The translations under genes and the position numbers were made by a program. Below are positions 1 through 64,000 of a stretch of 64,000 nt of DNA, piece after piece. The notes under the pieces were generated by a model that made no database searches, had not been told where the DNA came from, and worked only from the letters and a program-made list of their open reading frames with translations. Source of the DNA: Epilithonimonas lactis (lineage in GTDB: Bacteria; Bacteroidota; Bacteroidia; Flavobacteriales; Weeksellaceae); NCBI RefSeq assembly GCF_900110605.1, contig NZ_FOFI01000001.1:310001-374000 (forward strand), written 5' to 3'. The stretch's first letter is position 1. Each line of letters begins with the position of its first letter.

Positions 1-501
1 AAAGACCTGAACAGCTACGTGATGAATGTTAAGGAAAACAACATCTACAACGAGGCTTTCTTTAGCAAGGAATTCACCACAGATATTGTCTATCGATATT
101 GCCACACCAATTTTGAGTTCTTCAAGTATTTTCCGACACTGCAATTGGAAGTATTTGACGGACTCATATTTCCGGAAGCGCCATTCATAGAACGCATCAA
201 AAATTACAGTTCCAAACTTTGCGAAAATGGATTGAAATTGTTTACACATAACAACCGTTCCAATTTTGAGATTTTTGACCTCGACATCATTTCCGAAGAA
301 TCTGACAAAATGGTCATTAAGACCCAGGAGTTTTGGAATTTGGTTTTCGTTGTAGAAGAAACGGGCGAAGAGTATATTGTGAATGAACTCAACACACAAA
401 TATATTTTATCAAGAATATTGACGAAAAATGGATGATTTGGGATAATTATAATCCAAACTCCGGATTACTTAACAATGTGATAAACAAAAAACCGCACTA
501 G
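1..501 (+). CDS. Hypothetical protein, 3' part of a gene cut by the window edge
   Basis: The frame is open from base 1 to the TAG at 499-501, so the gene begins left of the window; the GTG at 19 and ATG at 22 lie inside this open frame and need not be starts. About 166 residues are visible. They are rich in aromatic and acidic residues and end in a segment (EKWMIWDNYNPN) of the kind seen at the end of small NTF2/SnoaL-like or IMS-type domains. I do not recognise the family and assign no function. No membrane segment or signal peptide is visible in this part. Confidence 0.6.
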   Translation, partial: KDLNSYVMNVKENNIYNEAFFSKEFTTDIVYRYCHTNFEFFKYFPTLQLEVFDGLIFPEAPFIERIKNYSSKLCENGLKLFTHNNRSNFEIFDLDIISEESDKMVIKTQEFWNLVFVVEETGEEYIVNELNTQIYFIKNIDEKWMIWDNYNPNSGLLNNVINKKPH

Positions 502-797
502 GTACGGCTTATTCATTGATTTGTGTTTTTAGAATCTTGATAATTCTTTAACAAAAGTAGTCATAGAAAACGAACGAAATTAAACTTAAATATACTTATA
601 AATACATATTGTATTATTATCATTAAAGTTAAATTAATAATGTGGATTGATTAACCTTTGTTAATTAATTTTGTATTTAAATTTTAAAATGATGATTTAT
701 AGTGAATTATCAATAGCGCAATCGGTTGCATTGAAGTCGCTGATTTTATTTAATTCTAATTCACAATCACAAGGATTACAATCTCCCAAAACATAAA
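502..797. other. AT-rich intergenic stretch upstream of hppD
   Basis: This stretch holds no recognisable gene. It contains one exact TAnnTTTG box (TAATTTTG, 666-673) followed 16 nt later by an ATG that opens a 35-codon frame (listed separately as a doubtful small gene). The rest is AT-rich with no strong hairpin. Confidence 0.5.
689..796 (+). CDS. Doubtful small ORF (35 codons)
   Basis: ATG ATG at 689-694 opens a frame that runs to TAA at 794-796. The peptide is serine- and glutamine-rich (ending SQSQGLQSPKT) and lacks Cys. It sits 16 nt behind an exact Bacteroidota -7 box (TAATTTTG at 666-673), which is the only reason to list it. It could equally be untranslated leader DNA of hppD. No family was recognised. 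Confidence 0.2.
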   Translation: MMIYSELSIAQSVALKSLILFNSNSQSQGLQSPKT

Positions 798-840
798 AAC
801 TAACAATCGTTAGTTAGTTTCCGAAAAATTCTTATCTTGG
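798..840 (+). promoter_or_regulatory. Candidate operator and promoter of hppD
   Basis: A perfect 7-bp inverted repeat, AACTAAC-AATC-GTTAGTT, spans 798-815. It is followed by TATCTTGG at 833-840, one base off the TAnnTTTG -7 box. The dyad would overlap the -33 region, a usual place for a repressor, and has the shape of TetR-type operators. With this promoter, transcription would start near 847, leaving about 23 nt before the ATG at 870. The regulator is not in the window. Confidence 0.4.
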
Positions 841-869
841 CATCAACAGATATAAAAGTAAAAAGTAAA

Positions 870-2000
870 ATGTCAACACTCACTTTTGCCGAGAAAATCG
901 CACAAGCCGAGAATTTTCTCCCAATCAACGGAACAGATTATTTAGAATTTTATGTAGGAAATGCCAAGCAGGCGGCGCATTTTTACAAAACCGCATTCGG
1001 TTTTCAGTCCGTGGCTTACGCAGGTCCGGAAACTGGCGTGCGAGACCGCTCATCTTACGTGCTTCAGCAAGGAAAAATCAGATTGGTTTTGACTTCTGGT
1101 CTCAAGTCGGATTCTCCAATTTGTGAACATCAGAAAAAACACGGCGACGGTGTCAAGATTTTGGCACTTTGGGTAGATGATGCAGAAAAAGCTTTTGAAG
1201 AAACCACAAAACGTGGCGGAAAACCATATTTGGAACCTCAAACTTTGACCGACGAATTCGGCGAAGTGAAGATGTCCGGAATCTACACTTACGGCGAAAC
1301 GGTTCATATGTTCGTGGAACGTAAGAATTACAACGGCGCATTTATGCCAGGCTACGAACCTTGGAAAAGCGACTACAATCCTTCTGATGTTGGGCTTCTG
1401 TACGTGGACCATTGCGTCGGAAATGTCGGCTGGGACAGGATGATTCCAACCGTGGAGTGGTACGAAAAAGTGATGGGATTTGTCAACATTCTTTCGTTTG
1501 ATGACAAACAAATCAATACAGAATATTCTGCTTTGATGTCAAAAGTAATGTCCAACGGAAACGGATTTGCAAAGTTTCCAATCAACGAACCAGCGGAAGG
1601 TCAAAGAAAATCTCAGGTCGAAGAATATCTCGATTTCTACGAAGGCGAAGGCGTTCAGCACATTGCTGTTGCGACAAAAGACATCGTGAAAACTGTTACA
1701 GAACTGAAGAGTAGAGGCGTGGAATTCCTTTCACCACCGCCAGAAGCCTATTACGATATGATTCCAGACAGAGTTGGAAACATTGACGAGGACATCAAAA
1801 AACTTCAGAATTTAGGGATTTTGGTGGATTGTGATGAGGAAGGCTATCTGCTTCAAATCTTCACAAAACCCGTGGAAGACAGACCAACTTTGTTCTACGA
1901 AATCATCGAGAGACACGGCGCTCAGAGCTTCGGTGCCGGAAATTTCAAAGCACTTTTCGAAGCCTTGGAAAAAGAGCAGGAAAAACGTGGCAACTTATAA
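870..2000 (+). CDS. hppD: 4-hydroxyphenylpyruvate dioxygenase
   Basis: Converts 4-hydroxyphenylpyruvate to homogentisate with O2 and Fe(II) in tyrosine catabolism (cytoplasmic). The protein is 376 residues, normal for the family, with two vicinal-oxygen-chelate domains. The three iron ligands are visible: His181 (YVDHCVGNV), His264 (GVQHIAVAT) and Glu344 (FYEIIERHG). I start at ATG 870 because the in-frame TTG at 837 overlaps the probable -7 box and the residues it would add look unlike coding sequence. fahA follows after a terminator and repeats; hmgA, which encodes the next enzyme, is not adjacent. Confidence 0.95.
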   Translation: MSTLTFAEKIAQAENFLPINGTDYLEFYVGNAKQAAHFYKTAFGFQSVAYAGPETGVRDRSSYVLQQGKIRLVLTSGLKSDSPICEHQKKHGDGVKILALWVDDAEKAFEETTKRGGKPYLEPQTLTDEFGEVKMSGIYTYGETVHMFVERKNYNGAFMPGYEPWKSDYNPSDVGLLYVDHCVGNVGWDRMIPTVEWYEKVMGFVNILSFDDKQINTEYSALMSKVMSNGNGFAKFPINEPAEGQRKSQVEEYLDFYEGEGVQHIAVATKDIVKTVTELKSRGVEFLSPPPEAYYDMIPDRVGNIDEDIKKLQNLGILVDCDEEGYLLQIFTKPVEDRPTLFYEIIERHGAQSFGAGNFKALFEALEKEQEKRGNL

Positions 2001-2020
2001 ACCCAATCATTCACTATAGA

Positions 2021-2054
2021 ATTAAAGCATTATTTTTAATGCTTTAATTTTTTA
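2021..2054 (+). terminator. Terminator after hppD
   Basis: ATTAAAGCATT and AATGCTTTAAT form an 11-bp stem around a short T-rich loop, followed by a run of T. It lies 20 bp behind the hppD stop codon and suggests that fahA has its own promoter. Confidence 0.65.
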
Positions 2055-2055
2055 A

Positions 2056-2148
2056 GGCAACTTATCCGCCTTCCACTCCCAATCTTTTTGCCTTGGCTTT
2101 TCCAGCCACAAAAAAGGATTTCCGTTCAAGTCGGGTTGCGCTTCGCAA
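2056..2148 (+). repeat. Interspersed structured repeat, copy R1 (subfamily A')
   Basis: First of eight copies of a ~90-bp intergenic element. The left end is GGCAAC-TTATCCGCC and the right end is GTCGGGTTGCGCTTCGC. Its outer arms pair as GCAAC/GTTGC, where other copies have GCAGC/GCTGC or GCGCC/GGCGC. The inner stem is AATCTTTTTG with CAAAAAAGGATT, capped by a segment containing TTTTCCAGCC. Confidence 0.8.
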
Positions 2149-2200
2149 AGTTGAAATATTTTCCATTTATTAAAATTGAGAGCAGTTTTAATCTTTGTTG

Positions 2201-2270
2201 AGTTTTACGTCTTTGCGAACCTTATAAATATTTTCAATAATGTCAAAAAAATCTTTGCGGACTTTGCGTT
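2201..2270 (+). repeat. CTTTGCG repeat, copy 1
   Basis: About 70 bp of the form ...CTTTGCGAACCTTATAAATATTTTCA... ending CTTTGCGGACTTTGCGTT. Related copies lie at 23609-23678, 45355-45430 and 45459-45528. It directly precedes fahA, so it is probably in or near its leader. Confidence 0.6.
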
Positions 2271-2312
2271 AAATTTCTGCAGGAGATAATAATCAAATCT
2301 TAAACTAAAAAA

Positions 2313-3569
2313 ATGAAATCATTCATAGAATATTCCTCAGATTCAGACTTTTCCATTCACAATATTCCTTTTGGCGTTTGTGTGTTTAATAAAGAATTTA
2401 TTGCCTGCGCCACGAGAATCGGCGACATCGTCATCGATTTGGCGACTTTGTATGACCTAGGTTATTTTGAAGAAATCACCGAAATGGACGACAATGTCTT
2501 CGAAGCCTACACCATCAACGAATTCATCGAACTTGGAAAACCAGTTACGAATAAAGTCAGAGAAAAAATACAACAGCTGTTATTGGAAGATTCACTTCTT
2601 TCAAAAGATGAACGGACGATTACAGATTGCTTCTATAATCTCGACGAAATTCAAATGATGATGCCTTTGCACATCCCCAATTACACCGATTTCTACAGCA
2701 GTATTCAGCACGCCACAAATGTCGGAATGATGTTCCGCGACCCTGCCAATGCGCTTCTTCCAAACTGGAAACATTTGCCAGTTGGTTATCACGGTCGCGC
2801 GTCTTCCATCGTTTTATCAGGCATCGACATCATCAGACCTTGCGGACAAATCAAACCGCCAGATGCAGACAAACCGATTTTCAGTGCTTCAAGACAACTT
2901 GATTTCGAATTGGAAATGGCATTTGTGGTGAACAAAAATACAGATTTGGGCGACAGGATTTCCGTTGCAGAAGCTGAAGATGCGATTTTCGGAATGATGA
3001 TTTTCAATGATTGGTCGGCGAGAGATATCCAAAGTTGGGAATATGTACCGTTGGGGCCGTTTTTAGGGAAGAATTTTGGTTCGTCTATTTCGCCTTGGAT
3101 TGTGACTTTGGAAGCTTTGAAACCTTTCAAAACTGAATCTCCAAAGCAAGAACCGGAAGTCTTGGATTATCTGAAATTTGATGGCGACAAAAATTATGAC
3201 ATCAATCTTGAAGTTTATTTGAAACCAGAAAACTCAGAAGAAAATCTGATTTCACAAAGCAATTACAAATTTATGTATTGGAATATGTTCCAGCAATTGG
3301 CGCATCACACGGTCAATGGTTGTAATGTGGAAGTTGGCGATGTTTACGCCAGCGGAACGATTTCCGGAGAAGATGAAAAATCCTATGGTTCGATGTTGGA
3401 ATTGTCTTGGAAAGGAACCAAACCAGTGCAATTGAAAAACGGCATCGAAAGAAAATTTATCGAAGACGGCGATACGGTGACGATGAAAGCTTGGTCTGAG
3501 AAAGACGGTATCCGAGTTGGGTTTGGGGAAGTTTCTGGGAAGATTTTGCCTGCAATTTTACCACAATAG
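2313..3569 (+). CDS. fahA: Fumarylacetoacetase
   Basis: Last step of tyrosine degradation: cleaves fumarylacetoacetate to fumarate and acetoacetate. The protein is 418 residues with an N-terminal SH3-like part and a C-terminal FAH hydrolase domain. The residues used by the mammalian enzyme fall at the same numbers: metal ligands Asp126 (NYTDF), Glu199 and Glu201 (LDFELEM), Asp233 (NDWSARDIQ), and catalytic His133 (IQHATN). GYHGRASS at 158-165 is also conserved. It lies downstream of hppD on the same strand, separated by a terminator and two repeats. Confidence 0.96.
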   Translation: MKSFIEYSSDSDFSIHNIPFGVCVFNKEFIACATRIGDIVIDLATLYDLGYFEEITEMDDNVFEAYTINEFIELGKPVTNKVREKIQQLLLEDSLLSKDERTITDCFYNLDEIQMMMPLHIPNYTDFYSSIQHATNVGMMFRDPANALLPNWKHLPVGYHGRASSIVLSGIDIIRPCGQIKPPDADKPIFSASRQLDFELEMAFVVNKNTDLGDRISVAEAEDAIFGMMIFNDWSARDIQSWEYVPLGPFLGKNFGSSISPWIVTLEALKPFKTESPKQEPEVLDYLKFDGDKNYDINLEVYLKPENSEENLISQSNYKFMYWNMFQQLAHHTVNGCNVEVGDVYASGTISGEDEKSYGSMLELSWKGTKPVQLKNGIERKFIEDGDTVTMKAWSEKDGIRVGFGEVSGKILPAILPQ

Positions 3570-3655
3570 TCACAAAGATTTTTCACAAAGTTCACAAGGA
3601 TTTTTTTACTTGTGCTCTTTGTGAAAAACCCTTGTGTTCCTAGTGGTTAAAAATA
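3570..3655 (+). repeat. CACAAAG/CTTTGTG inverted repeat
   Basis: Directly behind the fahA stop, TTCACAAAG-TTCACAAG is mirrored by CTTGTG-CTCTTTGTGAA around a T-rich centre. It can form a terminator-like hairpin and resembles the CTTTGTG repeat family elsewhere in the window. It does not end in a clean T tract. Confidence 0.5.
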
Positions 3656-3671
3656 TTTTAATAAATAAGAA

Positions 3672-4496
3672 ATGAAAACAATCATCCCATCCGATATTTC
3701 CGCAGTTCAACTCCAGCAAGTGATGCAAACAGCGATTGCGCCACGACCAATTGCTTTGGCAAGCACAATTAACAGCAAAGGAGAAATCAATCTTTCGCCG
3801 TTCAGTTTTTTCAATATGTTCAGCACGGTTCCGCCGGTTGTGATTATTTCACCTTCCCGACGCGTTCGTGACAATACGACCAAACACACTTTGGAAAACC
3901 TGAAAGAAGTTCCCGAATTGGTCATAGGAAATGTGAATTTCGATATGGTTCAGCAGGTTTCTTTGGCGAGTATGGAATACGAAGATGGCATTAATGAATT
4001 CATCAAATCCGGATTGACGATGAAACCAGCCGACATCGTAAAACCACCTTTAATTGTAGAATCGCCAGTTAATTTTGAGTGCAAAGTTCTTGAAATTAAA
4101 AGTTTAGGAGAACTTGGAGGCGCAGGAAATCTTGTGATTGCTGAGATTGTAAAAATTCATATCAATGAAAAATATTTGGATAAAGCGGGAAATCTGGACC
4201 AAAAACAATTGGATTTGGTCGCAAGATTAGGCGGAAATTTCTACTCCCGAAACAACGAAAGTAACATCTTTGAAGTTCCAAAACCGCTGGTGACAAAAGG
4301 AATCGGCTACGACCAACTTCCAGACGAAATTAAGCAAAGTCATATTTTCACAGGAAACGATTTGGGAATGTTGGCAAATGTGGAAATTTTACCGAGTGGT
4401 CGTTTTTCTTCGGAAAAAGATGTACATTTATTAGCTCAGAATTATTTAAAAAACAATGAAATTGAAAATGCTTGGAATGTTTTAAAATCTGACTGA
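3672..4496 (+). CDS. Flavin reductase-like (FMN-binding split-barrel) protein
   Basis: 274 residues, with the N-terminal half typical of the flavin reductase/DIM6-NTAB family: TAIAPRPIALASTINSKG, NLSPFSFFNMFSTVPPVVIIS. Members bind FMN and reduce or use it; the substrate cannot be read from sequence. The gene lies downstream of fahA, an arrangement I believe is common in flavobacteria, so a role linked to aromatic degradation is possible but inferred. Confidence 0.85.
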   Translation: MKTIIPSDISAVQLQQVMQTAIAPRPIALASTINSKGEINLSPFSFFNMFSTVPPVVIISPSRRVRDNTTKHTLENLKEVPELVIGNVNFDMVQQVSLASMEYEDGINEFIKSGLTMKPADIVKPPLIVESPVNFECKVLEIKSLGELGGAGNLVIAEIVKIHINEKYLDKAGNLDQKQLDLVARLGGNFYSRNNESNIFEVPKPLVTKGIGYDQLPDEIKQSHIFTGNDLGMLANVEILPSGRFSSEKDVHLLAQNYLKNNEIENAWNVLKSD

Positions 4497-4530
4497 TAGC
4501 CATTAAAAACTAAAAACCTTTAATTAAACT

Positions 4531-4776
4531 ATGAAAAAATCGGTGTATCAAACCATCATCAGCCTTCTGATTTTGGTGATTGTGATGTCGGTTTTTGCCG
4601 TTGTCAACATCCAGGTCAGTTTGAAATATGAAACTGAGAATATGAAAGATTGCATTTCGCTGATTTCTGGGAGAAATCTTTGTCAGGAATTGTTGGCTTC
4701 AAAAATTATTATTGTGATTTGCCTTATTGCTATTTCCGGAATGTTGAGTTTTAGAAATAAGATTGTAAGTTTATAG
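4531..4776 (+). CDS. Small membrane protein of unknown function
   Basis: 81 residues with two hydrophobic segments, about residues 9-29 (IISLLILVIVMSVFAVVNI) and 59-75, joined by a short loop with two Cys (about 41 and 51). The family is not recognised. It starts 34 bp behind the flavin reductase-like gene, so it may be read with it. The spacing and two clear membrane segments make it a likely real gene. Confidence 0.6.
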   Translation: MKKSVYQTIISLLILVIVMSVFAVVNIQVSLKYETENMKDCISLISGRNLCQELLASKIIIVICLIAISGMLSFRNKIVSL

Positions 4777-4782
4777 GATTAT

Positions 4783-5728
4783 TTAGATACATTCATTTCT
4801 TACTTTGATACCGTTTTTTTCTAATTCTTTTTTCATTTCAAGCCAAGTTCTGTCTTTTAACGTTCCAGCAGGATAAATATCTTGTTTGAAATTTTTAGTA
4901 ATTATTCTTAAAATATTCGCTTGTTTATGCTGTGTTTCATAGACGATTTCTTCAATGTCCGAAATTCTGTAAATTTTCTTTTTCCAAAAAAAAATAATGA
5001 TTTTTAACAACAAAGAAATTTTTAGATTTTTCAAAATAATTCATTGAAAATACATTCAGTAAAAACCAAAAAATAGAAAATGGAACATAAATTTTCAACT
5101 GATTGAATTTAGAAAGTTTGCTATCTGTAAGTAATATCACATAGATGCAACAAAGTATTAATGACCACATCATTATTCCTCTGAATGAAAATATTGGATT
5201 TCCTTTAAACTCCTGAAAGTTTTCATTCTCTATTTCATTACTTCTAATTCTAGAATTAATTATTTCAAAACTTTCCTTTTTATCAACTACTATTTGTTTG
5301 ATGAATAATTTGATTTCCCAACTGTTGGAATACATATCATCAAATATGAATAAAGTTTGATTGTCATTGAAAACTAATGTTGAAACTTCCATTTGATAAG
5401 AAAAAAAACCAAATCCTTTTTTGCCTGTAAGTATTATTCTTTTCACGTCTTTCCAAAAGTAGACTTTAGGTCCTATTGTTATTTTTTCTTTATCAACAAC
5501 GATTTTTCGAGATTTTTGATAATAATTTTTCACGTAACTAAATCCCAAATAGTATGTAAAAAAACTGAAAACAGGTAATAAATACGTTTTAATTTTATGA
5601 TTATTCAAAGGCCAATCCTTAATAAAAATGTATATTAGAAAAGAAGCTAATGCAGCAAAAAAAATTGCAGAAAATAAAACTGAAAACCAAATAGTTTTAC
5701 GGTTTTGCTTTGAAGTTATTTTAGTCAT
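4783..5728 (-). pseudogene. Membrane protein with PH-like domain, broken by a frameshift in an A9/T9 run
   Basis: Read from 5728, the protein has N-terminal membrane segments (about residues 14-35 and 48-65), a soluble part (IVVDKEKITIGPKVYFWKDVKRI) like a bacterial PH/YcxB domain, and further membrane segments. The frame then slips at a run of nine A (plus strand, 4986-4994) and ends after LEKENLQNFGH. In the next frame the natural continuation is WKKKIYRISDIEEIVYETQ through LEKNGIKVRNECI, stopping at 4783. Eight instead of nine A restores one protein of about 314 residues with a second PH-like repeat. This may be a sequencing error, a true mutation or slippage. Function unknown. Confidence 0.65.
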
Positions 5729-5740
5729 AAGTCAACTATT

Positions 5741-7489
5741 CTAAATCACCGTATCCCCATCAGGCGAAACCACCTGCGCCTTATAAAGCAAAGAATAATA
5801 ACCATTTTTCGCAAGCAATTCCTGATGTGTTCCTTCTTCCACAATCAATCCGTGGTCCATCACGATGATTTTATCTGCTTTTTCAATGGTCGAAAGTCGG
5901 TGTGCGATGAGGATTGATGTTCTGTTTTTTGTGATTTTCTCTGTCGCTCTTTGGATTAATTTTTCGCTCTCGTGGTCGATGGATGAGGTCGCTTCGTCCA
6001 GAATCAGAATTTTCGGGTCGGAAAGATAAGCTCTTAAAAATGACAATAATTGTCTTTGTCCAAGGGAAATGGACGAACCTCTTTCACTCACCACATAGTC
6101 GTAACCGTTTGGCAAACTTTCAATAAATTCATCAACGCCGATTTCCTTTGAAGCTTTTTTGACTTGTTCCAAAGTAATGCTTTCGTCGCCCAAAGTCAGG
6201 TTTTCAAAAATACTGCCGTGGAAAAGGAAAACGTCCTGAAGAACCACGCCAATGTGACTTCTTAAATTATACAATTCATAGTCGCGAATATCAACATCAT
6301 CCAACATTATCTTTCCAGAATTGATGTCGTAAAGTCTTGTAATCAAACTGATAATTGTAGATTTTCCCGCGCCGGTTGCACCAACGATTGCGACAGTTTC
6401 ACCCGAATTAACCTTAAAATCAATGCCTTTTAAAACCAATTGTTTCTCGTCGTAAGCAAAGTGAACATTCTGAAATTCAATTTTTCCATCAAAATGGTCT
6501 CGGGCAATCGTTCCGTTGTTCGGCATCGCCTGGTCTTCGTCCATTACGCCAAGAACTCTTTCTGCGCCGACAATTCCTCGCTGAATATTATTAAATCTAT
6601 CCGCAATCTGTCTCAACGGCCGAATCAACATATTAATGAATTGAATAAAAGCGATAATAACACCTGGCGTAGATTTGATAAAACCACCGTAAAATAGGAT
6701 GAATCCAATAAAAAGCGACGAAATCAATTCGACAACCGGAAAAAATAATGAGAAGATGAAAACCGTTCTCAACAAAGCTTTCTTCAGTTCGATATTAATT
6801 TTATCAAACTTCGTAAACTCGGCTTCCTGTCTGTTGAAAACTTGAATCAACGGCATTCCTGCCAAACGTTCCTGCACAAAACTATTCTGCGTCGAGGTCC
6901 AGCTTCTTTCCAATCCGAAAGCCGTTTTCAGTTTTTTCTGAAAAACTCTTGTAATCACCACCATCAGCGGAAGAATCGCCAATGAAATTAGACTTAGATG
7001 CGTGTCCACCTGAAACATCGCAAACAACACCATCACAATTCTCAGAATGTCTCCGAAAACCATTAGGAATCCGTCTGTGTAAACCGTCGCAATTGTTTCT
7101 ACATCGCCGACCGCTCTTGTTACCAAACTTCCAATCGGGGTTTTGTCAAAAAATGCCGTTCTGAAATAAATCAGTTTGTGATAAAGTCTTTCTCGGATGT
7201 CACGAATCACATTTTGAGAAATGAAATTTGAGAAATAAACCAGGAAAAAATTCAGAATCGTCTCTGCAACCACCAGTCCGATGAGCAGATAGATGTGCTT
7301 CATTAATTGAGATTTGTCTCTCAGCTGAACGATGTCAATATCCACAACATCTTTGGTAAGAATCGGTCGGTAAGTGGAGACAATTGCCAGAACGATGGAG
7401 ATGACCAGCGTGATGATGAACCACGAACGGAATTTCATCCCAATTAGAAATAGTCTTTTTACAATATCCCAAGTCGTTTGTTTCTTCAT
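5741..7489 (-). CDS. ABC exporter with fused permease and ATPase (MsbA/MdlB type)
   Basis: 582 residues: an N-terminal six-helix transmembrane domain (to about residue 315) followed by an ATPase domain. Visible motifs are Walker A GATGAGKST, signature SLGQRQL, Walker B ILILDEATSSID and the H-loop IAHRLST. It works as a homo- or heterodimer exporting lipids, peptides or drugs; the substrate is not readable and no partner half-transporter is adjacent. An exact -7 box lies just upstream. The frameshifted membrane gene begins 12 bp behind its stop. Confidence 0.92.
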   Translation of the reverse strand: MKKQTTWDIVKRLFLIGMKFRSWFIITLVISIVLAIVSTYRPILTKDVVDIDIVQLRDKSQLMKHIYLLIGLVVAETILNFFLVYFSNFISQNVIRDIRERLYHKLIYFRTAFFDKTPIGSLVTRAVGDVETIATVYTDGFLMVFGDILRIVMVLFAMFQVDTHLSLISLAILPLMVVITRVFQKKLKTAFGLERSWTSTQNSFVQERLAGMPLIQVFNRQEAEFTKFDKINIELKKALLRTVFIFSLFFPVVELISSLFIGFILFYGGFIKSTPGVIIAFIQFINMLIRPLRQIADRFNNIQRGIVGAERVLGVMDEDQAMPNNGTIARDHFDGKIEFQNVHFAYDEKQLVLKGIDFKVNSGETVAIVGATGAGKSTIISLITRLYDINSGKIMLDDVDIRDYELYNLRSHIGVVLQDVFLFHGSIFENLTLGDESITLEQVKKASKEIGVDEFIESLPNGYDYVVSERGSSISLGQRQLLSFLRAYLSDPKILILDEATSSIDHESEKLIQRATEKITKNRTSILIAHRLSTIEKADKIIVMDHGLIVEEGTHQELLAKNGYYSLLYKAQVVSPDGDTVI

Positions 7490-7507
7490 ATTATCTCAAA
7501 TGCAGTG

Positions 7508-7515
7508 CAAAAATA
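7508..7515 (-). promoter_or_regulatory. -7 promoter box of the ABC exporter
   Basis: TATTTTTG on the minus strand matches the Bacteroidota TAnnTTTG box, 19 nt upstream of the ATG at 7489. This predicts a leader of only about 12 nt. The -33 element is weak. Confidence 0.5.
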
Positions 7516-7644
7516 AGGAAATTCGATGGGAAGTAATGTTAAAGTCGTACAGCGATTTCTATGGTTTGAAAATAATTATTTCACAAGCAAAAAGTCATAG
7601 AGATAGTCTCTCGGTAGGAAATACTTGAAATGTTTTTAGATATA

Positions 7645-7710
7645 GTCGCAGAGCGACTTTCCATTGGTAGAAGATAATCATAACGTTTCCACGCAGAGTC
7701 GCGGAGCGAC
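7645..7710 (-). repeat. REP-like hairpin pair left of the transposase
   Basis: Two hairpins with 5-bp stems and three-base loops: GTCGC-AGA-GCGAC at 7645-7657 and GTCGC-GGA-GCGAC at 7698-7710. On the minus strand, ACCAAT or ATTGGT lies next to the hairpin. They mirror the pair at 8278-8338, so the pairs face outward from the transposase. Degenerate relatives may lie at 7543-7555. Confidence 0.75.
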
Positions 7711-7728
7711 GACCAATTAGTACTAATT

Positions 7729-8196
7729 TCAAATCAATTCTTTAAAAACATATTTCTCATTATAATCAATTTCAAATTTCTCTAAAAAATCAACATATTC
7801 TTCACGAAACGATTTTTTATAATGGTGTTTTTCCTGATTTTCAATATATCTTATTACATCATTGATTTGAGATTTTCCATACGAAAACGCGCCAAAACTA
7901 TCTTGCCATTCAAATCGAAAGGGAATAAAATTATTTTCATTAATCCATTTGGAGGAAATACTTTTCACTTCCTGAACTAAATCTGATACTGATTGATTGG
8001 GTCTTAAACCAATTAAAATATGAATGTGGTCTGGCATTCCGTTGATAGATAACAACTTGTGTTTTCTGTTTTGGATTACGCCTGTGATGTATTTAAACAA
8101 ATCATCTTTCCATTCATTCTGAATTAATGCTTGGCGAAATTTCACAGCAAAAACCAATTGAATATGGATTTGGGTGTATGTATTATTTTCAGCCAT
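7729..8196 (-). CDS. REP-associated tyrosine transposase (IS200-like, Y1/HUH)
   Basis: 155 residues of the single-strand transposase fold. The HUH motif is His57-Ile-His59 (MPDHIHILIG) and the likely nucleophile is Tyr117 (INDVIRYIENQEKHH). Such enzymes nick and join single-stranded DNA at small hairpins. It stands alone, with no TnpB, between inverted pairs of GTCGC-NNN-GCGAC hairpins, the arrangement of a RAYT with its REP elements. The gene looks intact. Similar triloop hairpins at 12881-12945 may be further products of this enzyme or a relative; this is inferred. Confidence 0.88.
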   Translation of the reverse strand: MAENNTYTQIHIQLVFAVKFRQALIQNEWKDDLFKYITGVIQNRKHKLLSINGMPDHIHILIGLRPNQSVSDLVQEVKSISSKWINENNFIPFRFEWQDSFGAFSYGKSQINDVIRYIENQEKHHYKKSFREEYVDFLEKFEIDYNEKYVFKELI

Positions 8197-8277
8197 TTGA
8201 GTTTTTTTTAGATTAATATTAAATCTAATTTAATGAAATTTCATTAATAATTTTCAAGGATTGATAACCAATAGATC

Positions 8278-8338
8278 GTCGCTCCGCGACCGTTATAGGG
8301 ATTTTTTAGTTGCTACCAATAGACTGTCGCTCTGCGAC
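8278..8338 (+). repeat. REP-like hairpin pair right of the transposase
   Basis: GTCGC-TCC-GCGAC at 8278-8290 and GTCGC-TCT-GCGAC at 8326-8338, each preceded by ACCAATAGA. The ACCAAT flank lies on the plus strand here and mainly on the minus strand at the left pair, so the two pairs are inverted around the gene. Confidence 0.75.
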
Positions 8339-8411
8339 TCTTTTGAAATGCTCATTATCTTTTGACAGGTTGTTGCTCAGCACTATTAAAAGTGCAGGAG
8401 ATCAGGAGAAT

Positions 8412-9146
8412 TTAAAAATCATACCCAACATCTACCAAAAAAAGACCTTGAGCCGGAGCGGAAACGCCAGCTGAATTCCGATATTTGTCTTCAATGATTT
8501 TTCGCAAATCGTTGGGCTGTAATTTTCCGATTCCGATTTCTACCATTGTTCCGACAATCGCTCTTACCATATTTCTCAAAAATCGGTCAGCAGAAATAGT
8601 GAATTTCAATTGATTTCCTAGCTGTTCCCATTCGGCTTTGTAGATTTTGCAGATGTTGGTTTTGTTGTCTGTGTGGAGTTTGGCGAAGCTTGTAAAATCA
8701 TCGTATTCGAAAAGGATTTTGCAGGCCTCGTTCATCGCATCGATGTTCAATGGTTTTTGACGCCAGGTTTGCCAAGACGAATTTATAGTGAACGGATTTT
8801 TCTCTGTTGAAATATAATATTCATAAGTCCGGAAAGTCGCACTGAATCGCGCGTGCATATCGGCTGGAACTTCAAAAATTTGTTTGATAGAAATATTTTC
8901 CGACAAAAAGGAATTGAGTTTGTAAACCAGATTTTCATCGAGATTTTGCTCCGTTTCGAAGTGTGCAAACATTTTTTTTGCGTGTACGCCAGTGTCAGTT
9001 CTTCCTGCGCCGGTTGTTTTTATCGGCTCTCTCAGAATCGTGGACAAGGCTTTTTCCAATTCTTCCTGCACAGAAATTTCGTTGGGCTGGATTTGATAGC
9101 CAAAAAAAGAAGAACCGTCGTAAGCAAACTCTATAAAATATCTCAT
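8412..9146 (-). CDS. truA: tRNA pseudouridine synthase A
   Basis: Makes pseudouridine at positions 38-40 of the tRNA anticodon arm. 244 residues, usual length. The catalytic motif GAGRTDTGVHA places the nucleophile Asp at residue 51; the C-terminal RFLRNMVRAIVGTMVEIG is also typical. It faces away from the small membrane protein gene at 9230. Confidence 0.96.
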   Translation of the reverse strand: MRYFIEFAYDGSSFFGYQIQPNEISVQEELEKALSTILREPIKTTGAGRTDTGVHAKKMFAHFETEQNLDENLVYKLNSFLSENISIKQIFEVPADMHARFSATFRTYEYYISTEKNPFTINSSWQTWRQKPLNIDAMNEACKILFEYDDFTSFAKLHTDNKTNICKIYKAEWEQLGNQLKFTISADRFLRNMVRAIVGTMVEIGIGKLQPNDLRKIIEDKYRNSAGVSAPAQGLFLVDVGYDF

Positions 9147-9229
9147 TTCGACGCAAATTTCCTGATTTTTTTTTAATTAATAAGAAAATCTTAATTCGTA
9201 ATTTCGTGACTCGAAAAATCCTTCAATCA

Positions 9230-9532
9230 ATGAAACCGCTCAAAACAGATAAACTTTCCGACCCAAAAGAATTTATAAAACTAATGGTCATTATTTTTGT
9301 TTTGGTCTCTGTTTTTCTTTTCAGTCAAGGAGTTTCGCAACAGCAAACCATCATCAACGTTGTCGTCCTTTTGATTCTTTTCATTTGTTTGCAATTGACA
9401 TTTGTGATTTTTTACAAAAAGGGAGTTAAAACTTTGGCTTTTTGGATTCTGATGATTTTGTTATTAATGGGAATTTCGTTGGGTGTGGCAATCTGGTATT
9501 ATTCAAAATATGGAATTACTTTTCAGCTTTAA
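9230..9532 (+). CDS. Small membrane protein of unknown function
   Basis: 100 residues from ATG 9230; an in-frame GTG at 9206 would add eight residues, but the ATG gives the cleaner start. Three hydrophobic segments are visible (about 18-34, 43-62 and 70-92), with short polar ends. The family is not recognised. It lies 20 bp upstream of the phosphodiesterase gene and may be co-transcribed with it. Confidence 0.65.
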   Translation: MKPLKTDKLSDPKEFIKLMVIIFVLVSVFLFSQGVSQQQTIINVVVLLILFICLQLTFVIFYKKGVKTLAFWILMILLLMGISLGVAIWYYSKYGITFQL

Positions 9533-9552
9533 TTATTAATTTAAATTTCAAA

Positions 9553-10047
9553 ATGAAACGCATCCTCCTTTTATCAGACACACATTCCTATATCGATGAC
9601 CGCATTCTAGATTACGCAAAAGATGCTGACGAAGTTTGGCATTGTGGCGATTTTGGGAATATGAAAGTCATTGAAGAATTAGAAAAAATAAAACCAATCC
9701 GTGGCGTCTATGGAAACATCGACGAAGCAAAAATTAGAACGATTTTCCCTGAAGTTTTGAGTTTCAAATGTGAAGACATTGATGTTTTGATGATTCACAT
9801 CGGCGGTTACCCGGAGAGATATTCAGCTTTGGCGAAACAAGAGATTGCTGAGAAAAAACCGAAATTATTCATTTCCGGACATTCACATATTCTGAAAGCG
9901 ATGTATGATAAGAGAAATAGTTTATTGCATCTCAATCCCGGTGCTTGCGGAAAAGTCGGCTGGCACAAAGTCAGAACGATGATGCGTTTTACCATCTTTA
10001 AGGATGAAATCAAAGATTTGGAAGTGATAGAATTGGGAAGTAAATAA
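9553..10047 (+). CDS. YfcE/MJ0936-type metallophosphoesterase
   Basis: 164 residues from ATG 9553; the frame is open upstream, but the conserved domain starts right at this methionine. Metal-binding motifs in order: SDTHSY (Asp9, His11), HCGDFGN, YGNID, IHIGGYP, ISGHSHI, and LNPGACG. The family hydrolyses phosphodiesters; the natural substrate is unknown. Confidence 0.93.
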   Translation: MKRILLLSDTHSYIDDRILDYAKDADEVWHCGDFGNMKVIEELEKIKPIRGVYGNIDEAKIRTIFPEVLSFKCEDIDVLMIHIGGYPERYSALAKQEIAEKKPKLFISGHSHILKAMYDKRNSLLHLNPGACGKVGWHKVRTMMRFTIFKDEIKDLEVIELGSK

Positions 10048-10091
10048 GTTGGAGAGTTGGAGCGTCGGAGGATTTGAGAGTTAGACTTAAA

Positions 10092-10174
10092 GTCCCATCG
10101 GGACGATTATATCTTAGCATAGGAATTTATTCCTATGAATGGAGATTATGCAAGCATAGGAATATATTCCGATG
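10092..10174 (+). repeat. Small intergenic hairpins (GTCCC-ATC-GGGAC and CATAGGAAT dyads)
   Basis: GTCCC-ATC-GGGAC (10092-10104) is followed by CATAGGAAT-TT-ATTCCTATG (10118-10137) and a second, one-base-different copy at 10155-10174. These short dyads resemble REP-type elements. They lie between the phosphoesterase and Smr genes and could be transcribed with both. Confidence 0.6.
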
Positions 10175-10191
10175 AAATTAATAAATAGAAA

Positions 10192-10686
10192 ATGAAAATA
10201 GGAGACAAAGTTTCGGTAATCGATGATGATTTGAAAGGAACCATTTTGAAAATCATTGCTGACCAGGTGAAAATCGAGGATGAGCACGGTTTCACCTACA
10301 ATTTTCCTAAAAGTCAATTGACGCTCATCGATTCTGGATTATATGAAAATTCGCCTGTCATCAGAAAAAATGAAAGCTCGAAAAACGTTTCCAAAAGACA
10401 TAATAAAACACCTCTAAAATTAGATTTACATTTTCAATTATTGGTCAATAATTCATCTGATTATGACGCTTTCGAGAGATTGATGATTCAAAAAGAAAAA
10501 CTATTGGAGACCATAGATTTCTGTAGAAAGAATCACATCAAGAATTTGGAAATCATCCACGGAATCGGCGACGGCGTTTTGCAAAAAATGGTCTATGATA
10601 TCTTGGAAGGTCTCTCGAATGTAGAATACGACGAACACGGATTTTTCTACCACGAATCGGGTAGAGTAGAAGTCAAATTTTTGTAA
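10192..10686 (+). CDS. Smr-domain protein with N-terminal KOW-like segment
   Basis: 164 residues. The N-terminal ~50 (MKIGDKVSVIDDDLKGTI) look like a small beta-barrel/KOW or DUF2027 segment. The C-terminal half is an Smr domain with LDLHF near residue 77 and the loop IIHGIGDGVL. Smr domains often act as nucleases on DNA or RNA and occur at the end of MutS2; here there is no MutS part. The exact role is unknown. Confidence 0.85.
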   Translation: MKIGDKVSVIDDDLKGTILKIIADQVKIEDEHGFTYNFPKSQLTLIDSGLYENSPVIRKNESSKNVSKRHNKTPLKLDLHFQLLVNNSSDYDAFERLMIQKEKLLETIDFCRKNHIKNLEIIHGIGDGVLQKMVYDILEGLSNVEYDEHGFFYHESGRVEVKFL

Positions 10687-10694
10687 AATTATTA

Positions 10695-11537
10695 ATGATG
10701 CTAAGAAAACATTTAAGCCTTATTCTGATTCTTGTGTTTGCAATTTCTTTTGCTCAGACAGAATATAAAACCGAGAACAATATTTCCTATTATCCGGAAA
10801 ATATTTCGAAAAAAGATGCTTACATCAGCTCTCAATGCAAGCTGAATTTCTATTATCCGACCAATGTCAAGAACTTCTCGACGGTCATTTGGTTTCACGG
10901 TGGCGGATTGACTGGCGGAAGCAACGAACTGCCAAAAGAATTATTAAATGAAAATATCGCTGTCGTAAGTGTGGAATATCGCTTAGCGCCAAAGGTCAAA
11001 GCGCCAGCTTACATAGAAGATGCAGCAGCTGCAACGGCTTGGGTTTTTGAGAATATCGAAAAATATGGCGGAAATAAAAATCTCATTTTCCAATCCGGCC
11101 ATTCGGCTGGAGGCTATTTGGGGATGATGATCACCTTGGACAAAAAATACCTTCAAAAATATAAGATCGATGCAAATGAGATTGCGGGTTTGATTCCATT
11201 CAGTGGCCAGGCAATCACTCATTTCCAAATCAGAAAAGAAAAAGGAATTGCTGAACTGCAACCAACAATTGATGAATATGCACCATTGTTCCACGTCAGA
11301 AAAGATGCTCCGCCAATCGTCCTAATCACGGGCGACAGAAATCTGGAATTGTTCGGACGCTACGAGGAAAACGCCTATTTGGCAAGAATGTTGGAGCTTG
11401 TGAAGCATCCTTCGGTCAAACTATTGGAAGAAGATGGATTCGACCACGTGAGTATGGCAAAACCAGGTTTTCCTTTGTTGCTAAAGGAAATCAGAGAATT
11501 ATCAAAGAAAATTAAAACACAGAAAAATATAAAATAA
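10695..11537 (+). CDS. Secreted alpha/beta-hydrolase (HSL-type esterase)
   Basis: 280 residues with an N-terminal signal peptide (cleavage probably after about residue 20, ISFAQ). The oxyanion motif HGGG (68-71) and GHSAGG with nucleophile Ser137, plus Asp214 (TGDRN) and His251 (FDHVSM), form a complete esterase/lipase triad. The substrate is unknown; likely periplasmic. Its stop overlaps the start of the next gene (TAATG), so the two are probably translated together. Confidence 0.88.
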   Translation: MMLRKHLSLILILVFAISFAQTEYKTENNISYYPENISKKDAYISSQCKLNFYYPTNVKNFSTVIWFHGGGLTGGSNELPKELLNENIAVVSVEYRLAPKVKAPAYIEDAAAATAWVFENIEKYGGNKNLIFQSGHSAGGYLGMMITLDKKYLQKYKIDANEIAGLIPFSGQAITHFQIRKEKGIAELQPTIDEYAPLFHVRKDAPPIVLITGDRNLELFGRYEENAYLARMLELVKHPSVKLLEEDGFDHVSMAKPGFPLLLKEIRELSKKIKTQKNIK

Positions 11538-11926
11538 TGTTTACACTAGCACAGATCGAAGCTGCACATTCCGAAGTGGAAAGCGGAAAAAATTTCCCAG
11601 AATTTGCAAAGACCATCAAAGAATTAGGCGTTCAGACCTTCGAAACCTACGTGGAAGATGGCTCCACAACTTATAAAGGCAATGACGAAACCCAAGTGAC
11701 TTCAGCCCAACAATACGCCCCCTTGCTGATTTATGGAATTGTGAATCCTGAAAAATTTTTGGCAGACCTTAGAAATCACCAACAAGGAAATACCGACTTT
11801 TTCCAATTCTGCAAAGATTGTGCAGACAGTGGTGTTTTCAAGTGGATTGTTGATTTGGACGCAAAAACCTGTACCTATTACGATTGCGAAGGCAAAAGCA
11901 TTTTCGAAGAGAAAATTCCGGGATAG
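11537..11926 (+). CDS. DUF1398 family protein
   Basis: 129 residues, matching the DUF1398 family (FTLAQIEAAHSEV, FPEFAKTIKELGVQTFETYV, C-terminal CTYYDCEGKSI). No catalytic residues are known. The start codon overlaps the stop of the esterase gene by one base, which indicates one operon. A strong terminator follows. Confidence 0.8.
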   Translation: MFTLAQIEAAHSEVESGKNFPEFAKTIKELGVQTFETYVEDGSTTYKGNDETQVTSAQQYAPLLIYGIVNPEKFLADLRNHQQGNTDFFQFCKDCADSGVFKWIVDLDAKTCTYYDCEGKSIFEEKIPG

Positions 11927-11953
11927 AAGTCTTTAAAGAAAAAAAATAATCAT

Positions 11954-11995
11954 AAAAAAAGGAGAAAATAGCAATGATCTATTTTCTCCTTTTTT
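11954..11995. terminator. Bidirectional terminator between convergent genes
   Basis: A near-perfect stem, AAAAAAGGAGAAAATAG with CTATTTTCTCCTTTTTT, with a seven-base loop. A and T runs on both sides let it serve the DUF1398 operon (plus) and the YqgE gene (minus). Confidence 0.9.
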
Positions 11996-12015
11996 ATTTT
12001 AAGGTTCAAGTAAAA

Positions 12016-12564
12016 TTAATTCATCGAAACATCCTCCGGCGCATTCGCCCACAGCAGAAACTCGCCGCCCAGATTTTGCATGATATTTTTCCAGAGACCT
12101 TGGTCGTTTGGCAGCGTGTAATCCAGATTGTAAACATCCACGATCGTCCACATTTTCCTCTGCAATTCGCCTTCCAGCTGCATCGCAGACCAACCAGAAT
12201 ATCCAGAAAAAACCTTGATGTCAAACGTGCTGATCTCGCCATTGATCATCGCAGAGACCACAGAGTCAATATCTTCAGTCAAATAGAATTCTTTATTGAT
12301 CTCCACGAACTCAGAGGTTACCTTTTCACCTTTCAGGATAAAGTAGATCCTTTCGTTTTCCACAGGTCCACCTTCGTACAGTTCCACGGGAAAACCCAGG
12401 ATATTAAGCAGTTTGGAGCTCATATTCTGGTTCTTTTTATTCAGTATCAAACCAAACGCGCCATTCTCGTTGTGATCCACAATCAGAACGACCGAACGGG
12501 AAAATATATCACCCGAGATATCCGGCGTCGATATTAAGATTTTACCTTTGTAAGAGTAATTCAT
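12016..12564 (-). CDS. YqgE/AlgH family protein (UPF0301)
   Basis: 182 residues of a single domain typical of the family: GKILISTPDISGDIFSRSVV at the start, HNENGAFGLILNK, LYEGGPVE, FSGYSGWSAMQLEGEL. The biochemical function is not established; AlgH influences alginate regulation in Pseudomonas, which cannot be carried over here. It is monocistronic between a shared terminator and a repeat-rich gap. Confidence 0.92.
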   Translation of the reverse strand: MNYSYKGKILISTPDISGDIFSRSVVLIVDHNENGAFGLILNKKNQNMSSKLLNILGFPVELYEGGPVENERIYFILKGEKVTSEFVEINKEFYLTEDIDSVVSAMINGEISTFDIKVFSGYSGWSAMQLEGELQRKMWTIVDVYNLDYTLPNDQGLWKNIMQNLGGEFLLWANAPEDVSMN

Positions 12565-12647
12565 CTATCAAATCTATAAAAAAATATTTTTTTGAAAAAA
12601 GAATTCGACGAAAATTTAAGTTAAAATTGTCTCGATTCAAATAATTT

Positions 12648-12796
12648 GGGCAGCTTGATCCGTCTTCCACTCCCAATCTTTTTGCCATAGCTTTTCCAGC
12701 CACAAAAAAGGATTTCCGTTCAAACCTAACGAAGTGGTTCATCGATTCAGATTAAAATAAATAAAATTAGAGATAAGCCGGGCTGCAGCTTCGCCA
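12648..12796 (+). repeat. Interspersed structured repeat, copy R2 (subfamily A, with insertion)
   Basis: Left arm GGGCAGC..., inner stem AATCTTTTTG/CAAAAAAGGATT and right end GGGCTGCAGCTTCGCC match subfamily A. Between CCGTTCAA and AGCCGGGCTGC about 52 bp are inserted, including CTAACGAAGTGGTTCATCGA. The same insertion at the same site is found in R5. Confidence 0.8.
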
Positions 12797-13070
12797 GGTT
12801 CAAGATTTGTTTTTCAATCAAACATTCATTATCAAAAAAGTAGATTTTTTTTTATTGCAAAAGCTAAGTTCAAATTTAAAGCCGCAGAGCGGCAAACTGT
12901 AAATAGAAAACAATAACAGTAAGAATAAAAAAGCTCCAGAGGAGCGACCTGTAAAAACCCTACAAATAGTTTTTAAATCAACTATTTATTATCCTTATCC
13001 CGAAATTAATTCAAATTATATAAAAAATCTTAACGAACTTTGCCTTTAGAAATTTAGAATTCGAAAGAAA
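12797..13070. repeat. Gene-free stretch with two AGA-triloop hairpins
   Basis: GCCGC-AGA-GCGGC (12881-12893) and GCTCC-AGA-GGAGC (12933-12945) have the same architecture as the transposase-flanking hairpins, with different but still paired stems; ACTGT or ACCTGT follows. The remainder is AT-rich and contains a possible pdxH promoter box (GAACTTTG near 13034). Confidence 0.55.
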
Positions 13071-13721
13071 ATGAACAGCGAAAACCTCCACGATAAAAGA
13101 AGAATCTACGAAAAATCCCAACTTGTAGAAACTGAGATAAAAGAAAACCCAATCGAGCAATTTCGCGACTGGTTCTTGGATGCAGAAAATAATCCCGAAG
13201 TCTCAGAATCCAACGCAATGGCCATCTCCACCGTGGAAGAAGACGGTTGTCCCAGAACAAGAATGGTTCTCCTGAAATCCTACAATTGGGAAGGCTTCAT
13301 CTTCTACACCAACTACGAAAGCCGAAAAGGAAAATCTATTGAGAACACGCACAAAGCTTGTCTGCATTTTTTCTGGCCAAGTCTGGAGAGACAAATCATC
13401 ATCAAAGCCAATGTAGAGAGAATTGCAGAGAATCTCAGCGACGGCTATTTTCATTCAAGACCAAAAGGAAGCCAATTAGGCGCTGCAGTTTCTCCCCAAA
13501 GTCAAGAAATTCCCAATCGTGATTTCCTAGAAAATAAATTAAAAGACCTCGAAAAAGAATTCGAAAACAAAGAAGTTCCAAGACCACAAAACTGGGGCGG
13601 CTACATCGCAAAACCCTACGAAATCGAATTTTGGCAAGGTCGTCCAAACCGCCTTCACGATAGAATTATCTACACTTTGGAAGATAACATCGATTGGAAA
13701 ATCTCAAGATTAGCGCCGTAA
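13071..13721 (+). CDS. pdxH: Pyridoxamine 5'-phosphate oxidase
   Basis: FMN-dependent oxidation of pyridoxine/pyridoxamine phosphate to pyridoxal 5'-phosphate. 216 residues, usual length. Visible: PNAMAIST-like SNAMAISTVEEDGCPRTRMV, FIFYTNYESRKG, LHFFWPSLERQI and the C-terminal EFWQGRPNRLHDR and RLAP end. It stands alone between a repeat-rich gap and the amidase gene. Confidence 0.95.
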   Translation: MNSENLHDKRRIYEKSQLVETEIKENPIEQFRDWFLDAENNPEVSESNAMAISTVEEDGCPRTRMVLLKSYNWEGFIFYTNYESRKGKSIENTHKACLHFFWPSLERQIIIKANVERIAENLSDGYFHSRPKGSQLGAAVSPQSQEIPNRDFLENKLKDLEKEFENKEVPRPQNWGGYIAKPYEIEFWQGRPNRLHDRIIYTLEDNIDWKISRLAP

Positions 13722-13810
13722 TCTTAACATTTTTTATAAGATTGTTAACATAGATTTTGATTAAATTTTTCGTTATTTGTTTTCATTAACCATTTAAAAA
13801 CAAATCAATT

Positions 13811-14392
13811 ATGAAAAATTTACTGAGAATCATCAGCGTTGTCGCGCTTGGCGTTTTATTATCATTCAGTTTTTCGAAAGAGAAGAAAGTCGTGGTCATA
13901 GATGCTGGTCACGGCGGCACCGATTTGGGCGCGACCAGAGAAGGCTTTTCGGAGAAAGAGATTGTCCTGAATGTTGCTAAGAAAATCAAAGCCCTCAACC
14001 AAAATCAAAATCTCGAAATCATATTGACCAGAGAAGATGACAGCTATCCATCATTGGAGCAAAGAACAGGCAAAATCAATGAATTGAAACCTGATTACAC
14101 GATTTCTTTGCACGTCAATAATTCACCAAGAACAAGCACAGAAAGTAAAGGAATGGAGGTTTTTGTGCAGGAAAATGACGTTTCAAAAAAGCTGGCAAAC
14201 AAGTTTTCAGAAAAGTTCCAGGCTACAAAAATTAGAACAGGCAACCTTCATATTTTAAGAGAATCCAAAGTGCCAACCATCTTATTGGAATTAGGATTTA
14301 TGAACAATCCACAAGAAAGAGAGTATCTCGGAAGCGAAAAAGGACAAACCGAAACAGCAGAGAAAATATTGAAATTTATCGATGAGAATTAA
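13811..14392 (+). CDS. N-acetylmuramoyl-L-alanine amidase (Amidase_3)
   Basis: Cleaves the amide between muramic acid and the peptide stem of peptidoglycan. 193 residues: signal/anchor sequence at about 5-22, then one Amidase_3 domain. Zinc ligands His34 (DAGHGG), Glu48 (FSEKE) and His101 (SLHVNNS) and catalytic Glu160 (LLELGF) are all present. It lacks the AMIN or SPOR domains of AmiC-type enzymes, so it is a minimal form. Confidence 0.92.
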   Translation: MKNLLRIISVVALGVLLSFSFSKEKKVVVIDAGHGGTDLGATREGFSEKEIVLNVAKKIKALNQNQNLEIILTREDDSYPSLEQRTGKINELKPDYTISLHVNNSPRTSTESKGMEVFVQENDVSKKLANKFSEKFQATKIRTGNLHILRESKVPTILLELGFMNNPQEREYLGSEKGQTETAEKILKFIDEN

Positions 14393-14417
14393 TTCGATTC
14401 AGAAATTTAACATACAG

Positions 14418-14443
14418 GAAAACCAGCAATTGCTGGTTTTTTT
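14418..14443. terminator. Bidirectional terminator (amidase / his operon)
   Basis: A perfect palindrome, AAAACCAGCAATTGCTGGTTTT, with further T, between the convergent amidase gene and the end of hisIE. It ends at the hisIE stop codon. Confidence 0.85.
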
Positions 14444-15029
14444 ATTTGCTTCTTGCTTTCAAAATCTGCTCCACATCTTCCAAAGTAAAACCTTTCGCTT
14501 TCAGCAAAATCAGGTAGTGATACATTAAATCTGCCGCTTCATTTAGGAATAAATCATTGTTGTCATCCTTCGCTTCAATCACGAGTTCCACAGCTTCTTC
14601 GCCCACTTTTTGCGCGACTTTGTTGATGCCTCTTTTGTAAAGTTCATTGGTGTAAGAACTTTCATCATTGTTATCAATTTTATCTGAAATCGTTTGTTGT
14701 AATTCGTATAAAAATCCTTTGCCGGTTTCCTCAGCAAAACAAGTCGTCGTTCCGTTGTGACAAGTTGGTCCGAGCGGTTTTGCTTTGATGAGAATCGTGT
14801 CTTGGTCGCAGTCGATTTTCCAGTCGACTAATTCAAGGAAATTCCCTGAAGTTTCGCCCTTTGTCCAAAGTCTGTTCTTTGAACGGGAGAAAAAAGTGAC
14901 TTTCTTTTCCTGCAAAGTTTTATCAAAAGCTTCCTGATTCATATAACCGAGCATCAGAACTTTCAGATTGAGATAATCCTGAATGATGACGGGAACCAAG
15001 TGTGTATTGTTGTCAAATTTTATAGTCAA
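14442..15029 (-). CDS. hisIE: Bifunctional phosphoribosyl-AMP cyclohydrolase / phosphoribosyl-ATP pyrophosphatase
   Basis: Steps 2 and 3 of histidine synthesis. 195 residues. HisI part (1-110): [24 protein letters not shown], and metal-binding DCDQD and CHNGTTTCF. HisE part (from about 118): [23 protein letters not shown] and [14 protein letters not shown]. Last gene of the operon; its start overlaps the hisF stop by 4 bp. Confidence 0.96.
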
Positions 15030-15778
15030 CGTATGGGTAGATTTTTAGATTTTAAATAATTTTTAAGTTCCGGAATTCCGATTTCGTTGAAGTGAAAAAT
15101 ACTCGCGGCCAAAGCTCCGGTTACCTTGGTTTCCGTGAAAACCTCTTCAAAATGTTGCATTGTTCCCGCTCCTCCGGAAGCAATCACCGGAATATTGATT
15201 AATTCCGAAAGCGTTTTGGTAATTTCAATCGCGAATCCAGCTTTGGTTCCGTCCGTGTTCATCGACGTTAAGAGGATTTCTCCGGCTCCTAGATTTTCGA
15301 CTTCTTTTGCCCAGGAAAACAATTCTTTATCAGTTTCGACTTTTCCGCCGTTGCTGAAAACTTTGTGTTGATTTCCAACGAATTTGGTGTCAATCGCCAA
15401 AACCATACATTGTGAGCCAAACCGTTTGGCGACTTCACTTATCAAATTTGGATTCGATAATGATGCAGAATTTATGGTGATTTTGTCCGCACCATTTTTC
15501 AGAAGTTCCTCCACATTTTCCAAAGCGTTGATTCCACCGCCAACTGTAAACGGGATATTGATATTTCTTGCAATTTCTTTCACTAATGGAATTAAAGTTT
15601 TCCTGCGTTCATCCGTTGCAGAAATATCCAGAAAAACCAATTCGTCCGCACCTTGTTCAGAATATTTGATGGCCATTTCTACGGGATTTCCGACTTCTTT
15701 TAAATCCAAAAAATTGACACCTTTTACAGTTTCCCCGTTCTTGATATCGAGACACGGAATGATTCTTTTTGCTAACAT
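15026..15778 (-). CDS. hisF: Imidazole glycerol phosphate synthase, cyclase subunit
   Basis: Forms imidazole glycerol phosphate and AICAR with HisH-derived ammonia. 250-residue TIM barrel; catalytic Asp in CLDIKNG near the start and Asp in AIDTK; phosphate-binding GGGI and ASGGAG are seen. Overlaps hisA by 1 bp and hisIE by 4 bp. Confidence 0.97.
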
Positions 15779-16494
15779 TACAGAAATGGTTTTAAATCGT
15801 TGAACGTGATTCTGTTTTCATACAAGGCTTTCCCGATGATTGCGCCTTCACAACCTAATGACTTTAATTGAACTAAATCGTTAGTAGAAGTAATTCCACC
15901 TGAAGCGATTAATTTGATTTCAGGATTCTTCGAAATTATGTTTTGATACAATTCGAAAGATGGACCTTCCAACATTCCATCTTTATCGATGTCTGTGGAG
16001 ATGACGTACTCGATTCCGGATTCTGTTTTTTCTCTGATGAAATCATAAATGTTCTTTTCACTTTCTTCCAGCCAACCGGAAACTACGATTTTTTCTTTCC
16101 TAGCATCTGCGCCTAAAATGATTTTTTCTGAACCATATTTTTCAAAACTTGCTTGAAATAATTCCGGATTTTTTACAGCGACACTTCCAAGCGTGACTTG
16201 AGTTGCGCCACTTTCGAAAGCGATTTCAATGTCGTTTTCGGATTTCAAACCGCCTCCGAAATCTATGATTAAATTGGTTTCTTTTGAGATTTGTTCTAAG
16301 ATTTTATAATTGATGATTTGATTTTGTTTTGCGCCGTCCAAATCGACCAAATGCAGAAACTGGATGCCGTTGTTTTCGAAGTTTTTGGCAACGTCCAAAA
16401 CATTGGAATTATAAATCGTTTTTTGGTTGTAATCGCCTTTGGAAAGCCGGACGCATTCGCCGTTGATGATGTCTATTGCTGGGATTATTCTCAT
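15778..16494 (-). CDS. hisA: ProFAR isomerase
   Basis: Isomerises ProFAR to PRFAR. 238-residue TIM barrel: [13 protein letters not shown] with catalytic Asp8, [21 protein letters not shown] with the second Asp, ASGGI, and the end [13 protein letters not shown]. It overlaps hisF by 1 bp but is separated from hisH by 176 bp that contain repeat R3, so the structured repeat lies inside the transcribed operon. Confidence 0.97.
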
Positions 16495-16542
16495 TTTCTA
16501 TTTTATTTTAATGTTCGATTGATTGGGAAAACTTTGATTTTT

Positions 16543-16637
16543 GCGAAGCGCGCCCCGGCCTGAACGGAGCTCTTTTTGTAAGCCTTGGAAAAGCCTTGGC
16601 ACAAAAAAGCGGGAGTGGAGGACGGATAAAGGCGCCC
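16543..16637 (-). repeat. Interspersed structured repeat, copy R3 (subfamily B), inside the his operon
   Basis: Read on the minus strand it begins GGGCGCC-TTTATCC and ends CGGGGCGCGCTTCGC; outer arms GCGCC/GGCGC pair. The inner part is subfamily B, CCCGCTTTTTTGTG against CAAAAAGAGCTCC. The adjoining CGTTAGGTTTGGGCGCC with GAACCA further out is also found next to R7. It lies between hisH and hisA. Confidence 0.8.
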
Positions 16638-16670
16638 AAACCTAACGAATTGGTTCGACGTAGTTAATTT

Positions 16671-17252
16671 TTATAATTTTAAAAAGTTCTCTAATATTTT
16701 GCTTCCCAAAATTCCGCTTTTCTCGGGATGAAACTGGACGCCGAAAAAGTTGTCTTTTTGCAAAGCCGTGCTGTACGCTTCGGAATAATCTGTGGTCGAA
16801 ATCGTGTGTTCGTTTTTCGCAACGTAGTAACTGTGAACGAGATACGTGTAAGTTTGCTCTGGAATTCCTTTGAATAAATCAGATTTCAAATCATAAATCT
16901 GATTCCAGCCAATCTGCGGAACCAAAACCGAATCCGGAAATTTTCTGACCGAAACATCGAAGATTCGCAAAGCTTTCGTATCGCCTTCTTCCGAATCTTT
17001 GCAAAGCAACTGCATCCCGAGACAAATCCCCAAAAGTGGCTGTCTGAGCTCCGGAATCAGCGAATCCAGATGGGTTTCCCGCAAAGAATTCATCGCAAAA
17101 GACGCTTCGCCAACGCCTGGGAAAATGACTTTGTCGGCATTAGAAATTTCGTCTGGATTGCTCGTAATCTTCGCCGAAAAACCCAGCCTTTCTATTGCAA
17201 ACAGTAGACTTTGGACGTTTCCGGCTTTGTAATCTATAATAACTGTATTCAT
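16671..17252 (-). CDS. hisH: Imidazole glycerol phosphate synthase, glutaminase subunit
   Basis: Class I amidotransferase that supplies ammonia to HisF. 193 residues. Nucleophile Cys in GICLGMQLL and the His-Glu pair in FHPEKSG complete the triad. Gap of 72 bp to hisB upstream, which holds a perfect inverted repeat; R3 lies downstream. Confidence 0.97.
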   Translation of the reverse strand: MNTVIIDYKAGNVQSLLFAIERLGFSAKITSNPDEISNADKVIFPGVGEASFAMNSLRETHLDSLIPELRQPLLGICLGMQLLCKDSEEGDTKALRIFDVSVRKFPDSVLVPQIGWNQIYDLKSDLFKGIPEQTYTYLVHSYYVAKNEHTISTTDYSEAYSTALQKDNFFGVQFHPEKSGILGSKILENFLKL

Positions 17253-17266
17253 TATTTTTATTTTTT

Positions 17267-17300
17267 AGATGATAGATTCAAGATTCAAAGTCTATCATCT
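17267..17300 (-). repeat. Inverted repeat between hisB and hisH
   Basis: AGATGATAGA (17267-17276) and TCTATCATCT (17291-17300) form a perfect 10-bp stem with a 14-nt loop and no T tract. Similar TAGATGATAGACT words occur at 31055-31090 and, weakly, near 49005-49040, so this is a dispersed element rather than a dedicated regulator. Confidence 0.6.
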
Positions 17301-17324
17301 ATCCGTCTATTGTCTAATTGTCTC

Positions 17325-18458
17325 TTACAACATTCCTTTTGTTGATGGTAAAATCATTTTGTCTGGGTCGCGTTTTACAGCGGATTTCAGGCATTTTGCG
17401 AAGGCTTTGAAAATCGATTCTATCTTGTGGTGCTCGTTGTCGCCTTCCGCTTTGATGTTGAGATTTGCCTTTGCCGAATCGGAGAAGGATTTGAAGAAAT
17501 GGAAGAACATTTCAGTCGGCATTTTTCCAATCATTTCGCGTTTGAAATCCGCATCCCAAACAATCCAATTTCGGCCCCCGAAATCCAATGCTACCTGCGC
17601 CAGACATTCGTCCATTGGTAAGACGAAAGCGTAACGCTCGATTCCCAATTTGTTTCCTAAAGCTTGGTAAAATGCTTCTCCGAGGGCAATTCCAGTGTCT
17701 TCAATTGTGTGATGTTCGTCCACTTCCAAATCGCCAACGACTTTGATATCCAAATCCATCTGACCGTGTTTGGCAATCTGGTCGAGCATATGATTGAAAA
17801 AAGGAATTCCAGTTTCGATATTGGATTTTCCGGTTCCATCAAGGTTTAGGTTGATTTTGATTTTGGTTTCATTGGTGTTTCTGATGATTTCGGAAGTTCT
17901 GTTTTCGAGTTTCAGGAATTCGTAGATTTCTTTCCAGGATGTTGTTTTTAAACCAATAACATCTTCGAGTTCATCATTTTCTAAAATCTCATCTGCGCCA
18001 AGATTTTCATCGGTATTAATGAAAATAGCTTTTGAATTGAGGTTTTTTGCCAGCTTCACATCTGTGATTCTGTCGCCGATGATGAAGGAATTTTCTAGGT
18101 CGTAAGTTTCTTTATCAAAATATTTCGTCAGTAAACCGGTGTTTGGTTTTCTGGTTGGCGCGTTGTCTTTGGCGAAAGTTTTATCAATGAAAATATCTTC
18201 GAACTCGATGTCTTGACTTTCAAATGCTTCAATGATAAAATTCTGAATGGTCCAAAAGTTTTCTTCCGGATGGGAATCCGTTCCCAAACCGTCCTGATTG
18301 GTCACCATCACCAATTCGTAATCCAATTCGCTCACGATTTTTGAAAGGTAAGTGAAAACTTGCGGATAGAATTTCAGCTTTTGAAAAGAATCAACCTGAT
18401 AATCTTCGGGTTCGAGAACCAAAGTGCCGTCGCGGTCTATGAATAGTAGTTTTTTCAT
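17325..18458 (-). CDS. hisB: Bifunctional histidinol-phosphatase / imidazoleglycerol-phosphate dehydratase
   Basis: 377 residues. N-terminal HAD phosphatase (1 to about 165): nucleophile Asp8 and Asp10 in DRDGTL, and RKPNTGLL near 103. IGPD domain from about 185: [33 protein letters not shown] and [19 protein letters not shown] with the metal-binding His pairs. In E. coli HisB a Cys/His zinc loop precedes RKP; here that segment ([12 protein letters not shown]) has no Cys, so the zinc site is absent. The gene sits 107 bp after hisC; the gap includes the dispersed word CACTGAGCTTGTCGAAGTG. Confidence 0.96.
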
Positions 18459-18565
18459 TTTTTTTTGGACTTTTTATTTTTATATGGCTTCGAGAGCCTC
18501 AGCCTGACAATTGGGTTACATTTCTTATATTAATATCTATCACACTGAGCTTGTCGAAGTGATTT

Positions 18566-19597
18566 CTAATTCAAATTTTGGAGCGTTTCTATTAATTTCA
18601 AATTCTCTTCCGGAGAACCAACGGTGATTCTCAAGCAATTTTTGATGACTGAATTTCGGTTTCTGACAATCACATTTTCATCCACTAATTTTTGGTAAAT
18701 CCAATCTGCATTTTCAACTTCTATTAAAATAAAATTAGCGTCTGTGGGAAATATTTTCTTAACCAATTTTAGTTGTAGTAAACTTTCAATTAAAAGTTTT
18801 TTTTCATTCAAAATCAGTTTGATATTTTCTTGAACGAGTTTGATATTTTCATCATTTAAAGTCTCAAGAACTGCATTTTGATTAAGCTGACTGATGTTGT
18901 ATGGCGGTTTTGTCTTATTATAAAATTTGATAATTTCCTCGGAAGCATAAGCAATTCCAACCCGAACAGAAGCCATTCCCCAAGCTTTGCTGAAAGTCTG
19001 ACTGACGATGAGATTTTCATAATTTTTGATTTGATTTCTGAAACTTTCTTTCGGACTGAAATCAATGTAAGCTTCATCAATAAAGATAATTCCGTTGAAA
19101 TTTTCCAGAATGTATTCTATATTTTTGATTGAATTTCCTGTCGGATTATTTGGCGAACAAATGAAAATAATTTTAAGATTTTCGTCTTTTAAATACGGTT
19201 TCAAAGTCTCCAAATCAATTTGAAAATCTTCATTTAAATCCAGATTGATTAGTTCTACATTATTGATGTTGGCCGAAACATCGTACATTCCATAAGTTGG
19301 CGAAAACGTCAAAACCTTATCTTTTCTAGGCTCACAAAATATCCTGAAAGCCAAATCAATCACTTCATCGCTTCCGTTTCCTAAGAAAATATTGTCAGCA
19401 GAAATCTGATTAATTGCACTCAATTTTTGCTTGATTTTCCGTTGATAAGGGTCAGGATAACGGTTCAATTCTCCAAAAGGATTTTCATTTGCATCAAGAA
19501 AAATCCCATTCTCACCTTCGAACTCGTCTCTTGCGGAAGAATAAGGTTTGAGATTCAGAATATTTTTTCTGACCAATTTTTGAATATCAATTTTCAT
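18566..19597 (-). CDS. hisC: Histidinol-phosphate aminotransferase
   Basis: PLP enzyme of histidine synthesis (fold type I). 343 residues; DANENPFG and RYPDPYQ near the N-terminus, SPNNPTGN, IDEAYIDFS, and the PLP lysine in SQTFSKAWGMASVRVG. Start overlaps the end of hisD by 11 bp. Only the his pathway role is supported by context, although such enzymes can also use aromatic substrates. Confidence 0.96.
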   Translation of the reverse strand: MKIDIQKLVRKNILNLKPYSSARDEFEGENGIFLDANENPFGELNRYPDPYQRKIKQKLSAINQISADNIFLGNGSDEVIDLAFRIFCEPRKDKVLTFSPTYGMYDVSANINNVELINLDLNEDFQIDLETLKPYLKDENLKIIFICSPNNPTGNSIKNIEYILENFNGIIFIDEAYIDFSPKESFRNQIKNYENLIVSQTFSKAWGMASVRVGIAYASEEIIKFYNKTKPPYNISQLNQNAVLETLNDENIKLVQENIKLILNEKKLLIESLLQLKLVKKIFPTDANFILIEVENADWIYQKLVDENVIVRNRNSVIKNCLRITVGSPEENLKLIETLQNLN

Positions 19598-20882
19598 TTT
19601 CTAAATATTTTAATCTGACAGAAACTGCATTTTTGTGAGCCATCAATTCTTCGGCTTCCGCCATTAATTCGATGTTTTTTCCGATGTTTTGAATTCCATT
19701 TTTTGTGATATTTTGGAATGTGATTTTTTTCACAAAACTATCCAGAGAAACGCCACTATAATTTTTCGCAAAACCGTTTGTAGGCAAAGTGTGATTGGTT
19801 CCGGAAGCGTAATCGCCAGCACTTTCCGGACTGTAGTTTCCTAAGAAAACAGAACCTGCATTTGTAATTTTATCAGTGAAATTTTCAGCATTTTCGATTG
19901 ACAAAATCAAATGCTCCGGCGCATAAAAATTAGAAAAATCAATGGCTTCATCAATAGAATTCGACAAAATTGATTTGCTATTTTGTAATGCGATTTTAGC
20001 AATTTCGTGACGCGGTAATTCTTTGAGTTGTCTTTCGATTTCGATATTAATTTCATTTATAATTGTCTCAGAATTACTCAGCAGAATCACTTGAGAATCC
20101 GTTCCGTGTTCCGCTTGTGATAATAAATCCGACGCTACAAATTCTGGAATCGAACTTTCATCAGCAATGACCAAAACTTCACTTGGACCAGCTGGAATGT
20201 CGATGGCCATATTATAATTGAGCGCCAATTGTTTCGCAAAAGTTACGTATTGATTTCCAGGCCCGAAGATTTTATCAACTTTCGGAAGCGTTTCTGTTCC
20301 AAACGTCAAACCTGCAATCGCTTGACTTCCGCCAACTTTGAAAATATTTTTAATTCCAACTAAATCAGCTGTAAATAGAATCGCGGGATTGATTTTTCCA
20401 TCTTTATCCGGTGGCGAACAAAGCGCAATATTTTTACAACCTGCGATGTTGGCCGGAATTCCCAGCATCAAAACCGTAGAAAATAAAGGCGCGGTTCCTC
20501 CAGGAATATAAATTCCAATATTTTCAATCGCCCGGCTTTCTCGCCAGCAAAAAACGCCTTCCGTTGTTTCAATGATTTTTTTCTCTTCTTGTTGAGATGC
20601 GTGAAATTTTCTGATATTTTCAGACGCAATTTTTATAGCAGATTTTAAATCATCAGAAACTAAATTTTTAGCTTCTTCAATTTCTATTTCTGAAACTTTT
20701 AAACTACTTAAAGCAACGCCATCAAATTTTTCAGTGTACAACTTTAATGCTTTATCACCGCTAATTTTCACTTCATCAAAAATAGATTTTACTTGCTCAG
20801 AAAGGTTTTCTTGATTCTGTAAAGGTCTTTCGCAAAGTGATTTCCAGTCTTTGATATTTGGATATTTGTACTGCTTCATCAT
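19587..20882 (-). CDS. hisD: Histidinol dehydrogenase
   Basis: Last two oxidations to histidine, NAD+ and zinc dependent. 431 residues, normal length. Visible family segments: YIPGGTAPLFSTVLMLGIPA, VGGSQAIAGLTFGTE, FGPGNQYVTFAK, IPAGPSEVLVIAD, SQAEHGTDSQ and YAPEHL. ATG at 20882 overlaps the hisG stop as ATGA; an ATG three bases later is the alternative. Confidence 0.97.
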   Translation of the reverse strand: MMKQYKYPNIKDWKSLCERPLQNQENLSEQVKSIFDEVKISGDKALKLYTEKFDGVALSSLKVSEIEIEEAKNLVSDDLKSAIKIASENIRKFHASQQEEKKIIETTEGVFCWRESRAIENIGIYIPGGTAPLFSTVLMLGIPANIAGCKNIALCSPPDKDGKINPAILFTADLVGIKNIFKVGGSQAIAGLTFGTETLPKVDKIFGPGNQYVTFAKQLALNYNMAIDIPAGPSEVLVIADESSIPEFVASDLLSQAEHGTDSQVILLSNSETIINEINIEIERQLKELPRHEIAKIALQNSKSILSNSIDEAIDFSNFYAPEHLILSIENAENFTDKITNAGSVFLGNYSPESAGDYASGTNHTLPTNGFAKNYSGVSLDSFVKKITFQNITKNGIQNIGKNIELMAEAEELMAHKNAVSVRLKYLENEN

Positions 20883-21751
20883 AATATCATTTTTTCTATT
20901 TCCAAAACTAAAATTCCCTGCGCACCTTCATTCTTCAACTTCTCTATCACTTCCCAAAATTGGTCTTCTTTAATCACTGAATGGATTGATGACCAACCGC
21001 TTTCCGCCAATGGAAGAATAGTAGGAGATTTCATTCCAGGTAAAATGTTAATGATTTTTTCCAAGTTTTCATTGGGAGCATTCAAAAGAATATATTTGCT
21101 TTCAGAAGCTTCTTTTACAGCGTTGATTCGGAATAATAGTTTTTTGAGAATGTCTTTTTTATCTTCTGATAAATTAGAATTGGAAACCAAAACTGCTTCA
21201 CTTTCTACAACCGTTTCAACTTCTTTCAAACCATTTGTCAACAAAGTTGAACCTGTGCTGATGATATCGAAAATAGCATCGGAAAGTCCAATTCCAGGCG
21301 CGATTTCTACGCTTCCACCAATTTTTTCAATTTGTGCGTTGATGTTTTTCTCTTGGAAATAATTCGAAAGAATCTCAGGATAAGACGTTGCAATTTTTTT
21401 ACCTTCAAAATATTGGATTCCATCATAATTTTCTTCTTTCGGAATTGCCAAAGACAATCTGCATTGGGCAAATCCCAATTTCTGAATGGTTCTGATTTGT
21501 TTTTTCTGTTCCAGAACTTCATTCAGACCAAGGATTCCAATATCGGCAACGCCTTGCTCCACGTATTGCGGAATATCATCGTCGCGAAGGAAAAGGATTT
21601 CCAATGGAAAGTTGGAAGAAACGGCTTTCAGTTTTCTGTTGCCGTTGGAGATTTTGATTCCACATTCTTCGAGGAGTTTGAGGGACTTTTCGCTCAGTCG
21701 TCCGCTTTTTTGTAAGGCTAATTTCAGTTTACTCATTTTAGATTTTGACAT
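20879..21751 (-). CDS. hisG: ATP phosphoribosyltransferase, long form
   Basis: First committed step: joins PRPP and ATP. 290 residues, the long HisG with a C-terminal regulatory (ACT-like) domain that binds histidine, so no HisZ is needed. LKLALQKSGRLSEKS at the start and the GIGLSDAIFDIISTGSTL segment (PRPP loop) are seen. First structural gene of the operon, directly behind the attenuator. Confidence 0.97.
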   Translation of the reverse strand: MSKSKMSKLKLALQKSGRLSEKSLKLLEECGIKISNGNRKLKAVSSNFPLEILFLRDDDIPQYVEQGVADIGILGLNEVLEQKKQIRTIQKLGFAQCRLSLAIPKEENYDGIQYFEGKKIATSYPEILSNYFQEKNINAQIEKIGGSVEIAPGIGLSDAIFDIISTGSTLLTNGLKEVETVVESEAVLVSNSNLSEDKKDILKKLLFRINAVKEASESKYILLNAPNENLEKIINILPGMKSPTILPLAESGWSSIHSVIKEDQFWEVIEKLKNEGAQGILVLEIEKMIL

Positions 21752-21785
21752 AGGTCCGAGTAAACGACAGGAGAATTTTTGGAAT

Positions 21786-21816
21786 AAAAAAAAACCGACT
21801 GATTACTCAGACGGTT
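21786..21816 (-). terminator. his attenuator terminator hairpin
   Basis: On the minus strand AACCG-T-CTGA pairs with TCAG-T-CGGTT around the loop GTAA, followed by a run of nine T (plus-strand A at 21786-21794). It lies between the leader peptide and hisG. Its 5' arm (CCGTCTG) is also complementary to CAGACGG in the leader ORF, so the two pairings exclude each other. Confidence 0.88.
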
Positions 21817-21843
21817 TATATTTTTAGAAGTTATGACATATCA

Positions 21844-21900
21844 CTACCTTCCCGTCTGTGCGAGGAAATGGTGATGATGATGCATAAATTGTGTAGTCAT
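21844..21900 (-). CDS. hisL: His operon leader peptide with five consecutive His codons
   Basis: ATG at 21900, stop TAG at 21844-21846; 18 residues, MTTQFMHHHHHFLAQTGR. Five His codons in a row (CAT CAT CAT CAC CAT) form the sensing region. The codons just after contain CAGACGG (21852-21858), the exact complement of the terminator 5' arm. Known logic: a ribosome stalled at His codons leaves this segment free to pair with the terminator arm, so hisG is read; a ribosome reaching the stop covers it and the terminator forms. The fit here is direct from sequence. Confidence 0.93.
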   Translation of the reverse strand: MTTQFMHHHHHFLAQTGR

Positions 21901-21918
21901 TTTGATATTTTAATGAAG

Positions 21919-21926
21919 CAAATGTA
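21919..21926 (-). promoter_or_regulatory. his operon promoter (-7 box)
   Basis: TACATTTG, an exact TAnnTTTG, with a weak -33 (TTAG) 21 nt further upstream. It predicts a start near 21911 and about 12 nt before the leader peptide ATG. Confidence 0.65.
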
Positions 21927-21968
21927 TAGAACTTATTTTAATAAAATCTAACTTTTCTGGAAAATTAA

Positions 21969-22775
21969 CTAAATAAAATTCTCGGCCCACTTCTGGACCA
22001 TCTCAGAAAACCGTGTGTTTTCAAAGGTTTTGTTCCTGATTTTGGAAACCGAATGAACACCTTTTTCATCCGAAATTCTTAAAATCTCTTCTGCTTTTTG
22101 AGATTCGAAAGCAATGATTTCCGCTTCTTCGATTTCAGCCAGTTTATTTTTATGAACGAAAGTGACGAAGTTTTCCATTAGTGGCGAAATGTATGCGCCT
22201 TCGGTTTGTTTCGGGATTTTAATCACGTTATCCTGCAAAAACAAAAGATTTCCAAAGATACTTCTGGCGATTTTTTTGTTTGGATTAAGGAGAATCACAT
22301 CGTCCAAGTCATTTTCTTTGGCGTAAATCTGAGCGTAGATATTTTCCGGAGAATGAACGCGAATATTACTCAAAAGATTAGCATTCACATTGATTTCCTT
22401 AATCAAATCTAATTCCACATTGCCTTGGATTCTCAACACATCTTCCGTCTCGTCCACTTCAAAAAAGAACGCCGTTTCCGATTTTGCCAAAGGTTTTTCG
22501 TCCTGTTTTCTGTAAGCCATCAACTGGACGATTCCGTTCTGAACGCCTTTCGATAAAACTTCGTTCTGTAAAAGTTCCTGGAAAAATTCCAACGTGTAAG
22601 TCAAAGGAATGTTCAATCTCATCTTCCTCATCGAAGCCATTAGGAAGAAGTAAGATTCCTCCGCCATAATGACTTGGCCGTTTCTGATGAAAAATGAAAC
22701 CCAAACCGAATCTCCAAAAAGAAAAGAACGATTCAGTAATTGTAAATTGTCTTGTGTGTAAATTATCTTCTGCAT
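21969..22775 (-). CDS. Class IV aminotransferase-fold protein with altered active site
   Basis: 268 residues resembling aminodeoxychorismate lyase/branched-chain aminotransferases in overall pattern (NRSFLFGDSVW at the start, DDVILLNPNKKI, TEGAYISPL). The usual PLP lysine segment reads RVHSPENIYAQ (about 139-149), with no Lys at the expected place. The motif normally like VTEGSxSNLF reads IARSIFGNLLF, with Arg171 where Glu is usual. The usual TGT segment near the end is also altered. It may not be a PLP transaminase. Position: between the START-like gene and the his promoter. Confidence 0.7.
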   Translation of the reverse strand: MQKIIYTQDNLQLLNRSFLFGDSVWVSFFIRNGQVIMAEESYFFLMASMRKMRLNIPLTYTLEFFQELLQNEVLSKGVQNGIVQLMAYRKQDEKPLAKSETAFFFEVDETEDVLRIQGNVELDLIKEINVNANLLSNIRVHSPENIYAQIYAKENDLDDVILLNPNKKIARSIFGNLLFLQDNVIKIPKQTEGAYISPLMENFVTFVHKNKLAEIEEAEIIAFESQKAEEILRISDEKGVHSVSKIRNKTFENTRFSEMVQKWAENFI

Positions 22776-22794
22776 TGTATGGTATAAAAAAATA

Positions 22795-22815
22795 ATGAAC
22801 GATAAAATCGTTCAT
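22795..22815 (-). terminator. Hairpin after the START-like gene
   Basis: ATGAACGAT-AAA-ATCGTTCAT, a perfect 9-bp stem extended by AATAAT/ATTATT with a small bulge and followed on the minus strand by a T run. It separates the START-like gene from the class IV aminotransferase-like gene. Confidence 0.65.
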
Positions 22816-22824
22816 CCATTATTT

Positions 22825-23211
22825 TTAAGAAGCTCCTAATTTTAACTGTAGATTTTCTATCAGATTTTCCCAATAGAGTCTGTTTTCCTCTTCATCGCCA
22901 GGCTCACAAAAGTCGGTGATGTTAAGAGAAAGGTCATCTGTAATCTCGTCTATGACAATAGAAAGTTCGAAGAAATATTTGGAACCTTCGTCCTCTTCCC
23001 AACGGAAACGCACGAAACTTTCCGGCTTATATCTGATAAGTGTCGCCTTTTCAGCAGGACCACTTCCCCAGCTGAAGAAAAAATCGTCTCCACGCTCCAC
23101 CACATCTTCCGCAAACCATTCTGATAATCCTTCTGCACTCGCCAAATACTCGTACAAAATCTCTGAGAGACAATGCATATTGTATTCGTACTGCACTTTC
23201 GTTTTCGCCAT
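22825..23211 (-). CDS. START-like domain protein
   Basis: 128 residues forming one START/Bet v1-like domain (LSEILYEYLASAEGLSEWFA, FFFSWG, ATLIRYKPESFVRFRWEEDE, NLQLKLG). Such domains bind hydrophobic ligands or partner proteins; no specific role is known. I use ATG 23211; a TTG two codons earlier is less likely. Confidence 0.85.
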   Translation of the reverse strand: MAKTKVQYEYNMHCLSEILYEYLASAEGLSEWFAEDVVERGDDFFFSWGSGPAEKATLIRYKPESFVRFRWEEDEGSKYFFELSIVIDEITDDLSLNITDFCEPGDEEENRLYWENLIENLQLKLGAS

Positions 23212-23362
23212 ATTCAAATTCTAATTGTGGCGCAATATATAAATTAATTTTTTATTTCCAAATCAAAATGTCTATGGAAATTCAAAATTTTTATAGAAAT
23301 AATGTATGATTTTTATTAGCTGATTTCTACGATTCGAAAAACCTACAATTCATCGATTATTG

Positions 23363-23475
23363 GGGCAGCTTTATCCGCCTTCCGCTCCCAATCTTTTTTG
23401 CAGACCATTTCAGTTAAGTTGAACTTGAGTACAAGCAAAAAAGGATTTCCGCTCAAGTCGGGCTGCAGATTCGCC
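23363..23475 (+). repeat. Interspersed structured repeat, copy R4 (subfamily A, exchanged loop)
   Basis: Left GGGCAGCTTTATCCGCC, right GTCGGGCTGCAGATTCGCC. The inner stem is longer (AATCTTTTTTGC with GCAAAAAAGGATT), while the loop that elsewhere reads TTTTCCAGCC is replaced by an unrelated AT-rich segment. Arms conserved with loop changed supports the hairpin as the selected or copied unit. Confidence 0.8.
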
Positions 23476-23506
23476 GGTAAATCAAACTTTGTCCTAAAAA
23501 CATAAT

Positions 23507-23590
23507 TTTGTCATTCCGTAGGAATCTCAACAGTGAAGTTCAGATTGCCTTAGTCTAACCAGTTCATTAGGTTTACTACGGAATGACAAA
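23507..23590. repeat. 84-bp element with 15-bp perfect terminal inverted repeats
   Basis: TTTGTCATTCCGTAG (23507-23521) and CTACGGAATGACAAA (23576-23590) are exact inverted repeats around 54 bp with no ORF. The size and ends are MITE-like. No target-site duplication is obvious, and no matching transposase is in the window. Confidence 0.6.
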
Positions 23591-23608
23591 GTATATTAAA
23601 ATTCTTTT

Positions 23609-23678
23609 CTAAGCATAGCGCCTTTGTGAACTTTAAACATTTGATTGTTAAAAAAATCTTAGTGTGCTTTGTGTTTAA
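23609..23678 (+). repeat. CTTTGTG repeat, copy 2
   Basis: GCGCCTTTGTGAACTTTAAAC followed by ATCTTAGTGTGCTTTGTGTTT, the same plan as the copies at 2201, 45355 and 45459. Together with R4 and the 84-bp element it fills the 464-bp gap. Confidence 0.55.
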
Positions 23679-23681
23679 AAA

Positions 23682-25163
23682 CTATTCCACTTCATTCAAA
23701 GCTTCCAGAATAATCGCACAACCTTTTCGGATTTCTTCTTCCGAGATGGTCAACGGCGGCGAAATTCGCATATATTCATTTCTGTAAAGTTGCCAGAAGA
23801 CAATCAGTCCTTTTTCCATACATCTCGAAGCAACTTTCAAAGTGTATTCCGGACTTCCAAGATTTACAGCCAACATCAAACCTTTTCCATTCACATTCTT
23901 AATTTTTGGATGAACGAGCAATTCACGGAAGAGTTTTTCTTTTTTATCAGTTTCTTCCATCAATCCGCTTTCCAAAACCTCTTTCAACGTTGCAAGAGAA
24001 GCAGCTGCAATCAACGGATTTCCTCCAAAAGTCGTAATGTGTCCCAACTTCGGCGAATGTGAAAGACTGGACATAATTTCTTTAGAACTCATAAAAGCGC
24101 CAACAGGAACGCCACCGCCCATTCCTTTTCCCATTACAAGAATATCCGGAACAATCCCAAAATGCTCAAAAGCAAACAGTTTTCCCGTCCGTCCAAAACC
24201 CGGCTGAATCTCATCAAGAATCAACAACGCACCAACTTCCTCACAACGTTTTTTCAGCTGGATGAAATAATTGTCTTTCGGCATTATAAACCCCGCAGCA
24301 CCTTGGATGGTTTCTACAATCACACAAGCTGTTTTCTCCGTGATTTTATTAAAATCATTCTCGTTATTGAACTCGATGAAATTGACCATTGGCAACAACG
24401 GACGAAATTCTCTTTTATGGACTTCATTTCCGGCAACAGAAAGTGCGCCGTGTGTGTTCCCGTGATAGGCTTCTTTGAAAGCGATAATTTCCTCTCTTCC
24501 CGTGTAACGTTTTGCTAATTTCAAACTTCCATCAATAGCTTCTGCGCCTGAATTGACGAGATAGGTTACTTCCAAAGGTTCAGGCGTCGCTTCTGCCAAA
24601 AGTTTGCAAAGCTCGACTGGTTTTTCCTGCGCATATTCGCCGTAAACCATCACGTGCAGATATTTATCCGCTTGTTCCTTGATAGCATTCACAACTTTTG
24701 GATGAGAATGTCCCAACGTGTTTGCTGATACACCGGCTACAAAATCCAAATAGGCTTTTCCGTTTTTGCCGTAGATGTAGCTGCCTTCTGCTTTTTCCAC
24801 TTCGAAACCTGCGGCGTAAGGTGTTGTCTGGGCTTGGTATTTGAAAAAATCTTGGTTCATATTTGTAATCATTTCTACATCAGATTTTGAAATCCATAAA
24901 GAACTTTTTATAGGATTGTGATTGATAAGACCTAAAGAATCTAAATTCTTGTCGAACAGAATCAATAGTTTTGTTTCTTCAATTTCAATAATTTTTCCTG
25001 TTTCTCCAACTAAAATCCAATAGTTTTCATCATCATTACAATTTTTAGTTGTCTTTGTTTTTCCTAAAAAAGACTTTAAAATTATTTTTGAATTTAGATT
25101 GTGCATTTGATGAATTAAAGAGCAATGAATTAAAAAATTATTGTAACTAATAAATTCCCGCAA
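23682..25163 (-). CDS. Class III aminotransferase with an extra N-terminal domain
   Basis: The frame is open for 493 residues. From Met102 (24860) it is a complete 392-residue class III aminotransferase (acetylornithine/4-aminobutyrate type): FVAGVSANTLGHSHP, NSGAEAIDGSLKLA, ILDEIQPGFGRTGK and the PLP lysine in MGKGMGGGVP. Residues about 20-100 (NYWILVGETGKIIEI, LLILFDKNLDSLGLINHNPI, SLWISKSDV) look like a separate small domain. There is no stop between them, so it is either a fusion or an adjacent small gene whose stop was lost by a frameshift. The aminotransferase may start at 24860 or 24872. The substrate is undetermined. Confidence 0.85.
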   Translation of the reverse strand: MREFISYNNFLIHCSLIHQMHNLNSKIILKSFLGKTKTTKNCNDDENYWILVGETGKIIEIEETKLLILFDKNLDSLGLINHNPIKSSLWISKSDVEMITNMNQDFFKYQAQTTPYAAGFEVEKAEGSYIYGKNGKAYLDFVAGVSANTLGHSHPKVVNAIKEQADKYLHVMVYGEYAQEKPVELCKLLAEATPEPLEVTYLVNSGAEAIDGSLKLAKRYTGREEIIAFKEAYHGNTHGALSVAGNEVHKREFRPLLPMVNFIEFNNENDFNKITEKTACVIVETIQGAAGFIMPKDNYFIQLKKRCEEVGALLILDEIQPGFGRTGKLFAFEHFGIVPDILVMGKGMGGGVPVGAFMSSKEIMSSLSHSPKLGHITTFGGNPLIAAASLATLKEVLESGLMEETDKKEKLFRELLVHPKIKNVNGKGLMLAVNLGSPEYTLKVASRCMEKGLIVFWQLYRNEYMRISPPLTISEEEIRKGCAIILEALNEVE

Positions 25164-25217
25164 AGTTCGGGAATTTATTAGTTTTTTCGTGAAAGTATCG
25201 ACAAAAGTTTCAATCTT

Positions 25218-25366
25218 GGCGAAGCGCGCCCCGACTTATCTCAAGTTTAGATTTTTTTTATTTGAATCGATGAACCACTTCGTTAGTTTTGAACGGAGCT
25301 CATTTTTTTGTGGCTGGAAAAGCAATGGCAAAAAATAGCGGGAGTAGAAGGCGGATAAAGGCGCCC
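25218..25366 (-). repeat. Interspersed structured repeat, copy R5 (subfamily B, with insertion)
   Basis: On the minus strand: GGGCGCC-TTTATCCGCC at the left, CGGGGCGCGCTTCGCC at the right, inner CCCGCTATTTTTTG against CAAAAAAATGAGCTCC. About 50 bp including CTAACGAAGTGGTTCATCGA are inserted after CCGTTCAA, the same segment and site as in R2. Confidence 0.8.
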
Positions 25367-25399
25367 ACATTTCGACTCCGCTCAATGTCATAGATGTTT

Positions 25400-27145
25400 T
25401 TACTTCTTCACCCGAATAGGTGTCTTTGGTTTGTTCTTTTCTTCGAGTTTTTTGCGTTCGGCATCTGCTCGTTCGAAAAGAGAATTGTCCGATTGATAAA
25501 CGGTTTCCGGATAGTTTGGTGTGTCCAGGAAGATGTCTCGCCACTTTTGTGGTCGGTCTTTGGTATTCCAATTGAAATCCTTGAAAAACCGCTGTTCTTT
25601 TGAAATCAAACTCATCGGATAGGTGTCCGTATTGGCACCGATATTACAATCCACAACTTCCAAACGACGCTCCAAAAACTGCGCTGCAATCTCGCCACAA
25701 GTGGACAAGGCGACACCAATTCTCGTGATCTCGTGTGTCTTTTGATTTTCGTCATCGGCATAATTGATGGCTTGGGCATTGCCGACCGCTTTTGCAATGT
25801 CGATGGCGTTGTCCTTCAGGTAGACGATCATATTTTTGCTTTTGATCTGATGGAATTCGTCTTTCATATTCAGTGAATCCACTTTGCTGATCGCGAAGGC
25901 ATTTCCTAAAACCCGGATGGAATCTGTGATCTCTTTTTCTGGATTGCTGTATACGCGGATCTCATCGCCAGTGACCTGTTTCACGCCCATCCAAAGGATC
26001 GGTTTTCTGATCAGGTGCATCTCGCCGTCGGTCTCATTGAAACTTAATGAATCGGAACGGCCTTGCATATTGGTTTTGAAAATCCTAACTTTTTTGAACG
26101 CTCTCAAGAAGCTTTTTTTCTTAAGCTTGTTTACGGAATCCGGACGCTGATAGGTCAGGAATTTTTCTGCGGAAATGTAGACAGAATCTTTGCTAAGGAT
26201 CTTGACAGCGTAAGGTTTGTCCGTTACCATCGCAGAATCTTTTTTCTCGTAGATCTCGCCATAGCCGCCTTTGATGAAACGTTTTTGTTGTGGGTCGTCC
26301 AAGGTCACGTTGCCGTTTCCTTTTCCAAAACCTGTGTTTCTGTTGAAGTAGAGTTTGTCTCCGGTCAGGATCTTGTCGTTGTAATGTATTCTTGAATTCT
26401 TGTTAAGGAAAGATTCTCCGGTTTTGGAATTGTGCGTTCCCAATTCTGTGTAGACGTAATTTCTTGGATTCTCCTTAGCTCTGATGGTTGTTGGTCCAAA
26501 GAAGTCGGATATGCCTGTTGTCTGATTGGTTTTGATATTATCGCTTACAATAGTGTATTTATCGGTTTCGATGTTGGAACGACCAATGAAATCGATCATC
26601 TTGGTGTTGAGATAATACGTTGCCGCCTTGGTGTACATTACGCTTCCATCGTTACTGTAGATCGTTCCGCCAGTGTTGAAGTAGGCGGTATTCGGAATCT
26701 TGTCGTAATAAAGCGTTTCTGTTTTGATGGTCTGTTTCGGGTCGGTGAGGACCACGTTTCGTCTGGCAATTCCACGTTCAGTATTGCCGTCATATTCCAT
26801 TTCTTCTGCTGTGATCCGGTTACCGTCCGCCGTAGTCAGGACGACGTTTCCGATGGCTTTCAGAAAGTTTTCTTTTTGATAAAGAACGACCTCGTCAGCT
26901 GTAAGTACAGAGCCTTGATGTTCAAACACAACGTTGCCGGAGAAAACAGGATTTCCCTCATACTTGTCTTGTTTGATACCAAAAACATCAGAATGTTTAT
27001 GTTGAACTTTCTTGGAAGCTTCCGTATTTGGTTTTGGATTGTTGAAAAAAGGATCTTTGACCAGACCTGTATTTTGGGTTGGCGCCACTTGCGAAAAGAT
27101 TCTTACAACAACTAAAAGTAATATTAAAAGAAAGGTTATCTTCAT
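25400..27145 (-). CDS. OstA-like (LptA-type) periplasmic protein
   Basis: 581 residues with a signal peptide (about 1-19). Beta-rich OstA/LptA-like repeats follow: FSGNVVFEHQGSVLTADEVVLYQKEN, KAIGNVVLTTADGNRITAEE, YYLNTKMIDFIGRSNIET, GNGNVTLDDP. This is the Bacteroidota form, longer than proteobacterial LptA, probably bridging lipopolysaccharide transport in the periplasm. The C-terminus is Lys/Pro-rich. The start codon overlaps the fur-family stop by one base (TAATG). Confidence 0.85.
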   Translation of the reverse strand: MKITFLLILLLVVVRIFSQVAPTQNTGLVKDPFFNNPKPNTEASKKVQHKHSDVFGIKQDKYEGNPVFSGNVVFEHQGSVLTADEVVLYQKENFLKAIGNVVLTTADGNRITAEEMEYDGNTERGIARRNVVLTDPKQTIKTETLYYDKIPNTAYFNTGGTIYSNDGSVMYTKAATYYLNTKMIDFIGRSNIETDKYTIVSDNIKTNQTTGISDFFGPTTIRAKENPRNYVYTELGTHNSKTGESFLNKNSRIHYNDKILTGDKLYFNRNTGFGKGNGNVTLDDPQQKRFIKGGYGEIYEKKDSAMVTDKPYAVKILSKDSVYISAEKFLTYQRPDSVNKLKKKSFLRAFKKVRIFKTNMQGRSDSLSFNETDGEMHLIRKPILWMGVKQVTGDEIRVYSNPEKEITDSIRVLGNAFAISKVDSLNMKDEFHQIKSKNMIVYLKDNAIDIAKAVGNAQAINYADDENQKTHEITRIGVALSTCGEIAAQFLERRLEVVDCNIGANTDTYPMSLISKEQRFFKDFNWNTKDRPQKWRDIFLDTPNYPETVYQSDNSLFERADAERKKLEEKNKPKTPIRVKK

Positions 27146-27624
27146 TAATTTTCAGACTTCTTATGTCCGTAGAAGTACAACGAATGCGTATCAATACTGA
27201 CACCAAATGCTTTTTCAATCGAGTCTTTGATCCCTTGGATCCTTGGGTCGCAAAATTCTATGATCTCTGCAATTTCTTTGTCAGAATCTTCTTTGTAGAT
27301 CACCAAATGATCGTGCTGCTTATCGAAATATGATTTTTCGTAAGACGATGTACTCAATGTTTTCTCTCCGAATTGGTGCTTTCTGATCAATCCTGCATCA
27401 AGGAAAATCTCGATCGTATTGTAGATCGTGGCTTTGCTCACGTGGTATTTTTTCTGCATCATCAGAAGATAAAGATCGTCCACGTTGAAGTGATGTTCCA
27501 TATTGTAGATCTCTTCCAAAATGGTATAACGCTCCGGCGTGTTGCGGAAGCCTTTATCCATAAGGTATTGTCTTAGAACATCTTTTATAGTTGCGATATT
27601 CAACTCTTTTTGTTTCGTATCCAT
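27145..27624 (-). CDS. Fur-family transcriptional regulator
   Basis: 159 residues: N-terminal winged helix (GFRNTPERYTILEEIYNMEHHFNVDDLY, KATIYNTIEIFLDAGLI) and C-terminal dimerisation domain with metal-site residues (FDKQHDHLVIYKE). The CxxC structural zinc pairs common in Fur are missing; only one Cys is present (EFCDP). The metal specificity (Fur, Zur or PerR type) cannot be told. It overlaps the OstA-like gene. Confidence 0.9.
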   Translation of the reverse strand: MDTKQKELNIATIKDVLRQYLMDKGFRNTPERYTILEEIYNMEHHFNVDDLYLLMMQKKYHVSKATIYNTIEIFLDAGLIRKHQFGEKTLSTSSYEKSYFDKQHDHLVIYKEDSDKEIAEIIEFCDPRIQGIKDSIEKAFGVSIDTHSLYFYGHKKSEN

Positions 27625-27628
27625 CTTA

Positions 27629-27662
27629 CAAAATTAGCGATTTTTTTTGTGATTAATCAAAA
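27629..27662 (-). promoter_or_regulatory. Promoter of the fur-family gene, almost leaderless
   Basis: On the minus strand TTG (27658-27660) lies 21 nt before TAATTTTG (27629-27636), an exact match to the Bacteroidota promoter. The ATG at 27624 begins 5 nt behind the box, so transcription should start at or next to the start codon. The -33 element overlaps the end of kup. Confidence 0.65.
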
Positions 27663-29632
27663 TGCTTGCCTTCGACTCTTTCTATCTTCTCTGTTTTGAT
27701 TTTCTGGTCGAGTAGTGGCGCAGATTCTACAACCACATTGTGACTTGCAACACCATAAGCCGTGAAATCGTTGCTTCCAAGTTTCTTCACAAAATTATAG
27801 ATATTAAGAATAATTTTATCACGGATCGTCAATAAGAAGTCATTGATGTAAACATTATCGATAATGACAAATTTGAGATCCGGTGGAATGTTATGCGTTC
27901 TGAGTGACGGATGCGAGCTTCTGGATGGAATCGTTCCTTCTTCCATCATCTCTGCCAAAACTTGCTGGAAATAGTCGTTGATCCTTCTGTCTCTTTTGAA
28001 ACCGAGTAAGAAACTGATTTTATAAATTGTTCCAGGTAGGATTTCCTCCACATTATATTTGAAGCTGTATGGATCTTCTTGGTTGACGATGTTTAGAATG
28101 AAATAATGGTCTGCTCTCTTAGGTTGCGCTCTGATAATGGAGTAGATGATCTTTGATTCCACTTCGTCATCTCTTTTCGCACGGCTGATGAACGCCAGAT
28201 TGGTCGCATATTTTGGAATCGTTTCATCCAGTTTCATATCTTTTATGGTTGAGATATATTTCTCAAGTTTCACAAATTTGATGAAAGTGGTTTTGATGAT
28301 TCTTCCGTTGTACCAAGCGTACATACAGATTCCGATGAATCCGGCCAGTAGAACAGACATCCAACCGCCGTCAAAGAATTTGATGATGTTGGCACTGAAA
28401 AATCCACCTTCAATGACAATATAAATTAAAGCAAAAAGCGCAATCCAGATTTTATTGGTTCTTGTTTTAAGGAACCAGAAAATGAGAAGAATGGTTGTCA
28501 TCAACATCGTGACAGTAATGGAAAGACCATAAGCCGCTTCCATTTTCCCCGACTCTTTGAAGTAAATTACTACGATGAAACAAAGCAATAAAAGTCCCCA
28601 GTTGATTTTCGGGATGTACATTTGACCTTTGATTCCAGAAGGATATTCGATTTCCTGATTTGGCCAGAAGTTGAGTGACATTGCTTCCGAGAACATTGTG
28701 AAAGCACCTGTGATAACGGCCTGACTAGCAATGATTGCCGCAGCGGTCGCGAGAACAACTCCTGGAATAATAAACCATTCCGGCATAATTCCAAAGAATG
28801 GATTCTTGCCTGCAAAAACCTCGTGGTAATTGCTTAATAACCAAGCACCTTGACCAAGGTAATTAAGAATCAACATTGCTTTGACGAAAATCCAACTGGC
28901 CTGGATGTTTTTGATACCGCAATGTCCAAGGTCAGAGTACAAAGCTTCTGCTCCTGTCGTACAAAGGAAAACGGCTCCTAAAATGACGATGGCACTTGGC
29001 GAATTATAGATTAATTTAAGTCCGTAATAAGGATTGAAGGCTTTCAAAACCATTGGATGTTCTATCAATTGTACAAGTCCAAAACCTCCCAAAACCAAGA
29101 ACCAAAGCACCATTACAGGTCCAAAGAACTTCCCGATAAAACTGGTCCCAAATTGCTGAACAACAAAAATCACAATCAAAATGACTAGAGTTATGGGAAC
29201 AACAGGCGGTTTATGCGTCACAAGTTCTAGACCTTCTATGGCAGAAATGACCGTCATCGACGGTGTGATGATACTGTCTGCAACCAATGTTGCCGCACCA
29301 ATGATGGCCACGATGTAGAGCCACTTTTTCTTGAAGCGTTTTACGAGAGAGTAGAGCGATAAGATTCCACCTTCGCCTTTGTTATCGGCCTTCAAAGCGA
29401 TGATAACGTATTTGATTGTCGTCTGTAAAGTCAGTGTCCAGATGATACACGAGAGTGCACCTTCGATGTATTCTTCCGAGATGATGCCTCCGGATTTTCC
29501 AGCGTTGATGATGGCTTTCATCACGTACAACGGCGAGGTTCCGATGTCTCCGAAAACAATTCCTAATGAAACTAAAATCCCAACGGCGGAAAGTTTTTTG
29601 AGGTCAAAATGACCACTGCTATCTTGCGACAT
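27653..29632 (-). CDS. kup: Kup-type potassium uptake transporter
   Basis: 659 residues. Twelve predicted membrane segments in the first ~440 residues, with the family signature GDIGTSPLY at 28-36, and a cytoplasmic C-terminal part. Proton-coupled K+ uptake in the inner membrane. The 28-bp gap to the fur-family gene contains a strong separate promoter. Confidence 0.95.
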   Translation of the reverse strand: MSQDSSGHFDLKKLSAVGILVSLGIVFGDIGTSPLYVMKAIINAGKSGGIISEEYIEGALSCIIWTLTLQTTIKYVIIALKADNKGEGGILSLYSLVKRFKKKWLYIVAIIGAATLVADSIITPSMTVISAIEGLELVTHKPPVVPITLVILIVIFVVQQFGTSFIGKFFGPVMVLWFLVLGGFGLVQLIEHPMVLKAFNPYYGLKLIYNSPSAIVILGAVFLCTTGAEALYSDLGHCGIKNIQASWIFVKAMLILNYLGQGAWLLSNYHEVFAGKNPFFGIMPEWFIIPGVVLATAAAIIASQAVITGAFTMFSEAMSLNFWPNQEIEYPSGIKGQMYIPKINWGLLLLCFIVVIYFKESGKMEAAYGLSITVTMLMTTILLIFWFLKTRTNKIWIALFALIYIVIEGGFFSANIIKFFDGGWMSVLLAGFIGICMYAWYNGRIIKTTFIKFVKLEKYISTIKDMKLDETIPKYATNLAFISRAKRDDEVESKIIYSIIRAQPKRADHYFILNIVNQEDPYSFKYNVEEILPGTIYKISFLLGFKRDRRINDYFQQVLAEMMEEGTIPSRSSHPSLRTHNIPPDLKFVIIDNVYINDFLLTIRDKIILNIYNFVKKLGSNDFTAYGVASHNVVVESAPLLDQKIKTEKIERVEGKHFD

Positions 29633-29661
29633 AATTTAAGAATTATTGAAAAATAATTTTG

Positions 29662-29669
29662 CAAATTTA
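29662..29669 (-). promoter_or_regulatory. -7 promoter box of kup
   Basis: TAAATTTG on the minus strand, an exact TAnnTTTG, 30 nt before the kup ATG. The -33 element is not clear. Confidence 0.5.
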
Positions 29670-29778
29670 GATTATTTTATAGTCTGAGAAATTTTTTTAG
29701 TGAAAATGTAATATTGGAGAAGTTTTCGTAATTAATATAATTGATTGTCAGTCGGTTGTGAGCCCGATTTTTCTTGAA

Positions 29779-30105
29779 TTACAAATACGAAATGAAACTC
29801 CACCATTTCCTCTTTTTAAGATAATCTAAGTTTTGGTCGTTCTTGTACGCTTCTCTCTCAAAGCTGATGTTTCGGTAAGCCAGGTCTGGATTTTTGTACT
29901 TCAGATATTTGATATAATATTCTGACAGGTACCAAATGTAAAACGGAATAATCAAAAGTTCCAATTGTTGCCGAAGATGGATTTTTTCGTGGTTGATGAG
30001 AATCGGATTGTGTCTCAACTCTTTTTTCCTCAGCAAAATAAACGGGAACAAGGTAATCCCCGAAATTTTAGTATTTTTGAGTAATCTTTGGCAGATGATT
30101 ATCAT
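29779..30105 (-). CDS. Small protein with an HExxH motif
   Basis: 108 residues. His39-Glu-Lys-Ile-His43 (INHEKIHLRQQLELL) is a zinc-protease-type motif, followed by a hydrophobic stretch (about 50-62) and a downstream acidic segment (SFEREAY, Glu83/Glu85) that could give a third ligand. It resembles short membrane-associated HExxH proteins of Bacteroidota of unknown function. Whether it is a peptidase is unproven. Ends KRKWWSFISYL. Confidence 0.65.
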   Translation of the reverse strand: MIIICQRLLKNTKISGITLFPFILLRKKELRHNPILINHEKIHLRQQLELLIIPFYIWYLSEYYIKYLKYKNPDLAYRNISFEREAYKNDQNLDYLKKRKWWSFISYL

Positions 30106-30179
30106 AGTTTGGTTTGGAAGATGGAAGTTAGAGGATGGAAGTTAAATCTGATATTTAAGGGATAAATTTGATTTGAAGA

Positions 30180-30271
30180 CGAATCTGCAGCCCGACCTGA
30201 GTGGAAATCCTTTTTTGTGGCTGGAAAAGCGCAGGCAAAAAGATTGGGAACGGAGGGCGGAAATAGCTGCC
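30180..30271 (-). repeat. Interspersed structured repeat, copy R6 (subfamily A)
   Basis: Minus strand: GGCAGC-TATTTCCGCC at the left and GTCGGGCTGCAGATTCG at the right. Inner stem AATCTTTTTG/CAAAAAAGGATT, loop with GCTTTTCCAGCC. Preceded at 30118-30145 by GGAAG-rich words of another family. Confidence 0.8.
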
Positions 30272-30327
30272 ATAATAATTTTGATTAATAATCTATCAAA
30301 GATAAAAATTTTGGTACAGTTTTTTAA

Positions 30328-30504
<177 letters not shown>

Positions 30505-30511
30505 TATTACA

Positions 30512-31045
30512 ATGAAAAAATATTTCTTCATATTACTGGCAGCAGTTTCTCTGGGCGTGACTTCTTGCAGCCCTTTCAACGTGAAATCTGACTATGCAGC
30601 GACGGCAAATTTTGCCAACTACAAAACTTATTTGCTGAGAACAGACGACCTGAAGCTGAACGACATCGACAAAGACAGAGTTTTGAACGAATTGTCCAAA
30701 CAACTGCAAGCGAAAACTTTGACATCGGCTCAGAATCCTGATTTGATTATCAATGTGAAAGCTTCGCACAAGAAAGTGCAGGATGTAACGACTTCTTACG
30801 GCGGCGGTTTTGGCTGGGGAAGACCTTGGGGCTGGGGCGGCGGTTTCGGAATGGGAAATACCTGGACGAACAATTACAACAGCGGAACCATCGTAGTGGA
30901 CATCGTAGATGCGAAAACCCAGAAATTGGTTTGGCAAGGAATCGGAAGTGGACTTTCCGTAGATTCGCCGAAGTCTAAACAAAGACAAATCCCGGAAATC
31001 GTAGCTGAGATAATGAAAAATTATCCGCCACAGAAGGGGAAATAG
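30512..31045 (+). CDS. DUF4136 lipoprotein
   Basis: 177 residues from ATG 30512. Signal peptide with lipobox SLGVTSC (Cys19), then one DUF4136 domain: ATANFANYKTYLLRTDD, NPDLIINVKASHKK, a Gly/Trp-rich loop (GWGRPWGWGGGFGMG), IVVDIVDAKTQKLVWQGIG. Anchored in a membrane, role unknown. The open frame continues upstream, but the lipobox sets the start. Confidence 0.88.
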   Translation: MKKYFFILLAAVSLGVTSCSPFNVKSDYAATANFANYKTYLLRTDDLKLNDIDKDRVLNELSKQLQAKTLTSAQNPDLIINVKASHKKVQDVTTSYGGGFGWGRPWGWGGGFGMGNTWTNNYNSGTIVVDIVDAKTQKLVWQGIGSGLSVDSPKSKQRQIPEIVAEIMKNYPPQKGK

Positions 31046-31108
31046 TTTTTTAGACTTTTAGATGATAGACTGATAGATTTTAGACTTTATCTTTCTTGTA
31101 CTAATATT

Positions 31109-31140
31109 AACCATCTCATTTTTTATGAGATGGTTTTTTT
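31109..31140. terminator. Bidirectional terminator
   Basis: AACCATCTCAT-TTTTT-ATGAGATGGTT, a perfect 11-bp stem followed by T7, between the convergent lipoprotein gene and the ATP-cone gene. Confidence 0.85.
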
Positions 31141-31978
31141 ATTCCGAAATTTTGATGACCAGAAGTTCTTTTGCTTCTTTCAAAATCTCTGATTTTCTTG
31201 CGTCACTCAAATTCAAAACGTCTAGTAAATTCTGATTGTTGAATAATTCCTTTACCAAAACACATTTTTTCTCAAGTAGTTTTTGCTTCTGTTTTCCGTC
31301 CAAGGTTGTTAGACAAGTGATTGGATAGAGCGCATTTTGGTCCACCAAGCTTTTGATGTTTTTACCTTTTGGATAATCCCAAGACAGCAATCGGAGTCCG
31401 TAATATTCGCCAAAAGCCACAGAATCTTTGGTAAAATAGGTATTGGTGATGAGCCAGCCATCTGTAAATTCGGTTTGAGTTCCGAAGAGATGATAATTAA
31501 TTCCAGAAATATCTTTGATTCTCGATAAAACATACATCGGCGTTGTGACGGAGATTTTCGTGTCTTCCGCATTTCGGAATTTGCATTCTACCCAATAGGT
31601 TTTCTCATCTTTTTTGGCAATAACGTCCGCTTCGTGCGTCACCGAATGTCCTTTTATCAATTGTCCGGTTTCGGTTTTGTAGCCGATATTTTGAAAAACT
31701 CTCGCAATCCACTGTTCGAAATAAAATCCTGCAGGTCCCAACTCCAACAATGCTTTTTTCAAGCTGTATCTTGCTGCGACGGAATTTGAGATTTTCTTCA
31801 GCTCGTCAAAAGCCAGTTTGTAAATTTCTCGTGTTGTGACACCTTCGATGCAATTTGGCAAAATATTTTCAATCACTTTTTTGATGGAATTTTCTTCCGC
31901 TCCAGAGTTCCGAAGTGACTTTTCCAGTTTTGAGATTTCAAATTCTATAATTTCGCCAGCGTTGTTTTTGATTTTCAT
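31139..31978 (-). CDS. ATP-cone domain fused to a PD-(D/E)XK nuclease-like domain
   Basis: 279 residues. Residues 1 to about 85 match an ATP-cone (IKNNAGEIIEFEISKLEKSL, TREIYKLAFDEL, SVAARYSLKKAL), the nucleotide-binding module known from ribonucleotide reductases and NrdR. Residues about 88-190 carry an Mrr-like restriction-endonuclease core: Asp118 (HEADVIAK) and Glu131-Cys-Lys133 (YWVECKFR). The C-terminus is helical. It stands alone, without a methylase or helicase. A nuclease gated by nucleotide binding is plausible but inferred. Confidence 0.8.
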   Translation of the reverse strand: MKIKNNAGEIIEFEISKLEKSLRNSGAEENSIKKVIENILPNCIEGVTTREIYKLAFDELKKISNSVAARYSLKKALLELGPAGFYFEQWIARVFQNIGYKTETGQLIKGHSVTHEADVIAKKDEKTYWVECKFRNAEDTKISVTTPMYVLSRIKDISGINYHLFGTQTEFTDGWLITNTYFTKDSVAFGEYYGLRLLSWDYPKGKNIKSLVDQNALYPITCLTTLDGKQKQKLLEKKCVLVKELFNNQNLLDVLNLSDARKSEILKEAKELLVIKISE

Positions 31979-32023
31979 AGTTTAATTTTTATTTGACTAC
32001 GTCGAACCACTTTCGTTAGGTTT

Positions 32024-32110
32024 GGGCAGCTTTATCCGCCTTCCGCTCCCAATCTTTTTGCCTAGCTTTTCCAGCCACAAAAAAGGATTTCCGCTCAAGT
32101 CGGGCTGCGA
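32024..32110 (+). repeat. Interspersed structured repeat, copy R7 (subfamily A)
   Basis: GGGCAGC-TTTATCCGCC ... GTCGGGCTGCG with inner stem AATCTTTTTG/CAAAAAAGGATT. Immediately left is GAACCACTTTCGTTAGGTTT, a segment also beside R3 and, inverted, inside R2 and R5. Confidence 0.8.
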
Positions 32111-32172
32111 GCAATTCTACGTCCCAAAAGATAATAAATACTTTGTACTTAAATACATTTTACTTTTTACAT

Positions 32173-33489
32173 TTACTCCACAAACCACATTTCAAATCGA
32201 CTTCCTTTTTCCAAAGGCTTATAATTAAGATAGCCTTTATGCGCCTCGATAATACTTTTGCTCAAAGTTAAACCAATTCCGGAACCACTGATTCTGGTTG
32301 TGAAAAATGGCAAGAAAATCTTGTCTTTAATTTCATTTGAGATTCCGATTCCGTTGTCTTCAACGCTTAGTAAAATTCGTTTGTTGAATGTTCTTATTTC
32401 TGTTTTAATGATTCTTTCTGAATTGTCTGCAACTGCGTAAATTGCATTCAGATAAAGATTAATCAAACATCTCTCAATCATTTTCTGGTCAGCAAAAATC
32501 ATTTGATTTTCTAATGAATTGATGATTGTAATATTATTTTTTTCGAATTCCGGCTTGAGAAAATTAAGTGCAGATTCTACAATTTGAGTCAGAGAAATAG
32601 TTTTGAAAACAGGTTTTGGAAGTTCTGCAACTTGTCGGTAATCGTCCACGAAATTCAACAGTTGTTTGGATTTTGAATTGATAATCATCAGACTTTCCTT
32701 CATTTCTTCCTGGTCATCTTTGTCAACAATGTCCTGATTGGCAATATATTCAAGGTTTTGAATCAAACTGTTGACAGGTGTTAACGTATTTAGAAGTTCG
32801 TGCGAAATCACTTTCATCAAATTATTCCACGCTAGTTTTTCTTTTTGCTCAATGATTTTTTGAACAGATTCCAGACTGATGATGCAAAAACGGTTTTTGA
32901 CATTCTGCACTTTTTTGGTTCGAAGAGAAAATGACTGTTTTACATTTTCATTAATCGAAATATCAAAGAATTCCTGCGAGTTTTCGTAATTGGTTTGCTC
33001 GATGATTTTATAAAATTCTGATGTTTTGGATTCGTACAATTCCCAGGAATTATATTTTGGAATCTGTAAAATTTCCAGGAAAACTGGATTCACATAAAAA
33101 ACTTCCCATTGATTGTTTTTCTCGGAAAGAATCATCAACCCGATTTCCAGTTGATTCAGAATTTCTTCGTACAAAAGTTTGTAAGATGATAACGACAAAT
33201 GTTCTTCTTTGCTTTGATAATAAAGTTTTACAGCATTATCAACCAAATTATTTTCCTCCGTTTTGGGAAACAGTGAAAAATCTTTTTTCTGAATCGCCAA
33301 CAATATTTTCTCACTTTTCTGAACATAACTCAAAGCTGAAATCTGCGCCAAAATAATGCATCCAATACTTACAGCAGTAAACAATCCGAAGTTTATCCAC
33401 TTGCTTTGTGTGTAAAAATCAAAAGCGAAAATCCCACTGACAATCGCCAGAAGAATAGATATTAGCCAGATAATTTGTTGTTTGTTCAT
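32173..33489 (-). CDS. Membrane sensor histidine kinase
   Basis: 438 residues. Two membrane helices (about 7-24 and 33-54) with a very short periplasmic loop, a PAS-like region (about 105-215), HisKA with phospho-acceptor His230 (MKVISHELLNTLTPV) and HATPase (N348 in NLYLNAI, DNGIG 378-382, GSGIGLT 402-408). NtrB/ZraS-like; the small outside part suggests sensing in or near the membrane. It follows the response regulator gene by 120 bp and is its probable partner. Confidence 0.9.
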   Translation of the reverse strand: MNKQQIIWLISILLAIVSGIFAFDFYTQSKWINFGLFTAVSIGCIILAQISALSYVQKSEKILLAIQKKDFSLFPKTEENNLVDNAVKLYYQSKEEHLSLSSYKLLYEEILNQLEIGLMILSEKNNQWEVFYVNPVFLEILQIPKYNSWELYESKTSEFYKIIEQTNYENSQEFFDISINENVKQSFSLRTKKVQNVKNRFCIISLESVQKIIEQKEKLAWNNLMKVISHELLNTLTPVNSLIQNLEYIANQDIVDKDDQEEMKESLMIINSKSKQLLNFVDDYRQVAELPKPVFKTISLTQIVESALNFLKPEFEKNNITIINSLENQMIFADQKMIERCLINLYLNAIYAVADNSERIIKTEIRTFNKRILLSVEDNGIGISNEIKDKIFLPFFTTRISGSGIGLTLSKSIIEAHKGYLNYKPLEKGSRFEMWFVE

Positions 33490-33609
33490 CTATAATTCAA
33501 ATTTTGATTAATAGGATTTCATCCCGTCCTTGATTAAATCGTTCCTTCGGAACTGTGCTTGAATTTTAACTTCAGACTTCCTTCCTCCATCTTCCAACTT
33601 CCTGCTTTA

Positions 33610-34953
33610 TTATAACTCAAATTTTTCCATTCTTCTGTAAAGCGCGGCACGCGACAATCCTAAATCTTCCGCCGCCAAAGAAATATTTCCTCTGTGTTTT
33701 TTCAAAGCTTTTTTGATGAGAATTTCTTCCATTTCCTCAATGTTGAGATTGATGATTGGTTTGTCAGATTCTTCATCCTGAGGCATCAATAATTTTAAAT
33801 TTTTCTCATTGGAAAGAATCACGCTTCTCTCAATGCAATGGTCGAGTTCACGGATATTTCCCGGCCAGGAATACGTTGTGAGTTCATTAGTCAAAGATTC
33901 ATTTAAAGCTAAATCAGATTTATGATATTTCTGTTTGTACTTCTCCAAAAAATAGTTAGCCAAAGTTGGAATATCTTCCAATCGCTCTCGTAAACTCGGA
34001 ATTTGCAATTCAACGGTGTTGATTCTGTAATACAAATCTTTTCTGAAACGATTTTCTGAAACGGCTTTTTTTAAATTTTCATTCGTCGCAAAAATAAATC
34101 TCACGTCCAACGCTCGTTCCTTGTTTTCTCCAATTCTCGTCAATTTTCGATTTTGAATTAAACTCAACAATTTGGTTTGAAGATGAAGCGGAAGATTTCC
34201 AATCTCATCCAAAAATACTGTTCCGTTCTGCGCATTTTCAATTTTCCCGGAATAATCCTGATTCGCATCGGTGAAAGCTCCTTTTTTATAACCAAATAAT
34301 TCCGCTTCAAACAAATTTTCAGACAGACTTCCCAAATCGATGTGAACGAAAGGCTGGTTTTTTCTTTCTGATAATTCGTGAATGTGCTCTGCCAAAACAT
34401 ATTTTCCGGTTCCGTTTTCTCCTAAAAGTAAAACGTTGGCGTCAGTCGGCGCAACTTTCGTGATTTGTTCCATCACTTCCTGCATTGCAAAAGACGCCGT
34501 TTCCAACTGATATTGATTGGTTTTCACACTCACATTTTCCCACTGATTCAGTTTTTTATTTTTTCGGGAAATATCAACTGCGAGATTTACGGAAGCATAT
34601 AATTTTTCATTATTCCAAGGCTTCAGAATAAAATCCGATGCGCCGTTCTTCAAAGCTTCAACCGCCAATTCCACCTCGCCGTAAGCGGTCATCAGAATAA
34701 TTGGAAGCTGAGGTTCCAGCGTTTTGATTTCATTCATCCAATACAATCCATCCTGCCCGTTTTCAAACCCTTTCCGGAAATTCATATCAAGTAACACCGT
34801 GTCAACTTGCTGTTCGGCTAAAAACTTCAAAATATTCTTCGGCTGACTGAGACAACTCACTTCCGTGAAAAATTTTTTGAGCCAGACTCTCGCCGAAAAT
34901 AAAATATCCTCGTCGTCATCTACTATTAAAATATGAGCTTCTTTTTTTCGCAT
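33610..34953 (-). CDS. Sigma-54-dependent response regulator (NtrC/AtoC type)
   Basis: 447 residues: receiver domain with Asp56 (LLDMNF) and Lys111 (LKPW); AAA+ domain with Walker A GENGTGK (178-184), the sigma-54 contact loop GAFTDA (225-230; GAFTGA is usual) and Walker B GTVFLDE (244-250); C-terminal Fis-type helix-turn-helix (NISLAAEDLGLSRAALYRR). Likely phosphorylated by the kinase encoded downstream. A sigma-54-like promoter and paired dyads lie just beyond the yhcG-like gene, in front of the efflux operon, its probable target. Confidence 0.93.
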   Translation of the reverse strand: MRKKEAHILIVDDDEDILFSARVWLKKFFTEVSCLSQPKNILKFLAEQQVDTVLLDMNFRKGFENGQDGLYWMNEIKTLEPQLPIILMTAYGEVELAVEALKNGASDFILKPWNNEKLYASVNLAVDISRKNKKLNQWENVSVKTNQYQLETASFAMQEVMEQITKVAPTDANVLLLGENGTGKYVLAEHIHELSERKNQPFVHIDLGSLSENLFEAELFGYKKGAFTDANQDYSGKIENAQNGTVFLDEIGNLPLHLQTKLLSLIQNRKLTRIGENKERALDVRFIFATNENLKKAVSENRFRKDLYYRINTVELQIPSLRERLEDIPTLANYFLEKYKQKYHKSDLALNESLTNELTTYSWPGNIRELDHCIERSVILSNEKNLKLLMPQDEESDKPIINLNIEEMEEILIKKALKKHRGNISLAAEDLGLSRAALYRRMEKFEL

Positions 34954-34968
34954 TTTCGTGTTATAAGA

Positions 34969-36024
34969 TTAAAGCAATTTCTTGCGTTCGAAACGTTCTT
35001 TTGCTTCGATAAGAGCAGAATGTAATTTCCTTTCTAATTCCTTTTTAGAAGGCAATTCTGTCCAATATTCTGCTACCATAATTCCGTCTTTGTGCATTTC
35101 CAAAAGCTCCACTTGCTCCTTACTGCTTTCGGCACAAAGTATAAGTCCGATTGGGGTTTCTTCGCCTTGCTGACGTTCATTTTTATTCAGCCATTTTAGA
35201 TATAATTCCATTTGACCTTTGTGTTTTGCCTGGAATTTTCCTAATTTCAGTTCGATGGCAACCAATCTTTTAAGTGAACGATGATAAAATAACAGGTCAA
35301 GGTAAAAATCTTCGCCGTCGATAATCATTCTTTTCTGGCGTTCCACAAAAGCAAAACCTTTTCCTAATTCTAGAATAAATTTTTCTAATTCGTGAAGAAT
35401 AGCAGTTTCAATATCTTTTTCTAGATAACCATTTTGCAGTGCAAGGAAATCCAAAAGATATGGGTCTTTGAAAGTATTAATAGGAAAATTTTCGTTTTTA
35501 TTGACTTGAATATTTGCAATTTCAGTTCTTTCGAAGGCTTTGTTGCCAATTTGTCTTCGGAGTTCTCTTACGCCAAGTGTTTCATTGATTGCTAATTGGG
35601 CGTAAAATTCTTTTGCTCCTTCAGATTTTAAAGGAATTAATACTAAAAAATGAGACCAAGTCAATTGTCGTGACAGTGTAACGACAATTTGCATTTCGGA
35701 AAACAATTCTGCAAATTGCATCATTCTTCTCACATTTTTTTCGGTAAAATTCCGACCGTACAGATGTTCCAATTGTGACGATACCGTCGACACAATCTGT
35801 TTTCCATATTCTGCACGTTGGTTCTGAAGAATGTCATCATTGACACGCTTACCAACCTGCCAAAACAAAATAGTCAATGTACTATTGGTCTGCATCGCAA
35901 CCTGATGGTGGCTTTGCTCTATTAATTTAGATAAATCGCTAAATAGTTTTTCGCTGGGAAATCCTATTTGATTATCATTGGAATCTGTATTTTTTGATTT
36001 TTTTGTCATAGTTTTTATTTTCAT
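34969..36024 (-). CDS. YhcG/DUF1016 family PD-(D/E)XK nuclease-like protein
   Basis: 351 residues from ATG 36024 (an ATG at 36009 is possible). The N-terminal domain (SDLSKLIEQSHHQVAMQTNSTL, ILFWQVGKRVND, LTWSHFLVLIPL) and C-terminal nuclease-like domain (FYLDLLFYHRSLKRLVAIELKLG) are typical of YhcG. The D...ExK residues are intact. Function is unproven; homologues occur near restriction systems. Here it is 15 bp before the response regulator gene, between the regulators and their likely target operon. Confidence 0.88.
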   Translation of the reverse strand: MKIKTMTKKSKNTDSNDNQIGFPSEKLFSDLSKLIEQSHHQVAMQTNSTLTILFWQVGKRVNDDILQNQRAEYGKQIVSTVSSQLEHLYGRNFTEKNVRRMMQFAELFSEMQIVVTLSRQLTWSHFLVLIPLKSEGAKEFYAQLAINETLGVRELRRQIGNKAFERTEIANIQVNKNENFPINTFKDPYLLDFLALQNGYLEKDIETAILHELEKFILELGKGFAFVERQKRMIIDGEDFYLDLLFYHRSLKRLVAIELKLGKFQAKHKGQMELYLKWLNKNERQQGEETPIGLILCAESSKEQVELLEMHKDGIMVAEYWTELPSKKELERKLHSALIEAKERFERKKLL

Positions 36025-36033
36025 CAATTAAGA

Positions 36034-36070
36034 TGTTCGTTTTCGCACAAAAAGTGTCCGATAATGAACA
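36034..36070 (+). promoter_or_regulatory. Two tandem dyads, candidate enhancer for the sigma-54 regulator
   Basis: TGTTCGTTTTCGCACA (36034-36049) and TGTCCGATAATGAACA (36055-36070) both fit TGTnC-N6-GnACA. Their starts are 21 bp apart, two helical turns. They lie about 85-105 bp upstream of the -12 element, a usual distance for NtrC-type enhancers. Confidence 0.6.
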
Positions 36071-36133
36071 GTCTTAAAGTTAAATAAAATATATTAAGTC
36101 ACATTTTCAGAGTGTTACAAACTTATAAATCTC

Positions 36134-36148
36134 TGGCATCTGCATTGT
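36134..36148 (+). promoter_or_regulatory. Sigma-54-like promoter of the efflux operon
   Basis: TGGCAT-CTGCA-TTGT has the -24 GG and a GT in place of the -12 GC at the correct 10-bp spacing; only the last base of each half departs from TGGCAC-N5-TTGC. The start codon is at 36184. No TAnnTTTG box is seen nearer the gene. Confidence 0.6.
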
Positions 36149-36183
36149 GTAATAGTCTGTAGATAAATAAGTTATCTCAAAAT

Positions 36184-37425
36184 ATGGATACGAAAATAGT
36201 AAAAAAGAAATCTAAACTAAAATTAATATCGATTATCATTCTTTCTAGTTTGTCGATTTCAGTTTTTGGCTGGTATTTTTTGAATCAGAAAAAAACTTAT
36301 AATGTAAAGCTGGAGGATATTCAAACGGATGAAGTGACAAATGGGAAATTTGAAGATATGCTGATGGTGACGGCGCAAACGCAATCTCTCAATTCTTCTT
36401 TAGTAAATGTTCTGGAAGGTGGCGCAGTGAAAGAAATTTTTGCGGAAGACGGACAAATGGTGACTAAAGGACAGCCTATCGCAAGAGTTTACAATCCTAA
36501 TACAGAATTCAATTATTTGAATCAGGAAACGGGAATTATGCAACAAATCAGTCAGATGAGAAGTTCGCTTTTGGAACTGAAAAATCAGGAATTCAACCAG
36601 GATAAGGAGTTGCTTCAGTCCCAGAATGATTACAATACTGCTTTGCAGTCTTTCAACCTTCAGAAAAGATTGTACGATGCGGAAATCGGAAAGAAAACCG
36701 ATTATGATATCGCTTTACAAAATCTAAATTATCAGAAACAAAGAAAAGTGATTGTGGAAAAAGGCGCTTCCAGTGAAAAGGCTTCCAGAAATTCTCAGTT
36801 TTCCGCCATTAATAGTTCCATTAATCAAATGGAAAAAAGTCTGAATATTCTTCGTTCCAACAAAAATAATTTCCTGATAATGTCGCCGGTTTCCGGAAGA
36901 TTGTCATCATTTAATATTTCATTAGGACAAAATCTGACGAGTGGAGAAAGCATTGGAAAAGTCGATTTGATGGGCGGTTACAAACTGATTGCCAAAGTGG
37001 ATGAGTATTATATCAATAAATTAATCAACGGCATCAAAGGAAGTCTGGAAAGCAATGCGAAACAGTTTGATGTGATTATTACCAAGATTCTTCCCGAAGT
37101 GAAAGACGGACAATTTTCTGTGGAACTTAATTTTGTAGATGTAAAACCTGAAAATCTGAAAATCGGGATGACCTTCGGCGTGAAACTGAAACTCTCTGCT
37201 GATACGCAAAGTATGATGATTCCAAAAGGAAATTTCTACAAAGACACAAACGGAAAATGGATTTTCGTAGTAAAAGGAAACAAAGCTGAAAAGCGAAGCA
37301 TCAGTCTGGGAAGAGAAAATCAAATGTATTACGAAGTGGTTTCCGGATTGAAACAGGGTGAAACGGTCATTACATCAGATTACACTGAACTGAAGAAATA
37401 TGAGATTTTAGATATTCAAAAATAA
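36184..37425 (+). CDS. Periplasmic adaptor (HlyD/MacA type)
   Basis: 413 residues with an N-terminal membrane anchor (about 14-30), lipoyl-like segment (LEGGAVKEIFAEDGQMVTKGQPIARV), a long coiled coil (about 115-215), the second lipoyl half (FLIMSPVSGRLSSFNISLGQNLTSGESIG) and a beta-barrel/C-terminal domain (VVSGLKQGETVITSDYTEL). It would link the ABC permeases encoded downstream to the TolC-like protein. First gene of the operon behind the sigma-54-like promoter. Confidence 0.88.
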   Translation: MDTKIVKKKSKLKLISIIILSSLSISVFGWYFLNQKKTYNVKLEDIQTDEVTNGKFEDMLMVTAQTQSLNSSLVNVLEGGAVKEIFAEDGQMVTKGQPIARVYNPNTEFNYLNQETGIMQQISQMRSSLLELKNQEFNQDKELLQSQNDYNTALQSFNLQKRLYDAEIGKKTDYDIALQNLNYQKQRKVIVEKGASSEKASRNSQFSAINSSINQMEKSLNILRSNKNNFLIMSPVSGRLSSFNISLGQNLTSGESIGKVDLMGGYKLIAKVDEYYINKLINGIKGSLESNAKQFDVIITKILPEVKDGQFSVELNFVDVKPENLKIGMTFGVKLKLSADTQSMMIPKGNFYKDTNGKWIFVVKGNKAEKRSISLGRENQMYYEVVSGLKQGETVITSDYTELKKYEILDIQK

Positions 37426-37431
37426 CTAATT

Positions 37432-37806
37432 ATGAAAAATATATTCTTAATACTATTATGTTCATTTTCCGCAATGGCGTATTCACAGAAGCCGACAGAG
37501 CTGGAATGGACCATTTCTTTCAAAAAGAATCACGTTATTTTTGAATGTTCCAAAGGTTGTAATTATAGCTATTTGAGTTTTGACGCTCACCGAAAAGTCG
37601 TCCTTAATGAAAATGCAATGGCGAATCTTGAGAAAAATCCCGACGAGGAAAATTCCAATTTTTTGGTTCAATATTCCAAACGAGGAAATCAAATCAATCT
37701 CGAAGGAATCAAAGGCGTGGATTGGAAAAACATCACTTTGACCAGAGATTTAAAATCAAAATATTACATCAATCAAACAGGAGAAATCAGAAAAACAACA
37801 CTTTAA
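37432..37806 (+). CDS. Small secreted protein of unknown function
   Basis: 124 residues with a clear signal peptide (about 1-18, SAMAYSQ). The mature part is short, basic and beta-rich (LEWTISFKKNHVIFECSKGCNYSYLSF) with two Cys. It starts 6 bp after the adaptor gene and ends 12 bp before the ATPase gene, so it belongs to the efflux operon. Family not recognised. Confidence 0.7.
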   Translation: MKNIFLILLCSFSAMAYSQKPTELEWTISFKKNHVIFECSKGCNYSYLSFDAHRKVVLNENAMANLEKNPDEENSNFLVQYSKRGNQINLEGIKGVDWKNITLTRDLKSKYYINQTGEIRKTTL

Positions 37807-37818
37807 AAATTAATAAAA

Positions 37819-38541
37819 ATGATAAATATTCAAAACCTTTCAAAAGTCTATAAAACAGAAGATGTTCAAACCAACGCTTTGAACAATGTAAGCCTGCACA
37901 TCAAAGAAGGCGAATTTGTAGCGATAATGGGACCTTCAGGTTGTGGAAAATCTACTTTTCTTAATATTCTTGGACTTCTGGACAGCGCTTCCTCCGGTTC
38001 TTATCAATTCGAATCAACAGAAACCATCGGAACTTCTGAGAAGAAAAAATCGGACATCCGAAAGAAGAATATCGGTTTCATATTTCAGAATTTTAATTTG
38101 ATTGATGAACTCACGGTTTATGAAAATATCGAATTGCCATTGATCTACAACGGCGTTTCTTCCTCAGAAAGAAAAAAACGTGTGGAAGAAATTATGGAGA
38201 AAATCAACATTGCACACAGAGCAAAACATTATCCACAGCAACTTTCCGGCGGTCAACAGCAGAGAGCGGCCGTTGCAAGAGCGTTGGTGACAAGACCAAA
38301 ATTAATCCTTGCCGATGAGCCAACCGGAAACCTCGACAGCTCCAACGGAAACGAGGTGATGAACCTTTTGGCTGAACTCCATAGAGAAGGCTCTACGATT
38401 GCAATGGTGACTCACTCGTCTTACGATGCAGGTTATGCTTCAAGAATTGTAAATATGAAAGACGGTGAAATCTTCAGCGAAGAACATTCTTCTCAAAGAA
38501 GAGACGTCTTCGAAAAAGCGGACGCAAAAAACTTCGAATAA
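37819..38541 (+). CDS. ABC transporter ATPase (MacB/LolD type)
   Basis: 240 residues. Walker A GPSGCGKST, Q-loop FIFQNFNLIDELTVYEN, signature LSGGQQQR, Walker B LILADEPTGNLDS and H-loop VTHSS are all intact. It would drive the FtsX-type permeases that follow. A GGAAG/CTTCC repeat lies behind it. Confidence 0.94.
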   Translation: MINIQNLSKVYKTEDVQTNALNNVSLHIKEGEFVAIMGPSGCGKSTFLNILGLLDSASSGSYQFESTETIGTSEKKKSDIRKKNIGFIFQNFNLIDELTVYENIELPLIYNGVSSSERKKRVEEIMEKINIAHRAKHYPQQLSGGQQQRAAVARALVTRPKLILADEPTGNLDSSNGNEVMNLLAELHREGSTIAMVTHSSYDAGYASRIVNMKDGEIFSEEHSSQRRDVFEKADAKNFE

Positions 38542-38555
38542 TTGTTAAATAAAGG

Positions 38556-38630
38556 TAGCCGGACGATGGAAGCTGGGTGTTTTACGCTACAGAATTCTTC
38601 CATCTTCCCGCATCCGACTTCCAGCATTAT
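38556..38630. repeat. GGAAG/CTTCC inverted repeat inside the efflux operon
   Basis: GATGGAAG (38565-38572) pairs with CTTCCATC (38597-38604), and CGGA.../...TCCG outside it. It lies in the 114-bp gap between the ATPase and the first permease. Related purine/pyrimidine-rich words are at 30118, 33575, 41078 and 54965. Confidence 0.5.
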
Positions 38631-38655
38631 CATTTATCACTTATAACTATCAATT

Positions 38656-41073
38656 ATGCTAAACAATTGGCTTAAAATTGCCCTCATCAATTATAAAAAG
38701 AACTGGCTCTCCACGATTATTAATCTTTTTGGATTGACGATAGGACTGACTGGATTTATGCTCATCCTGATGCATTGGAATGACGAAGAATCTTTCGAAA
38801 GATGGAATCCGGGAAAAGATAATATCTATTATTTCCAGACTTATCACAAACCAGAAAATTCCTACGGAAACAACATTTCTATTCCGATGGCAAAACGAGC
38901 GAAGGAATTAATTCCTGGCGTTCAAGATTATGTTTTGTTCAATGGTTCCGGAATTGGTCTAAAGATGACGACGAAAGTGAAAACAGTTTTCCAAAAAGAA
39001 GGAATGACTGCAACAGAAAGTTTTTTCAAATTGTTTCCGTTCAAATTGGTTTCCGGAAGTTATAAAGATGCTTTGAAGGGCGAAAGCGCAATTGCTCTTT
39101 CTACAGAAGCAGCAAAAAATCTGTTTGGTAAAACCAATGTTGCTGGCGAAAGTGTAAAATTCGATAACAAAAATTATGTCGTAACCGCAGTTTACGAGTT
39201 GCCGAAAGAAAACAGCCAGATCAAGCCCGAGTTCGTCATCCATCCTTCTATGGAACAGTTTAAGGGTGATGAAAAAAATTGGGGCAACTTCAATTATGGG
39301 TCGTTTTTTATGCTGAAACCCGGAACAGACCCGAAGGTTGTGCAGCAAAAATTTGTGAAAGATGTTTTTGAATATCGCGCAAGTCTGGATAAAGATTCTG
39401 CAGGAATGACCATTCAGCAATATCTTGACCTTTACGGTCCCACGGACAGCATTCTTACACCATTGGTTGAAATAAAACTCCATGCAAAGGCGTCTTGGTT
39501 TGGTCCGGTAGACTTCAAGACTTTGATGATTTTGTTTACACTTTCTGTTTTGATTGTGATTTTGTCAGCTATTAATTTCATCAATCTAAAAACAGCACAA
39601 GCCTCTCAAAGAGCAAAGGAAATCGGCGTGCGAAAAGCCATCGGAAGTACAAAAACCAATCTCGTTTTTCAATTTCTAATGGAGACATTTCTAATTTGTA
39701 TGGCTTCTTATTTATTAGCTTTAGCTTTAACAGAACTGCTTTTGCCGAGTTTCAACAAGTTCTATGACAAAGAAATGGTGATGAATGACTGGCATATCTA
39801 TTTCTACTCATTTGCGATGGTTCTTATGGTAACATTGATCTCGGGATTGATTCCTGCAACTTACCTTTCCAACTTCAAAGCGATAGAAACTCTGAAAGGG
39901 AATTTTGCCAGAAGCAAACACGGCGTTTGGCTGAGAAACGGGATTTTGACTTTACAATTGATTATCTCTTCATTCTTTATCATCGGTGGATTAATTGTAA
40001 ATCAGCAGGTGAACTATATGATGAATAAAGACCTTGGTTACAGCGGAAAACAGATTATGATGATCAACTTCAGCGAAAGCGATCCGAAACCTTGGCTGAA
40101 ATATGAACGTTTAAAAACTGAAATGAAAAAAATCAAAGGTGTAGTTGATATTTCTTACGGAGAAGCAGTTCCCGGAAATGGAAGGAGCAGTTCGTCAAAT
40201 ATGGATTATAAGGACAAAAGTATCCAAGGTCAGCACGGTTCCATGGATTATAATTATCTGAAATTCATTAATGTAAAACTGAAAACAGGCCGTTGGCTGA
40301 ATCCGAATCTTTCATCAGACACCATCAATAATGTGATGGTTAATGAAGCTTTTGTAAGAAAATTCGGTTGGAAAGATGAAGACGCTTTGAAGAATGAGAT
40401 CAGACCTGGATTTGACAACAAAAATTATAAAATTGTAGGCGTTGTAAAGGATTTCAACATCCGAAGTTTGAGAACAAAAGTAGAGCCGATCATTTTTTTC
40501 CACTATAGAGAAACCGAATGGAAGAAATTCAATGTTTATAATATTCAGTTGAAAATTAATCCTAATGACATCGACGGAACTGTAAAAAGACTGAAGGCCT
40601 ATTGGCAGAATAATGTAGAACGAGGTTATCCTTTTGACTATTATTTTCTAGACCAACAGTTTGCAAAAACCTTTGAGAAATACCAAAAACAACAAACGCT
40701 TTTTACCATCCTGAACGCAATGGTTTTAATGGTAGCCTTACTCGGATTGTTTGCTTTATCATCACTGATGATAGAACAAAAACTGAAAGACGTCGCCATC
40801 AGAAAAACGCTTGGCGCTTCAGACGGAACTTTGATTGTCGGATTGACAAAACAATTCCTCTGGATTACTTTAATTGCGGTTATCATAAGTATTCCAATCA
40901 GTTATTATTTGATGAATGAATGGCTGAAAGATTTCGCTTACCGCATTGATATGCCGGTTTTCCCGTTCGTCTTGAGTTTGATTTCATTATTGATTTTGAC
41001 ATTCGCAGTAGTAAGCGTTAAAGCATATCAAGCCACAAAAGTGAACCTTGTGAAATATCTGAAATACGAGTAA
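38656..41073 (+). CDS. ABC permease, long FtsX/MacB type (first of two)
   Basis: 805 residues, twice the length of simple MacB permeases. N-terminal membrane segment (about 20-40), periplasmic MacB_PCD-like domain, first FtsX block near 285-420 (KTAQASQRAKEIGVRKAIGS), a fourth/fifth segment around 432-455, another periplasmic domain, and a second FtsX block near 680-800 (IEQKLKDVAIRKTLGAS). It is a tandem paralogue of the next gene, with near-identical ends. Probably extrudes a lipid, peptide or drug; substrate unknown. Confidence 0.9.
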   Translation: MLNNWLKIALINYKKNWLSTIINLFGLTIGLTGFMLILMHWNDEESFERWNPGKDNIYYFQTYHKPENSYGNNISIPMAKRAKELIPGVQDYVLFNGSGIGLKMTTKVKTVFQKEGMTATESFFKLFPFKLVSGSYKDALKGESAIALSTEAAKNLFGKTNVAGESVKFDNKNYVVTAVYELPKENSQIKPEFVIHPSMEQFKGDEKNWGNFNYGSFFMLKPGTDPKVVQQKFVKDVFEYRASLDKDSAGMTIQQYLDLYGPTDSILTPLVEIKLHAKASWFGPVDFKTLMILFTLSVLIVILSAINFINLKTAQASQRAKEIGVRKAIGSTKTNLVFQFLMETFLICMASYLLALALTELLLPSFNKFYDKEMVMNDWHIYFYSFAMVLMVTLISGLIPATYLSNFKAIETLKGNFARSKHGVWLRNGILTLQLIISSFFIIGGLIVNQQVNYMMNKDLGYSGKQIMMINFSESDPKPWLKYERLKTEMKKIKGVVDISYGEAVPGNGRSSSSNMDYKDKSIQGQHGSMDYNYLKFINVKLKTGRWLNPNLSSDTINNVMVNEAFVRKFGWKDEDALKNEIRPGFDNKNYKIVGVVKDFNIRSLRTKVEPIIFFHYRETEWKKFNVYNIQLKINPNDIDGTVKRLKAYWQNNVERGYPFDYYFLDQQFAKTFEKYQKQQTLFTILNAMVLMVALLGLFALSSLMIEQKLKDVAIRKTLGASDGTLIVGLTKQFLWITLIAVIISIPISYYLMNEWLKDFAYRIDMPVFPFVLSLISLLILTFAVVSVKAYQATKVNLVKYLKYE

Positions 41074-41152
41074 AGATGGAGGTTGGAAGCTGGAAGCTGG
41101 AAGTTTTTTAGCATTGTAATCAGACTTCCATCTTCCCGCACCCAACTTCCAA
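41074..41152. repeat. GGAAG/CTTCC repeat between the two permease genes
   Basis: GGTTGGAAGCTGGAAGCTGG is followed by CAGACTTCCATCTTCCCGCA and AACTTCCAAT, giving imperfect inverted pairing. It occupies most of the 110-bp gap and resembles the element before the first permease, so it may have been duplicated with the gene. Confidence 0.5.
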
Positions 41153-41183
41153 TCCAAAATCATTTAATTATCATCCATCAATT

Positions 41184-43610
41184 ATGATTAAGAACTGGCT
41201 CAAAATAGCATTCATCAATTACAGAAAAAACTGGCTTTCCACCATTATCAATATTTTGGGATTGAGTGTTGGTCTGTGTGTCTTCCTGTTGATATATATC
41301 CATTGGCAGGATGAAAAGTCTTATGAACAATGGGTTCCCAACAATGAAAATATTTATTTAGTCGAGAATCATATTTCCAGTTTTGGAAATATGTCACAAT
41401 CAAGCTATCCGGAATTGTATGTTTCAAAAGAGAAATTTCCAGAGATTGAGGATTACACGATTGCTAATATTTGGGGTTGGTATAAAACGAGATTGGTTGC
41501 GGGCGAAAATTCCAGCTATTCCACAACTGGACAAGTTTCCAGTCAGTTTTTCAAATTTTTCCCATTCGAGACAGTTGTAGGCAATATCAATAATGCATTA
41601 ACAGATAAGTCAAAAATCGCATTATCGGAAAACACAGCGAGGCAATTATTTGGCGACGATTACAAAAACAGTATTGGAAAAACAGTCAAGAAAGACCAAA
41701 ATGGCAATCTTTACACAGTTTCTTTCATATATAGATTTCCTGATGAGAATTCAGTTTTTAAAGCAGATTATCTAACCTTGGAAAATCAACCAAAAGATGA
41801 TACGCAGTGGATGAGCTATAGTTTCTTAGGTCTTTTTAAAGTAAAAGCGGGCACGGACATTCAAAAGCTGGAAGAGAAGTTATCCAAACAACAGCAATAC
41901 CACGAAGAGATTCTTTCTAAAAAATGGGGCGCAGAGGTGGATAAAAAAAATCCTACCAAAGTATTTTTGACGCCAATTACCAAAATGAAATTAGACGCAA
42001 AAGGCGATGGAATCTCAAAAGGTGATAAGAAATCTTTGAAGATATTATTAGGATTATCCATTCTTATTTTGATTTTGTCAGGAATCAATTTGATTAATCT
42101 AAAAACCGCACAATCTGCTCAGCGTGCGAAAGAAGTTGGTGTTCGCAAAACAATGGGAAGCTCTAAGGGCAGTTTGGTGATTCAGTTTCTGATAGAAACT
42201 TTCATTATTTGTCTGGTTGCTTACTTTATCGCTTTTGCTTTGGTCGAATTGCTTTTACCATCGTACAACAAATACTTGGACAAAGAAATTAAACTGAGCG
42301 ACCCGAATATTTTCGTCGGTTCAGCAGTTTTATTGATTCTATTTGCATTGTTTGCAGGGATTTTACCGGCGACTTATTTATCAAATTTCAAACCTATCAA
42401 TACATTAAAAGGTAATTTTTCCCGAAGCAAACACGGTGTTTGGTTACGAAATTCAATCCTGACCTTGCAATTGATAATCTCTTCATTTTTCATCATTTGT
42501 TCGTTGATAATTCATTCTCAAGTTGACTTTATGATGAAGAAAGATTTGGGTTTCAAAGGGAATCAGGTCATTCAAATCGATTTCAAAAAGACCAATTATA
42601 ATGAGAAAGATTATGATGTCAAAAAGTATGAATTGCTGAAAAATGAAGTCAGAAAAATCGCTGGTGTTGTGGAAACCACAGGTTCTGTACAATCTTTGGG
42701 AATGGGGCTTCGGAATGCATCTATTGCAAAATCCGCAAGCGACACTACAAAAATTGTCAACAATGTAGCAGTCGGCGGCATCGAAGAAAATTACTTCCGA
42801 TTCTATGATATGAAGATGGTCGCAGGTAATGACCTCAATTGGAAAAAAACGTCGGACACCATCAGCGGAACTGTTGTGAATGAGACATTTGTTAGAAATA
42901 TGGGCTGGAACAATCAGCAGGCCATCGGGAAAGAAATCCTGCCTGGATGGGAAGAAAAGAAGAAATACAAGATTCTAGGCGTGGTGAAAGATTTCTATTT
43001 CGGTGGAGTAGATAAGCCCATTGATGCTGCCGCTTTTTATAATTACGATAGAAATTGGGCGAAAAACAGTATGACCAATCTCCAAATCAGGCTGGACGGA
43101 AACGACATCAACGGAACCATTGAACGTATCAAAGAATTTTGGCTTACAAAAGCTGAGCCTGGTTATCCATTTGATTATCAATTCATAGACAAGCAATTCG
43201 CAAAAACCTTTGAGAAATTCCAAAAACAGCAGACGCTTTTCACAACTTTGAATATCGTGGTTTTGGTGGTCGCATTATTAGGATTATTCGCCTTATCATC
43301 ATTATTAATAGAACAAAAGCTAAAAGACGTCGCCATCAAAAAAATCTTGGGCGCAGATGAGAGAACCATCATTTGGGATTTGACCAAAAGATTTTTAATA
43401 ATCTGTATCATCGCAGTTGTATTCAGCATTCCCGTCAGTTATTATGCAATGAACGAATGGCTGAAGGATTTCGCTTACCGCATCGATATGCCGGTTTGGC
43501 CTTACGCTCTGAGTATGATTTCTTTATTGATTTTAACCTTCATTGTCGTGAGTTTTAAAGCTTACCGCGCCACAAAAATCAGTTTGGTTAAATATCTGAA
43601 ATACGAATGA
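41184..43610 (+). CDS. ABC permease, long FtsX/MacB type (second of two)
   Basis: 808 residues with the same plan as the preceding gene: N-terminal membrane segment, MacB_PCD-like domain, first FtsX block (KTAQSAQRAKEVGVRKTMGS), middle segment (KHGVWLRNSILTLQLIISSF, nearly identical to the paralogue) and second FtsX block (IEQKLKDVAIKKILGAD). The periplasmic parts have diverged most. The two may pair as a heterodimer around one ATPase; this is inferred. Confidence 0.9.
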   Translation: MIKNWLKIAFINYRKNWLSTIINILGLSVGLCVFLLIYIHWQDEKSYEQWVPNNENIYLVENHISSFGNMSQSSYPELYVSKEKFPEIEDYTIANIWGWYKTRLVAGENSSYSTTGQVSSQFFKFFPFETVVGNINNALTDKSKIALSENTARQLFGDDYKNSIGKTVKKDQNGNLYTVSFIYRFPDENSVFKADYLTLENQPKDDTQWMSYSFLGLFKVKAGTDIQKLEEKLSKQQQYHEEILSKKWGAEVDKKNPTKVFLTPITKMKLDAKGDGISKGDKKSLKILLGLSILILILSGINLINLKTAQSAQRAKEVGVRKTMGSSKGSLVIQFLIETFIICLVAYFIAFALVELLLPSYNKYLDKEIKLSDPNIFVGSAVLLILFALFAGILPATYLSNFKPINTLKGNFSRSKHGVWLRNSILTLQLIISSFFIICSLIIHSQVDFMMKKDLGFKGNQVIQIDFKKTNYNEKDYDVKKYELLKNEVRKIAGVVETTGSVQSLGMGLRNASIAKSASDTTKIVNNVAVGGIEENYFRFYDMKMVAGNDLNWKKTSDTISGTVVNETFVRNMGWNNQQAIGKEILPGWEEKKKYKILGVVKDFYFGGVDKPIDAAAFYNYDRNWAKNSMTNLQIRLDGNDINGTIERIKEFWLTKAEPGYPFDYQFIDKQFAKTFEKFQKQQTLFTTLNIVVLVVALLGLFALSSLLIEQKLKDVAIKKILGADERTIIWDLTKRFLIICIIAVVFSIPVSYYAMNEWLKDFAYRIDMPVWPYALSMISLLILTFIVVSFKAYRATKISLVKYLKYE

Positions 43611-43735
43611 GAATCCGAAGGATTCCAATATAAGTAGCCGTAGGTGAAACCTATGGAGACAAACAACAATAAAATTCCCATCCATTGGAGGGGTGGCAAA
43701 AATTAAAAATTTTTGACGGGGTGGTTTATACAGCC
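43611..43735. repeat. Cluster of small hairpins between permease and TolC genes
   Basis: GAATCC-GAA-GGATTC (43611-43625) starts at the base after the permease stop; CCGTAGGT-GAA-ACCTATGG (43638-43656) has the same GAA loop. Then a GAGGGGTGGCAAAAATT/AATTTTTGACGGGGTGG unit. None has a clean T tract, so these look like dispersed elements rather than a terminator. Confidence 0.55.
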
Positions 43736-43750
43736 AATAAATAAAAAACA

Positions 43751-45034
43751 ATGAAAAAACTATTCTTCATATTATTAATCAACCTTTTCCCGGCACAAAC
43801 CTGGACTTTGAAACAATGTCTGGATTACGCCTCTGCCAATCATCCTTTGGTGAAGCAATCGTCGGTCAACATTCAAAAAAATGACCGATTGGTTTCCGCG
43901 TCCAAAGGAATGCTGTTGCCGTCTGCAGATGCCGGAATCAACCACAATTACAACTTCGGAAACGGCATCAATCCGCAGAATAATCAGCGTGAAAGCATCA
44001 ATACGCAAAACGACAATTTCTACGCACAAGCCAATTGGGAACTGATGAACTGGCGAAATTACCTCAATATTTCATTGTCCAAAATCAATCGCGAAACCTC
44101 AACTTTCCGAATGAAGCAAGCGCAAAATGAGGTGAAACTGAATGTCATCCAAATGTTCTTCAATTACCAAAACAACAAAAGTTGGCTGGATGTTCTGGAA
44201 ACCCAAATCTCCGGAATCGAAGACCAAATCAAGCGCACCGAGAAAGAAGTGGAAATAGGAAACCGACCAAAAAGTGACGTTTACGACATCAAGGCTAACC
44301 TCGGAACATTGCAGGAACAATGGGTTTCCGCAAAAAATTCCAGAGATTTGTCCAAGATTAATTTGCTGAATGCTTTGGCCATCACGACCGATTCTCTGGA
44401 TTTCAAAATGGAAGACGATGCGTTGGCGCATTCTAATTTCAACGACGCGGATTTTGTGAAAAATCTCCTCGAAAAAAATCCGGCTTATCAAACGATTTTG
44501 ATGGAAATCAAAGCCAATCAAAAAAACATTGCCATCGCAAAATCTGCCTATTTGCCGACGCTGAACGGCTCTTACACTTGGTCGAGTTTCTACAGCAAGA
44601 CTTTGGGCGAATCGGCGGATGCATTTTCTGACCAATTCAAAAGGAACAAAAATCAACAATTAGGTTTCGGACTCAATATTCCGATTTTCAATAAATTACA
44701 AGTAAAAAATAATATCGAGATTGCGAAACTGAACGTCATCAATTCCAATTATGACAAAGAAATTGTGATTAATAATCTTACGCAAACCATCAATTCCATC
44801 AAGGCACAATTCCAGAATTCCGAAGAAAAATACACGTTGCTCCAAGCCAATTTCGAAAACCAAAAACTCTCTTTCCAAAAATCCGAAGAGAAATACAAAG
44901 AAGGCTTAATGGACGCTTACACCTTCTTCGTCGTCCGAAACAACTGGCTACAAGCAAATTACAATCTCATCAACAGCAAAAACGAAGTCATCCAACAAAC
45001 CGAACTTTTGAAAGTTTTCGAATCCGGATTTTAA
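43751..45034 (+). CDS. TolC-family outer membrane efflux protein
   Basis: 427 residues: signal peptide (about 1-16), two OEP repeats with long coiled-coil helices (LKQCLDYASANHPLVKQSS; ATN-like KSAYLPTLNGSYTWSS; EEKYKEGLMDAYTFFVVRNNWLQANYNL). Forms a trimeric channel with the adaptor. Last gene of the efflux operon; a terminator follows at 45129. Confidence 0.9.
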   Translation: MKKLFFILLINLFPAQTWTLKQCLDYASANHPLVKQSSVNIQKNDRLVSASKGMLLPSADAGINHNYNFGNGINPQNNQRESINTQNDNFYAQANWELMNWRNYLNISLSKINRETSTFRMKQAQNEVKLNVIQMFFNYQNNKSWLDVLETQISGIEDQIKRTEKEVEIGNRPKSDVYDIKANLGTLQEQWVSAKNSRDLSKINLLNALAITTDSLDFKMEDDALAHSNFNDADFVKNLLEKNPAYQTILMEIKANQKNIAIAKSAYLPTLNGSYTWSSFYSKTLGESADAFSDQFKRNKNQQLGFGLNIPIFNKLQVKNNIEIAKLNVINSNYDKEIVINNLTQTINSIKAQFQNSEEKYTLLQANFENQKLSFQKSEEKYKEGLMDAYTFFVVRNNWLQANYNLINSKNEVIQQTELLKVFESGF

Positions 45035-45128
45035 AATTAAAAAATAATTGTTACCTAAACGAAGTCAGTCTGAGCCGAGTCGAAGACTTTAACCCCCAAT
45101 TCAAAACATTCATTATATTATTTTCTCG

Positions 45129-45166
45129 AATCCCTCTGATGGCTCACACATCGGAGGGATTTTTCA
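45129..45166 (+). terminator. Terminator of the efflux operon
   Basis: AATCCCTCTGATG pairs with CATCGGAGGGATT (13 bp, one G-U) around a seven-base loop, followed by TTTT. Confidence 0.8.
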
Positions 45167-45180
45167 TTTGATTAAATTTA

Positions 45181-45275
45181 GGCGCCTTTTTCCGCCTTCC
45201 ATTCCCGCTATTTTTAGCCTACCCTAAAACCAGCCACAAAAAATGAGCTCCATTCAAGTCGGGGCGCGCTTCGCA
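45181..45275 (+). repeat. Interspersed structured repeat, copy R8 (subfamily B)
   Basis: GGCGCC-TTTTTCCGCC at the left, GTCGGGGCGCGCTTCGC at the right; inner CCCGCTATTTTTAG against CAAAAAATGAGCTCC; loop with AACCAGCC. Outer arms GCGCC/GGCGC pair. Confidence 0.8.
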
Positions 45276-45354
45276 AGAATTGAGGATTTGTCTATCAATT
45301 CAATTTTATCTTCCAATTCAAATCTGCAAAATCTGCTAGAAAAACAAAATCGTT

Positions 45355-45528
45355 GATGAGCGAAGCGTCCTTGCGAATCTTAAAATATTTTCAATTATTT
45401 CAAAAAAACCTTTGCGCACTTTGCGTTTGAAGAAAATAAATTCACATTCAACCTTTTATAAGCGAAGCGCCTTCGTGAACCTAAAATATTTTCAGTAGAT
45501 TCAAAAAATCTTTGTGAACTTTGTGTTC
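45355..45528 (+). repeat. CTTTGCG repeats, copies 3 and 4 in tandem
   Basis: Two copies (45355-45430 and 45459-45528) of AGCGAAGCG-CCTT-CGnGAAnCT-TAAAATATTTTCA followed by CTTTGNGNACTTTGNGTT. Together with R8 they make up most of the 558-bp gap before topB. No gene is visible here. Confidence 0.6.
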
Positions 45529-45592
45529 AAAATCCCTCGTTTTTTCAATTTAAAAATCGCATTTTTGCAAGCCTTATTTCAAGCCAAGTCAG

Positions 45593-47692
45593 ATGAAACT
45601 TTGTATAGCCGAAAAACCCAGCGTTGCCCGTGATATTGCCAAAGTTTTGGGAGCCAACAATCCCAAAAGCGGTTACATGGAGGGAAACGGCTATTGCGTC
45701 ACCTGGACTTTCGGACATCTTTGCACGCTGAAAGAACCGCAGGATTACGCACCACATTTTAAATCTTGGGATTTGATTTTCTTGCCCATCATTCCCAAAC
45801 AATTCGGAATCAAATTGATAGATAACAATGGCGTTGAGAAACAGTTCAACACCATCGCAAAATTGGTGGAGGAATGTGATGAGGTCATCAATTGTGGTGA
45901 TGCCGGGCAAGAGGGAGAACTCATTCAACGTTGGGTGTTGCAAAAGGCCAAATGCGACAAACCGATGAAACGTTTGTGGATTTCGTCCTTGACCGAAGAT
46001 TCCATCAAAGAAGGTTTTGAAAACTTAAAACCTGCGGAAGATTACAAAAATTTATATCAAGCAGGAAACGCAAGAGCAATTGGCGATTGGCTTCTCGGAA
46101 TCAATGCGACGAGATTATTCACAAAAAAATTTGGAGGAAACAAAGCGGTTTTGTCAATCGGACGCGTTCAAACACCGACTTTGGCAATGCTCGTTCAGCG
46201 TCAGAAGGAAATCGATGCATTTTCTCAGGAGGAATATTGGGAACTCAAAACAAAATACAGAGATGTGCTTTTCAGTGCATCAATTGACAGACTTAAAACT
46301 TTAGAAAAAGCTGAAAAAGGTTTAGAATATCTCAAGAAAAATCAATTCGAAATTGTCTCTTTTGAAATTAAGGAAGGAAAAGAGAAGAACCCAAGATTAT
46401 TCGATTTGACGGGTCTTCAGGTGGAAGCGAATAAGAAATTTGGGTTCTCTGCGGAACATACGCTTAATTATATTCAAAGTCTTTACGAGAAAAAACACAC
46501 GACTTATCCAAGAGTTGATACGACTTACTTGTCAGAAAATCTCTATCCAAAAATCGGTGGAATTCTGAGAAGTATGACCATTTATTCAGACTTGATTTCG
46601 CCATTACTTTCTCAACCAATCCCGAAAACAAAAGCGGTTTTCGATGATACGAAAGTGACAGACCACCACGCGATTATTCCGACAGAAATTCCGCCTTCAT
46701 CAAATTTGAGTCGTGAGGAAAAATTAATTTATGACCTCGTCGCAAAACGATTCATCGCTGTTTTCTATCCCGAATGTAAAATTTCAAATACTTTGGTGGA
46801 AGGACAAGTCGGGACAATTCCGTTCAAAGCTTCGGGAAAACAAATCCTGGAACCAGGCTGGCGAGCGGTTTATGCGAAAGATAAAAAAGAAGAAAAGGAC
46901 GAAAAAGATAAAGACGAGGAACAAACCATTCCGGAATTCGTAGCCGGTGAAAAGGGCGACCACGCGCCATTGATTCATCAGGGAAAAACTTCGCCACCAA
47001 AACCTTACACGGAGGCAACTTTGCTGAGAGCAATGGAAACCGCCGGGAAACAGGTTGAAGATGAGGAACTCCGCGAAATGCTGAAAAATAACGGCATCGG
47101 AAGACCGTCAACCCGAGCCAACATTATCGAAACTTTGTTCCGAAGAAAATACATCGAGCGCAAAAAGAAGAATATTTTTGCAACTTCAATCGGAATAGAA
47201 TTGATTGACACCATCGAAGATGAAGTTCTGAAAAGTCCAGAACTCACAGGAGAATGGGAATCCAAACTTCGAAGAATCGAAAAAGGCGAGTACGAGGCTA
47301 ACCAATTCAAAGACGAATTAATAGAAATGGTAACGGAACTGACACGAAAAGTCATCAGTTCAAAAGGAAAAGTAATTAATTTTGAGGAAGAAAAACCAGC
47401 TCCGCCAAAAGAAAAAGTACCAAGAGTAAAAACCGAAATCGTCTGGACAGAAACCCAATGTCCAAAGTGCAAAGCCAACAATTTGATGAAAGGAAAAACC
47501 GCCATCGGCTGTTCGGATTTCAAAGCTTGTGGTTTCAAAGTCTCATTTGAAATATTAGGAAAAAAATTGTCAGAAAAACAACTTCAGGATTTGATTCTTA
47601 AAAGCAAAACTTCAAAACTCAAAGGTTTCACACAAGGTCAAGAAGAAGGCGTTTTGCTAATGAACGAAGATTTTTCCATCGGCTTAAAATAG
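45593..47692 (+). CDS. topB: DNA topoisomerase III (type IA)
   Basis: Relaxes and decatenates DNA. 699 residues. TOPRIM start KLCIAEKPSVARDIAKVLGA, metal motif NCGDAGQEGELIQRW, catalytic tyrosine in TYPRVDTTYL, AMETAGKQ and GIGRPSTRANIIETL. The C-terminal ~60 residues carry one zinc ribbon (CPKCKANNLMKGKTAIGCSDFKACGF). Stands alone behind a repeat-rich gap. Confidence 0.95.
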   Translation: MKLCIAEKPSVARDIAKVLGANNPKSGYMEGNGYCVTWTFGHLCTLKEPQDYAPHFKSWDLIFLPIIPKQFGIKLIDNNGVEKQFNTIAKLVEECDEVINCGDAGQEGELIQRWVLQKAKCDKPMKRLWISSLTEDSIKEGFENLKPAEDYKNLYQAGNARAIGDWLLGINATRLFTKKFGGNKAVLSIGRVQTPTLAMLVQRQKEIDAFSQEEYWELKTKYRDVLFSASIDRLKTLEKAEKGLEYLKKNQFEIVSFEIKEGKEKNPRLFDLTGLQVEANKKFGFSAEHTLNYIQSLYEKKHTTYPRVDTTYLSENLYPKIGGILRSMTIYSDLISPLLSQPIPKTKAVFDDTKVTDHHAIIPTEIPPSSNLSREEKLIYDLVAKRFIAVFYPECKISNTLVEGQVGTIPFKASGKQILEPGWRAVYAKDKKEEKDEKDKDEEQTIPEFVAGEKGDHAPLIHQGKTSPPKPYTEATLLRAMETAGKQVEDEELREMLKNNGIGRPSTRANIIETLFRRKYIERKKKNIFATSIGIELIDTIEDEVLKSPELTGEWESKLRRIEKGEYEANQFKDELIEMVTELTRKVISSKGKVINFEEEKPAPPKEKVPRVKTEIVWTETQCPKCKANNLMKGKTAIGCSDFKACGFKVSFEILGKKLSEKQLQDLILKSKTSKLKGFTQGQEEGVLLMNEDFSIGLK

Positions 47693-47798
47693 AATATAAA
47701 ACCCACAACGCATCGATTACTGAAAACCTTTTTTGCAGATAATTCCTCATTATTTGCTCAAATTTCTTTAATTTGCAATGCTAAAAATAATTTCAACA

Positions 47799-49001
47799 AT
47801 GATTATTCAACCAAGAACAAGAGGATTTATTTGCTTGACGGCGCATCCGGATGGAGCACTTCAAAGCGTAAAAAATCAAATAGAATATGTAAAGTCCAAA
47901 GGCGCTATCAAAAATGGGCCAAAAAAAGTTTTGGTAATCGGTGCTTCTACAGGTTTCGGACTTTCTTCCAGAATCACGGCGGCTTTCGGTTCCGATGCGG
48001 CAACAGTTGGTGTTTTCTTCGAGAAACCAGCTTCTGAAGGTAAGATGGGAACTGCTGGCTGGTACAATTCGGCAGCTTTCGAAAAAGAAGCGCACGAAGC
48101 TGGACTTTACGCCAAAAGTATCAACGGTGATGCATTCTCAGACGACATCAAAAAACAAACGATTGAATTAATCAAAAAAGACCTTGGTCAGGTTGACTTG
48201 GTGGTTTACAGTTTGGCTTCTCCGAGAAGAACGCATCCAAAAACGGGCGTTGCACATTCATCTGTTCTTAAACCAATCGGGAATTCTTACACCAACAAAA
48301 CGGTGGATTTCCACACAGGCGTAGTCTCTGATGTGACGATTGCTCCGGTTGAAAACGAAGAAGATATTCCAAACACTGTTGCCGTAATGGGTGGCGAAGA
48401 CTGGAAATTCTGGATGGAAGATTTGAAAGAGGCTGGCGTTTTAGCTGACGGTGTTCAAACGGTTGCCTATTCTTACATCGGCCCAGAATTGACTTTCCCA
48501 ATCTACAGAAACGGAACCATCGGTCAAGCGAAAAACGACCTTGAAGCGACTGTGACTGTTCTAAATGATTTATTGAAAGACCTTAATGGAAAATCGTATG
48601 TTTCTGTAAACAAGGCTTTGGTAACTCAGTCCAGTTCTGCGATTCCTGTAGTTCCATTGTATATTTCTTTACTTTACAAAGTGATGAAAGCGAAAGGAAC
48701 ACACGAGGGAACAATCGAGCAAATTCAAAGACTTTTTGCTGATAGATTATATACGGAAAATGGCGAAGTTCCTTTGGACGAAGCTGGTAGAATCCGAGTT
48801 GATGACTGGGAAATGGCGGAAGATGTACAGGCAGAAGTTGACAAATTGTGGAAGGAAACAACAACTGAAAACCTTTCTGAAATCAGTGATATCGCAGGTT
48901 ACAGAAAAGAATTCTTCAACCTTTTCGGTTTCGAAGTGGATGGAATTGATTATGAGAAAGATGCTAATGAGAACGTACAAGTTCCAAGTATTGAGGCTTA
49001 A
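47799..49001 (+). CDS. fabV: FabV-type enoyl-[ACP]/trans-2-enoyl-CoA reductase
   Basis: NADH-dependent reduction of the enoyl group in fatty-acid synthesis. 400 residues from the ATG at 47799; an upstream in-frame ATG (47778) adds seven residues unlike the family start ([17 protein letters not shown]). NADH-binding [16 protein letters not shown], and the FabV catalytic pattern Tyr-x8-Lys in [13 protein letters not shown]. Length and motifs match FabV, not FabI. Confidence 0.95.
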
Positions 49002-49072
49002 ATTTAGACTGAGAGATAATAGACTGAGAGATGAGAGACTATGAATAAGTCAATCATTTTAATTATAAACAT

Positions 49073-49102
49073 AAACGGCTACTTTTTCAGTAGCCGTTTT
49101 TT
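49073..49102. terminator. Bidirectional terminator (fabV / acyltransferase)
   Basis: AAACGGCTACT-TTTTC-AGTAGCCGTTT, an 11-bp stem with a T run, between convergent genes. Confidence 0.85.
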
Positions 49103-49892
49103 ATTGTTGGGATTTTGATTCTTTCAGTTTGGTGTCGTAATCGTGCAGAATATTGTGTTCTGGTGTTTGCTCTATGGCGTGCATTATTTTGTCCAGAATC
49201 TCGTTGGCCGATTCATTATCATAATCAATATCCAAAGCAGGTTTGAACTCCAATGTTGGTTTTACGCCGGTCACTTTTATCTTCAGACCTTTCTTGTCAA
49301 ATGCGCGTCGGAAACCGTTGATTTTGATGGGAATTACCGTTGGTCTTTGATTCTTTATCAATTTTGCGGTTCCTTTTCTCCCTTGTGCAAAAGCGGAAGT
49401 TGTTCCTTGCGGAAATGTCACGACCCAGCCGTTGTCCAGCGCGGTCATAATATTTTCGATTTCGCTCATATCTACCATTCGATTGACATTTTTTCCCTCT
49501 GCGCGCCAAGTTCTCTTCACTGTCACAGCACCGGCAATTTTGAAAATTCTTGCCAATACACCTTTATTCATCGTTTCTTCCGCAGCGACGTAATAGAAAT
49601 CGACTTTGGGATTCAGAAGATAGACAGGATTTTTGATGGTGTTGTGAAATCCATTGTTGACGGCACAGAAAGTATGATACATCGCGGCGACATCGGCAAA
49701 GTAGGTTTGGTGGTTGGAAACGAAAAGCACATTGCTGTCCGGAAGGTCCGTGAGGTTTTCCGTTCCCGTGATTTTCAGTTTGTTGAAACCGTTGAATCTC
49801 CGATAGGAAACCAATCCCAGAATAAAAATAATAAACCTCTTCAAAACATAGATGTTTCCAAAAGAATCGGTAAAAATATTTTTTTTTGCCAT
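49101..49892 (-). CDS. PlsC-like acyltransferase with variant motifs
   Basis: 263 residues of the LPLAT/PlsC fold: motif I SNHQTYFADVAA (His61 to Asp67, five residues between instead of the usual four), motif III FPQGTTS (160-166; FPEGTRS is usual), motif IV TVIPIKING. A membrane segment lies near 17-30. Probably acylates a lyso- or glycerophospholipid or another lipid; the altered motifs make the acceptor uncertain. Confidence 0.8.
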   Translation of the reverse strand: MAKKNIFTDSFGNIYVLKRFIIFILGLVSYRRFNGFNKLKITGTENLTDLPDSNVLFVSNHQTYFADVAAMYHTFCAVNNGFHNTIKNPVYLLNPKVDFYYVAAEETMNKGVLARIFKIAGAVTVKRTWRAEGKNVNRMVDMSEIENIMTALDNGWVVTFPQGTTSAFAQGRKGTAKLIKNQRPTVIPIKINGFRRAFDKKGLKIKVTGVKPTLEFKPALDIDYDNESANEILDKIMHAIEQTPEHNILHDYDTKLKESKSQQ

Positions 49893-49985
49893 TTATGTTT
49901 AATTAGATTTTAAGCTAAAAATCAATGTGATGTGTTAAAAGTGATAACCAATTTCCGTTCCTAAGCCGTAGGAATTACTGCAAAA

Positions 49986-50615
49986 CTAAACATTTTTTAA
50001 TAAGTTGCTGAATTCGCTGAGTATCATAGAGGTAGCGCCCCAGATGATATAGCCATTAAAATCGATGACTGGAACTTCTGCGCCGTTGGTAGATGGCAAA
50101 ACCATATTTTTTGGCTGGTCGGGAAGACTTAATAAAGATGAAATCGGAAATTCTATCAATTCTACCGCTTCACTTTCTTGAAGGAAGAATTCCGGATTTT
50201 TTTTGGTGTAAGAAACAAAGGAATGAACATAGAAATTACTTGGCGGAATGTAAATCGGCGACATTTCTCGGATGATTCTTACGTAATGTTCATCAATTCC
50301 TAATTCTTCGGAAGTTTCACGTTTTGCTGTGTGAGCAAAATCCAAATCTTCTTTTTCATTTTTTCCGCCAGGCAAAGAGATTTGTCCGCTGTGACGGTCT
50401 TTTTCGTTGACGCTTCTGACAATCAATGGAAAATGCCATTCGTTATTTTTAAGATAAAGAAGAATGTTGACAGCTGCAAACTTTGGATTTTTGGTCAGAA
50501 TATCTTCATAACTGTAAACAGGGCGATAAGGCGGAGAATAAATTTTGTGCGCATTTTCGCCCAATAATTCCGCTTGTTTGATGTCTCTGAGTAAATCTTT
50601 TCCAAAGGTCTGCAT
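49986..50615 (-). CDS. NUDIX hydrolase, CoA pyrophosphatase type
   Basis: 209 residues. NUDIX box in SLPGGKNEKEDLDFAHTA followed by KRETSEELGID (about 78-105), in the form with the extra spacing seen in the CoA/acyl-CoA diphosphatase subfamily. Likely cleaves CoA or related dinucleotides; substrate inferred. Monocistronic. Confidence 0.87.
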   Translation of the reverse strand: MQTFGKDLLRDIKQAELLGENAHKIYSPPYRPVYSYEDILTKNPKFAAVNILLYLKNNEWHFPLIVRSVNEKDRHSGQISLPGGKNEKEDLDFAHTAKRETSEELGIDEHYVRIIREMSPIYIPPSNFYVHSFVSYTKKNPEFFLQESEAVELIEFPISSLLSLPDQPKNMVLPSTNGAEVPVIDFNGYIIWGATSMILSEFSNLLKNV

Positions 50616-50744
50616 ATCTCAAAGATAAGAAAAATAAAAGATTTTTTTTATCGTAAAGACACAAATTTATGATTTATAAACTTCAAAAACAGTGGCAAAT
50701 ATTTTCGTTACAACTTTTAATACTTTATGAATAAATTTAAAATT

Positions 50745-51236
50745 TTATTTGCAGATTGTAGTTTTAGTAAGTTTTAAATATTGTCTTTTAATTGTTCCTC
50801 TATGGTCAGTCATCACTTGACCAGAAGCTTTTGAAAAATTTCTATAACTTTTTAGTACTTTTAGTTTTTTGATAGTATCTCCATAACCTAAAATTTTGAG
50901 ACTATCAATTAGTTTTTTATACTGAGCTCTACTTACTGGTAAATTTTTTAATTTATTTCCAACAATTTTGTAACGAACATCTCCATTATAACGCTGTTTA
51001 ATAGAATCATATTTTATAAGTAGAGTATCTCCATTTACGTACCATTTTCCAATTGATTTGTCATTCATTAAATCGCCTTGGAAATTCATTTCTGCGATGC
51101 CAGTACACTGCAGTGTTAAGGAATTTACAAACATACCATAAAATGCGTGCTTGCTGGAATAAATACGTTTTACTGGTTTATTAGCACACGAAATACAAAA
51201 AATGATTGTAATTATAAATATCTTTTTCACAATCAA
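50745..51236 (-). CDS. Putative lipoprotein of unknown function
   Basis: 163 residues with a lipoprotein signal (IIFCISC, Cys17). The rest is basic with no recognised domain (GKWYVNGDTLLIKYDSIKQRY reads like a small beta-barrel or lipocalin-like strand pair). It follows the TolC-like gene by 11 bp on the same strand and may be in its transcript. Base use is more AT-rich than its neighbours. Confidence 0.6.
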   Translation of the reverse strand: MIVKKIFIITIIFCISCANKPVKRIYSSKHAFYGMFVNSLTLQCTGIAEMNFQGDLMNDKSIGKWYVNGDTLLIKYDSIKQRYNGDVRYKIVGNKLKNLPVSRAQYKKLIDSLKILGYGDTIKKLKVLKSYRNFSKASGQVMTDHRGTIKRQYLKLTKTTICK

Positions 51237-51247
51237 ATTTAATAATT

Positions 51248-52606
51248 TTAAAGCGAAATCCCACGTCCTGCATAGAAATCCAGAACTTTGATGCTGAACA
51301 GATAATTATATTTTGCTTGAGCCACAGAACCCTGTGCATTTGCAAAATTGTTTCTCGCCATCGTAACGTCATAAATGGTCGAACGTCCAGCTTCATAACT
51401 TTTCGTTGCAAAATCCAGCGCCAGTTTTGTACTTCTCTCAGCTTCCATCGCAGAAACATAAATTTCGTAGTTCGAATCAGCATTGAACTGCGCCTGTTGA
51501 ATATCCTGCTTCAACTGGAACTTCTGTTGCTCCAAATTATTTTTCGCAATCGACTCATTGATTTTGGTTTGTTCCACTTGCAATCTTGTAATTCCTTTGT
51601 TAAAAATTGGAATGTTGGCAGAAATCCCGACTTGCTGACCAAAATTTGATTTGTATTGCTGGATGAAACTTCGTTCCTGCACCGCAACCGGAAATCCGCT
51701 TGATGCATCGTAACCAGTGATGTTGGTGTTCAGAAGATTGTTGTAAAAACTTCCAATTCCTGCAGTTGCCGTGATTGTCGGATAGAAATTCGTCTTCACC
51801 ACTTCCGTTTGTGCCTCTGCAGATTTGATTCTACTTTCCGCCGCTTTTATCACGGGCTGAGATTCATAGGCAATATTCAAAACTTCATCCACGGTTTCTT
51901 TTTGAGGTACCAACTCATCCGGAACAGGAATATCTACCACATCAAAACTCTTGTAATCCTGAAGCTGTAAAATCTGAGCCATTGCAAACAAAGCCCTATC
52001 TACATTGATTTGAGCTGTTTGTACATTCTGTTTTTCTCTAGCGACGGAAGCGGTTGCTTCTGCCAAAACCGTTTGCGCGGTCGTACCAACTTCCGTCGTG
52101 ATTTTCGCGCGGTCGTAGAGTTGTTGTGCGTTTTCCATTGCGCTTTGAGAGATTTTTTTGATTTCCCTGTTCAGCATTACAGAAAGATATTGTTGTGCAA
52201 TTTGAAGTGCGATATTGTTTTTTATCGTTTCAATATCCTGCAAACTCGCCTCCACATCAAAGCCCGTTTTTCTAATCGCTTTCTCTAGCCTTCCGTTGTT
52301 GTACACCAAAATATTGGCGCCAACACTCGAGTTGTTGCTGAAGTTGTCATTTCGGATACTCGTGTTCACAAACTGTGTGTTTCCAAAACTTGCCGTGTTT
52401 GAGATGCTTCCGGAAACTGACGGCAGATAATCTCTCTTTGCCATTTCCAGATTTTTTGTCTGCACATCTTTGTTGAGAGCCTGCGCCTGAACCTGCAGAT
52501 TATTTTTAATCGCATAATCCACACATTCCTGAATCGTCCATTTCTTCTGAGAAAATCCCAAAACCCCAATAGACAAAAGCGAAATACAAAAAACTTTTTT
52601 AAGCAT
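51248..52606 (-). CDS. TolC-family outer membrane protein (second copy)
   Basis: 452 residues from the ATG at 52606, which begins a proper signal peptide (MLKKVFCISLLSIGVLGFSQ); the upstream start at 52624 is less likely. OEP repeats: TIQECVDYAIKNNLQVQAQ, YLPSVSGSISN, FYPTITATAGIGSF, KSYEAGRSTIYDVTMARNNFANAQG. Probably the channel for the MacAB-like system at 54263, although it faces the other way and the GH28-like gene lies between. Confidence 0.88.
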   Translation of the reverse strand: MLKKVFCISLLSIGVLGFSQKKWTIQECVDYAIKNNLQVQAQALNKDVQTKNLEMAKRDYLPSVSGSISNTASFGNTQFVNTSIRNDNFSNNSSVGANILVYNNGRLEKAIRKTGFDVEASLQDIETIKNNIALQIAQQYLSVMLNREIKKISQSAMENAQQLYDRAKITTEVGTTAQTVLAEATASVAREKQNVQTAQINVDRALFAMAQILQLQDYKSFDVVDIPVPDELVPQKETVDEVLNIAYESQPVIKAAESRIKSAEAQTEVVKTNFYPTITATAGIGSFYNNLLNTNITGYDASSGFPVAVQERSFIQQYKSNFGQQVGISANIPIFNKGITRLQVEQTKINESIAKNNLEQQKFQLKQDIQQAQFNADSNYEIYVSAMEAERSTKLALDFATKSYEAGRSTIYDVTMARNNFANAQGSVAQAKYNYLFSIKVLDFYAGRGISL

Positions 52607-52650
52607 AAAAGAAAAATTATACACAATAAGACTTCGGAATATTGGATTTG

Positions 52651-52675
52651 TTACAATTAAAATTTACAATCGGAT
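52651..52675. promoter_or_regulatory. Candidate shared operator upstream of the TolC-like gene
   Basis: Plus strand TTACAATT (52651-52658) then CAATCGGAT (52667-52675), about 45 bp before the start codon. The same two words, closer together, lie at 54219-54238 in front of the MacAB-like operon. Confidence 0.35.
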
Positions 52676-52723
52676 ACTTTTCATAAAATTTTTTGTTTTA
52701 TAGAAAAAAACATTAAACAAACT

Positions 52724-54097
52724 TTAATGTTTAGAAGATGGGATTTGTTCTTCTTTACCAATAGTAACATTATTAAAAATAATATTCTCTGTATTGGTCA
52801 TGCTTATTGCATTCTGTGCTTCATTGATTTTTACATTAGAAAAGACAATATTATTTACTTTCTTGGTAGGATAACCCTGTATTACGATTCCAGCGTTGGT
52901 CGCTTTTTTAACTTTGAAATTATTGACAAACAAATTATGGATGTCTGTTTCGTGACCTTCGCCTTCCCCTTTGTAGAAAGATGTGATGTAAATTGCATCC
53001 TCTACCTCTCCAAAATCTACATTGTTGATGTATATATCCTTGATGTAGCCACCTCTGTCCGCGTTAGATTTCAGATATAGAGCACGTTTGCAATAGCCGG
53101 CAAAGGTCGAGTTTTCTACAAAAACGTTTCTTACGCCAGATGACATCTCACTACCAATCACAATCGCATGCAAACCTTTGAAACGGCTATTTCTAACGAT
53201 AATGTTTTCTGATGGCATATTGGTTTCTCTGCCTTCTCTGTCTCGCCCAGCTTTGATGGTGACATTGTCATCTGCGTTGTCAAAATCTACATCATCAATC
53301 AAAACATTTTTAGAATATTCTATGTCGAAGCCATCATTGTTTTTGTTTTGAGAATCAAATTTTACTTTCCGAGCCGTGATGTTCTCTGATTTTAGGAAAT
53401 GAACACACCAGAATGGAGCGTTTGTAATGGTAACACCTTCAATCAAAATATTTTTACTTTCAAAGAACTGAACAAGCTGAGGTCTTAAAAAGCTGTCTTT
53501 CCCGAAGATTCTTTCCTTTACAGGCGTCATCTTCAAGTTCATATCTCTGGTTTTTGCCTGTGCAGGTTTTTGCTTGTCGTACCATTGGCTGAAACCATCT
53601 TTGCCATTTCCATCAATTGTTCCTTCACCAATTATCGCAACATTTTCTACTTGATAGGCGTAAATCAAGGGACTGTAGTTATAGATAAGTGTTCCTTCCC
53701 AACTCGTGAGAACGGCAGGAAGGTAATCTTTTTCATTTGTTCCAAAGATTATTTTTGCATCTTTTTGTAATTCCAAAGTCGTGTTGCTTACGAAGTGGAT
53801 CGGCCCGTTAATCAAGTAAACACCTGCCGGAACAACTATTTTTGCGCCTTTTTTTGCCTTGCTTTGTTTCATTGCTTTGTCAAAAAAAGGTTTGTTATCT
53901 GTTTTAGAATCGCCCTTGGCACCGAGATTTGTAATTAGAATTACATTTTTTGAAACTTTGGGAGCTTCTATTGTTTTAAGAATATTGTCAATTGCACGAG
54001 ATTCAACAGTTGCAGTATCAAGGATGTTGATGTTAATTTTTGCACCAAAACAAAAAAATGAAAGACTGCAGAAAACGATTAAAATAATTTTTTTCAT
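52724..54097 (-). CDS. Glycoside hydrolase family 28-like protein (polygalacturonase type)
   Basis: 457 residues from the ATG at 54097, which begins a signal peptide (LIVFCSLSFFCFGAKI). Right-handed beta-helix with GH28 signatures: NNDGFDIEYS, NADDNVTIKAG, LHAIVIGSEMSSGVRNV (GHG is usual) and LYLKSNADRGG. Likely cleaves pectin-type uronic-acid polymers in the periplasm or outside; substrate inferred. No SusC/D pair or other carbohydrate genes are near, so it is an orphan enzyme between TolC and ABC export genes. Confidence 0.85.
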   Translation of the reverse strand: MKKIILIVFCSLSFFCFGAKININILDTATVESRAIDNILKTIEAPKVSKNVILITNLGAKGDSKTDNKPFFDKAMKQSKAKKGAKIVVPAGVYLINGPIHFVSNTTLELQKDAKIIFGTNEKDYLPAVLTSWEGTLIYNYSPLIYAYQVENVAIIGEGTIDGNGKDGFSQWYDKQKPAQAKTRDMNLKMTPVKERIFGKDSFLRPQLVQFFESKNILIEGVTITNAPFWCVHFLKSENITARKVKFDSQNKNNDGFDIEYSKNVLIDDVDFDNADDNVTIKAGRDREGRETNMPSENIIVRNSRFKGLHAIVIGSEMSSGVRNVFVENSTFAGYCKRALYLKSNADRGGYIKDIYINNVDFGEVEDAIYITSFYKGEGEGHETDIHNLFVNNFKVKKATNAGIVIQGYPTKKVNNIVFSNVKINEAQNAISMTNTENIIFNNVTIGKEEQIPSSKH

Positions 54098-54217
54098 TTT
54101 ATTTTTATTGAGATTTTTTATTTCGTTAATAATAATAAAAATCATTGTAATGATGGTTGATTTTCACGGTTAATGTATTGTTTTTTTCTATAGAAGTGGT
54201 TTTTATATTTTTTTGAT

Positions 54218-54257
54218 GTAACAATTCAGCAATCGGATTTACTTATATGTAAAATCC
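54218..54257 (+). promoter_or_regulatory. Candidate operator region of the MacAB-like operon
   Basis: GTAACAATT-CAG-CAATCGGAT (54218-54238) shares both words with the TolC-like promoter at 52651. It runs into a near-perfect dyad, GGATTTAC (54235-54242) against GTAAAATCC (54249-54257), ending 5 bp before the ATG at 54263. Confidence 0.45.
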
Positions 54258-54262
54258 AGACA

Positions 54263-54964
54263 ATGTCTCATCCCATTCTAAGAATAGAAGATATCAACAA
54301 ATCCTACGACACAGGCAAGAGCAAATTGCACGTTCTCAAAGGCATCAACCTGAATATCAACGAAGGCGAATTTGTTTCTATTATGGGAAGCTCCGGTTCC
54401 GGAAAATCGACATTGCTGAATATCATTGGGATTTTGGACGAAGCAGACAACGGCATCTACGAGTTGGACGGCGTTCCCATCAAACATCTCACCGAGGTCA
54501 AAGCCGCAGAGTACAGAAGTCGTTTTCTTGGATTTATTTTTCAGTCTTTCAATTTGATTAATTATAAAACAGCTTTGGACAATGTGGCGTTGCCGTTATA
54601 TTATCAAAATGTTTCCCGAAAAGAAAGAACCAAACGCGCCGAAGAATATCTTGAAAAAGTGGGACTTTTAGCTTGGGCAAATCACCTTCCCAGTGAACTT
54701 TCCGGAGGGCAAAAACAAAGAATCGCCATTGCAAGAGCACTCATCACAGACCCGAAATTAGTCTTGGCCGATGAACCAACAGGAGCATTGGATTCCAAAA
54801 CGACACACGATATTATGAAGTTGCTTCAGGATATCAACAAAGAAGGAAAAACAATCGTTGTTGTAACACACGAACCAGATGTGGCCGCGCAAACCAAAAG
54901 AAACGTCGTCCTGAAAGACGGCTTGATAGAAAGCGATACATTCATCAATCAAATTGTGTTGTAG
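54263..54964 (+). CDS. ABC transporter ATPase (MacB/LolD type)
   Basis: 233 residues. Walker A GSSGSGKST, Q-loop FIFQSFNLINYKTALDN, signature LSGGQKQR, Walker B LVLADEPTGALDS, H-loop VTHEPD: all intact. First gene of ATPase-permease-permease-adaptor operon. Confidence 0.94.
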   Translation: MSHPILRIEDINKSYDTGKSKLHVLKGINLNINEGEFVSIMGSSGSGKSTLLNIIGILDEADNGIYELDGVPIKHLTEVKAAEYRSRFLGFIFQSFNLINYKTALDNVALPLYYQNVSRKERTKRAEEYLEKVGLLAWANHLPSELSGGQKQRIAIARALITDPKLVLADEPTGALDSKTTHDIMKLLQDINKEGKTIVVVTHEPDVAAQTKRNVVLKDGLIESDTFINQIVL

Positions 54965-55086
54965 AAGGCTGGGAGAGGGAAGTCTGATGATGGAAGGAAA
55001 TAAATTGAAAACAGAAATATTTAAAAATTAAAATAATGCGAAAGGCGGGAAACTTCCAACTTCCTTCTTCTAGCTTCCAACCCAAA
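54965..55086. repeat. GGAAG/CTTCC repeat in the second export operon
   Basis: GGCTGGGAGAGGGAAGTCTG at the left and GGGAAACTTCCAACTTCC with CTTCTAGCTTCCAACCC at the right can pair imperfectly. It fills the gap between ATPase and first permease, the same position as the element in the first export operon. Confidence 0.45.
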
Positions 55087-55090
55087 AATT

Positions 55091-56320
55091 ATGTTTGACT
55101 TAGACCGCTGGCAAGAGATTTTTAGTTCTATTCGCAGTAACGTATTGCGGACGGTGCTTTCTGGGTTTACGGTGGCTTTGGGATTGTTCATCTTCATTGT
55201 ATTGTTTGGCATTGGAAACGGTCTTAATAATTCATTTGCCAAAGCATTTACAAGAGATGCAACCAATCTGATCATGCTTTTCGGAGGGAAAACAACGCTT
55301 CCTTACGCAGGATTGCAATCCGACAGACAGATCACTTTTAACAATGATGATTTTGAGGAAATTGTGAAAGAAAGTGATGGCAAATTAGAATATGCGTCGC
55401 CAAGATACACAACAAGTCTCACCGTAAAATATGGAAAGGAAAGTGGTGGTTATCAAATCAACGGTGTTTTGGGCGACGAGAAATTCCTGGAAAACAGAAC
55501 CATGATCGATGGACGATACATCAATGAAAGAGATAATGCATTAAAACAAAATGTGGCTTCTATTGGAAGGATGGTTTGGCGAGATCTGATCCGAGATGGA
55601 AATCCAATTGGGAAAGATCTGGAAATCAATGGGACGATGTTCAAAGTAGTTGGTGTTTTCTCCGATCCTGGCGGTGACTGGGACGAGCGACACATTTCGA
55701 TTCCACTTTCTACACTTCAGCAAATGAAGAAAAGTTCTGATACGATCAGTACACTAATGCTTTCCTACAATCCCGATATGACGCCAGACGAAGGTGTAAA
55801 ATATGGCGATGAACTTGAGAAAAAAGTAAAAGCACGACATAAAATTTCACCAGAAGACCAGCAGGGAATCAGGATCAATAACAATGCAAAAAACACGCAG
55901 GATTCTTTTGCTTTCCTTTTTGTCATTACTGCAGTTGTAGGATTCATCGGGCTTGGAACTTTGTTGGCAGGAATCATTGGGATCAGCAACATCATGGTTT
56001 ACATCGTAAAAGAAAGAACCAAGGAAATAGGTGTCAGAAAAGCCATTGGTGCCAAACCTGGTGGAATTGTAGCCTTGATCCTTCAGGAAAGTATTGTGAT
56101 CACAGTGATTTCTGGATTTGTAGGCGTTGGACTTGGTGTTTTAGCTTTAAAGTTAATAGGAAACAATCTCGAAGATTATTTCATCTCAGAACCTTCTGTT
56201 GGTTGGGGATTGATTATTTCGGCCTTCTTCTGTTTGCTGCTAGCTGGCACGATCGCGGGATTTGTACCAGCCTACAAAGCTTCCAGGATCAAACCAATTG
56301 AAGCATTAAGATCAGAGTAA
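55091..56320 (+). CDS. ABC permease, MacB type (first)
   Basis: 409 residues. N-terminal membrane segment (about 22-42), periplasmic MacB_PCD domain, and a C-terminal FtsX domain with three segments (KERTKEIGVRKAIGAKPGGIV loop). Standard length. Partner of the next permease. Confidence 0.92.
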   Translation: MFDLDRWQEIFSSIRSNVLRTVLSGFTVALGLFIFIVLFGIGNGLNNSFAKAFTRDATNLIMLFGGKTTLPYAGLQSDRQITFNNDDFEEIVKESDGKLEYASPRYTTSLTVKYGKESGGYQINGVLGDEKFLENRTMIDGRYINERDNALKQNVASIGRMVWRDLIRDGNPIGKDLEINGTMFKVVGVFSDPGGDWDERHISIPLSTLQQMKKSSDTISTLMLSYNPDMTPDEGVKYGDELEKKVKARHKISPEDQQGIRINNNAKNTQDSFAFLFVITAVVGFIGLGTLLAGIIGISNIMVYIVKERTKEIGVRKAIGAKPGGIVALILQESIVITVISGFVGVGLGVLALKLIGNNLEDYFISEPSVGWGLIISAFFCLLLAGTIAGFVPAYKASRIKPIEALRSE

Positions 56321-56403
56321 AAAGAGAAACGAATCAAAAACAAATAAACAAGATCAAGACTCAGCAAAACCATCAACCATCAACCAACAACTATCAACCA
56401 AAA

Positions 56404-57672
56404 ATGAATATACTTTTCAAAAGAGATACCTGGCAAGAAATCTATTATTCCCTTCGGAATAATAAGCTCAGAACGTTTCTGACGATGATCGGCGTTGGTT
56501 GGGGAATGTTCCTGTACGTCAGTTTGCTTGGTGCCGCGAATGGAATGGAAAATGGGTTCAACAGATTGTTCTCAGGTTTTGCCACTAACTCCGTTTTCCT
56601 TTGGCCACAAAGTACCAACATTCCTTACGAAGGTTTTCCGAAAGGTAGACAAATGAATCTTCATCTTAAGGATATTGAATACATCACCAAGAAAGTTCCA
56701 GAAGTCGATTATATTTCGCCTCAAAGTGTGAGAGGGAATTTTGGAACACCGGGCGATCAGATCTCTAGAAACGGAAAGAAAAATACGTATATGATCACAG
56801 GCGATTTCCCGGTTGGTAATCAGATCTCTAAGAAGAAATTATTGTTTGGTAGATACATCAACGACGCTGATATTCAATCTAAAAAAAATGTGATCGTGAT
56901 AGGAGAGGAGATCTACAAAAATCTTTTCGATGCTAAGAAAAACGAGAATCCAATTGGGAAATCAGTCAATTTGAAAGGGATATTTTTCAATGTCATCGGT
57001 GTTTTCCGGGTGCCAAGAGGTGGCGGAATGGAGAATGACCAATCTGCTTATATCCCATTTTCCACTTATTCCGGAATGTACAACGAAGGTGACAAAGTCG
57101 GATTTTTCGCAATTGTAGGAAAGCCAAATGCAGAAGCAGCAGTTGTCGAAACGAAAGTGAAAGATGAACTCAAAAAGATCAACCACGTTTCGCCGGAAGA
57201 TACCAATGCGTTTGGAAGTTTCAATCTGGCAAAAGAATTCAAAAAAGTAACAGGATTTCTCACCGGAATGCAGTTGCTGACCATCATCGTAGGAACATTG
57301 ACCATTCTCGCTGGTGTCATCGCAATTTCAAATATTCTGCTAATTACAGTGACAGAACGTACGAAAGAGATAGGGATCAGAAGAGCTTTGGGTGCAAAAC
57401 CGTCAGAGGTCAGAAATCAGATCTTGTTGGAAAGTGTTGTAATCACATTGTCATCGGGATTGTTGGGATTTATATCAGGAATCTTCTTATTGATCATCCT
57501 TAATATTTTAACCATGAACAATGATGCTTTTCCATTTTACAATCCAACGGTAGATTACGGAAATGTTTTCTCTGCCATGGGAATTATGATCTTCCTTGGA
57601 CTGATCATCGGATTGATTCCTGCGCAAAGAGCGGTGAAAATTCGACCAATTGAAGCATTGAGGACTGAGTAA
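56404..57672 (+). CDS. ABC permease, MacB type (second)
   Basis: 422 residues, same plan as the preceding permease (N-terminal segment, MacB_PCD, FtsX with TERTKEIGIRRALGAKPSEV). The two probably form a heterodimer with the ATPase. The 83-bp gap upstream is A-rich with CATCAACCATCAACCAACAA repeats. Confidence 0.92.
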   Translation: MNILFKRDTWQEIYYSLRNNKLRTFLTMIGVGWGMFLYVSLLGAANGMENGFNRLFSGFATNSVFLWPQSTNIPYEGFPKGRQMNLHLKDIEYITKKVPEVDYISPQSVRGNFGTPGDQISRNGKKNTYMITGDFPVGNQISKKKLLFGRYINDADIQSKKNVIVIGEEIYKNLFDAKKNENPIGKSVNLKGIFFNVIGVFRVPRGGGMENDQSAYIPFSTYSGMYNEGDKVGFFAIVGKPNAEAAVVETKVKDELKKINHVSPEDTNAFGSFNLAKEFKKVTGFLTGMQLLTIIVGTLTILAGVIAISNILLITVTERTKEIGIRRALGAKPSEVRNQILLESVVITLSSGLLGFISGIFLLIILNILTMNNDAFPFYNPTVDYGNVFSAMGIMIFLGLIIGLIPAQRAVKIRPIEALRTE

Positions 57673-57761
57673 TTATAAAATTATAAATGATAATCGATTA
57701 GTGATAAATGATTTTACTAATTTTTTAATATTAAAATAAAAACAAACTATATTTCTACGTA

Positions 57762-58958
57762 ATGGAAAAGGAAAAAAAGAAATTTACATTCAAAAAGGCA
57801 TTGTCCATATTTCTGGGATTGCTCTTCGTTGTGGCTTTGGTTGGCGGAATTGGTTATCTCATCAAATCCAACTCTGCGGAAAACGAGGTCTTTCTAACCA
57901 GAAAGCCAACCATCCAAAACCTGGATGATAAAGTGATGGCCACCGGAAAGATTGAGCCGCGTGAGGAGATCGAGATCAAACCAAATATCGCCGGGATCAT
58001 CCAAACCATTAGCGTGGACGAGGGTGACAAAGTGCAGGCGGGACAACTGATTGCAACCATCAGAATTGTTCCGAATATTACCGAAGTGAATAATGCCACA
58101 ATGCAAGTTACCAATTCTCAAATCCAATTGGCGAATGCAAAGGTCAATGTTGCAAACCAACAGAAGCAATATGAGATGCAGGCGAAATTGTACAAGCAGG
58201 GTGTGATTTCAAAACAAGAATATATCACCGCTGAACAACAGTTACAGACAACGACCCAACAACAAAAATTGGCAGTTCAAAGCTTAAATGCAGCGCAGAA
58301 ACAATTGCAGATTGTAAGAACTGGTGCAACGCCAGAACTTCAAAGTATGGCAACCACCCAGATCCGTGCGAAAGCCGCTGGAACGGTGTTGGAAATCCCT
58401 GTGAAAGTCGGTAGCCAGGTGATCGAGGCCAACTCTTTCAATGCTGGAACTACGATCTGTTCTATTGCAGACCTTAATGCCTTGATCTTCAAAGGTGATA
58501 TCGATGAGGCACAAGCTGGAAGATTACAACAAGGCATGGAAATGAAAGTGGTGATCGGTGCGTTGCAAAATAGATCTTTCCCTGGAAAGCTCACGCTTAT
58601 CGCACCAAAAGGAAAAGAAGAAAGTGGGACCATCAAATTTGCTGTAGAAGGTGATGTTTACAACAAATCTGGAGATTACATCCGTGCAGGATTCAGCGCA
58701 AACGGTGAAATATTATTGAGTTCTAAGAAAAATGCACTACTTTTGGATGAGTCGTTGATCCAATATGAAAAAGGCAACAACAAATCCTTTGTAGAAGTGA
58801 AACAACCGAATGGAAGCTTCAAAAAAGTATATGTGAAATTGGGCTCTAGCGATGGGATCAATGTTCAGATACTATCTGGGATTGATAAGAATGCAGAAGT
58901 AAAAGTCTGGAATCCTTCTGATAAAGATAAGGAAGAGCTGAAAGACAAAAAGAAATAG
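57762..58958 (+). CDS. Periplasmic adaptor (MacA/HlyD type)
   Basis: 398 residues. N-terminal anchor (about 12-32), lipoyl half VMATGKIEPREEIEIKPN with GIIQTISVDEGDKVQAGQLIA, coiled coil about 110-190 (QKQYEMQAKLYKQGVISKQEY), beta-barrel and a Lys-rich end. Completes the MacAB-like system with the upstream ATPase and permeases; TolC at 51248 is the likely channel. Confidence 0.92.
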   Translation: MEKEKKKFTFKKALSIFLGLLFVVALVGGIGYLIKSNSAENEVFLTRKPTIQNLDDKVMATGKIEPREEIEIKPNIAGIIQTISVDEGDKVQAGQLIATIRIVPNITEVNNATMQVTNSQIQLANAKVNVANQQKQYEMQAKLYKQGVISKQEYITAEQQLQTTTQQQKLAVQSLNAAQKQLQIVRTGATPELQSMATTQIRAKAAGTVLEIPVKVGSQVIEANSFNAGTTICSIADLNALIFKGDIDEAQAGRLQQGMEMKVVIGALQNRSFPGKLTLIAPKGKEESGTIKFAVEGDVYNKSGDYIRAGFSANGEILLSSKKNALLLDESLIQYEKGNNKSFVEVKQPNGSFKKVYVKLGSSDGINVQILSGIDKNAEVKVWNPSDKDKEELKDKKK

Positions 58959-58982
58959 ACCTTTAAATTATAATTGTTAAAA

Positions 58983-59012
58983 GATCCGTCTCGTTTTCAT
59001 AATGGGACGGAT
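58983..59012 (+). terminator. Terminator of the MacAB-like operon
   Basis: GATCCGTC-TC pairs with GG-GACGGAT, followed by T6, 25 bp behind the adaptor stop. Confidence 0.75.
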
Positions 59013-59071
59013 TTTTTATTTTTAATAATAATCATCAAGAATATACATTGAACTACTATGGTAGTACAACA

Positions 59072-59102
59072 AAAAGTCCTCAGTAAATCTACCGAGGACT
59101 TT
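59072..59102 (-). terminator. Terminator of the beta-barrel receptor gene
   Basis: AAAGTCCTCAGTA and TACCGAGGACTTT form a long stem with a four-base loop; on the minus strand TTTTTG follows. It lies 25 bp behind the receptor stop. Confidence 0.75.
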
Positions 59103-59127
59103 ATATTTGAATTGTATATTGTTTAGA

Positions 59128-61620
59128 TTACATTGGAGGCATATCGTCACCACCATTGCTATTGGAATTAATATCCTGTTTACGCTTCGGTTGCTCTACC
59201 TTTTCTCCTTGCTTGAATCTGTAGGTCAGAGAAAGAGACATTTGTCTTGGTTGCCATTGCATATACATTTCGTTTTGGAAATCCGGACCGTAAGTAGTAG
59301 ATTTTCTAGCTCTGGTATTGAAGATATCCTGAATGTTGAATGCCAAAGTTCCATCGCCTTTCCAGATGGTTTTTGTAGCACCAAGATTGAAGAAGTAAAT
59401 CGACTTCGTGTCTTGACTTGCATTCTTCTGACCACCTCGGAAATTTGCTTGAATCTGTACACTCAAGGTTTTGTCGAATTTAAAAGTATTTGACAATCTC
59501 ATTCTTGTAGATACGCCATCTCCATTGTATGATTGGATAAATTTGTTATCTATGTAAAGATCACCTTTGGTATTGTATCCAAAGACATCAATGTTACCCA
59601 TGATCTTCCACCATGCAAATGGATCATAGGTTCCGTTCAGGTCCAATCCATATCGGTCCTCATTACCAACATTGAATGGTTTGATGTTGAAGGCACTTGG
59701 GTCAGTGGTACTTTGAATCACTGCCATTTGGACATTGTCTTTTTCCTTTCTGTAATATAAAGTTGGATTGATGGTCAATTTACTTTTTGAGTAATTATAG
59801 CCAAATTCAAAAGAATCGATATAAGAAGGATTTAGGTCAGGATTTCCAGAGAAGAGGTTTCGGCTATTGTTAAACGAAAAGAATGGTATCAAAAACCAAG
59901 ATCTAGGTCTGTCTATCCTTCTGGAATAGTTGACTAATAATTGATTGTTTTTGGCAAAATCATAACTCAAAAATACACTTGGGAAAAGATTGTTGTAATC
60001 TTTATTTTTTGCAACAATATTTCCTGTAATGGTATCTGGATACGAAAACTCTATTTTTGAATGTTCATTTCTCAACCCTACTTGATAGCCAATTGGTCCC
60101 AATTTGCTTTTGAATTGGACATATCCCGCATTGAAGGTTTCATTATATTTACTGATTCCTGTAAAAGTGGGTAATTCAAAAGCTGGAGTATCTACATCGT
60201 TCTGCTGCAGTACAAGATTGTCATAATCATTTTGATTATCATCCAATTTGTAACCAGCGTTGAAGGTAGAATTTTCCCCAATTGGTAGTTCGTAATCCAA
60301 TTTTACGACCAGCGATCTATTCTTGGTTTCCTGTCTTGTAAAGTTGTAATAATCTAGTGTGCTATTTGTAATTTGGGTAATATCATTGCTGTTATTGGAC
60401 CTGTTGCTTTGCAAACTTACGGAACCTGAGATGTTCTGACCTTTATCATCCAATTTATGGTCTATTCCAAAGTCACCTTGCATTCCTGTATTGGTCATTC
60501 TACCAATACTATTACGAGTTGTGAAATCTACAGAGCCATTTCTATTGAAGTCATAATAATCAATTGGATTATCAGTATCATTGCTGAAAGTTCTAATGTT
60601 TCCCGATAGATTGATACTGGTTTTTGGAGAGATGTCGTAGGTGACACCAGCCATCGCATTGTAATTTTCAGATTTGGAATTTGTTTCACTGTTTTGAGTG
60701 GAATTAGCAATATTTCCTCCTGTGTAAGCAATGTTATTTCTACTTGTGTTTTTCCCTTCCTGATAACCACCGCCACCATTCAGAAACCAACTCCAGTTAC
60801 CTTTTTTCCAGCTTAAGTTGGTATTAAGATTGGTTTTAGGAAGATAACCTAAAGTTCCGATCACACTTCCATTAAAACCGAGTTTAGTGGTTTTTTTAAG
60901 AATAATATTAAGGATTCCCGCTGTTCCAGAGGCATCATATTTTGCTGAAGGATTGGTAATTACCTCAATTCTGTCAATCTGATCGGCAGGAATTGCTTGT
61001 AGTGCATTGGCACCATCGTCTATTCCAAGTAGCGCAGAAGGTTTGCCATTGATCAAAAATCTGACGTTTGAACTTCCTCTCATAGAGACTGTACCGTCTG
61101 TGTCCACGGAAACCGAAGGCACGTTTTGAAGAACATCTTGCAGATTGCCTCCAACAGCTGTTAGGTCACTTTTTACATCATACGTTTTCTTGTCAAGCTC
61201 CACTTTGTAAGGTTTCGTAGAAGCTGCGGTGATCACGACACCTTGGATGTCTGTCGTGTTGTTCAGGTTGGCGTTGCCGTTGGAAACGATCACGAAAGGT
61301 GCGATTGGACCAGCCTTTTCAACTCTTATTGTCTGGTTGAATTTTTTGTAATCTACAGCTTCAATCGTTACATCGTAGCTTCCAGGAGCTAGATCTAGTT
61401 TATAGTTTCCATCTGCATCTGCTAGTGCTGCATCGCTCAATTGTGAATTCTGCTGATTTTTGAAAGTGACAGATGCATAGCCAATTGCGCCATTCGCATC
61501 TTTCACATTTCCAGAAATATTCACCTTTTGCTGAGCCATGATGAAGCTTGCTGCTCCAATAGTTAGTGCCAAACCAAAAGCTTTCTTTTGAAATACACTT
61601 ACAATTTCCGTTCTTTTCAT
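59128..61620 (-). CDS. Outer-membrane beta-barrel receptor (TonB-dependent receptor-like)
   Basis: 830 residues: signal peptide (about 1-29), CarboxypepD_reg-like domain (about 32-105, ISGNVKDANGAIGYASVTF), plug (LQDVLQNVPSVSVDTDGTVSMRGSS, RIEVITNPSAKYDASGTAGI) and a C-terminal barrel of the OMP_b-brl_3 type, ending in a Lys/Pro-rich tail. Related barrels import or export substrates across the outer membrane; the ligand is unknown. No SusD partner is adjacent. It follows mltG by 30 bp and may share its transcript. Confidence 0.88.
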   Translation of the reverse strand: MKRTEIVSVFQKKAFGLALTIGAASFIMAQQKVNISGNVKDANGAIGYASVTFKNQQNSQLSDAALADADGNYKLDLAPGSYDVTIEAVDYKKFNQTIRVEKAGPIAPFVIVSNGNANLNNTTDIQGVVITAASTKPYKVELDKKTYDVKSDLTAVGGNLQDVLQNVPSVSVDTDGTVSMRGSSNVRFLINGKPSALLGIDDGANALQAIPADQIDRIEVITNPSAKYDASGTAGILNIILKKTTKLGFNGSVIGTLGYLPKTNLNTNLSWKKGNWSWFLNGGGGYQEGKNTSRNNIAYTGGNIANSTQNSETNSKSENYNAMAGVTYDISPKTSINLSGNIRTFSNDTDNPIDYYDFNRNGSVDFTTRNSIGRMTNTGMQGDFGIDHKLDDKGQNISGSVSLQSNRSNNSNDITQITNSTLDYYNFTRQETKNRSLVVKLDYELPIGENSTFNAGYKLDDNQNDYDNLVLQQNDVDTPAFELPTFTGISKYNETFNAGYVQFKSKLGPIGYQVGLRNEHSKIEFSYPDTITGNIVAKNKDYNNLFPSVFLSYDFAKNNQLLVNYSRRIDRPRSWFLIPFFSFNNSRNLFSGNPDLNPSYIDSFEFGYNYSKSKLTINPTLYYRKEKDNVQMAVIQSTTDPSAFNIKPFNVGNEDRYGLDLNGTYDPFAWWKIMGNIDVFGYNTKGDLYIDNKFIQSYNGDGVSTRMRLSNTFKFDKTLSVQIQANFRGGQKNASQDTKSIYFFNLGATKTIWKGDGTLAFNIQDIFNTRARKSTTYGPDFQNEMYMQWQPRQMSLSLTYRFKQGEKVEQPKRKQDINSNSNGGDDMPPM

Positions 61621-61650
61621 TCCTAGTTTGTTTTTGAGCCGTTGCTCTAT

Positions 61651-62676
61651 TTATTTTATATCTTTCTTGTTTAGCCAATCTTGGTAAGCTTTGGCGTTTA
61701 TCGCATGTTCCGCAGCATTGTCAGTGAATTTATGATAACCAAATCTCGCTGGATCCGCACACATAAAAATGTAATTGTTGTTTTCCGCATCCAAAACCGC
61801 ATTCAGAGAATTTTTATCAACAATACAGATCGGTCCTGGCGGAATACCTTTGTTCGCATACGTATTGTAAAGCGAAGGTTCCTTCAAATGTTTGTAATAA
61901 ACTCTTTTGATCTGTAATGTAAAATTGCTCGCTTTGTTCACCGCATAGATCACCGTTGGGTCACTTTGTAGTTTCATGCCTTTTTTATATCGATTCAGAT
62001 ATAGGCCAGCGATCGTTTTCTGCTCATCTGGTTTGCCGCCTGATTCTTTGTAAACGATGGAGGCCAAAGCGTAGATCTGATCTCTTGTCAAGCCGGATTG
62101 TTTTTCTTTTGCAATTCTCTCCGCGGTCCAAAACGCTTTATATTCATTATCGAATTTCTCAAAAAACTCTTTCGGCGTCACGGTCCAGAAGAAATCGTAG
62201 GTATTGTTGAAGAAATACTTTTTCAGGTCTTCAGCATTTTTATAACCTTTGCTGACAGCGATTTCATTCATTTGATCAGCAAATTTCGTTGAATCGAGCT
62301 CTGTCTTTTTGGTCACACGACCGATCATCTGATAAACATCATCGAAGTCTTTGATCCGGAAAGAATTCGGCGTTTGATTTCCTGCGAGGATCATATTCAC
62401 GATTTCGCGGTTGTTCATTCCCGATTTCAGTTCGTATCGTCCTGGTTTGTAATTTGCCCCAAGATTTTTGTCTTCTGCGATGCTGGTGAAATGATCTTTA
62501 TTTTTAATATAAGGAGAGATCGAATCCAAGATCTGCTGAGACTTCGCATTGTGCGGGATTAAAACAAAGCCATCTTTCTCCACATTATTTCCGACATATT
62601 TATTGTAAAATCTGATCCCGAAAAATCCCAGGATTGCGATGACAACAACAGATATTATAAGAATTATTTTTTTCAT
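61651..62676 (-). CDS. mltG: Endolytic transglycosylase MltG
   Basis: Cuts nascent glycan strands in the inner membrane. 341 residues: N-terminal membrane helix (about 4-22), LysM-like middle, YceG domain with the conserved Glu in ASIVYKESGG and the SDPTVIYA motif. Directly behind dapF (65 bp). Confidence 0.94.
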   Translation of the reverse strand: MKKIILIISVVVIAILGFFGIRFYNKYVGNNVEKDGFVLIPHNAKSQQILDSISPYIKNKDHFTSIAEDKNLGANYKPGRYELKSGMNNREIVNMILAGNQTPNSFRIKDFDDVYQMIGRVTKKTELDSTKFADQMNEIAVSKGYKNAEDLKKYFFNNTYDFFWTVTPKEFFEKFDNEYKAFWTAERIAKEKQSGLTRDQIYALASIVYKESGGKPDEQKTIAGLYLNRYKKGMKLQSDPTVIYAVNKASNFTLQIKRVYYKHLKEPSLYNTYANKGIPPGPICIVDKNSLNAVLDAENNNYIFMCADPARFGYHKFTDNAAEHAINAKAYQDWLNKKDIK

Positions 62677-62741
62677 AGTTTAATTTGTAAAAGAGATCTA
62701 GAATTTTAAATCTTTTAATTTTCCAATTATTGAATCTTTAA

Positions 62742-63518
62742 TTATAATGCAATATCTCCCTTAAAAACTTGATTTGCTGGTCCTTCCAACCAAATGTCAG
62801 TGAAACCTTCGCCATTTTTCTCAGCATAAACTTTCAGTTGTCCACCCAAAACCTTGACTGCAACAGAGGTTTGATTGTTTTTATCCATAAAAGTTAAAGC
62901 CGCAGCCGTCACTCCGGTTCCACAACTGTAGGTCTCATCTTCCACGCCTCGCTCGTAGGTTCTTACAAACAATTCATTGTCAGAAACAGTTTCCACAAAG
63001 TTGACGTTGATCCCTTCTTTCTTATAAGTTTCAGAATTTCGTATTTCGTTACCATTTTTGAAAACATTATAATTATTTAACATTTTCACGTACTTTACGT
63101 AATGTGGCGAACCAGTATTTAAAACAAAGTCATTTCCGTCTGTGCTAATGTTTTTCACATCGATCATTTTCAGTTTCACGATGCCGTTTTTGATTTCCGC
63201 TTTGTGTAGTCCATCGATCGCATCAAATGTCGTTTTGTCTTCGAAAATATCCAAGAAATGAGCAAATGCCACAATGCAACGCCCGCCGTTTCCACACATC
63301 GTACTCTCGTTTCCGTCGGAGTTGTAATACACCATTTTGAAGTCCGATTTTTCATCGTTTTCCAGAAGGATCAAACCATCGCCACCTATTCCGAAACGTC
63401 TGTCGCACAGTTTTTCGATGAAGTCGGTACTTTTTGGGAATTCCAAATCGCGGTTGTCGATCATTACAAAATCATTTCCTGTTCCTTGATATTTATAAAA
63501 TTTGATTTGTTTGTTCAT
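62742..63518 (-). CDS. dapF: Diaminopimelate epimerase
   Basis: Interconverts LL- and meso-diaminopimelate for lysine and peptidoglycan. 258 residues. Both catalytic cysteines are visible (MCGNGGRC near 76-82 and YSCGTGVTA near 205), with YQGTGNDFVMIDNRD at the start. First gene of a probable dapF-mltG-receptor run. Confidence 0.95.
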   Translation of the reverse strand: MNKQIKFYKYQGTGNDFVMIDNRDLEFPKSTDFIEKLCDRRFGIGGDGLILLENDEKSDFKMVYYNSDGNESTMCGNGGRCIVAFAHFLDIFEDKTTFDAIDGLHKAEIKNGIVKLKMIDVKNISTDGNDFVLNTGSPHYVKYVKMLNNYNVFKNGNEIRNSETYKKEGINVNFVETVSDNELFVRTYERGVEDETYSCGTGVTAAALTFMDKNNQTSVAVKVLGGQLKVYAEKNGEGFTDIWLEGPANQVFKGDIAL

Positions 63519-63766
63519 AGTTCTTGTATTGGTAGATGCAACGCTTAGGTATATTTTGTTGAAACAATATTTCCATAAGCGATTTATTTATTATTCTGAT
63601 TGTTAGTTGATTAATTTGATTTTCCATTACAAAAATCAAGCCTGTAAAAATACTTATTTTAAAGACAATCCAATCTTGATTAATGTTATTTAAATTTAAT
63701 CTAAAATGCTCCTTCATTATAGAATTTCTCAATCTCGCCATGTTGAATTTTTTTAATTATTATACC

Positions 63767-63774
63767 TATCTTTG
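63767..63774 (+). promoter_or_regulatory. Promoter of the sigma factor gene
   Basis: TATCTTTG, an exact TAnnTTTG, with TTG (63743-63745) 21 nt upstream. The ATG is 13 nt behind the box, so the leader should be about 6 nt. Confidence 0.6.
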
Positions 63775-63786
63775 TTCGTCGAAAAA

Positions 63787-64000
63787 ATGAAAGAAGATCA
63801 ATTACTTACGCTCATTCTAAAAGCCCGAGACAAAGATCAAAAGGCTCAGACACAACTCATTAATTCTTTTTGGGTGGATGTGTTCTCATTTGTGATGAAC
63901 AAAGTGAAAGATGAAAATGATGCGGACGAGATCACTGTTTCGGTTTTTTCGAAAGTCCTGAACAAGTTAGATCTCTTCGATCCCAGTTTCCAGTTCAAAA
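63787..64000 (+). CDS. RNA polymerase sigma-70 factor, 5' part (cut by the window edge)
   Basis: 71 codons visible: MKEDQLLTLILKARDKDQKA, FWVDVFSFVMNKVKDENDADEITVSVFSKVLNKLDLFD. This is sigma region 2 with the usual DADEITxxVF helix; a TonB/ECF-type sigma factor is likely but region 4 lies outside. It faces away from dapF. Confidence 0.85.
   Translation, partial: MKEDQLLTLILKARDKDQKAQTQLINSFWVDVFSFVMNKVKDENDADEITVSVFSKVLNKLDLFDPSFQFK

Follow-up and report, generated by a model that had tools for sequence, protein, structure and literature searches.

Flavo-1-type repeats of Epilithonimonas lactis, intergenic hairpins with arms that change together and tips that are replaced in place

The window analysed here, a stretch of 64,000 nucleotides from the genome of Epilithonimonas lactis (contig NZ_FOFI01000001.1, positions 310,001 to 374,000), holds eight copies of an intergenic repeat, R1 to R8 (Table 1). 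These were identified in a covariance-model search with E-values from 7e-33 to 3e-14, the model being built from 32 A/B-type copies of the genome itself (R1, R3, R4, R6, R7 and R8 included, R2 and R5 not). With this model no ninth copy was found in the window, the next-best match there having an E-value of 0.2. A preliminary description had listed eight copies, all of which lie where it placed them. Its element length of about 90 nt is exceeded by R2 and R5, each of which is split by a 53-nt insert. The outer arms GCAGC/GCTGC occur in four copies (R2, R4, R6, R7) and not in five, and the inner stem, given as CGCTA/TGAGC for subfamily B, is CGCTT/GAGC in R3. The window also carries the genome's one Y1_Tnp match (7729-8196), a Y1 transposase gene flanked by four GTCGC-GCGAC hairpins; the copies of the repeat nearest to it are R2 and R1, more than 4 kb off.

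Table 1. Copies of the repeat and associated inserts in the window; strands refer to the purine-rich strand used by Rfam, the reverse of the one in the preliminary description.
Feature	Position	Strand	Description
R1	2047..2147	-	Subfamily A, outer arms GCAAC/GTTGC; 111 bits (A/B model); Flavo-1 29.7 bits
R2	12648..12786	-	Subfamily A, 53-nt insert inside; 79.8 bits (A/B model)
R2 insert, 53 nt	12723..12775	.	At stem/internal-loop junction, CTT^GA on Rfam strand; precise ends ambiguous by a few bases either way
R3	16542..16645	+	Subfamily B, outer arms GCGCC/GGCGC; hisH-hisA spacer; 90.4 bits (A/B model)
R4	23355..23474	-	Subfamily A base, long tip; 91 bits (A/B model); Flavo-1 41.4 bits; E 4e-14 with model lacking window copies
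R5	25224..25366	+	Subfamily B, 53-nt insert inside; 55.9 bits (A/B model)
R5 insert, 53 nt	25238..25290	.	Same fold position as R2 insert
R6	30179..30280	+	Subfamily A; 118 bits (A/B model)
29-nt insert at R7 outer edge	31995..32023	.	Missing at the corresponding site of G015 and of G013
R7	32016..32116	-	Subfamily A; 112 bits (A/B model)
R8	45172..45275	-	Subfamily B, layer AT/AT; 93.5 bits (A/B model)

The family, for which the preliminary description had no name, is Flavo-1 (Rfam RF01705) read on the opposite strand, and the window repeats are a diverged sister group within it. A scan of the window at the curated Rfam cut-offs gave no matches, and Flavo-1 emerged in relaxed mode: five copies were listed at 27.5-41.4 bits, the other three were not listed at E <= 1, and none of the eight reached the gathering cut-off of 42 bits. 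The five listed copies span consensus fold positions 1-76 of 76. The same genome has at least 131 Flavo-1 matches among the best 150 of about 1000 candidates, 75 of them at or above 42 bits. When a model without the window copies was used, six of the eight ranked first (E 4e-14 to 5.3e-8), followed by R2 (E 0.0019) and R5 (E 0.031) with one unrelated match (E 0.024) between them; in the other direction, the A/B model recovers 34 of 37 canonical Flavo-1 loci at E <= 0.0086. Common to Flavo-1 and the window copies are the A.G mismatch, a GAA/GGA-type loop, the two-pair layer, a GGA loop, AATC/GATT and a T-rich upper stem. The outer arms differ, being AGC in Flavo-1 and GCAGC, GCAAC or GCGCC in the window. 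Flavo-1 occurs in large numbers in all 23 genomes searched of this genus, its copy numbers being lower bounds because only the best candidates were scored (130 in the genus survey and 15 in the wider survey, so that absences in the latter are soft). Flavo-1 RNA appears in a table of Weinberg et al., 2010 (PMC2864571), and the parts of that paper and of a later one (PMC9723704) which name the family assign it no function.

The arms of the repeat do change together, as had been claimed from the eight copies. In alignment A1, 99.1% of 700 cells are paired (R1, with its outer arm one base out of register, accounts for three of the six that are unpaired), and 42 cells show two-sided change against 9.9 in shuffles, with 0 of 500 shuffles as high. 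Sliding the partners out of register leaves 0-1 such cells, while further pair types were not above the shuffles in A1 (9 versus 9.9). The larger alignment A3, with 37 rows of which seven are from other genomes, has 124 two-sided cells, again with 0 of 500 shuffles as high, and 0-17 in slid versions. Neither a lack of covariation nor unrelated subfamilies, the two outcomes named beforehand as speaking against the claim, came about. The co-change extends to an internal mismatch, A.G on the Rfam strand (C.T on the other), which flips to G.A in step (20 A.G, 12 G.A and no others among 32 copies), and to the two-pair layer with its variants GT/AC, AC/GT, GC/GC and AT/AT. These nested layers reassort with their arms still matched, giving 16 combinations among the 32 copies. 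A selected fold is supported by the covariation and, less strongly, by the stem base being conserved in place; replication as a mobile element, the other origin proposed earlier, may or may not have contributed.

This conservation was seen at orthologous sites of three genomes. Between near-equal-length copies in spacers of up to 1200 nt (19, 6 and 8 pairs), substitutions in the stem base were 19/1098, 4/348 and 3/464, against 127/2294, 62/855 and 102/954 in the flanks and 32/447, 16/188 and 14/190 in the tip. Without a length condition, and using the best ungapped 28-nt pieces of elements of at least 75 nt, the counts were 39/1120, 156/1120 and 143/1176 for the base and 113/980, 215/1008 and 179/1008 for the flanks, so that the contrast over all orthologous pairs shrinks to 1.5-3-fold. 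The base therefore differs less than the flanks, strongly among copies of equal length and weakly over all. Where the tip differs in length between G000 and G013, the base has diverged to roughly the extent of the flanks (49/328 + 28/376 versus 152/1560), which is in part misalignment. Gene conversion could also produce apparent base conservation without selection.

Comparison of orthologous sites across the three genomes shows the tip being replaced, with the same internal loop as the point of replacement. In G013 five of 13 parsed A/B copies (6 unparsed) share a short TCC..GGGA tip, which is seen in none of 20 in G000 (2 unparsed) and in none of 19 in G015, and four of the five G013 sites match sites in G000 or G015 which have other tips and identical outer arms. 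In all, 33 orthologous pairs were parsed and nine were unparsed; two apparent one-sided changes of the outer arms are a parser artefact, the change sitting in a bulge.

Rfam files Flavo-1 as an RNA (type Gene; sRNA), that is, as a small RNA or UTR element whose folded transcript would be bound or would shield mRNA ends. The strong covariation, the stem base conserved in place and the internal loops all suit this explanation, purine-rich internal loops with G.A-type mismatches being a feature of structured RNAs. However, G-U pairs are nearly absent, at 0 of 700 cells in A1 and 4 of 776 in A3 (4 of 1476 together), whereas 16 of 214 pairs are G-U in 10 distinct tRNAs from the same stretches, a control that is small and of a different kind, the alignment cells moreover not being independent. 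Scarce G-U would also be expected under selection of both transcripts, or with recent descent from a few matched masters. Predicted folding gives mixed evidence on DNA or RNA: for the purine strand DNA parameters recover 515 and RNA parameters 376 of 694 consensus pairs (584 versus 374 of 755), while for the pyrimidine strand RNA parameters do equally well or better (506 versus 500 with DNA; 435 versus 366).

The gene context is also two-sided with respect to an RNA. In G000, 27 of 33 elements lie between co-directional genes, compared with 100 of 183 spacers of at least 100 nt, so that read-through transcripts are likely. Against this, both orientations occur and the Rfam strand is antisense in 19 of the 27 co-directional spacers, an excess that is inseparable from regional strand bias. 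Within stretches, element strand and gene strand have no significant link (Fisher p 0.15 in G000, 0.26 in G015 and 1.0 in G013). A replication-strand bias is at most a possibility: element strands in the two half-chromosomes of G015 are 55-/26+ and 16-/28+ for a break picked after looking (antipodal-break scan, permutation p 0.006), but 22+/25- and 32+/46- when split at dnaA. At 30 canonical loci, promoter and terminator patterns on the Rfam strand were limited to TAnnTTTG upstream in 2 and T5 downstream in 3. A passage of a study of F. psychrophilum describes several 5′ transcribed regions as coinciding with Flavo-1 matches, and describes the matches as sense or antisense indistinctly, with many outside transcribed regions (PMC9723704). 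Taken together, a real RNA is considered somewhat unlikely. Of folded RNA and single-stranded DNA, between which the preliminary description did not choose, the balance leans to DNA, mainly because of the near absence of G-U pairs, with orientation and folding weak or mixed; in this the present reading departs from the Rfam entry.

Mobile repeats offer a further explanation, in which Flavo-1 would be a non-autonomous element of the REP or MITE type that is still mobilised by a transposase, for example the Y1/RAYT enzyme of the window. ERIC and other MITE-like repeats are imperfect intergenic palindromes of about 100 nt found in both orientations, and Flavo-1 resembles them in all these respects; it differs in having tips replaced in place, and no target duplication was seen at the sites compared. 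Like REPs and REPINs it consists of intergenic palindromes whose arms change together and which number more than 100, but REPs, at 20-40 bp according to PMC3733652, are shorter. The dispersal and high copy number would fit such an element, as would the differences in presence and absence between species at orthologous sites. Absences are overcounted here, because at least two assignments of absence proved wrong on reading (G000 360180; G013 186224), and of the 33 G000 elements five had no anchor in G015 and six none in G013. At the sites compared, however, neither a cleanly empty site nor a target duplication was found, the element-less sites holding other repeats or unalignable spacers. The Y1 gene is flanked by its own type of hairpin and not by Flavo-1, and among 53 genomes searched 12 had no Y1_Tnp match, six of these being rich in Flavo-1, e.g., G001 (90) and G021 (109), mostly as drafts in which the gene may be hidden. 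A RAYT as necessary mobiliser was rejected on account of these six genomes. At the 16 loci inspected, out of 30 low-copy or distant ones, no transposase was evident by eye from the ORF starts next to the element. One 97-nt A-type copy, searched against 72,556 plasmid records and 50,697 phage records, had no match, and two exact canonical patterns, strict and without a positive control and hence weak as probes, had none in viral contigs. An element still moved by a transposase is accordingly judged improbable. The idea of a mobiliser carried between two copies that delimit a long element was rejected as well: among the 75 best matches seven pairs lie less than 5 kb apart, and in the two of these that were examined (~2.77 kb) the genes inside and alongside look by eye like housekeeping genes.

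Integron attC sites are imperfect hairpins in which certain unpaired bases are conserved and the tip varies, and they bear the end motif GTTRRRY. Flavo-1 has the same general build together with exchange of its tip, which raises the question of a recombination site read as a folded single strand. In a section of PMC8632094, where the other end motif is given as RYYYAAC, attC-like DNA is described as able to turn up in RNA-motif searches, an example being OTH-22-1. Both end motifs are nevertheless absent by eye from the eight window copies, and the two close same-strand pairs examined enclose ordinary genes and not cassettes, leaving a site of this kind highly improbable.

Preferred here to an RNA and to an active MITE, at about even chances, is a reading in which Flavo-1-type repeats are a resident structured-DNA repeat. 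The selected form would be the folded DNA hairpin, as a cruciform or single strand, of a chromosomal intergenic repeat. Its conserved base (outer arms, A.G/G.A mismatch, two purine-rich internal loops and two-pair layer) would be the part recognised, probably by a host protein, and the tip beyond the GGA/GGGA loop would be exchangeable. Copies would mostly be inherited in place, with the tip and at times base layers being overwritten through exchange with other copies, by way of the folded form or of short conversion tracts; it is by such overwriting that the arms are proposed to change together. No binding protein, acting enzyme or new insertion of Flavo-1 was found in this analysis. It is possible, if doubtful, that Flavo-1 evolves altogether as a folded object, whose concentric layers and tip are exchanged as units, into which small elements insert exactly at stem/internal-loop junctions, and whose folded DNA is the substrate of an exchange or insertion activity.

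New here are the co-change nearly without G-U, the replacement of the tip above a base that differs less than its flanks (strongly so in copies of equal length, weakly over all) and the many copies in genomes without a Y1 transposase match. Should Flavo-1 act as DNA, its filing in Rfam would be wrong and the search for its role would have been misdirected. A simple test for other orphan motifs would be to look for covariation that is strong while G-U pairs are scarce, and in-place tip exchange provides a natural record of traffic among dispersed copies which makes what acts on the hairpin testable.

The element at the R1 site is present in G018 and absent in G013, G004 and G015. The hisH-hisA spacer of R3 was compared across the genus. 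At the R7 site another palindrome takes the place of the element in G004 and in G018. R6 is identical at 98 of 98 aligned element positions in G015, and likewise in G013.

The eight hairpin copies (R1-R8, of subfamilies A and B) counted in the preliminary description proved both real and the full set for the window. They were matched at E 7e-33 to 3e-14 by a covariance model built from A1, an alignment of 32 A/B copies of the source genome in which R2 and R5 are not included, and no ninth copy was found in the window, the next match to this model being no better than E 0.2. The recognisable motif lies on the purine-rich strand, opposite to the strand first described. At Rfam's curated cut-off the window has no matches, so that by this threshold its copies fall outside Flavo-1 (RF01705). 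With the threshold relaxed, R7 matches Flavo-1 end to end on its minus strand, and there are five Flavo-1 matches in the window at 27.5-41.4 bits (cut-off 42). The source genome (G000) has at least 131 Flavo-1 matches at E <= 0.01, 75 of them above the cut-off, among the best 150 of 1067 candidates scored. A model built from A3, an alignment of 37 canonical copies that all lie outside the window, ranks R4, R7, R8, R6, R1 and R3 at the top (E 4e-14 to 5.3e-8), followed by R2 (E 0.0019), one unrelated match (0.024) and R5 (E 0.031). In the reverse search the A/B model recovers 34 of the 37 canonical loci at E <= 0.0086. By homology, the window copies are a diverged sister group of Flavo-1 within the same genome.

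In A1, standard pairs make up 99.1% of 700 cells, and eight pairs are changed on both sides, with 42 two-sided cells against a shuffled mean of 9.9 (0/500 shuffles as high); structures slid along the alignment give 41-52% pairing and 0-1 two-sided cells. Further pair types show no excess in A1 (9, shuffled 9.9), for which we suppose that G-U types created by shuffling would account. In A3, 97.3% of 776 cells pair and two-sided cells number 124 against a shuffled mean of 41.4 (0/500 as high), with no excess either of pairs changed on both sides (9, shuffled 8.0; 141/500 as high) or of further types (15, shuffled 19.9). Of the 32 A/B copies, 20 show A.G and 12 show G.A at the mismatch position, with no third state; all 37 canonical copies show A.G there. 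Outer arms, mismatch, one U-A/C-G pair, two-pair layer and inner stem occur in 16 combinations among the 32 copies; the concentric layers of the hairpin thus reassort, with the arms staying matched.

Flavo-1 is marked as RNA ("y"), not cis-regulatory ("n") and of Bacteroidetes in the table of PMC2864571, and PMC9723704 reports several 5' transcribed regions overlapping Flavo-1 matches. The latter paper describes matches sense or antisense without distinction, many outside transcribed regions, and offers no clue to function. Indirect evidence weighs against an RNA gene, namely few G-U pairs, occurrence in both orientations and the fact that most of 30 canonical loci show no pattern typical of a promoter or a terminator. 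G-U cells number 0 in A1 and 4 in A3, compared with 16/214 in ten distinct tRNAs from the same stretches (Fisher p 8e-12, which assumes independent cells, but the cells are dependent); A-C cells, equivalent to G-U when the opposite strand is read, number 2 and 11 (17 and 14 pairs tabulated). The folding evidence on DNA or RNA is mixed. On the purine strand, DNA parameters recover 515/694 (A1) and 584/755 (A3) consensus pairs against 376/694 and 374/755 with RNA parameters, while on the pyrimidine strand RNA and DNA are about equal for A1 (506 and 500 of 694) and RNA exceeds DNA for A3 (435 and 366 of 755). In the literature searched, with subscription journals mostly outside the search, these two papers name Flavo-1, and neither tip exchange nor a role as DNA was seen described for it; PMC8632094 and PMC3733652 served as sources for comparison.

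Conservation in place was compared over 444-456 kb, collinear over long aligned blocks, of G000 and two relatives, G015 (91.5% identity to G000) and G013 (89.4%), in which three HMMs found 33, 30 and 30 elements. Of G000's 33, 22 are present, 6 absent and 5 without anchor in G015, and 20, 7 and 6 in G013. In each relative at least one of these absences is an error of the calling method, as inspection of the sequence shows the element in place (G000 360180). For G000-G015, G000-G013 and G013-G015, orthologues of near-equal length (19, 6 and 8 pairs) differ at 19/1098, 4/348 and 3/464 positions in the stem base (outer arms to two-pair layer), at 32/447, 16/188 and 14/190 in the tip beyond it and at 127/2294, 62/855 and 102/954 in the flanks; because this class was selected on a low number of gaps within the element, the fairer control is the tip and not the flank. 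Among the remaining orthologues (3, 14 and 14 pairs) the base diverges about as much as the flanks (G000-G013: base 49/328 and 28/376, flank 152/1560), which is partly misalignment and partly genuine base replacement. In an unconditioned check by the best ungapped match of 28-nt pieces, base differences were 39/1120, 156/1120 and 143/1176 and flank differences 113/980, 215/1008 and 179/1008; across all pairs the base is kept 1.5 to 3 times better than the flank.

Among orthologous A/B pairs, 33 could be parsed (9 others could not), and in 9 of the 33 the tip was judged replaced. These comprise four loci each seen twice (G000 194023, 227666, 237098 and 366886) and a fifth which is a 28-nt insertion and no replacement. 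At three of the four replaced loci the base layers are equal in G013 and G000; at 366886 the mismatch and two-pair layer also differ, in both arms. A short TCC..GGGA tip is carried by 5/13 parsed A/B copies of G013 (6 unparsed), 0/20 of G000 (2 unparsed) and 0/19 of G015 (0 unparsed). At the R6 site, relative G004 has a subfamily B core within the same outer arms.

A sequence of 28-29 nt (GACTACGTCGAACCACTTTCGTTAGGTTT and similar forms) lies at the R7 edge in G000 and is not at that site in G015 or G013; it also occurs inside the element, at TCCC^AATC, in G004, in G013 and at two sites of G018. Both R2 and R5 carry a 53-nt insert at CTT^GA, part of which resembles the 28-mer. These inserts lie at stem/internal-loop junctions or the outer edge, positions that fall short of proving targeting because insertions elsewhere may be selected away or missed. 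At the R8 site of G013, a GGAGTTTATCCTGAGCCTGTCGAAGGG insert, presumably akin to a widespread short repeat, sits within a Flavo-1 internal loop.

Flavo-1 is present in 23/23 genomes of the genus with 46 to 124 matches each (E <= 0.001; best 130 candidates scored), in 44/296 of an even draw of the phylum, 36 above the cut-off (best 15 candidates scored, stricter filters), and in 0/14 control genomes. By eye, several distant low-copy genomes have the core hairpin nested in a bigger fold, with an outer stem such as GCGTT/AACGC and often a side hairpin in place of this genus's A-rich bulge.

By simple longest-ORF gene calls, 27/33 elements of G000 lie between co-directional genes, against 100/183 spacers >= 100 nt. 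Relative to such genes, antisense orientation of the Rfam strand is seen in 19/27 (G000), 14/20 (G015) and 12/19 (G013) cases, with sites shared among genomes. In the G000 stretch, minus-strand elements make up 15/17 beside plus genes and 6/10 beside minus genes; the antisense excess may be regional, because most elements share one strand whatever the gene direction. The hisH-hisA spacer, readable in 20/23 genus genomes, holds Flavo-1 in 4, a CACAAAAG palindrome (AACCACAAAAG..CTTTTGTGGTT) in 10, a CTCGCAGATT palindrome (TCTCGCAGATT..AATCTGCGAGA) in 5 and none of the three in 1; these repeats are mutually unrelated and species differ in which one they hold. The spacer of G019 additionally has a transposase-like ORF (by eye). 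At the R7 site, G004 and G018 have TTAACGCAAAGGCGCAA..TTGCGCCTTTGCGTTAA in place of Flavo-1.

Positions in the window of sites, other repeats and further matches
Feature	Position	Strand	Remark
Y1 transposase (RAYT-like)	7729-8196	-	the genome's one Y1 transposase match
GTCGC-GCGAC hairpins	7645-7657, 7698-7710, 8278-8290, 8326-8338		two each side of the Y1 gene
CTTTGCGAACTTTGCG / CACAAAG dispersed repeats	2226-2270, 45383-45427, 45483-45527, 3556-3651
CTTCCATCTTCC-type repeats	33577, 38597, 41125, 55053		about 27 nt
Acido-Lenti-1 RNA, sub-threshold	10091-10137	-	33 bits (threshold 37), E 0.0011
hisH-hisA spacer	16495-16670		contains R3
R7 site	31979-32172

The Y1 gene and its flanking hairpins have the layout of a REPtron that possesses a separate REP type. 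Three of the CTTTGCGAACTTTGCG / CACAAAG repeats lie directly past R1 and R8.
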